A stretch of 22,965 bases of DNA, from IMG/VR virus record IMGVR_UViG_3300020371_000063, positions 1 to 22,965 of that record; one strand, given 5' to 3'. The notes below the pieces were generated by a model. The model saw nothing but the letters and a program-made list of their open reading frames with translations. It was not told where the DNA came from and did not search any database. The stretch is from a virus. Made by a program: the position numbers and the translations under genes. This document shows, in pieces, positions 1-22,965 of this stretch (position 1 is its first letter; each line of letters opens with the position of its first letter).

Positions 1-165
1 TTGTGTGCCACTGTAATCAATGAGATAAAGATACCCTGCTGGGTCTAACCAATACTGTGACATTGTGCCACCAAGACCGTCTTCCATGTCTTTGGTTTGG
101 CACTCTACTTCTGTGCAATGTGGACCTAAATCGTATGATGACCGAAAGTAATCAAACATTCCCAT
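1..165 (-). CDS. Small cyanophage protein of unknown function, 3' end beyond the window
   Basis: Reading leftward from an ATG at 163-165 the frame is open for 55 codons to the window edge, so the C-terminus is missing. The protein begins MGMFDYFRSSYDLG and contains QTKDMEDG and QYWLDPAGYLYLIDY, a pattern I associate with a small conserved protein of T4-like cyanophages whose function is not known. Its ATG overlaps the TAA of the DUF4385 gene (TAATG), which supports translational coupling. An AGGAG lies just before the first ATG. It is better spaced for the second Met (ATG at 157-159), and a GGAGG further upstream suits the first, so the exact start is open. The aromatic and acidic composition gives no membrane segment. 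Confidence 0.75.
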   Translation of the reverse strand, partial: MGMFDYFRSSYDLGPHCTEVECQTKDMEDGLGGTMSQYWLDPAGYLYLIDYSGTQ

Positions 166-659
166 TACTCCTGTGACCTCCATTCCTGGCGCATCTGTTT
201 GTATATAGGGTCATTGGCAACCAAGTCACGGACAACTTTAAAGATTGATGCACACATTGCTTTTTCATTAGTGAGAGCATCAGTTTCTTGTGGTAATATA
301 GGAGTGCCACCTCTATCACCAGTGTGGTAATAAGGTGGCTTGGTTACATATTTGCGACCAGACTTGTGGTTAGCATAGCGTCTAGAGCGAGTGAAACCCA
401 TCTCTAGAAACTTGCGACACATATCCATGCCGATAAAGTCTTTGTCTTCTTTGTATTTGTTATACAGGTTGTAAATGGTCCTAGAAGAATCCTCTGCTAT
501 AGGGATACTTCTAAACCTCCAATAACGTCGAATATCGTTAGTGTAAGGGCGTACCAGTAGCACTCCTTGCTCTCCCCTTCCAATACGATAAAGTTTGCGA
601 GTTTCTGCATCCGTGAAGTCAAGTTGCTCATAATCCAGGTCATAATCAAACTCTTTCAT
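165..659 (-). CDS. DUF4385 family protein
   Basis: The 164-residue protein matches the DUF4385 pattern as I know it. An acidic N-terminus (FDYDLDYEQLDF) is followed by LYRIGRGEQGVLLVRPY near residues 24-39, a WRF motif near 47-49, and MCRKFLEMGFTRSRRYANH near 80-98. Length fits the family, which occurs in bacteria and marine phages and has no established biochemical role. It is soluble, with no signal peptide or membrane segment. The ATG at 657-659 overlaps the TGA of a 52-residue upstream gene (ATGA), and the TAA overlaps the start of the next gene, so it sits inside a coupled run. No strong ribosome-binding site is visible, which fits coupling. Family assignment is by motif memory, not by a search. 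Confidence 0.78.
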   Translation of the reverse strand: MKEFDYDLDYEQLDFTDAETRKLYRIGRGEQGVLLVRPYTNDIRRYWRFRSIPIAEDSSRTIYNLYNKYKEDKDFIGMDMCRKFLEMGFTRSRRYANHKSGRKYVTKPPYYHTGDRGGTPILPQETDALTNEKAMCASIFKVVRDLVANDPIYKQMRQEWRSQE

Positions 660-814
660 TGCATCCGATAACGATAGTCTCTGAGTTTTTGGACGAGTCG
701 TAGATGGTCTACAACTCCTGGTGCGATTTTTTCTCTTGCTCTTGCTACATCATGTGATGACATTGTTTCCAATGCCCTTAGGAGATGGTCAACTTCTTGG
801 ATTGATAGATTCAT
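656..814 (-). CDS. Small helical protein, 52 aa, function unknown
   Basis: The frame begins MNLSIQEVDHLLRALETM at an ATG at 812-814 and ends with TGA at 656-658, coding for 52 residues. It is too short for most gene callers. It exactly fills the space between two accepted genes, overlapping the upstream stop as TAATG and the downstream start as ATGA. This is the same junction style as its neighbours and is the main support. The product is amphipathic and basic toward its end (LRDYRYRMQ), probably two helices. I do not recognise a family, and no catalytic or metal-binding pattern is visible. Confidence 0.78.
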   Translation of the reverse strand: MNLSIQEVDHLLRALETMSSHDVARAREKIAPGVVDHLRLVQKLRDYRYRMQ

Positions 815-1032
815 TAGAAACCTTTACCTTTTTGTTTAATATCCAGCACCTCTACATGTGAGAGAATCATTGCTGGTGACTGAAACCATTTTGAAAACAT
901 GGATTCCCATGACCTATGATACTCTTCTTTACCTGTCTTGTAAACCAACTTGTAATGATGTCTGTCATATAATCCATCTGATGTCTGCTGGAAATACAGC
1001 GGGTCAGATGGGTCAATGAGTTTCATATTCAT
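814..1032 (-). CDS. Hypothetical phage protein, 72 aa
   Basis: A 72-residue protein starting MNMKLIDPSDPLYFQQ, rich in aromatic and charged residues (YHRSWESMFSKWFQ), with a basic C-terminus ending KQKGKGF. No known domain is recognised. The ATG at 1030-1032 overlaps the TGA of the upstream 42-residue membrane protein, and the TAA overlaps the ATG of the next small gene, so it is part of the coupled chain. Met3 is an alternative start. There is no signal peptide or membrane span. It is likely a small accessory protein of the kind that fills gaps in cyanomyovirus genomes. Confidence 0.72.
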   Translation of the reverse strand: MNMKLIDPSDPLYFQQTSDGLYDRHHYKLVYKTGKEEYHRSWESMFSKWFQSPAMILSHVEVLDIKQKGKGF

Positions 1033-1157
1033 GGGTGAGCATTCTTGAGTGTGGTTAGCAAGTGCATGTTACCATGAAAATACCCCGCCGCAATAGTGGC
1101 AAGGGTCAGTAAGAAAAGTGCCACAAGGGCAAGCACGTTTGGAATTGGTGGTTTCAT
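1029..1157 (-). CDS. Small single-pass membrane protein, 42 aa
   Basis: An ATG at 1155-1157 opens a 42-codon frame ending in TGA at 1029-1031. After a short MKPPIPN head, residues about 6-26 form one continuous hydrophobic segment (VLALVALFLLTLATIAAG), followed by a short tail with Lys and His. This is a typical single transmembrane helix, probably in the host inner membrane. Both ends overlap neighbours in ATGA fashion: its start overlaps the oxygenase stop and its stop overlaps the next start. A different frame over the same DNA encodes a cysteine-rich peptide, but it lacks these junctions. Possible roles (lysis accessory, membrane modulation) cannot be told apart from sequence alone. Confidence 0.78.
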   Translation of the reverse strand: MKPPIPNVLALVALFLLTLATIAAGYFHGNMHLLTTLKNAHP

Positions 1158-1735
1158 GACAGTTTGAGATTGAAAGCAATACTAATTCTATCTTCAGTGG
1201 ACATATTGATATCAACATCATGTTGTAATGTATTTGGAAATATAATAATATCTCCTTCTGTTGGACTCCATGTATAACAATTATATTCATTTGTTAACTG
1301 CATTGTCTCTTGAGACTTATATGCAGATAGAGAATACATTGTGTTTGGATTATAGAATCTCAGTTTTCCAGAATTATTTGGTATGTTAACAAAAAATACT
1401 CCAGACAATTCACAGTTTAAATGTGTATGTGGAGAATTAGATGTATGTGGTGGATTAACATTTATCCAAAAAGAATCATAGTCCCACCTTATACCTTGTT
1501 TGAATCCGAAAGAATTTTTAATATGGTATTCAACAATCGGATTAATCAATGATGTGATATTGTGATTGTCAATCAAACAGTGGTAATCACTATGATAACC
1601 ACCATTATTTGATGCTTTTACACCAATAGAATCTTTATCTATTTCTTGATATATCTCATTCAGAATAGTATCTTTATCATAATTGTGATTAGATACTACA
1701 ACATGACTAGGAAATAATAGTATACTAGCAGTCAT
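1154..1735 (-). CDS. Putative 2OG-Fe(II) oxygenase (PF13759-like)
   Basis: The 193-residue protein resembles the small phage 2-oxoglutarate/Fe(II) oxygenases with a double-stranded beta-helix fold. Iron-ligand candidates are H103 and H105 in SPHTHLNCELSGVFFV and H172 in FPNTLQHDV. The likely 2-oxoglutarate-binding Arg is R183 in EDRISIAFN. The SGVFFV, GDIIIFPN and RISIAFN segments are hallmarks of the family. Such enzymes hydroxylate proteins or small molecules; the substrate here is unknown. The start at 1735 lies inside the end of the upstream 74-residue gene (11-base overlap), and its stop overlaps the membrane-protein start. The gene is AT-rich. It lies two small genes downstream of the halogenase, so two oxidative enzymes share one transcription unit. 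Class assignment is firm, target is not. Confidence 0.85.
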   Translation of the reverse strand: MTASILLFPSHVVVSNHNYDKDTILNEIYQEIDKDSIGVKASNNGGYHSDYHCLIDNHNITSLINPIVEYHIKNSFGFKQGIRWDYDSFWINVNPPHTSNSPHTHLNCELSGVFFVNIPNNSGKLRFYNPNTMYSLSAYKSQETMQLTNEYNCYTWSPTEGDIIIFPNTLQHDVDINMSTEDRISIAFNLKLS

Positions 1736-1949
1736 TAGGATTTACCAATGAAAAGCATACAGAATTAAACTTACCTACCATACCTCTAAGAGATACTTTG
1801 GTGTGCTGTGAGCGCACTTCAACATCAGTCACAGTATATATTCGACCAACGATACATGGTGGAAAGTCATTGTTTCCCCATCGTTGCTGCTCAAGGGTGC
1901 AACCAAGAAATCTAACTCTGTCGTTGGGTTGAAGGGTAGGCATAATCAT
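1725..1949 (-). CDS. Hypothetical phage protein, 74 aa
   Basis: A 74-residue protein with a beta-rich pattern: LQPNDRVRFLGCT, then CIVGRIYTVTDVEV, then KVSLRGMVGKFNSVCFSLV. The arrangement of short strands around NDRVRFLG and GRIYTVTDVE recalls small SH3-like barrels, but this is only an impression. Four cysteines are spread along it without an obvious zinc motif. The first ATG is 1947-1949 and a second in-frame ATG is at 1941-1943. Either way it overlaps the upstream 53-residue gene by more than 30 bases and the oxygenase by 11. No function is proposed. Confidence 0.68.
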   Translation of the reverse strand: MIMPTLQPNDRVRFLGCTLEQQRWGNNDFPPCIVGRIYTVTDVEVRSQHTKVSLRGMVGKFNSVCFSLVNPNDC

Positions 1950-2073
1950 ACAGGTTATCTAGAATGTCTGTCAATTCATCATAGTGGTCTTTATCCCACA
2001 TCTCTTTTAATAATCCTTTTTGCTCTCGTCTTACAATAGTAAAGACTTCTTGCCATTGTCGTTGTGTCATCAT
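1912..2073 (-). CDS. Small hypothetical protein, 53 aa
   Basis: An ATG at 2071-2073 overlaps the halogenase TGA as ATGA and opens 53 codons ending in TAG at 1912-1914. The product begins MMTQRQWQEVFTIVRREQ and continues with acidic-aromatic YDELTDILDNLYDY. It looks helical and soluble. It fills what would otherwise be a 120-base gap between two accepted genes. Its 3' end overlaps the next gene by 38 bases, a larger overlap than elsewhere, so either this end or the neighbour's start might be slightly different. No family recognised. Confidence 0.7.
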   Translation of the reverse strand: MMTQRQWQEVFTIVRREQKGLLKEMWDKDHYDELTDILDNLYDYAYPSTQRQS

Positions 2074-3206
2074 GATTTTACAATATTATCATTCCACAGT
2101 TTGAAACAGAAAGTATTCCACTGCGAGTATTCTTTTTTATCTGGAATATATGTGTCAGATAAGAGAAATCTAGTAAACTCTTTATTGGGTCTAAATGGCA
2201 GAGACTTAGCATACTTCCAGAATGGTGTATCATACTTAGACCCATTCCGATAGTGCCATAGAATAAAATCTTCTACCTTCTTAATCTCTGCTCTTAATTC
2301 TTTATTGAGGTCATCTTTTGACACCAGTCCATTGATGTAATCAATGTATCCCTGAGCAATAAAGATGTATGTTGCAACTGATGATGCCTCTAGAGGCTCA
2401 ACGAAAGAGTAACGATTACCATTCAATAGTATATTATCACCGACTGTGCAGTCTTTAGCAACATAATTCTTGAATGACATACTACCATCTGGGATAGCAT
2501 CAAATCTAGCAATGAAGTCCTCTGTTGCTTCTGCATATGAGGTAATAGAATCATTGTAGAGATAACCATATGACACACTGTCAACATTTGGAATGACAAA
2601 TGTCCATCCATTTGGTGTTGCAACACACCTAGTATAGGTCAATTCTAAATCTCTGCCAGGTTTTCTATACAATAATGCAGAATTAATTGGATTGACTAAC
2701 ATATCATAGTCATCCTCATAATTATTGTATTGTCTTCCTCTACAATCAATAATCCAATCTGCTTGAATATCACTCAGGTCAGAAATATCAGTATCGATAA
2801 CATTAAACATGCCAGAAGATATTACTGCCTGTGATAATAGATGAGGTTGATAGTGGACAGCATGATTGCCAACATAGAAGTAATGAAAGAATTCTTCTGC
2901 TTTTCCCCATCCCTCGTAATTGATTCCTGTCTTAAGTGTTAGACCAAGATTATTTTCTCGCATGTTTGTAGCAAGACTATAACCAGCATCAATTCCTTGT
3001 CCCAGTTGTGGGAAAAACAGTCTATTAAACTCTAGTGTGCTACCTTGACCTACCCTTTCGATAGGTTTAGTAGAATCATAGTAGAGGTCAATCTCTTCAT
3101 CACATGTATCAAATAGATTATATCTCAATCCATATGATTTGAAGGTCAGTGCTGTTGCGATACCACCGATACCAGCACCAACAATGGCAATCTTCTTTTT
3201 ACTCAT
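2070..3206 (-). CDS. Flavin-dependent halogenase (tryptophan-halogenase fold, viral type)
   Basis: The 378-residue protein has an N-terminal FAD-binding G-x-G-x-x-G motif (IAIVGAGIGG, G10, G12, G15). It has VGQGST at 52-57 in place of the usual GEAT segment, and GWTFVIP at 200-206, a variant of the GWxWxIP signature with Phe for the second Trp. FVEPLEASS follows at 268-276. By my alignment K92 (LKTGINYEGW) falls on the catalytic Lys79 of PrnA/RebH, and E273 in FVEPLE on PrnA Glu346, so the enzyme is probably active. It is much shorter than bacterial tryptophan halogenases (about 530 residues). Cyanophages are known to carry such enzymes; VirX1 of cyanophage Syn10 is a characterised iodinase. 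The substrate here is unknown. The ATG at 3204-3206 overlaps the stop of the preceding small gene by 8 bases. Confidence 0.88.
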   Translation of the reverse strand: MSKKKIAIVGAGIGGIATALTFKSYGLRYNLFDTCDEEIDLYYDSTKPIERVGQGSTLEFNRLFFPQLGQGIDAGYSLATNMRENNLGLTLKTGINYEGWGKAEEFFHYFYVGNHAVHYQPHLLSQAVISSGMFNVIDTDISDLSDIQADWIIDCRGRQYNNYEDDYDMLVNPINSALLYRKPGRDLELTYTRCVATPNGWTFVIPNVDSVSYGYLYNDSITSYAEATEDFIARFDAIPDGSMSFKNYVAKDCTVGDNILLNGNRYSFVEPLEASSVATYIFIAQGYIDYINGLVSKDDLNKELRAEIKKVEDFILWHYRNGSKYDTPFWKYAKSLPFRPNKEFTRFLLSDTYIPDKKEYSQWNTFCFKLWNDNIVKS

Positions 3207-3363
3207 TTTCGTAAGTGGGTGGATGATACTTTAGATATTCCCAAAAGGTTAGTTTCATCTCCTTATGGGTCATACCACAATGTGCTGCAGCAGCAGGTAG
3301 ATTTAATTTAGCAGTAAACAAACCTTCATTTGCCTCTGCTACATTTTCAGGCGTAGTTTTCAC
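3199..3363 (-). CDS. Small protein, 54 aa, weak helix-turn-helix look; GTG start
   Basis: The frame can be extended to a TTG at 3388-3390, but a GTG at 3361-3363 preceded closely by GGAGAGA gives a more compact 54-residue protein starting KTTPENVAEANEGLF after the initiator. This limits overlap with the upstream gene to 17 bases. The middle part LPAAAAHCGMTHKEMKLTF followed by WEYLKYHPP has the Ala-rich helix, Gly-Met-Thr turn and second helix expected of a helix-turn-helix. It is very short for a DNA-binding protein, so the resemblance is only suggestive. It precedes and overlaps the halogenase by 8 bases. Function unknown. Confidence 0.65.
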   Translation of the reverse strand: MKTTPENVAEANEGLFTAKLNLPAAAAHCGMTHKEMKLTFWEYLKYHPPTYENE

Positions 3364-3547
3364 TCTCTCCGACAAGCTCAATGTCCTCAATACAGTCTAC
3401 AGTTACTTCGTGTGGTCCGATTCGATACCAGTGATTGTCTGCACCAGTAACATCTGGGCGGACTCCCAGATACTCCAACTCATTACAATTATTCTCACGC
3501 AACCACGCTTGAAGACGGTGGTGCATAAGGTCTGCTCTACTAATCAT
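3347..3547 (-). CDS. Hypothetical protein, 66 aa
   Basis: An upstream extension to 3619 would overlap the previous gene by 80 bases. The start at 3545-3547 (MISRADLMHHRLQAWL) is preferred because it overlaps the previous stop by only 8 bases, like other junctions here. The product has a helical N-terminus (HHRLQAWLRENN) and a strand-rich C-terminus with YRIGPHEVTVDCIEDIEL, ending at a TGA at 3347-3349. No known family is recognised. It sits between the promoter-proximal 67-residue gene and the halogenase. Confidence 0.7.
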   Translation of the reverse strand: MISRADLMHHRLQAWLRENNCNELEYLGVRPDVTGADNHWYRIGPHEVTVDCIEDIELVGESENYA

Positions 3548-3743
3548 CGTCCAACTCTGCAATTTTTTCATCAAGTGTATCGAGAATACTATCCATAGAC
3601 CCGATATTTTCAATATCATTAATCAACTTAGCAATCTGCGTACATACAACTGGACGCTCTTGCCTAGCAGCAAATGCTAGTGCATTGCGTAGTTGACCAG
3701 ATGCTTCGTTGAGTGATTCTTCTACTGATTTAGATAATGCCAT
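3540..3743 (-). CDS. Small helical protein, 67 aa, first gene after the promoter
   Basis: The preferred start is ATG 3741-3743 (MALSKSVEESLNEASGQL). A longer reading from a TTG at 3780-3782 would begin between the -35 and -10 boxes of the promoter described at 3765-3793, so it could not be made from that transcript. The product looks all-helical with heptad-like spacing, basic in the middle (NALAFAARQERP) and acidic at the end (LDEKIAELDDD). I associate this pattern with a conserved small protein of marine T4-like phages but know no function. The predicted leader is only about 15 bases and no strong ribosome-binding site is visible. Confidence 0.75.
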   Translation of the reverse strand: MALSKSVEESLNEASGQLRNALAFAARQERPVVCTQIAKLINDIENIGSMDSILDTLDEKIAELDDD

Positions 3744-3764
3744 AATCACTGTCGCTACATTGTC

Positions 3765-3793
3765 AGTATATAGGATTCTCAAGAATCTGTCAA
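3765..3793 (-). promoter_or_regulatory. Near-consensus sigma70-type promoter
   Basis: On the minus strand TTGACA (3788-3793) and TATACT (3765-3770) are separated by exactly 17 bases. The -35 box is perfect and the -10 box has one mismatch to TATAAT. It occupies the only real intergenic gap in the left part of the window, the -35 box overlapping the TGA of the upstream 320-residue gene. Transcription would start near 3757-3759 and read into the 67-residue gene and on through the halogenase and oxygenase. In T4-like cyanophages host-sigma70-like promoters are typical of early genes. Confidence 0.75.
3774..3787. repeat. Inverted repeat inside promoter spacer, possible operator
   Basis: GATTCT-CA-AGAATC is a perfect 6-base-arm palindrome with a two-base centre lying wholly within the 17-base spacer of the promoter. 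A second short palindrome, TGTC-AA-GACA (3788-3797), overlaps the -35 box. The position suits a repressor or activator site, but the arms are short and chance is possible. Confidence 0.45.
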
Positions 3794-4752
3794 GACAAGT
3801 CCTCGATGTAGTAGACCTTAACTTGCAAATTGTCCTTAGTGTCCCATTTATACTTAAACATCGTATGACTGTATTTTTCCATAGGCATTTCTAACAGTCT
3901 ATTACCCTGTGCCTCACAAATAATATTATTAAAAATTAACAGTTTTACTTCCGTCTCATAGTTTTCTATTCTGACTTCAGACTCCATCGCAATAGCGTCT
4001 GCAACTCCAGGGACAAATTGCATGGTAACGTTTGTCATTTCACTACTGTATTCAATACATTTGATTACATCATCAATTTTTGAGTAGTCTTTGTATGTCT
4101 CTCTAGGATTTCTCTTTAAGAAATCTTCTCTGGGAAACTTAACAGCATACTTCACCACCAGATTCTCATCGTTGAATCCAATGTAATTAAATCTGAGTTC
4201 TGAATCTAGACTACACATAAAATCTATGTGTATATTATCTACATGCAGATAATCAAAAAACATTCTTTTCTGCTCGATAGTTGTCCTATCAAGAAATGTT
4301 TGATTTACCCAAAAATATAATCCTTCGTAAGTCTCCTCATCTCCAGAATAAATGAGACCATATTCTGAGTTGTAATCAAATACACACTCACTAATCTCCA
4401 TATCACCAAAAATTAAGTTGGTAATCTTACTACACTCAGCAACATTTTTTACTGGACAATATTCATAGTATTTGTATGGATACCCATAACCAACACTGAC
4501 GAATTTAATATCGTCAGCAGTTACTTCGTATTCAGATGACTTCAATATACTCTTGAATTTGTCAGAATATTTCTCTCCGATAAATTCCAAATATCTGTCG
4601 TATGATTTGTGCAGCACAGGACTAATCTTCTCGATGCCCTTCAAATAATCTTTGACATCTTCAAATGTAAATGTGACACCAGATTCATCTAGTATCTTAT
4701 TAACCTGTGCTACTTCTTTTTCTAATAATTTAAATTTATACTTGCGACCCAT
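3790..4752 (-). CDS. Unrecognised 320-aa protein
   Basis: A 320-residue protein with no family I can name. It opens with a helical, charged region (KYKFKLLEKEVAQVNKILDE, then a Lys/Asp-rich stretch to about residue 75). It continues with a mixed alpha/beta region rich in Tyr, Phe and acidic residues (VGYGYPYKYYEYCPV, then YEGLYFWVNQTFLDRTT). It ends with alternating strands (TEVKLLIFNNIICE, then NLQVKVYYIEDLS). No signal peptide, membrane span, nucleotide-binding loop or metal motif is seen. The start at 4750-4752 lies 17 bases inside the preceding gene, and its TGA overlaps the -35 box of the accessory promoter. It is the largest protein of the left cluster without a proposed role. Confidence 0.8.
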   Translation of the reverse strand: MGRKYKFKLLEKEVAQVNKILDESGVTFTFEDVKDYLKGIEKISPVLHKSYDRYLEFIGEKYSDKFKSILKSSEYEVTADDIKFVSVGYGYPYKYYEYCPVKNVAECSKITNLIFGDMEISECVFDYNSEYGLIYSGDEETYEGLYFWVNQTFLDRTTIEQKRMFFDYLHVDNIHIDFMCSLDSELRFNYIGFNDENLVVKYAVKFPREDFLKRNPRETYKDYSKIDDVIKCIEYSSEMTNVTMQFVPGVADAIAMESEVRIENYETEVKLLIFNNIICEAQGNRLLEMPMEKYSHTMFKYKWDTKDNLQVKVYYIEDLS

Positions 4753-5080
4753 TTACCAAGTGAGCTCCACTAGCGACATCAACTAATTCAACAGCGACAT
4801 AATAGTCTTTTTCGTTTTCATCCAAATCATCCTCTTGGGGAAACCATTCATTAAAAGCATCCTGTGCTTGCTGAATAGTTTGGAAGTAACAATATACTTC
4901 ACCCTTGTCTCTTAAACTAGAGACAACAGTGTTATCTGCTTTATTATAATAAAACTCCCAAATTTCGTCAGACCTCTTACCATCTACTCTGAGATGCATG
5001 ACTGGTCTACCAGCATTTTTTGAAAGTTGATATAACAAATCAACAGGATAGAAAAAATCTGTATTGTATGAAGTAATCAT
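4736..5080 (-). CDS. Hypothetical protein, 114 aa
   Basis: A 114-residue soluble protein whose ATG (5078-5080) overlaps the TGA of the 380-residue gene as ATGA. It contains aromatic-rich strands (EIWEFYYNKADNTVV, then GEVYCYFQTIQQAQDAFNEW) and an acidic linker (PQEDDLDENEKDYY) before a hydrophobic C-terminal strand (YVAVELVDVA). No domain is recognised. Tight coupling to the tail-assembly-like protein suggests late expression with the tail genes, but no functional statement is possible. Confidence 0.72.
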   Translation of the reverse strand: MITSYNTDFFYPVDLLYQLSKNAGRPVMHLRVDGKRSDEIWEFYYNKADNTVVSSLRDKGEVYCYFQTIQQAQDAFNEWFPQEDDLDENEKDYYVAVELVDVASGAHLVNGSQV

Positions 5081-6219
5081 TCTTCTTCAACCTCTTCTAG
5101 TAATCTCTCTGCTTCTTCATCCAAATCATGTTGGGCAGCTTGTGCTTTAGTATCTTCCACATATTTTGCCATAATATCAGCAATGCTATAACCTACATTA
5201 TACTCTGCTAGTTTAGCATTGATTGCATCAATTTTTGCATCAACTGATGCAAGTTGCTCATCTAAGAGAGACTTCATCGTGCCAGGAGTTTGGTCATCTT
5301 CAACTTCACCAACAGATTTATATCTAGTATAAACATCCATTGGGATAAGTTGTAGTCTTGCAAGACCTTCTTCAACCTGCTCAATATCTTCTGTTGGGTC
5401 ACCAATATTATTGTTGAATGGGAGTTTTAGCTTTCCTAAGACTTTAAGGATTTCAAGTTTAAATGACAATTCACCAAAATTCTTAGCAGTCTCTTCATAT
5501 CCCTGACAATCAACAGCGATTGCCATATCATTTAGTAGGGCATCAGTAGCATCTACATTAACCAAACTCTTCTTCAACTCTCCAAGCATAATCTCAAGAG
5601 TATCCTGAGGTCTTGGTGCAACAGGGACTGAAATATTGACAAAATCATTGTTTTGCCATGCTTCCGAATCTGTAATGTCTCGCCACTCTTGTCTATAAGT
5701 CTTCCACTTCTGCTCCAAATCAGCATCTTTGAAAGTGTAGTCACTATTAAACATGAAGTCAGACCTATACAATGCCTCAAGCCTCATATTTTTTAGTTTC
5801 TGCTTCATGTATGACATGTCAGATAAATTCGACATGACAGTATCATAGAAGTCAGCAGTTTCAGCAACCTTCTTCACACCAAAGAAGTTTGTGACAACCT
5901 TAGACAAGTTTGCAACTTGTGCGTCGGTAGCAGCATCGTAGAAGTATGTCTTTTGCTCAGTTTCTTTTCTGCCAAAATTGTAGATGTCTTTACATCTCAC
6001 AGACATCCAAGTGTTATCTTCAAACAAAACGAATTGTGTAAGTCTATCCTTATCTGTATTCCAGACATCTGGAATAACTGCTAGTAGCTCATCATACAAA
6101 GCATCAGTAAGGTCTAACTTAGCCCCACGATACTGAATATATCTTTCTACTAATTCTGCGGGATATCTCTTTCGTTGCAACTTAAGAGATAACACACGAT
6201 GGTGTGATTGTGTAGCCAT
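5077..6219 (-). CDS. Putative tail-fibre assembly chaperone-like protein, 380 aa
   Basis: The 380-residue protein carries at about 145-205 a segment reading MRLEALYRSDFMFNSDYTF, then KWKTYRQEWRDI, then FVNISVPVAPRPQ. This follows the pattern of phage tail assembly chaperones (an Arg-rich SDWT-type stretch, W-x-x-YRQ-x-LRDI, then a V-x-x-P-x-x-P end; PF16778-like). The rest is unrecognised: a basic N-terminus (SLKLQRKRYP), a middle helical region and an acidic coiled-coil-like C-terminus ending EEAERLLEEVEEE. Its position immediately downstream of three fibre genes fits a helper that trimerises or attaches fibres. The start is well defined: AAGGA with a seven-base spacer before ATG at 6217-6219, behind a late promoter-like box. 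It is longer than usual for the family. Confidence 0.6.
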   Translation of the reverse strand: MATQSHHRVLSLKLQRKRYPAELVERYIQYRGAKLDLTDALYDELLAVIPDVWNTDKDRLTQFVLFEDNTWMSVRCKDIYNFGRKETEQKTYFYDAATDAQVANLSKVVTNFFGVKKVAETADFYDTVMSNLSDMSYMKQKLKNMRLEALYRSDFMFNSDYTFKDADLEQKWKTYRQEWRDITDSEAWQNNDFVNISVPVAPRPQDTLEIMLGELKKSLVNVDATDALLNDMAIAVDCQGYEETAKNFGELSFKLEILKVLGKLKLPFNNNIGDPTEDIEQVEEGLARLQLIPMDVYTRYKSVGEVEDDQTPGTMKSLLDEQLASVDAKIDAINAKLAEYNVGYSIADIMAKYVEDTKAQAAQHDLDEEAERLLEEVEEE

Positions 6220-6225
6220 CCTTTT

Positions 6226-6230
6226 TTCCT
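6226..6230 (-). promoter_or_regulatory. Ribosome-binding site of the 380-aa gene
   Basis: The short purine-rich leader contains AAGGA (in AAAGGAAAAAAGG) about seven bases before the ATG at 6217-6219. It is one of the clearer ribosome-binding sites in the window and supports this start. Confidence 0.6.
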
Positions 6231-6242
6231 TTTTGATAAAAT

Positions 6243-6249
6243 TATTTAG
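6243..6249 (-). promoter_or_regulatory. T4-type late promoter-like box (CTAAATA)
   Basis: CTAAATA on the minus strand is one base from the ATAAATA core of late promoters reported for T4-like cyanophages (T4 itself uses TATAAATA). It overlaps the TAA stop of the Ig fibre gene and lies 23 bases before the next ATG, leaving room for a transcription start and the AAGGA ribosome-binding site. The 6220-6242 leader is the second-longest gap between genes here. Confidence 0.5.
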
Positions 6250-9200
6250 TATGCTTTAATCAAATACTTTAATCTGAAGTATGGAGAATTGAGAGGTATC
6301 TTCTCATTATTCCTCAAGTAAAAATCTAGGTTATTATTCATGATAGATGCATTAGCACCAGTAAATCTCAATGTAGTATCACTGATATTCATACCAGCAT
6401 CAGTTACCATATTAAAACTTCCTGGTCCAATATCAGTAGCCGTGTGAGCATGGTCTTCACCTAACGTTGTTGTAGAGTTTTCAAGAGACCCGCCATCACC
6501 AGTGGTAAATTTAAATGTGCCACCATTTAATTTTTCATATGTGCTAAAACAACTTGCATTACTAATAGGTTGTGTTTCTCTCCACCCTACAGCGACAGCT
6601 TGGTGAGTATGTGTTGGTAGGTCGGTGAAAGCAGGACTAGGATTAGCAACAGAATATGACACTGTGCCAGCCAATGATGGTTGAGCAAATGTAGTCACAT
6701 CTTCGACACCTTCGGTTTGATAAGACCCGATACTAAATGTTGCTGCATTAGTAGACCCATCTGCTGTGCCATCAGGTTGACCAGAAAGACCAGGAGACCC
6801 TGGTGGTAACTGAGCAGACTTAACATAGTTGAAGACACCACCCATACTACCAGGGACATTTTTATCACCACCAGATACGCCAGCTGCATCAAAAGTAGGC
6901 ACAACAGATACAGACCCTGAATTATTATTTACATTACCAGTGCCAATCATTCTCTTACCATATGTTTCTGGCAATTTAAATGTACTCCCAGAAGAATAAT
7001 TTGGGAAAGTGCCACTGATAGACCCACCAAATTTGGTGCCAAACATTCTCGCCAACTCTGGATATTGTAATGCATTTTTGGAATCACCTTTTAATGGTAG
7101 ATAACCTGGGAATCTATCCAACTTCCATCTATTAACATCATCAGAACCTGCAGATGGGTTGTTAACATATCCAGGTGGTTTAGCGACACATATCACCGAC
7201 CCTATGGCTGCTCCAGTTTTAGCAGTTTCATCAGAGTAATATGTTGGGACAGAGGGTGCCGAAGTTACCGAAATTGTAATCGGCACAGTATAAGTAGCAC
7301 CAGATACAGTATTGGTAACTACTGTATTATTTCTAGAATATCGATGCTGGGTGCAATCAGTTAGTGTAATTAAACATTTATAAACTTTACCATTATATGC
7401 TGAGGTGATATTAGGTATGACTAAACTAGACCCTGTTTCTCCCAAGGGACCATTAGCACTTCCAGTATCTTCCACCCATGAATATGATGGTGTGCCACCA
7501 GTAAAAGATGGATTTAAGTCAATAGTTAAATTATCGCCAAGAGTAACAGTTTTTGTTGCCTGGTCAGCAAAATAAGTAAATCTTCTAATAACAGTCACTG
7601 TGCATTCGTTTGTATATACTTGACCAGGGACATCTGGTGCTGTCATTTTACACCTAATTTTAGCACCACTATCAGTGCTAGTATCAAGTGCTCTCAAAAC
7701 ATATATTCTACTAGTATCAACACTATTGTTATTTCCAGACCCAATAGGACTAAACGAAGAATCTCCCGTCCTCTTAATTTCCCACTGATATGCAACTTCT
7801 GTACTAATTGAAGATAATCCTTCACATTCAAAAGTATATTCTGCTGGATTTCCTTCTAAAATTGAAATGGAAGTTACAATATTAGTAACAATGCTGATAT
7901 TGACTTCCTCCATGGTAAGTTTTGCAGCATTACTATATAATACTTCTCCACCAGCTGAAGTACATTTCACACGATAAAATGCCTCATCAGAACTGCCAAT
8001 ACTCAATAAAGTAAGAGAAGAGCTAGTTTGTCCTGAAATATTAGACCATGTGCCAGTATTAGTTGATGTATTATAGTTTGTGCTCTTTTCCCACTGATAA
8101 CTAATTGGTCCAGCAGAAACAGAAGATGCAGTAACACTAAACGTATGGTTTGCAAACTCTCTAACAACAACATCATTTAATGCTGACAGTGCAGTAAATA
8201 AATCCTTCAATAATATAAGCTCTGCTACTTCTGAAGTTACAGATGATAGTTGTCCAGGAATACTCAACACACATCTGAAATATTTGTAGGTGAGAGAAGT
8301 TGGGACTGGACTGATGTTTAGTAAGTTAGAAGTTACTCCACTATATGGCGATGTGTTGGTGATATTTGTCCAACCAGTGGCAGAATTAGCAGTATTATAT
8401 TGCCACTGATATGTAATATCATTAACATTTCCACTGGAAGGTGTTGCAGTTACAGAGAATCCCGTAGAGTAATTCGGATATTGTGATGCATCTCCTGGTT
8501 GGTTTGTTACATAAACTGTAGGATAAACATTAACGTCAATCTCATTTGAATAATATGGAGTAATTGTTTTATTTCCTCCACTCAAAGTAAATCTTGAGGA
8601 AGATTCAACCTTCACTCTATATTTTGCACCATCATCAGTTGACACACGAAGAGGTGGTGTTTGGATATTAAGATCAATCTCTTCCGCACCAAGAGTGTTT
8701 GGAAACTGTGTATAACTTACTAGACCATTTTCTGTGGTAACTGTTACTGGAGCGGGGTCTGCTAAATCTGTCCATGTGGATGACCCAGGATCCTGACGTT
8801 GCCATGTATAAGTATTATTACCATTCTGACCAGTATTTCTCTGGATATCCTGTGTTGCATTAATACTAATACTCTGCACAGGGTCATTTACATAAATGTC
8901 TCTATCCGTGATATCGCCATATCTATCTTCCACAATATCATATGTAGTGGCAGAAAAATCAACTGTGCCCTCCACATCTGTCATGAAAATATAATGTGGT
9001 GTTGTTGTTACCGATGCTTCACCATTTGTGCCTTGAATTACACACCTAAATCCAGGATTATCATAGTAAATAAACCTTTCCAATTCTAATACATCAGTGT
9101 CAGCAGTTGTCCCTGATTTTAATTGAAAGACGTAAAAACTTGTAATTTGGTCAATATCATACCACTCTCCAGTGCCACCTACACCAGAAAAATTAACTTG

Positions 9201-10052
9201 CCATGTATAATCCAAAGCAGTGCCTGCTGTAGTCAAAGCACTAACAGACATTCTTACATCACCACTACCTGGAACACCTGTTTTGAAGCAATTTGTAGAT
9301 TGCGTATCATTTGCATCAACTCCAGGTTGTCTAATAATATTGATTACTGGGTCAATAATTAATTGTGAAACAGATGATGTTACTGGTGTGTTTAATGCTC
9401 CTGTATAAGATACTAATACTCTATATTGATTTTGATTACGAGTATATGTAAGATTAGCAATACTTAAGGTGGAATATTTCATCCATGTTGTCGCACCAGT
9501 AATCTGAGAAATCGTATCAGAAATAGTGATGTCACCCGTAGTGGACAAAACAGTCCATGTGCTTCCACTATCACTACTCTCTTGCCATTGGAAACTTAAA
9601 TTACTAACCAATGTATTATTTGTAATATCAGCATTTGCAAGAGATGCTGATACTGTTAATACTAGAGTACTTCCAACACTTTTAACTTGTGAGGTAGGTA
9701 AAAAATCTACCGCTCCATCGACATTTAGAAGAATACTCGGGTCTTGATAAACCGAAACAATTCTATCACCAATACCAGCAACTTCATTACTATTTACTAT
9801 TTCACTAGTTGTGCTAACAACACATCTATAGTAAATTCCAGTTTGTGATGCTGTTAACGGTCCTGTATCATAACTATTGCTAGTGTTATTTGAGAGACCA
9901 GAAGAGCTGTAATTTACACCATCCGTAGAATATTGCCATTCATAACTCAAGGCAAGTCCAGTATCTTCGGACGCACCAATATTAAATACCACACTACTGC
10001 CAGCTGGCGTAGTGGGAGATGTTGGTGTTAAACTGGTAATTACAATTGCCAT
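6246..10052 (-). CDS. Ig-like domain fibre protein with tail-collar C-terminus, 1268 aa
   Basis: About eight tandem immunoglobulin-like domains of 90-130 residues cover residues 1-930. Each shows the core Trp in a YxWQ/E-type strand (W39, W156, W284, W417, W550, W654, W757, W859) and the Y-x-C/V strand near its end (for example YYRC at 74-77, FRC at 335-337, YKC at 891-893). The first-sheet Cys is missing in most; domain 7 has C743 and C801 and could form the canonical disulfide. Residues about 945-1030 are collar-like (GTKFGGSISGTFPNYS, then STFKLPET). Two H-x-H sites follow at 1148-1150 and 1201-1203, and the C-terminus is LKYLIKAY. This is a virion adhesin or fibre: Ig stalk for weak carbohydrate or cell-surface binding, collar-type tip for attachment. 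The start is ATG 10050-10052 with no clear ribosome-binding site, four bases after the previous stop. Confidence 0.85.
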   Translation of the reverse strand: MAIVITSLTPTSPTTPAGSSVVFNIGASEDTGLALSYEWQYSTDGVNYSSSGLSNNTSNSYDTGPLTASQTGIYYRCVVSTTSEIVNSNEVAGIGDRIVSVYQDPSILLNVDGAVDFLPTSQVKSVGSTLVLTVSASLANADITNNTLVSNLSFQWQESSDSGSTWTVLSTTGDITISDTISQITGATTWMKYSTLSIANLTYTRNQNQYRVLVSYTGALNTPVTSSVSQLIIDPVINIIRQPGVDANDTQSTNCFKTGVPGSGDVRMSVSALTTAGTALDYTWQVNFSGVGGTGEWYDIDQITSFYVFQLKSGTTADTDVLELERFIYYDNPGFRCVIQGTNGEASVTTTPHYIFMTDVEGTVDFSATTYDIVEDRYGDITDRDIYVNDPVQSISINATQDIQRNTGQNGNNTYTWQRQDPGSSTWTDLADPAPVTVTTENGLVSYTQFPNTLGAEEIDLNIQTPPLRVSTDDGAKYRVKVESSSRFTLSGGNKTITPYYSNEIDVNVYPTVYVTNQPGDASQYPNYSTGFSVTATPSSGNVNDITYQWQYNTANSATGWTNITNTSPYSGVTSNLLNISPVPTSLTYKYFRCVLSIPGQLSSVTSEVAELILLKDLFTALSALNDVVVREFANHTFSVTASSVSAGPISYQWEKSTNYNTSTNTGTWSNISGQTSSSLTLLSIGSSDEAFYRVKCTSAGGEVLYSNAAKLTMEEVNISIVTNIVTSISILEGNPAEYTFECEGLSSISTEVAYQWEIKRTGDSSFSPIGSGNNNSVDTSRIYVLRALDTSTDSGAKIRCKMTAPDVPGQVYTNECTVTVIRRFTYFADQATKTVTLGDNLTIDLNPSFTGGTPSYSWVEDTGSANGPLGETGSSLVIPNITSAYNGKVYKCLITLTDCTQHRYSRNNTVVTNTVSGATYTVPITISVTSAPSVPTYYSDETAKTGAAIGSVICVAKPPGYVNNPSAGSDDVNRWKLDRFPGYLPLKGDSKNALQYPELARMFGTKFGGSISGTFPNYSSGSTFKLPETYGKRMIGTGNVNNNSGSVSVVPTFDAAGVSGGDKNVPGSMGGVFNYVKSAQLPPGSPGLSGQPDGTADGSTNAATFSIGSYQTEGVEDVTTFAQPSLAGTVSYSVANPSPAFTDLPTHTHQAVAVGWRETQPISNASCFSTYEKLNGGTFKFTTGDGGSLENSTTTLGEDHAHTATDIGPGSFNMVTDAGMNISDTTLRFTGANASIMNNNLDFYLRNNEKIPLNSPYFRLKYLIKAY

Positions 10053-10056
10053 GTTT

Positions 10057-10959
10057 TTAGAATTTAATTAGATATTCTGCGATAATAAATCTTGGTGAAA
10101 TGTCATCCATTTTAGCAAGGTCTCTAGTCCTCATCTGCACAGTTGTAGATAGACTGGAGGATGGAAGTTTAACTGCTGGAATAGTGCTAGTTGGTCCAGA
10201 TGCAGTTGCAGTTGGAGTAGCTAGACCATGGTCATGTGCAGTATCCTCTCCAGAATCTTCATAATTAATTTGGACGTGTTGCACACCCGCAATTCTTTCA
10301 CCCTCAGCAAAACTTCCACGATTTCCACAATAGTAACCACCATTCCATCTGCATCTTCTCAATGCTTGGTTGTTTTGGTTAACTGCTTTACCAATAGTGT
10401 AAGTACCTAAGTGTCCATGAGAAACAAAGTTACCAATAGTTAAGGTAGTTTCAGGCGTCCTTGTTGGTGGTGATTTAAATCTCCATTGACCAGTAAATGA
10501 TAATGTTACCGCAGGAGCAGAAAACTCACCAGTATATCCAAATTCAACCTCTTCTGATGCCGAAGTTAACGTTACAGCAACACCTGCTCTATCAATAGTA
10601 TTATTAGCAGAATCTTTGGTAGTAGAGTTGATATATTGACCAGGGTTACTAGAAGCAGTAATAAATTTACTGCCTAAATCTGGCAACTGAAATGTGCCTC
10701 CTGTGCCATCTTCTGCAGCTTCTTCTAAAGTAGTGTCCGCTTTTCTGTAAATAGATTGAGAACCTACACCTAATACTTCTGCTAAAGCTGGATATTGGTC
10801 AGCCTGTAGTATTTGACCTCTGCACTTTAAAAATCCAGCAGGACAGAAATCTCTATAATCTTGGTCAACTGGGATTAAACCATTAATATCAGCAAAAAAT
10901 GGGAAGATAGTACCTGTTGGTCCCCCATGCTTCCCTTTCTCGAATGAATAAGTTTTCAT
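10057..10959 (-). CDS. Tail-collar domain fibre protein, 300 aa
   Basis: The N-terminal part has a collar-like arrangement: GTIFPFFADINGLIP, a CPAGFLKCRGQ motif at 39-49, YPALAEVLG at 56-64 and GGTFQLPDLGSKFI at 87-100, as in PF07484 proteins. Then comes a beta-rich stretch. H-x-H motifs occur at 181-183 (SHGHLG) and 242-244 (HDHG), with RC at 202-203 and a second Cys at 211 between them. The C-terminus AEYLIKF parallels the two neighbouring collar proteins. H-x-H repeats coordinate iron in the T4 gp37 fibre tip, so metal-stabilised trimerisation is plausible. It starts at ATG 10957-10959, directly abutting the previous gene. Likely a short fibre or adhesin subunit on the baseplate. Confidence 0.8.
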   Translation of the reverse strand: MKTYSFEKGKHGGPTGTIFPFFADINGLIPVDQDYRDFCPAGFLKCRGQILQADQYPALAEVLGVGSQSIYRKADTTLEEAAEDGTGGTFQLPDLGSKFITASSNPGQYINSTTKDSANNTIDRAGVAVTLTSASEEVEFGYTGEFSAPAVTLSFTGQWRFKSPPTRTPETTLTIGNFVSHGHLGTYTIGKAVNQNNQALRRCRWNGGYYCGNRGSFAEGERIAGVQHVQINYEDSGEDTAHDHGLATPTATASGPTSTIPAVKLPSSSLSTTVQMRTRDLAKMDDISPRFIIAEYLIKF

Positions 10960-10960
10960 C

Positions 10961-12082
10961 TTAGAATGCTCTGATAATATACAACATCTCTAATGAAGGT
11001 GTAGATGTCTCTACGTTAATAGTGCCAAAGTTTACACCTGGAGAATTGTTAATTCTAACAGTATTTAGTGCAATATTAGTCCTCAATCCAGGAGAGATAA
11101 CAGCATATTTTCCTTCCATCCTATAGTTATTGGGTCCATGCTGGTGACCAGCACCCGAAGCAGTATCATCATGACTCTTGCTGGTAAACAAAATATCATT
11201 ACCACATCTCATGTTTCCTGAGCAATAACCATCACCATCTCTATAAAGAGAAGCAACAGTTTCTGCATATGCTGTAGTAGGGAAGAATCCACCACCGCCA
11301 CCGCGAGATGTCCATCCTGTCCTACCATCAGTGCCATAAGCATAGTTTCTTCTCAAGTCCGACTGGTTATTACCATAAGATATACTAACATGCATACCAG
11401 GATCTCTTGCAACTCTAAATGCTGATGTCGAATCACAACCAATATTACACCAAGAGTTTCTACCAGTGCCATTACATCTACTTGCTTCACTACCAACAGT
11501 TGAATATGATGTAGATTCTGTAGTGGGGTCACCATGACTATGTGAGGGTTTATGCTGCACACCCAACTCAACAATACTATAGTTTGAAATGAAGAAATAT
11601 GACCCATCAGAAACTTCCATGTCATCATAAAGACCTTGGAATTTTACCGAAGTTGATTTTTCTACACCCACCAAATCCAATGTAGAAATCCAAAATGTCT
11701 GGGAATTGCTTCCAGAATCACCATTTGTGCCGCCACCAATAATAGACCAAAATGGGTCATCTGATATTGAATTGGAAAATGGTTTATGTGCGTCTCCTTT
11801 GCTTTTCAGATAATTATAGTGTCCCCGAAAAGCATCCATAACGCTAGGTTGTCCTTGAGTTAGTGGTGGCAACTTAAATGTGCTACCAGCAGTACCTCCA
11901 TAAGTGGTGCCAATAACTCTATACAAGATAGGATATGTCTCTTGAGAGATGGTAGCACCATTACATGTAATCCATCCCGTAGGTATTTGACCCTGGTCAG
12001 ATGCCCATGGGATAATGGCACCCACGGGCAAACCTTTCATAGATCTTACTCTATTATATTTGGTTACGTCTGCAAATGCCAT
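10961..12082 (-). CDS. Tail-collar domain fibre protein, 373 aa
   Basis: The collar domain is clear: GLPVGAIIPWASDQGQIPTG at 17-36, GWITCNGATISQETYPILYR near 36-55, and TTYGGTAGSTFKLPPL at 59-74, the pattern of T4 gp12-type proteins. H-x-H sites are at 181-183 (SHSHG) and 313-315 (HQHG). Between them lie RC at 202-203, C212, C216 and a later pair C287/C293, an unusual cysteine richness that could bind metal or form disulfides. A Gly-rich loop (RGGGGGFF) occurs near 260-267 and the C-terminus is MLYIIRAF. The start at 12080-12082 has GGAGAT eight bases upstream, inside the end of the giant gene. Role: receptor-binding fibre or tip protein. Confidence 0.85.
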   Translation of the reverse strand: MAFADVTKYNRVRSMKGLPVGAIIPWASDQGQIPTGWITCNGATISQETYPILYRVIGTTYGGTAGSTFKLPPLTQGQPSVMDAFRGHYNYLKSKGDAHKPFSNSISDDPFWSIIGGGTNGDSGSNSQTFWISTLDLVGVEKSTSVKFQGLYDDMEVSDGSYFFISNYSIVELGVQHKPSHSHGDPTTESTSYSTVGSEASRCNGTGRNSWCNIGCDSTSAFRVARDPGMHVSISYGNNQSDLRRNYAYGTDGRTGWTSRGGGGGFFPTTAYAETVASLYRDGDGYCSGNMRCGNDILFTSKSHDDTASGAGHQHGPNNYRMEGKYAVISPGLRTNIALNTVRINNSPGVNFGTINVETSTPSLEMLYIIRAF

Positions 12083-12086
12083 AGAC

Positions 12087-15000
12087 TTAAATCTCCATTA
12101 AGAACCAACCTTGCTGCTCGCCAGCAATACCGTTGCCATCTGCATCAGTATCACCAACATAGATGAGACCGAAAGCAGCATTTGGTGTGTTAACAACCAA
12201 TTCACCACCACCGTAGTTAGAAGCGCCACCGAGACTACTACCAGTTGCTCCACCTTGGAGTTTAGTGCCAAGAGGTGCTCTTACAACCAAATTAACGTTG
12301 AAGTTAAGGTTGCCGCCAACATCAACAACTCTGATGGTATCACCAGTAATTGCTTCAGATGGTAAACGTAGGACCAAGGTAGAAGAAGGTCTTACGAGAT
12401 ACTGTAGGTTTGACTTAAGTTCGACTGCACTAGAATCATTGTTACCTTGTGTAGAAACAAAGATTGTCTTTCTACCACCATTTTTGTTATAGAAGTTTTC
12501 ATGACCAAATGCCTCGATAGAAGCGTCACCTCTAATTCTATATGGTTTAGCGTTATTATTACCTAGGTTATTGACGCTGAAGTAGTTAGTGCCAACAGAA
12601 GGAGAGTTGGTATATGTGCCGTGGACGGTAAGAGTTGCACCAGTAGCAGCAGATGACAATGCTCTACCAACAACTGTTGTGCCTAATTGAGCATCAACAG
12701 AGAATCTTGTAGTAAACGCATTGCTGCTAGTTTCAGCATTTGCTGAATTTGTTAGAGTGCCAACAGTTAAGTCATCACCAGCTCTCAATGTGCCTGCTAC
12801 CTTGGTGTTACCAGTTGCACCTAGGACTTCAAGGGCAATGTTTGTAGCAGCATCAGTCCTACTCTTATCAAAGTTTCCTGTAGCAAAGAAGGAATCCTTG
12901 AAGATTTTGAAGTCTGCGCCGTTGTATAGTTTGGTATCACCAGAAGCAGACTCAACGTAGAATTTAGGTAGAGTGCCGTTAGTAATTACAAAGTATTGCT
13001 TACCAGGATTGCTGGTATCAGTGTTACCACTCAACTCAATAGAGTTGTGGACTGTTAGGTTACCACCACCACTTGTCTGGAGAGTAGACCCAGTTGCAGT
13101 GCTGCTAGATTTACCTGTAGCATCAGCAAAATTCTGGTCATTTGTTGCATTGATGAATGGTTTCGAGGTATCATAACCGATAACAACGTCACCAGTCATT
13201 TGTGTCTGACCAGTTGTCGAGATTACCTTAAAGACCTGAAGTGCCTCCTTAGCAGCAGCTGCCGTGCCAAAGTCACCATTGTTAATAGTAAATGACTGTG
13301 CGTCAGCTGGGTTGATAACAGTAATCTTGACGTATTCACCACCATTGTCTAGGTCAGTCTTATTCAATCTGAATAGGTCACCGACTTTGATGTTAGCAGA
13401 GAATTCAGCAACATTAATAACTGAATCCGTCTGAGTAATTGGTGATGGGAAGATATAAGAAGCATTTTGCTGCTCAATCAATCTAAAGATTCTAGAAGAA
13501 TCTTCGTGTGCAGCAGCTGCGCTACCTCTTTGTGCTCTAATAACTTGGACAGAATATGGGACTGGAGCATCTGGGACGAGTGATGTTGGATAGTCAACTG
13601 TCTTGACAATTTCAGCATCAATCAATAGGAGTTGGTTAATGCTTACGCCCAATGGACTGTTGAGAGGCAACTCATAAATTTCCTGACCATCAGTTGTTGT
13701 AGCGCCTGTCTTGAAGGTATCATCACCCCAAGGTAGGTCACCAACTGTGTCAATTCTGGTAGCTTGTAGTTGGATTCTTGCTGTGCCAGCATCAGTCGTG
13801 CCAGTTGCCAATCCGATAGTGATAGGATTATCAGAAGAATCTTTAAGGGTAAATCCTGCAGAATCTCTATCATCAATATAGTATGTGGTATTGGCGGTCA
13901 CACCAGTTAAGCTACCAACATCAAAGAAGACAACAGCATCATTTGCACTATATGGTGCAGATGCTACGATTAGTTTGTTGCTAGAGACTGTAGAAATGTC
14001 TACCAATCCATCAAGATTCTCAACTACTGAGAAGTAGTCAATATTGAGGTTTGCAAGACTACCAACTGCCTGGTTGATACCAGTAGTTCTGATAACAGTA
14101 CCTGTAGCAGCTGTTGTTGCAACATCCGCACCTGTATTAGTATATGTAAATGTATTGGTGCCAGTAACAGTAATAGCAACTGGTCCTGCAGGATTGAAGG
14201 AATTGAAACTGGTTTCAATTTCAACCAAAGTTCCAGCAGGAATTCCAATCAACGAATGCTGAGCACCTGTTGTAACAGTTGCAACGTTAGATGTTCTAGA
14301 AACGCTAGCAATTCTAATTAGACCTAAGACATCTCTTTCAATGCCAAGATTAGTATTCTTAAGACCACCATTCTGAGTCATATCTGACTCGAATAGAGAA
14401 GACCCTAAGACATGTAAACCATTTCTAATCTTAGAAGTACCTGCAACACCACCAATCTCTAGTGTGCCAACACTGAGACCAATCTGTAGTTTGGTGAGAC
14501 CACTCTCAAACATCTTAAACTCACCAGTTGGTGATGTGGTGTTAATTTCACCACCATTGACAGTCAATACACCATCAAGAATTGTCTGGAAGTTTTTAAC
14601 GTTAAAGAAACTATCTTGGTTATTAGTAAATGCTCCACCAACAGTAATTTTAGACTTATATGCGGTGTTGTTATTTGCTACTGTGCCAAGATTAATAATA
14701 GAATCAGTAGAAGAAGTATGGACATCTAATGTGGTAGCAGCAGTAGATGCTGTGCCAATGTCAATATTCTGGAATCCTGTAGCAAGATTACCAAGTTGAA
14801 TGTTTTGTGCATAACCAGCAACAGTTAAACCTGTCGTTGCTGACTGGTTAGCGATAGCAAAGTTTGTGCTGGTGGAGCGAATATCGCCACCATCAACATC
14901 AATATCAGATTCAAAGGTAAAGTCACCAGTAATCCTTGCATCACCAGAAACAACGAAGTTTTTATCTAGTGCTGCATCGTTGACGTTAATACCAACTCTA

Positions 15001-18000
15001 CCATTATCAATATCAGCAGTTGCACCCTCAGTTCTACCTGCCTGTGATAGAGTAGTAGTTGCAACTCTAAATTCTGCTGTAGAATCTTCATTTGAGCTGT
15101 CACCACCAACTAAAAGAGCATAATTAGATGCTACAGGTGTGCCACCAGTGCCATCAGATAGTGTTGTTTGCGTTCTACCACTAATGTATGTGGTGCCGAC
15201 AACATCAAGGTTTGCCCTTGGATATGTTGCCGTAGAAACAAATCCATCAGCATAATCTGTAGAAATTGCTCTAGCAACCGTATTAATACCAAGTCTATAA
15301 TCACCGTAAGTAGAAGTTTCTGTGCGAAGTGCTTCTGCACCAACAACACCAGTTTCCTTCCATTGAGACTCACTCAAAGAAATTTCAATAGTTGGTTGAG
15401 TGATACTAGAATTAACAGAATAAATGTATGGTCCACTACCAACCAGAGTCGTTTCAGAAGCTCTTTCAGTAATTAGATAAACATAACTATTAGATTCTAG
15501 ATATTCATAACCTTCAGCGGCGTTATTGTATACAGTGTGGACACCATTAAGTGTTGCTAATGTATCAATAGCACCAGTAATCTTAATTTGACTGGTTAGA
15601 GTAATACCTAGAGATGCTCCAGGGTTGCTAGCACTGAAGTTAACTTTACCAATCTGGAAGATTAGTTTGATAACGTTGAGGTTTGGATAGAATTCAACGC
15701 CAGTGATATCAAGTGCAGATTCATTACCAGCAGCGACTCTAAGAGTATATGGGACATACGAGTTGGCATATACCCAACCAAGTGACCCTGTAAATCCAAC
15801 TTCACCACCCTTGAATAGAATGTCACCAGATAGTGGGACAGAAGACCCAAACTGAATAGTCTGAGCAGAAGCAAATCTTGCCTTAGTGCCAGCAATATCC
15901 TGATTAGGTGCCATGTTATCAAGAGCAGACCTAAGAGTATATCTCTGTGTGCCTCTTGGATTGAGGTCAAAGATAGCAGCTCTGACTCTATTCTTATCGA
16001 TGATAATGTCACCAGCTCTTGTAGTATCAAGATTTTGGTCATCATCGCCAGGGAGGACACCCTGTCTAGTACCAGGACGTGATACGATTGTGAGTGAAGG
16101 AGGAGTCATCTTCGCTTCAAACTCAGGGTCAACGTTGACGATGACAGGTGAGTTGAAGAAATTAGATAGATTAGGTGGAGCGTTTAGAGTGATAATATTC
16201 TCAAACGTTACGGGGTCCTCAAAGACCGTAACGAGACTACCGAATTCACCGTCTTCCTGGTCTTCCTCTTCTAGAATTAGTGCATCTAGGAATTCTTCTT
16301 CACCAGTAATAGCGTTAATCTTACGATTACCAATATACAATTCACCGTTGGAGTTGATACCAGTGTAGAAGACGATACCTGCATCTTGCTTCTTAGCCTG
16401 TGCATAGTAATCCTGGACATCAGTTAGAATGACTGTTTGTCTAACAGGGAAACCAGTTGAATAGTTACCAGGACCGAAACCAAGGTATTCAAACGTGTGG
16501 TTACCAGCACGAGCGATAGATGGACGACGCAATTCAATATAGAGTTTCTGCTCTAGTGGGAATGCAGAGTCACCCGCAATAGGAATTAGTCTCTCTTCTG
16601 CACCAGATGACGCAGCACCAGTTTGTGCTTTAAGAGCATTTCCACCAGTATAAGTGTATTCACCAGACCCAGGATTATCGATGAAATCCTGGACCATTTC
16701 TTTGGTAGCAGAATTCTTGGCATCGTTAATCGTAACTAAACCATGGACGTAGTTATCTGCTGCACAAGTTGCTGCTTCTGGGTCGAGAAGTGTAGAATCT
16801 TGATTACCACCCTGGTCATCACTACCATCATACTGGAAGAGTAATGGGTCATTCTTGTAAGTGAGTGGATATAGTCTAGATACTGGCTGACTAAACTTGA
16901 AGTTTCTAAAGTTTTTGCCAACACCAGACCCAAGAGGTAGAGGTGAAATGTCACCACGGACGACAGTTAGATAGTAAACACCATCTTGCTGACGTGGGAT
17001 TCTTCTCTGAATCTCTTCGATGCTGTAAATGTAGTATGTTTCAGTTAGGTCAGATACATCTTCGACACTGACGATTCTATACTGTCTAGCAGCATCGTCA
17101 GTAACAACATCACCAGGAGTGATGCAGTAGACGTTAGATGCCTCAACACCATAGAGATATTCATCTTTGTCTTCTTTACCGAAGTTTGGTCTGTCTAGGA
17201 CTTCCGCAGTAACATCCGCCTGACCTGCAATAGACTGTCTGATGAAAGTTTGCTCTTTATCAGAGAAATCCAATTCCCCAACAACATTCTTAAGGATTAG
17301 ATAGTTAAACTCTTGCAGTCCACCTTCAACATTTTCATTACCAAACCAAGAATGGACAGTTGCACTACCTTCATAATCGCCATACCATGTAACTGTAGAC
17401 CCTTCAACAAAGTCACCGTTACCACCTTGAGGTTGGCCAACCTTGACTGTTACAAATCTCTCTGCCTTGAGTGACTCTAGGTCTAGACCATGGTCAAACA
17501 CAGTCATCTCTAGATAACCATCAGCATTAGTCCTTGCAGACTGAATAGTGAATGATACATTAGATTCTGTCTTTGTGCCTTCAATACGCTTAGCAAAGAC
17601 AGGATTGTATGGGTCATACTCAGTTAGAGCAGCAGTAACACCGAGTCTTTCTCTTGGTGATGGACCTTCTTCAAAGAATGTAGCATCCTTTTGGACACCT
17701 GCAGCAACTGGTTTGAGGAGTAGTTTCTGTGGTAGAAGTTTTCTCTTTTCGTCAGTCCTGATTCTGATTGCAAAACCTTCGAGTGGGTCTCTAACATCAT
17801 CACGATAGTTAGGAATAACATAACGTAGTTTATAGGTCTTATCTTCCTTCTCTCTAGTATCATCTGCTCTGTAGAAGAACGAGTCTGGAGTGCGGGGTGG
17901 TTTGTTAACATACAAACTACCTCTATTAGCATCAGACATCGTGATTCTATCATAAATCTCATTATTTGCAGTTAGAGACTTGATATACCAGCATGACTGT

Positions 18001-21000
18001 GCGGGGTCATAACCCAGAGGACTTCTCTTCTTAGTTGCGAAGACATGGAATGATTGACCACTTGGGAAGTTAAACTGGATAGCATTCTGCTTATCAATAG
18101 CATTCTGGACAGTAAGATATAGCGAGAATTCGTTATTCTTAGTGTAGGTTGCTGGGCGACCAACATAATATGGTCTGTCAATTTCTAATCTGTCACCAGT
18201 AGTCTTGGTAGGTAGAGTATCAAGAGCAGCACCAACCGCTTCACCATTAACTAGATTCTCTTCTAGTGGATAGAAGAAGACTTGCTGAATTTGGACACCA
18301 TTGATAGCGGTGTCAAAGACGTGATTAGTGGTGGTCTCAAATACTCTGGAGCTAACTAGTGAGCAAGTATAACGATGTAAGTCGTAGTTGACATCAGTTA
18401 GATATTGATGGACCTCAATTTTTACGTTGGGGTCAATCGTAGCAGTCTCAGATGAATAGATGTAGTTACCTGCTGTAGCATTCTCGATGCTAGTTGCAAG
18501 CATAAACGTCTGAGAATCATTGAATTGTGCTGTTGCACCACCAGAGGAGTAATCTTCTGGTTGTGTAATCTTACCAGGAGCAATGACATAATACTTGGTA
18601 TTAGTGTCAAATCCTTTAGGTAGTCTGACAAGACGCTTATCAACACTATCATTTGCTGCTTTAGGCACAAGTCTAACTGGTGTGCCAGTTTCCATATTAT
18701 GTGGGTTAGCACCACCAACACGGAATAGAGTTGCTCTAGTTGCAAAAGAAGAAGTATTGACTAGTTGAGAAACTAGAGGCTCTGCATCTACGCCATTACG
18801 GATGATGCTGTCAATGACACGCATCTTCTCAATAATAGCATCTTTGGTGCCTGCACACTTGTTATTACCAGTGTCCAAAGTAATGCTAGAATCTCTAACT
18901 GGTAAGAATCTCTGTAAATACTCTTCCGTGCCAGTATTTCTAGGAGGAATTGGACCAGTATTCTCTAGGGCATCAATAAGGATATCAAATTCTGTAGCAA
19001 TAGTATATGCTACATCTGCACAAACAGGAGTGCCAGCAGTTGCTGTATCAATAGTTAGGTCAAGTTGATAATTAAGGGTATTTGATGGGTCCTTAGTATA
19101 AAGTGGGTCTGTAGCAAGACCAGCGCCAGTCCTCCAATTACGCATTGCGAGAATAGCAAGGTCTCTTGCCTTCTTATAAGCGTATACACTAATGTTTAAC
19201 TCACCAACCAAGGAATATGCACCAGCATTATAGTTGACCGCAGGTAATGCTAGAGCAGAGTTATTGAGTTTATCTAGTAAAATAGAGAATAGAGTATCAA
19301 TGGCATTTCTGACATCCAAACATGCATTAACATTATCATTAGGGACTACAACACCAGGGACAGATAAATCTGCCTGACCAGCAGTAATATCCAAATCTCT
19401 AACATTGAGTTGGTTTGTTACTGCTAAGAAACAGAGGTCTCTTGCTTTTTGGAATGCAGTAACAGACTGTGGGATTTCACCAGATAAAGAGCTATTTAAT
19501 GTATTGCCAGTGCTGTCAAAGTATGACAATGTTGCCTGAATAGTATTGTAGTTACCACCCAATGCAAGGTCTTCTGCGATAGCATCAACGATAATGCCAA
19601 TGTCGCGCTTACACTTGGTTTGAATTGGTGGAGCACTACCGTAGTTAATTTCTGGCAACGCAGGATTCTGAGCAGTGCCAGTAATCATGTCACCTTGACG
19701 AATTCTAGCAAATACGATAGAAGATAGAGTGTCAATGGTTGCTTGGACGTTAGAGCAAGACTGCGAATCTTGATTATTCGTTGTATCACCCTGAGTGCCA
19801 AATACACTGAGACCAGATCCAGGATTTCCTGGTTGTGGGTCTCCAGTAATAGTCAAATCTTTCACAAACAATTGGTTTGTGATTGCAAGTTTCATTGTAT
19901 TTGCAGCACTAGTAAATGCTGCCAATGATTGCTCCTCTTCTCCCTGCAATCCTGCAGTAATCCATGCAATCTCAGATGTAGATACTGTTACTGTAATATC
20001 ATCTGCAATATCTACGCCGCCAATAGAAGACCCAGGAATGACAACCGTATCGCCGTTATCATAATCGTATCCACCAGATACAACCGATACGGAATCTACT
20101 ACACCAGAAGAATCTCTAGTAACACGGAATGTTGCACCTTCGCCATCTCCGCTGGTAGTAGTTTCAACTCCATTATAAATTCTATCTGCTCTGTTTAGGA
20201 GAGTTGTGCCAGCATTGTTTGTGAAGGTAAGAATTTTACCATTAACTTTTCCATCAACAAAATACTGTCTTGCAAAGTCAATAGCATACGAGTTGCCTAG
20301 AGTAGTTAAGTCGGTTGAAATAGCATCAACAAACTTACCAATATCACGCTTACACTTAATCTCTCCAGCAGTCTGAATAGCACTTGGTGATTCATTAGGC
20401 AAACTGCTAGTGTTACCAGCACTAATAGTTGATGTAACGATTGCAGATAACGTGTCGATTGCTGCACGGACATTTGCACAAGATTGTGGTGAAGTATTGC
20501 TACCAGTTGCAGAGTCTGCAGTAATTGTAGTATCTTTTGCCGTTAACTGGTTTGTAATAGCAGACTTCATCAAATCACGAGCTTTGTTGAATGCTGTGAT
20601 TGTTTCTGTTTCTTCTCCTGTTAGTCCATTAGAAATAGGAGCACCAGAGTTATCAAAATAACTTAAAGTAAATTTGCGAGAATACTTGTTACCACCTGTA
20701 AATACGTCAAGAGATACAGAATCAATAAAGATGCCAATATCACGCAAACAAGATGCTGGCGATGGATTTACAAATCCAGGATGTTGGACTAAAATTTCAT
20801 CATATGCAGCTTGTGTAATCTCAGCCTTATTTGCTTGAATCAAACGATAAGAATCAGCAAATCTAGACCCATTATCTGTCTGCAAATCACCTGGGAAATA
20901 GAAGTCGGGATGCTGAATAGCAATATCTGCAGCCGCTCTATCGATAATGTGGTCTCTATTTTGTTGGATTAAACGATAAGAATCCTTGTAACGTGAATAT

Positions 21001-22965
21001 ACGTTAGTTTGTGCATCACCATTATTAGTGAATCCAGCGCCACCAAAGTAGAAATCTGGATATTCGATAGCAATTTGAGCAGCTGCTCTATCAATAATCT
21101 CTCTTCTGTTAGAAAGAATTAGATTTTTACCATCTCTAAATCTATCATCCGCACCAACATATGAAGTTGCCGCTTCTACAATGCCAGCGTTACCAAAATT
21201 GCTTAAATCTTCAATAACACCATCGAGAATCAGTTTGATATCTCTCTTACACTTAGTATCATCAGGGACATTCGTATTAGGGTCCCACTGTTTTGCAAGA
21301 ATAAGTGCTTCTTCTGCAATAAAATCTTTGTTTAATGCAATCAAAGCGCCTGCATCAAGACCTCTACCAGAGGACTGAGCAAACTTACCTTGATTTAAAT
21401 CAAATGTTAAAGTGATACCACCTGCAGCAGGTCCTGTTGCCTGAATGGTAGCAGTAGCATTTACAGTATCCGTATCAGCAGCGTTACCAAGTCTAATTTG
21501 TGTGGTGCTGATAATTTCCTTGACATATGTGTCAGCAGGAATTGGATTATTTTGACCAGTTGCAGGAGTTGCTTCAACTGTCATTCCCTCAACAATACCT
21601 ACTGTTGTAATGCCAGCAGGGACGTTTACCACATCACTGTTTAGAATAGTGCTGCAATTTTCAATGCGGAAATTCCAGTTACGCATTGCAGCAACTGCAA
21701 GACTTCTAGCATAGTTAAATGCATCTAGAGACTCTTCTTTTTCGCCTTCAATGAAGTCTAGATTATTACCAGTATAGTATGCTTGACCAGCTTGGACGCT
21801 ATTAACGTTACCACCAACGCGAAGGTCATTAGCGACTGCTTCTAAAATATATCCAACGTCTCTTTGACATTTTCTAATATTGATGCCTTCGCGTGTTAAC
21901 AGATATGGGAATTTGCGAGTGATATACCCATATGTTTCTGCAGCAATGAAATCTCTATTGATGTCAATAGTATTTGCAGCATCTTGGTCTTGATTTGAGA
22001 CAACAGAAGATGTTGAGGTTGGTGAAAGAATAGAAAGTGCAACTTCGTGCTTTCTATAACCAGCTGGAGAAATTTCAGCAGAGCGAATAGACCCAGTAAA
22101 ACCAGTAGCTGGGTCTAATTTTACATAAATTTTATCGCCTGATTTTGCACCAAGACGATAACCATTAACAGTGGTTGCAGGTTTTTGTAGTGGGTCACCT
22201 GATTCATCACTAGCTAGATACAATCTAACAATATTGTAACTAGGATTGGTAGTATCAATAGCACTACTACCTCTGATTTTAATTTGGTTGAAGGTGAAGT
22301 ATTGATACTTCTTAGTTGTAGTGGTAACTTTCTTTGGTGGGACAATGTGTGAGATGTAACCACCTTGGTCCTGGGAGAATGCATATCCCTTGTAACCAAT
22401 AGCATGTAAAGAGGTGTTACCGAAGTTGGAGTTAGAGTTGGTGATTGACATGTCACCACCTGACTCCATCAGGAAGTGGTCAGCGAAACCAACAGCGAAG
22501 ATAGAAACGTTTTGGATGAATGCATCATTAGATGCCTTAACGTGGAAGTTTCTCCATTCATCTTTCCAATATGCATCACCTTTGGTGTGATATGGAGTGG
22601 TTGCAAATGCATCAGTTAGAGGTGCCTGATTCCAAGTGTTGGAGAATTCATCATAGCGGATAAACGCACGGTCGTCTCTCTGTAGCGAAACACCCGTATA
22701 CTGTGCGATAACCATCGACTTGAAACCAGTCGCCTTGCTACCATCAGCATGGATACCACAAATACCCCAAGTGGAGCGAATAGAGACGTTAAAGACGTAT
22801 GGTGATGCAGATTCTACAGAGTCAATTTCTGCTTGTGTAGAAGCGTTAGTATCGAGGTCTGGAGGTGTGATAGGTGTGCCAACTTTATCGCCAAGACCAA
22901 CACCTGCAGCATTCTTACCGATAACACGATAAGTAAACTCTTTAGGGTCAGTAATACTAATAGAC
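12087..22965 (-). CDS. Giant virion fibre-like structural protein, 5' end beyond the window (at least 3,625 aa)
   Basis: The frame is open from the right edge (first full codon at 22962-22964) to TAA at 12087-12089, so the protein is larger than visible. An internal Met at 22713-22715 (MVIAQYTGVSLQRDDRAF) is not the start: the frame upstream continues with YRVIGKNAAGVGLGDK and SPYVFNVSIRSTWGICGIH, clearly coding. Layout from the N-terminus: a conserved part (22.2-22.9 kb, GFADHFLMESGGDMSITNS); helical tandem repeats with C-x-RDI motifs (18.96-21.89 kb); a long mixed region with aromatic beta segments (about 16.0-18.9 kb); then a beta-rich fibre-like region with many Gly/Thr/Asn strands (VTVGGAFTNNQDS-like) ending GWFLMEI. 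I associate this architecture with the very large tail-fibre or baseplate-attached proteins of cyanomyoviruses. It is likely a host-contact fibre; exact placement on the particle is unknown. Confidence 0.85.
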   Translation of the reverse strand, partial: SISITDPKEFTYRVIGKNAAGVGLGDKVGTPITPPDLDTNASTQAEIDSVESASPYVFNVSIRSTWGICGIHADGSKATGFKSMVIAQYTGVSLQRDDRAFIRYDEFSNTWNQAPLTDAFATTPYHTKGDAYWKDEWRNFHVKASNDAFIQNVSIFAVGFADHFLMESGGDMSITNSNSNFGNTSLHAIGYKGYAFSQDQGGYISHIVPPKKVTTTTKKYQYFTFNQIKIRGSSAIDTTNPSYNIVRLYLASDESGDPLQKPATTVNGYRLGAKSGDKIYVKLDPATGFTGSIRSAEISPAGYRKHEVALSILSPTSTSSVVSNQDQDAANTIDINRDFIAAETYGYITRKFPYLLTREGINIRKCQRDVGYILEAVANDLRVGGNVNSVQAGQAYYTGNNLDFIEGEKEESLDAFNYARSLAVAAMRNWNFRIENCSTILNSDVVNVPAGITTVGIVEGMTVEATPATGQNNPIPADTYVKEIISTTQIRLGNAADTDTVNATATIQATGPAAGGITLTFDLNQGKFAQSSGRGLDAGALIALNKDFIAEEALILAKQWDPNTNVPDDTKCKRDIKLILDGVIEDLSNFGNAGIVEAATSYVGADDRFRDGKNLILSNRREIIDRAAAQIAIEYPDFYFGGAGFTNNGDAQTNVYSRYKDSYRLIQQNRDHIIDRAAADIAIQHPDFYFPGDLQTDNGSRFADSYRLIQANKAEITQAAYDEILVQHPGFVNPSPASCLRDIGIFIDSVSLDVFTGGNKYSRKFTLSYFDNSGAPISNGLTGEETETITAFNKARDLMKSAITNQLTAKDTTITADSATGSNTSPQSCANVRAAIDTLSAIVTSTISAGNTSSLPNESPSAIQTAGEIKCKRDIGKFVDAISTDLTTLGNSYAIDFARQYFVDGKVNGKILTFTNNAGTTLLNRADRIYNGVETTTSGDGEGATFRVTRDSSGVVDSVSVVSGGYDYDNGDTVVIPGSSIGGVDIADDITVTVSTSEIAWITAGLQGEEEQSLAAFTSAANTMKLAITNQLFVKDLTITGDPQPGNPGSGLSVFGTQGDTTNNQDSQSCSNVQATIDTLSSIVFARIRQGDMITGTAQNPALPEINYGSAPPIQTKCKRDIGIIVDAIAEDLALGGNYNTIQATLSYFDSTGNTLNSSLSGEIPQSVTAFQKARDLCFLAVTNQLNVRDLDITAGQADLSVPGVVVPNDNVNACLDVRNAIDTLFSILLDKLNNSALALPAVNYNAGAYSLVGELNISVYAYKKARDLAILAMRNWRTGAGLATDPLYTKDPSNTLNYQLDLTIDTATAGTPVCADVAYTIATEFDILIDALENTGPIPPRNTGTEEYLQRFLPVRDSSITLDTGNNKCAGTKDAIIEKMRVIDSIIRNGVDAEPLVSQLVNTSSFATRATLFRVGGANPHNMETGTPVRLVPKAANDSVDKRLVRLPKGFDTNTKYYVIAPGKITQPEDYSSGGATAQFNDSQTFMLATSIENATAGNYIYSSETATIDPNVKIEVHQYLTDVNYDLHRYTCSLVSSRVFETTTNHVFDTAINGVQIQQVFFYPLEENLVNGEAVGAALDTLPTKTTGDRLEIDRPYYVGRPATYTKNNEFSLYLTVQNAIDKQNAIQFNFPSGQSFHVFATKKRSPLGYDPAQSCWYIKSLTANNEIYDRITMSDANRGSLYVNKPPRTPDSFFYRADDTREKEDKTYKLRYVIPNYRDDVRDPLEGFAIRIRTDEKRKLLPQKLLLKPVAAGVQKDATFFEEGPSPRERLGVTAALTEYDPYNPVFAKRIEGTKTESNVSFTIQSARTNADGYLEMTVFDHGLDLESLKAERFVTVKVGQPQGGNGDFVEGSTVTWYGDYEGSATVHSWFGNENVEGGLQEFNYLILKNVVGELDFSDKEQTFIRQSIAGQADVTAEVLDRPNFGKEDKDEYLYGVEASNVYCITPGDVVTDDAARQYRIVSVEDVSDLTETYYIYSIEEIQRRIPRQQDGVYYLTVVRGDISPLPLGSGVGKNFRNFKFSQPVSRLYPLTYKNDPLLFQYDGSDDQGGNQDSTLLDPEAATCAADNYVHGLVTINDAKNSATKEMVQDFIDNPGSGEYTYTGGNALKAQTGAASSGAEERLIPIAGDSAFPLEQKLYIELRRPSIARAGNHTFEYLGFGPGNYSTGFPVRQTVILTDVQDYYAQAKKQDAGIVFYTGINSNGELYIGNRKINAITGEEEFLDALILEEEDQEDGEFGSLVTVFEDPVTFENIITLNAPPNLSNFFNSPVIVNVDPEFEAKMTPPSLTIVSRPGTRQGVLPGDDDQNLDTTRAGDIIIDKNRVRAAIFDLNPRGTQRYTLRSALDNMAPNQDIAGTKARFASAQTIQFGSSVPLSGDILFKGGEVGFTGSLGWVYANSYVPYTLRVAAGNESALDITGVEFYPNLNVIKLIFQIGKVNFSASNPGASLGITLTSQIKITGAIDTLATLNGVHTVYNNAAEGYEYLESNSYVYLITERASETTLVGSGPYIYSVNSSITQPTIEISLSESQWKETGVVGAEALRTETSTYGDYRLGINTVARAISTDYADGFVSTATYPRANLDVVGTTYISGRTQTTLSDGTGGTPVASNYALLVGGDSSNEDSTAEFRVATTTLSQAGRTEGATADIDNGRVGINVNDAALDKNFVVSGDARITGDFTFESDIDVDGGDIRSTSTNFAIANQSATTGLTVAGYAQNIQLGNLATGFQNIDIGTASTAATTLDVHTSSTDSIINLGTVANNNTAYKSKITVGGAFTNNQDSFFNVKNFQTILDGVLTVNGGEINTTSPTGEFKMFESGLTKLQIGLSVGTLEIGGVAGTSKIRNGLHVLGSSLFESDMTQNGGLKNTNLGIERDVLGLIRIASVSRTSNVATVTTGAQHSLIGIPAGTLVEIETSFNSFNPAGPVAITVTGTNTFTYTNTGADVATTAATGTVIRTTGINQAVGSLANLNIDYFSVVENLDGLVDISTVSSNKLIVASAPYSANDAVVFFDVGSLTGVTANTTYYIDDRDSAGFTLKDSSDNPITIGLATGTTDAGTARIQLQATRIDTVGDLPWGDDTFKTGATTTDGQEIYELPLNSPLGVSINQLLLIDAEIVKTVDYPTSLVPDAPVPYSVQVIRAQRGSAAAAHEDSSRIFRLIEQQNASYIFPSPITQTDSVINVAEFSANIKVGDLFRLNKTDLDNGGEYVKITVINPADAQSFTINNGDFGTAAAAKEALQVFKVISTTGQTQMTGDVVIGYDTSKPFINATNDQNFADATGKSSSTATGSTLQTSGGGNLTVHNSIELSGNTDTSNPGKQYFVITNGTLPKFYVESASGDTKLYNGADFKIFKDSFFATGNFDKSRTDAATNIALEVLGATGNTKVAGTLRAGDDLTVGTLTNSANAETSSNAFTTRFSVDAQLGTTVVGRALSSAATGATLTVHGTYTNSPSVGTNYFSVNNLGNNNAKPYRIRGDASIEAFGHENFYNKNGGRKTIFVSTQGNNDSSAVELKSNLQYLVRPSSTLVLRLPSEAITGDTIRVVDVGGNLNFNVNLVVRAPLGTKLQGGATGSSLGGASNYGGGELVVNTPNAAFGLIYVGDTDADGNGIAGEQQGWFLMEI
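12091..12096 (-). promoter_or_regulatory. Ribosome-binding site of the 373-aa collar gene
   Basis: GGAGAT on the minus strand lies eight bases before ATG 12080-12082 and inside the last codons and stop of the giant gene, fixing this start and coupling translation of the two genes. Confidence 0.65.
19975..20165 (-). other. Beta domain inserted into one helical repeat
   Basis: Within the fourth C-x-RDI unit lies a Gly/Asp-rich stretch encoding GEGATFRVTRDSSG, then SVVSGGYDYDNGDTVVI, then SIGGVDIADDITVTV. Its GG-Y-x-Y-x-x-GD pattern marks a small beta domain found scattered in phage structural proteins. It interrupts the expected helix order, and the unit is about 115 codons longer than its neighbour. 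Confidence 0.6.
20775..21150 (-). repeat. Three-copy sub-repeat (RAAADIA...HPDFYF type)
   Basis: Between the second and third C-x-RDI units three consecutive segments share the plan RF/Y-x-DSYRLIQ-x-N-x-x-x-IIDRAAADIAI-x-HPDFYF. Copies one and two are closely similar (REIIDRAAAQIAIEYPDFYF; HIIDRAAADIAIQHPDFYF) also at the DNA level, and the third is worn (AYDEILVQHPGF). Units are about 40-50 residues, a helix pair followed by a Pro-Asp-aromatic turn. Confidence 0.75.

Follow-up and report, generated by a model that had tools for sequence, protein, structure and literature searches.

Complete restriction-modification (R-M) systems have been reported to be nearly absent from phages, with 9 in 831 genomes (PMC4176335). 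Closest to the system described here are those of the chloroviruses PBCV-1 and NY-2A (CviAI, CviJI and others), in which neighbouring genes of the virus encode a restriction endonuclease and a methyltransferase that recognise short sites (2-4 bp); degradation of host DNA has been proposed as the role of these restriction enzymes (PMC7019647). However, chloroviruses infect eukaryotic algae and protect their own DNA by methylation, whereas the present system belongs to tailed phages of cyanobacteria, its candidate endonuclease (R) has no sequence match to solved structures, and the phages have lost nearly all of their own sites. With orthodox type II systems it shares adjacent, overlapping genes, an E-x-K motif, a predicted fold (NaeI, EcoRV and SwaI being the relatives) and a PF01555 methyltransferase (M) resembling the beta-class N4-cytosine enzymes of the PvuII kind; it differs in that the R family is uncatalogued, that the avoided words are GWWC, GTWC or GAAC/GTTC, and that it has so far been seen in phage contigs only. 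Under-representation of type II sites in phage genomes has also been described (Rusinov et al. 2018, PMC6286503), but there the restricting enzyme is that of the host, whereas here the avoidance tracks an operon of the phage itself and includes non-palindromic words. In a comparative genomics paper, 14 of 16 cyanophages are listed with an N6A-methylase, and the passages concerned make no mention of restriction (PMC3037559). No description of GWWC, of cyanophage methylomes or of cyanophage restriction systems was found in the literature searched, the scope of which left aside most subscription papers and likewise REBASE. Type II R-M and its virus-borne cases are known; new would be an endonuclease family across virulent T4-like cyanophages, its varying specificity, and the purging of the carrier's own genome.

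The stretch of DNA analysed (the window, 22,965 bp) is a fragment of a T4-like cyanomyovirus (Kyanoviridae), as judged from its gene content: a 3542-aa protein (35-40% identity to its matches), a short tail fibre, a tail assembly chaperone, a tryptophan halogenase, a 2OG-Fe oxygenase and a DUF4385 protein all match this group (Table 1). An earlier note on the sequence had counted 5 GATC and 12 GTAC sites, and these counts and all 17 coordinates are exact. The depletion goes beyond chance, since a maximal-order Markov null predicts 95 and 78 sites, respectively, and shuffling of synonymous codons within each of 11 genes, which keeps proteins and codon usage, predicts 74.9 (z -11.1) and 75.4 (z -9.8). 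The two words are, however, only half of the motif. GTTC (7 versus 89 in the Markov null) and GAAC (6 versus 76) are equally rare, and the 13 GAAC/GTTC sites stand against 132.6 expected after codon shuffling (z -13.6), so that a reading restricted to GATC and GTAC is ruled out and the avoided object is GWWC, comprising all four words and thus partly non-palindromic. In total, about 90% of the GWWC sites have been removed (30 remaining versus about 280 in the codon-shuffled control, which does not reproduce the low counts), and none lies outside genes. When codon junctions were kept in a stricter shuffle, GAAC/GTTC, GATC and GTAC were still the three lowest. The depletion therefore exceeds codon and oligonucleotide constraints and is specific to GWWC. 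CTAG occurs at its Markov expectation; AGCT, which the earlier note had called common, is in fact low (34 versus 91 after codon shuffling). Low AGCT, AGCC and TGCA are found in every cyanomyovirus examined and represent background.

Table 1. Features of the window and their positions
Feature	Position	Strand	Remarks
GWWC depletion	1..22965	.	30 sites versus about 280, codon shuffling
DUF4385 gene, last gene of the window	165..659	-	synteny anchor
Tail assembly chaperone	5077..6219	-	R-M operon about 3.1 kb downstream of the homologue in L002-L004 (75% aa identity)
Fibre/collar trio (1268, 300 and 373 aa)	6246..12082	-	15 GWWC versus 84 expected
3542-aa tail protein of T4-like cyanomyoviruses	12087..22715	-	12 GWWC versus 148 expected; identifies the phage group
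Residual GATC sites (five)	8672..8675 (first), 8789, 11401, 12042, 19816	.	exact count
Residual GAAC/GTTC sites	4197, 7144 (7144..7147), 7990, 9272, 10760, 12102, 12419	.	missed by the earlier note
Residual GAAC/GTTC sites, continued	14086, 14230, 14293, 15031, 15172, 17877	.	

The fibre/collar trio had been singled out as a break in the pattern. It does hold 11 of the 17 GATC and GTAC sites (p = 0.008, post hoc) and half of the 30 GWWC sites, the rest of the window having 15 versus 197 expected (p = 0.026). Nevertheless, the trio is still depleted five- to sixfold, with GWWC ratios of 0.17-0.21 in its genes versus 0.08 in the 3542-aa gene, so that the depletion is mildly relaxed there, not broken, and the proposed recent exchange of the trio is a weak claim. 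The GWWC sites remaining in the window and in the clade A loci (defined below) favour the flanks AGWWCC/GGWWCT (O/E 0.26 versus about 0.1), and TGWWCA is absent from the window (0 versus 70 expected on both strands), which hints at a possible flank preference of the enzyme. A longer recognition site was considered and rejected: every flank is depleted, and the 4-bp core stands.

The earlier note had called for a comparison with related phages, and the close relatives share the depletion. Uncultured relatives in IMG/VR show 75-92% amino acid identity to the window, and GWWC O/E rises with distance, from 0.09-0.23 in the close clade through 0.4-0.6 in the sister clade to about 0.87 in distant relatives. 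A PF01555 DNA methyltransferase gene, preceded by R, is present in five of the close relatives. The window ends short of this operon and contains neither gene. In locus L131, however, a DUF4385 homologue of 92% identity lies 3.4 kb upstream of R, the putative restriction gene. Since the window closes with its DUF4385 gene, R would be expected about 3 kb beyond position 1. Nearest to the window are L009, L007 and L003 (81-82% nucleotide identity), with L005 and L023 outside (78%), and the contigs of L003, L005 and L023 contain both R and M. The window is thus bracketed in the family tree by operon-bearing relatives (G002, G004 and G020), from which we infer that its own genome carries the operon just beyond position 1.

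In L002 (contig G001) M begins within the last codons of the 238-aa open reading frame R (L002:14095-14811), with an overlap of 8 nt; in the close relatives R has 200-240 aa, lies upstream of M and likewise overlaps it by 8 nt. The M of L002 matches PF01555 with 147 bits. Its motifs SPPY (motif IV) and DPFMGSGTT (motif I) vary little or not at all among six phages, and their order is that of the beta class. Of the proteins with solved structures, N4-cytosine methyltransferases (8s9m, 8s9n) come closest to M in sequence; beta-class adenine enzymes and M.PvuII rank next. M is therefore likely to make N4-methylcytosine (m4C).

R of the L002 type has no match in Pfam, NCBIfam or PDB sequences, no PHROG at a usable score and no tblastn match in phages. 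The Syn9-type R was located via the neighbouring M: cultured phages with an M of about 70% identity (Syn9, Syn10, P-TIM40, S-MbCM6/25, S-H35, S-RIM4 and S-MS29) each have a hypothetical protein of 180-240 aa at the position of R, and a search with Syn9 gp61 retrieved 17 phage records, identical to the 17 with an M of at least 60% identity. From 80 viral contigs with M and five cultured loci, 82 loci were analysed; an upstream R of one family (single linkage) was present in 68 of them, overlapping M (usually by 2-20 nt) or closely preceding it. In other loci R either lay at a distance of 1-9 kb from M or did not turn up. The distant arrangement (L061, L063, L064 and L106) indicates that the pair can be split.

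In an alignment of 40 R proteins, T69, K74, G104-x-D106, E117-x-K119, G132-N133, K139 and W170 are invariant and G220 is kept as well, and this pattern of residues is that of the PD-(D/E)XK signature. AlphaFold models of the window clade's R and of Syn9 R reached pLDDT values of 91.8 and 82.7, and for both the top hit of a structural aligner was NaeI (Z 9.4 and 9.2, best matches by chance usually scoring 7-8); the next matches were mostly type II enzymes, including SwaI, EcoRV, BglI, SfiI, DpnI and HincII. Foldseek gave a weak best E value of 0.014, with restriction enzymes nonetheless in the top rows. On motif and predicted fold, R is best read as a candidate type II restriction endonuclease of a new PD-(D/E)XK family outside Pfam, NCBIfam, PHROGs and PDB sequences.

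The family has so far been seen in phage contigs only. A profile of the Syn9-type R matched just two contigs among 84,980 prokaryote species genomes, both cyanophage by gene content. Cyanophage genes are carried by L138, filed under the Euryarchaeota MAG TMED129, and by L139, filed under Nonlabens xiamenensis and nearly identical to P-TIM40 at the R-M genes; these are probably misassigned or co-sequenced phage contigs. Some loci encode further nuclease-like proteins. The contig of L138 has, in addition to R and M, an MvaI/BcnI-family restriction endonuclease (L138:12284-12970; PF15515, 124 bits), and directly after M there is a PDDEXK_5 endonuclease reading frame in L002 of the window's clade (L002:15649-16056; PF11645), and a weak PDDEXK_5 match follows M in S-MbCM6.

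Presence of the operon goes together with avoidance in cultured phages. Five carriers (Syn9, P-TIM40, S-MbCM6, S-H35 and S-MS29) have GAAC O/E values of 0.02-0.17 and GTAC values of 0.04-0.33, with GATC at 0.79-0.90, so that the avoided set of the Syn9 type is GTWC/GWAC. In ten cyanomyoviruses counted as non-carriers, in whose records (one of them partial) neither R nor a close M was found, GAAC is at 0.86-1.15 and GATC at 0.84-1.00; the difference in GAAC is significant (Mann-Whitney p = 0.0007, 5 versus 10). Phages of the same host differ in the same way, GAAC O/E being 0.21 in S-MbCM25 versus 1.03 in S-PM2 on WH7803, and 0.14 in S-MS29 versus 0.91 in S-H9-1 on MW02, which counts against host composition and host restriction as the cause. 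In virion genes, GAAC/GTTC numbers against codon-shuffled expectations are 37 versus 129 in Syn9 and 138 versus 134 in S-PM2. The avoidance is thus most likely due to the phage lineage's own R-M operon, aimed in the window's lineage at GWWC. The restriction-site avoidance proposed in the earlier note is well supported, with a broader motif and with the phage lineage's own operon rather than the host's as its source.

The version of the operon broadly goes with the avoided subset. Genomes with R of clades A and B avoid GWWC (GATC medians 0.09 and 0.26), those with clade C, the Syn9 type, avoid GTWC (GATC 0.92, GTAC 0.17, GAAC 0.09), and those with clades D and E avoid only GAAC/GTTC, with GATC near 1. 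In L124-L127 another E-x-K protein, probably another restriction enzyme, lies upstream of an M of 56-61% identity, and GATC and GTAC are depleted with GAAC at 0.78-1.02. The GATC state changes several times on the M and R trees. It should be noted that M and R have for the most part been inherited together, leaving few independent events behind the association of operon and avoidance, and that the avoided set cannot in every case be predicted from the type of R. The R proteins of L079 and L110 share 85-86% identity with the one in L057, a locus in which mainly GATC is depleted; L079 and L110 are Syn9-like genomes and avoid GTWC as their M and genome relatives do, and the M of L079 is 94% identical to that of L086. 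Either a recent swap of R or a contribution of other determinants is possible. Some carriers (L116/L117 and L118/L119) are weakly depleted. The specificities GWWC and GTWC attributed to R are those suggested by the avoidance patterns.

How the sites disappear can be followed by comparison with relatives: between the window and its relatives 18-30% of GWWC sites are conserved, versus 54-57% for the control CWWG. The changes affect all four positions and are mostly inner A>G and T>C, with C>T plus G>A in the minority. This fast turnover and this spectrum are what ongoing purging by selection would produce, rather than deamination of methylated cytosine. A mutational decay in which methylated cytosines or a neighbouring-base bias erase GWWC without selection would be in keeping with the many transitions among the changes, but the predominance of inner A/T changes excludes cytosine-methylation mutagenesis as the driver, and the codon-level nulls keep composition; we regard decay as very improbable. 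Still harder to credit is an artefact of codon usage or composition in AT-rich cyanophage genes. The generally low AGCT, AGCC and TGCA of cyanomyoviruses show that such effects exist, yet codon shuffling predicts about 280 GWWC where 30 are seen, CTAG is at expectation, and cyanomyoviruses of the same composition have GAAC and GATC O/E near 1; shuffles and same-composition phages together reject it.

Two further explanations concern the target of the restriction. In a range of bacteria, Dnd-type phosphorothioation systems modify GAAC/GTTC or GATC. The phages might accordingly be avoiding such a system (GAAC/GTTC, GATC, GTAC) or a restriction system of the host, with M as an added shield and R no endonuclease at all; avoidance of host sites is common among phages (PMC6286503), and their methyltransferases are often solitary (PMC4176335). 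We consider this improbable, since the phages without R-M on WH7803 and MW02 do not avoid GAAC, R and M occur together in all 17 cultured records, R has the motif and predicted fold of a restriction enzyme, its Syn9 type appeared among the prokaryote genomes in the two cyanophage contigs alone, and the avoided set changes with the operon version. Alternatively, the same operon could be directed at co-infecting or superinfecting phages and not at the host chromosome, the sites having been purged because sibling genomes are exposed to R while their methylation is still incomplete. Operon-free competing cyanomyoviruses do keep abundant GAAC sites, which would be cut; on the other hand, nothing in these non-carriers points to selection by R, and the chlorovirus restriction enzymes, when tested, degraded host DNA and were not responsible for mutual exclusion (PMC7019647). 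Such a purpose is therefore conceivable, though on balance unlikely.

The explanation that we favour, and hold with good though not full confidence, is that of a T4-like cyanomyovirus lineage with a type II R-M operon, the carriers of which purge its sites. R (about 200-240 aa) would be produced in translational coupling with M, a beta-class amino-methyltransferase that probably modifies N4 of cytosine. The R of the window's clade would recognise and cut GWWC, and its target during infection would probably be the host chromosome, the cleavage of which might supply nucleotides or shut down the host. The phage DNA would be protected by selection having removed nearly all GWWC sites, and by methylation of the few remaining ones by M. 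A fully working M should make avoidance needless, which counts against this explanation as it stands, and the purging in spite of M suggests that methylation may be late, partial or costly. A more general proposition, to which we give slightly less than even credence, is that in virulent cyanophages a fast-evolving R of changing specificity (GWWC, GTWC, GAAC/GTTC) stands beside a conserved M, and that self and non-self are told apart mainly through the loss of the target words from the phages' own genomes of 180 kb, methylation serving only for the leftovers.

Complete R-M systems thus appear to be carried by an entire group of T4-like phages that are abundant in the sea. They would have escaped notice because no catalogued family includes the endonuclease and because M was annotated as a lone methyltransferase. 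The operon would provide a specific enzyme for the way in which cyanophages dismantle host DNA without having base-modified genomes, it would yield candidate new restriction enzymes with specificities readable from the avoided words, and it would make self-recognition by site erasure directly testable.

Additional avoided words were seen in some of these phages. GTAC alone is almost absent from S-WAM2 (L036, 1-40000; O/E 0.03) and Syn1 (L136; 0.00), which have normal GAAC and GATC and are without R or M, so that another, GTAC-specific system is likely in these two. AGCT hardly occurs near the operon in L038-L041 and in most Syn9-type loci (O/E 0.00-0.12, versus 0.15-0.48 in non-carriers), and its scarcity in Syn9-type genomes is perhaps due to a second enzyme.
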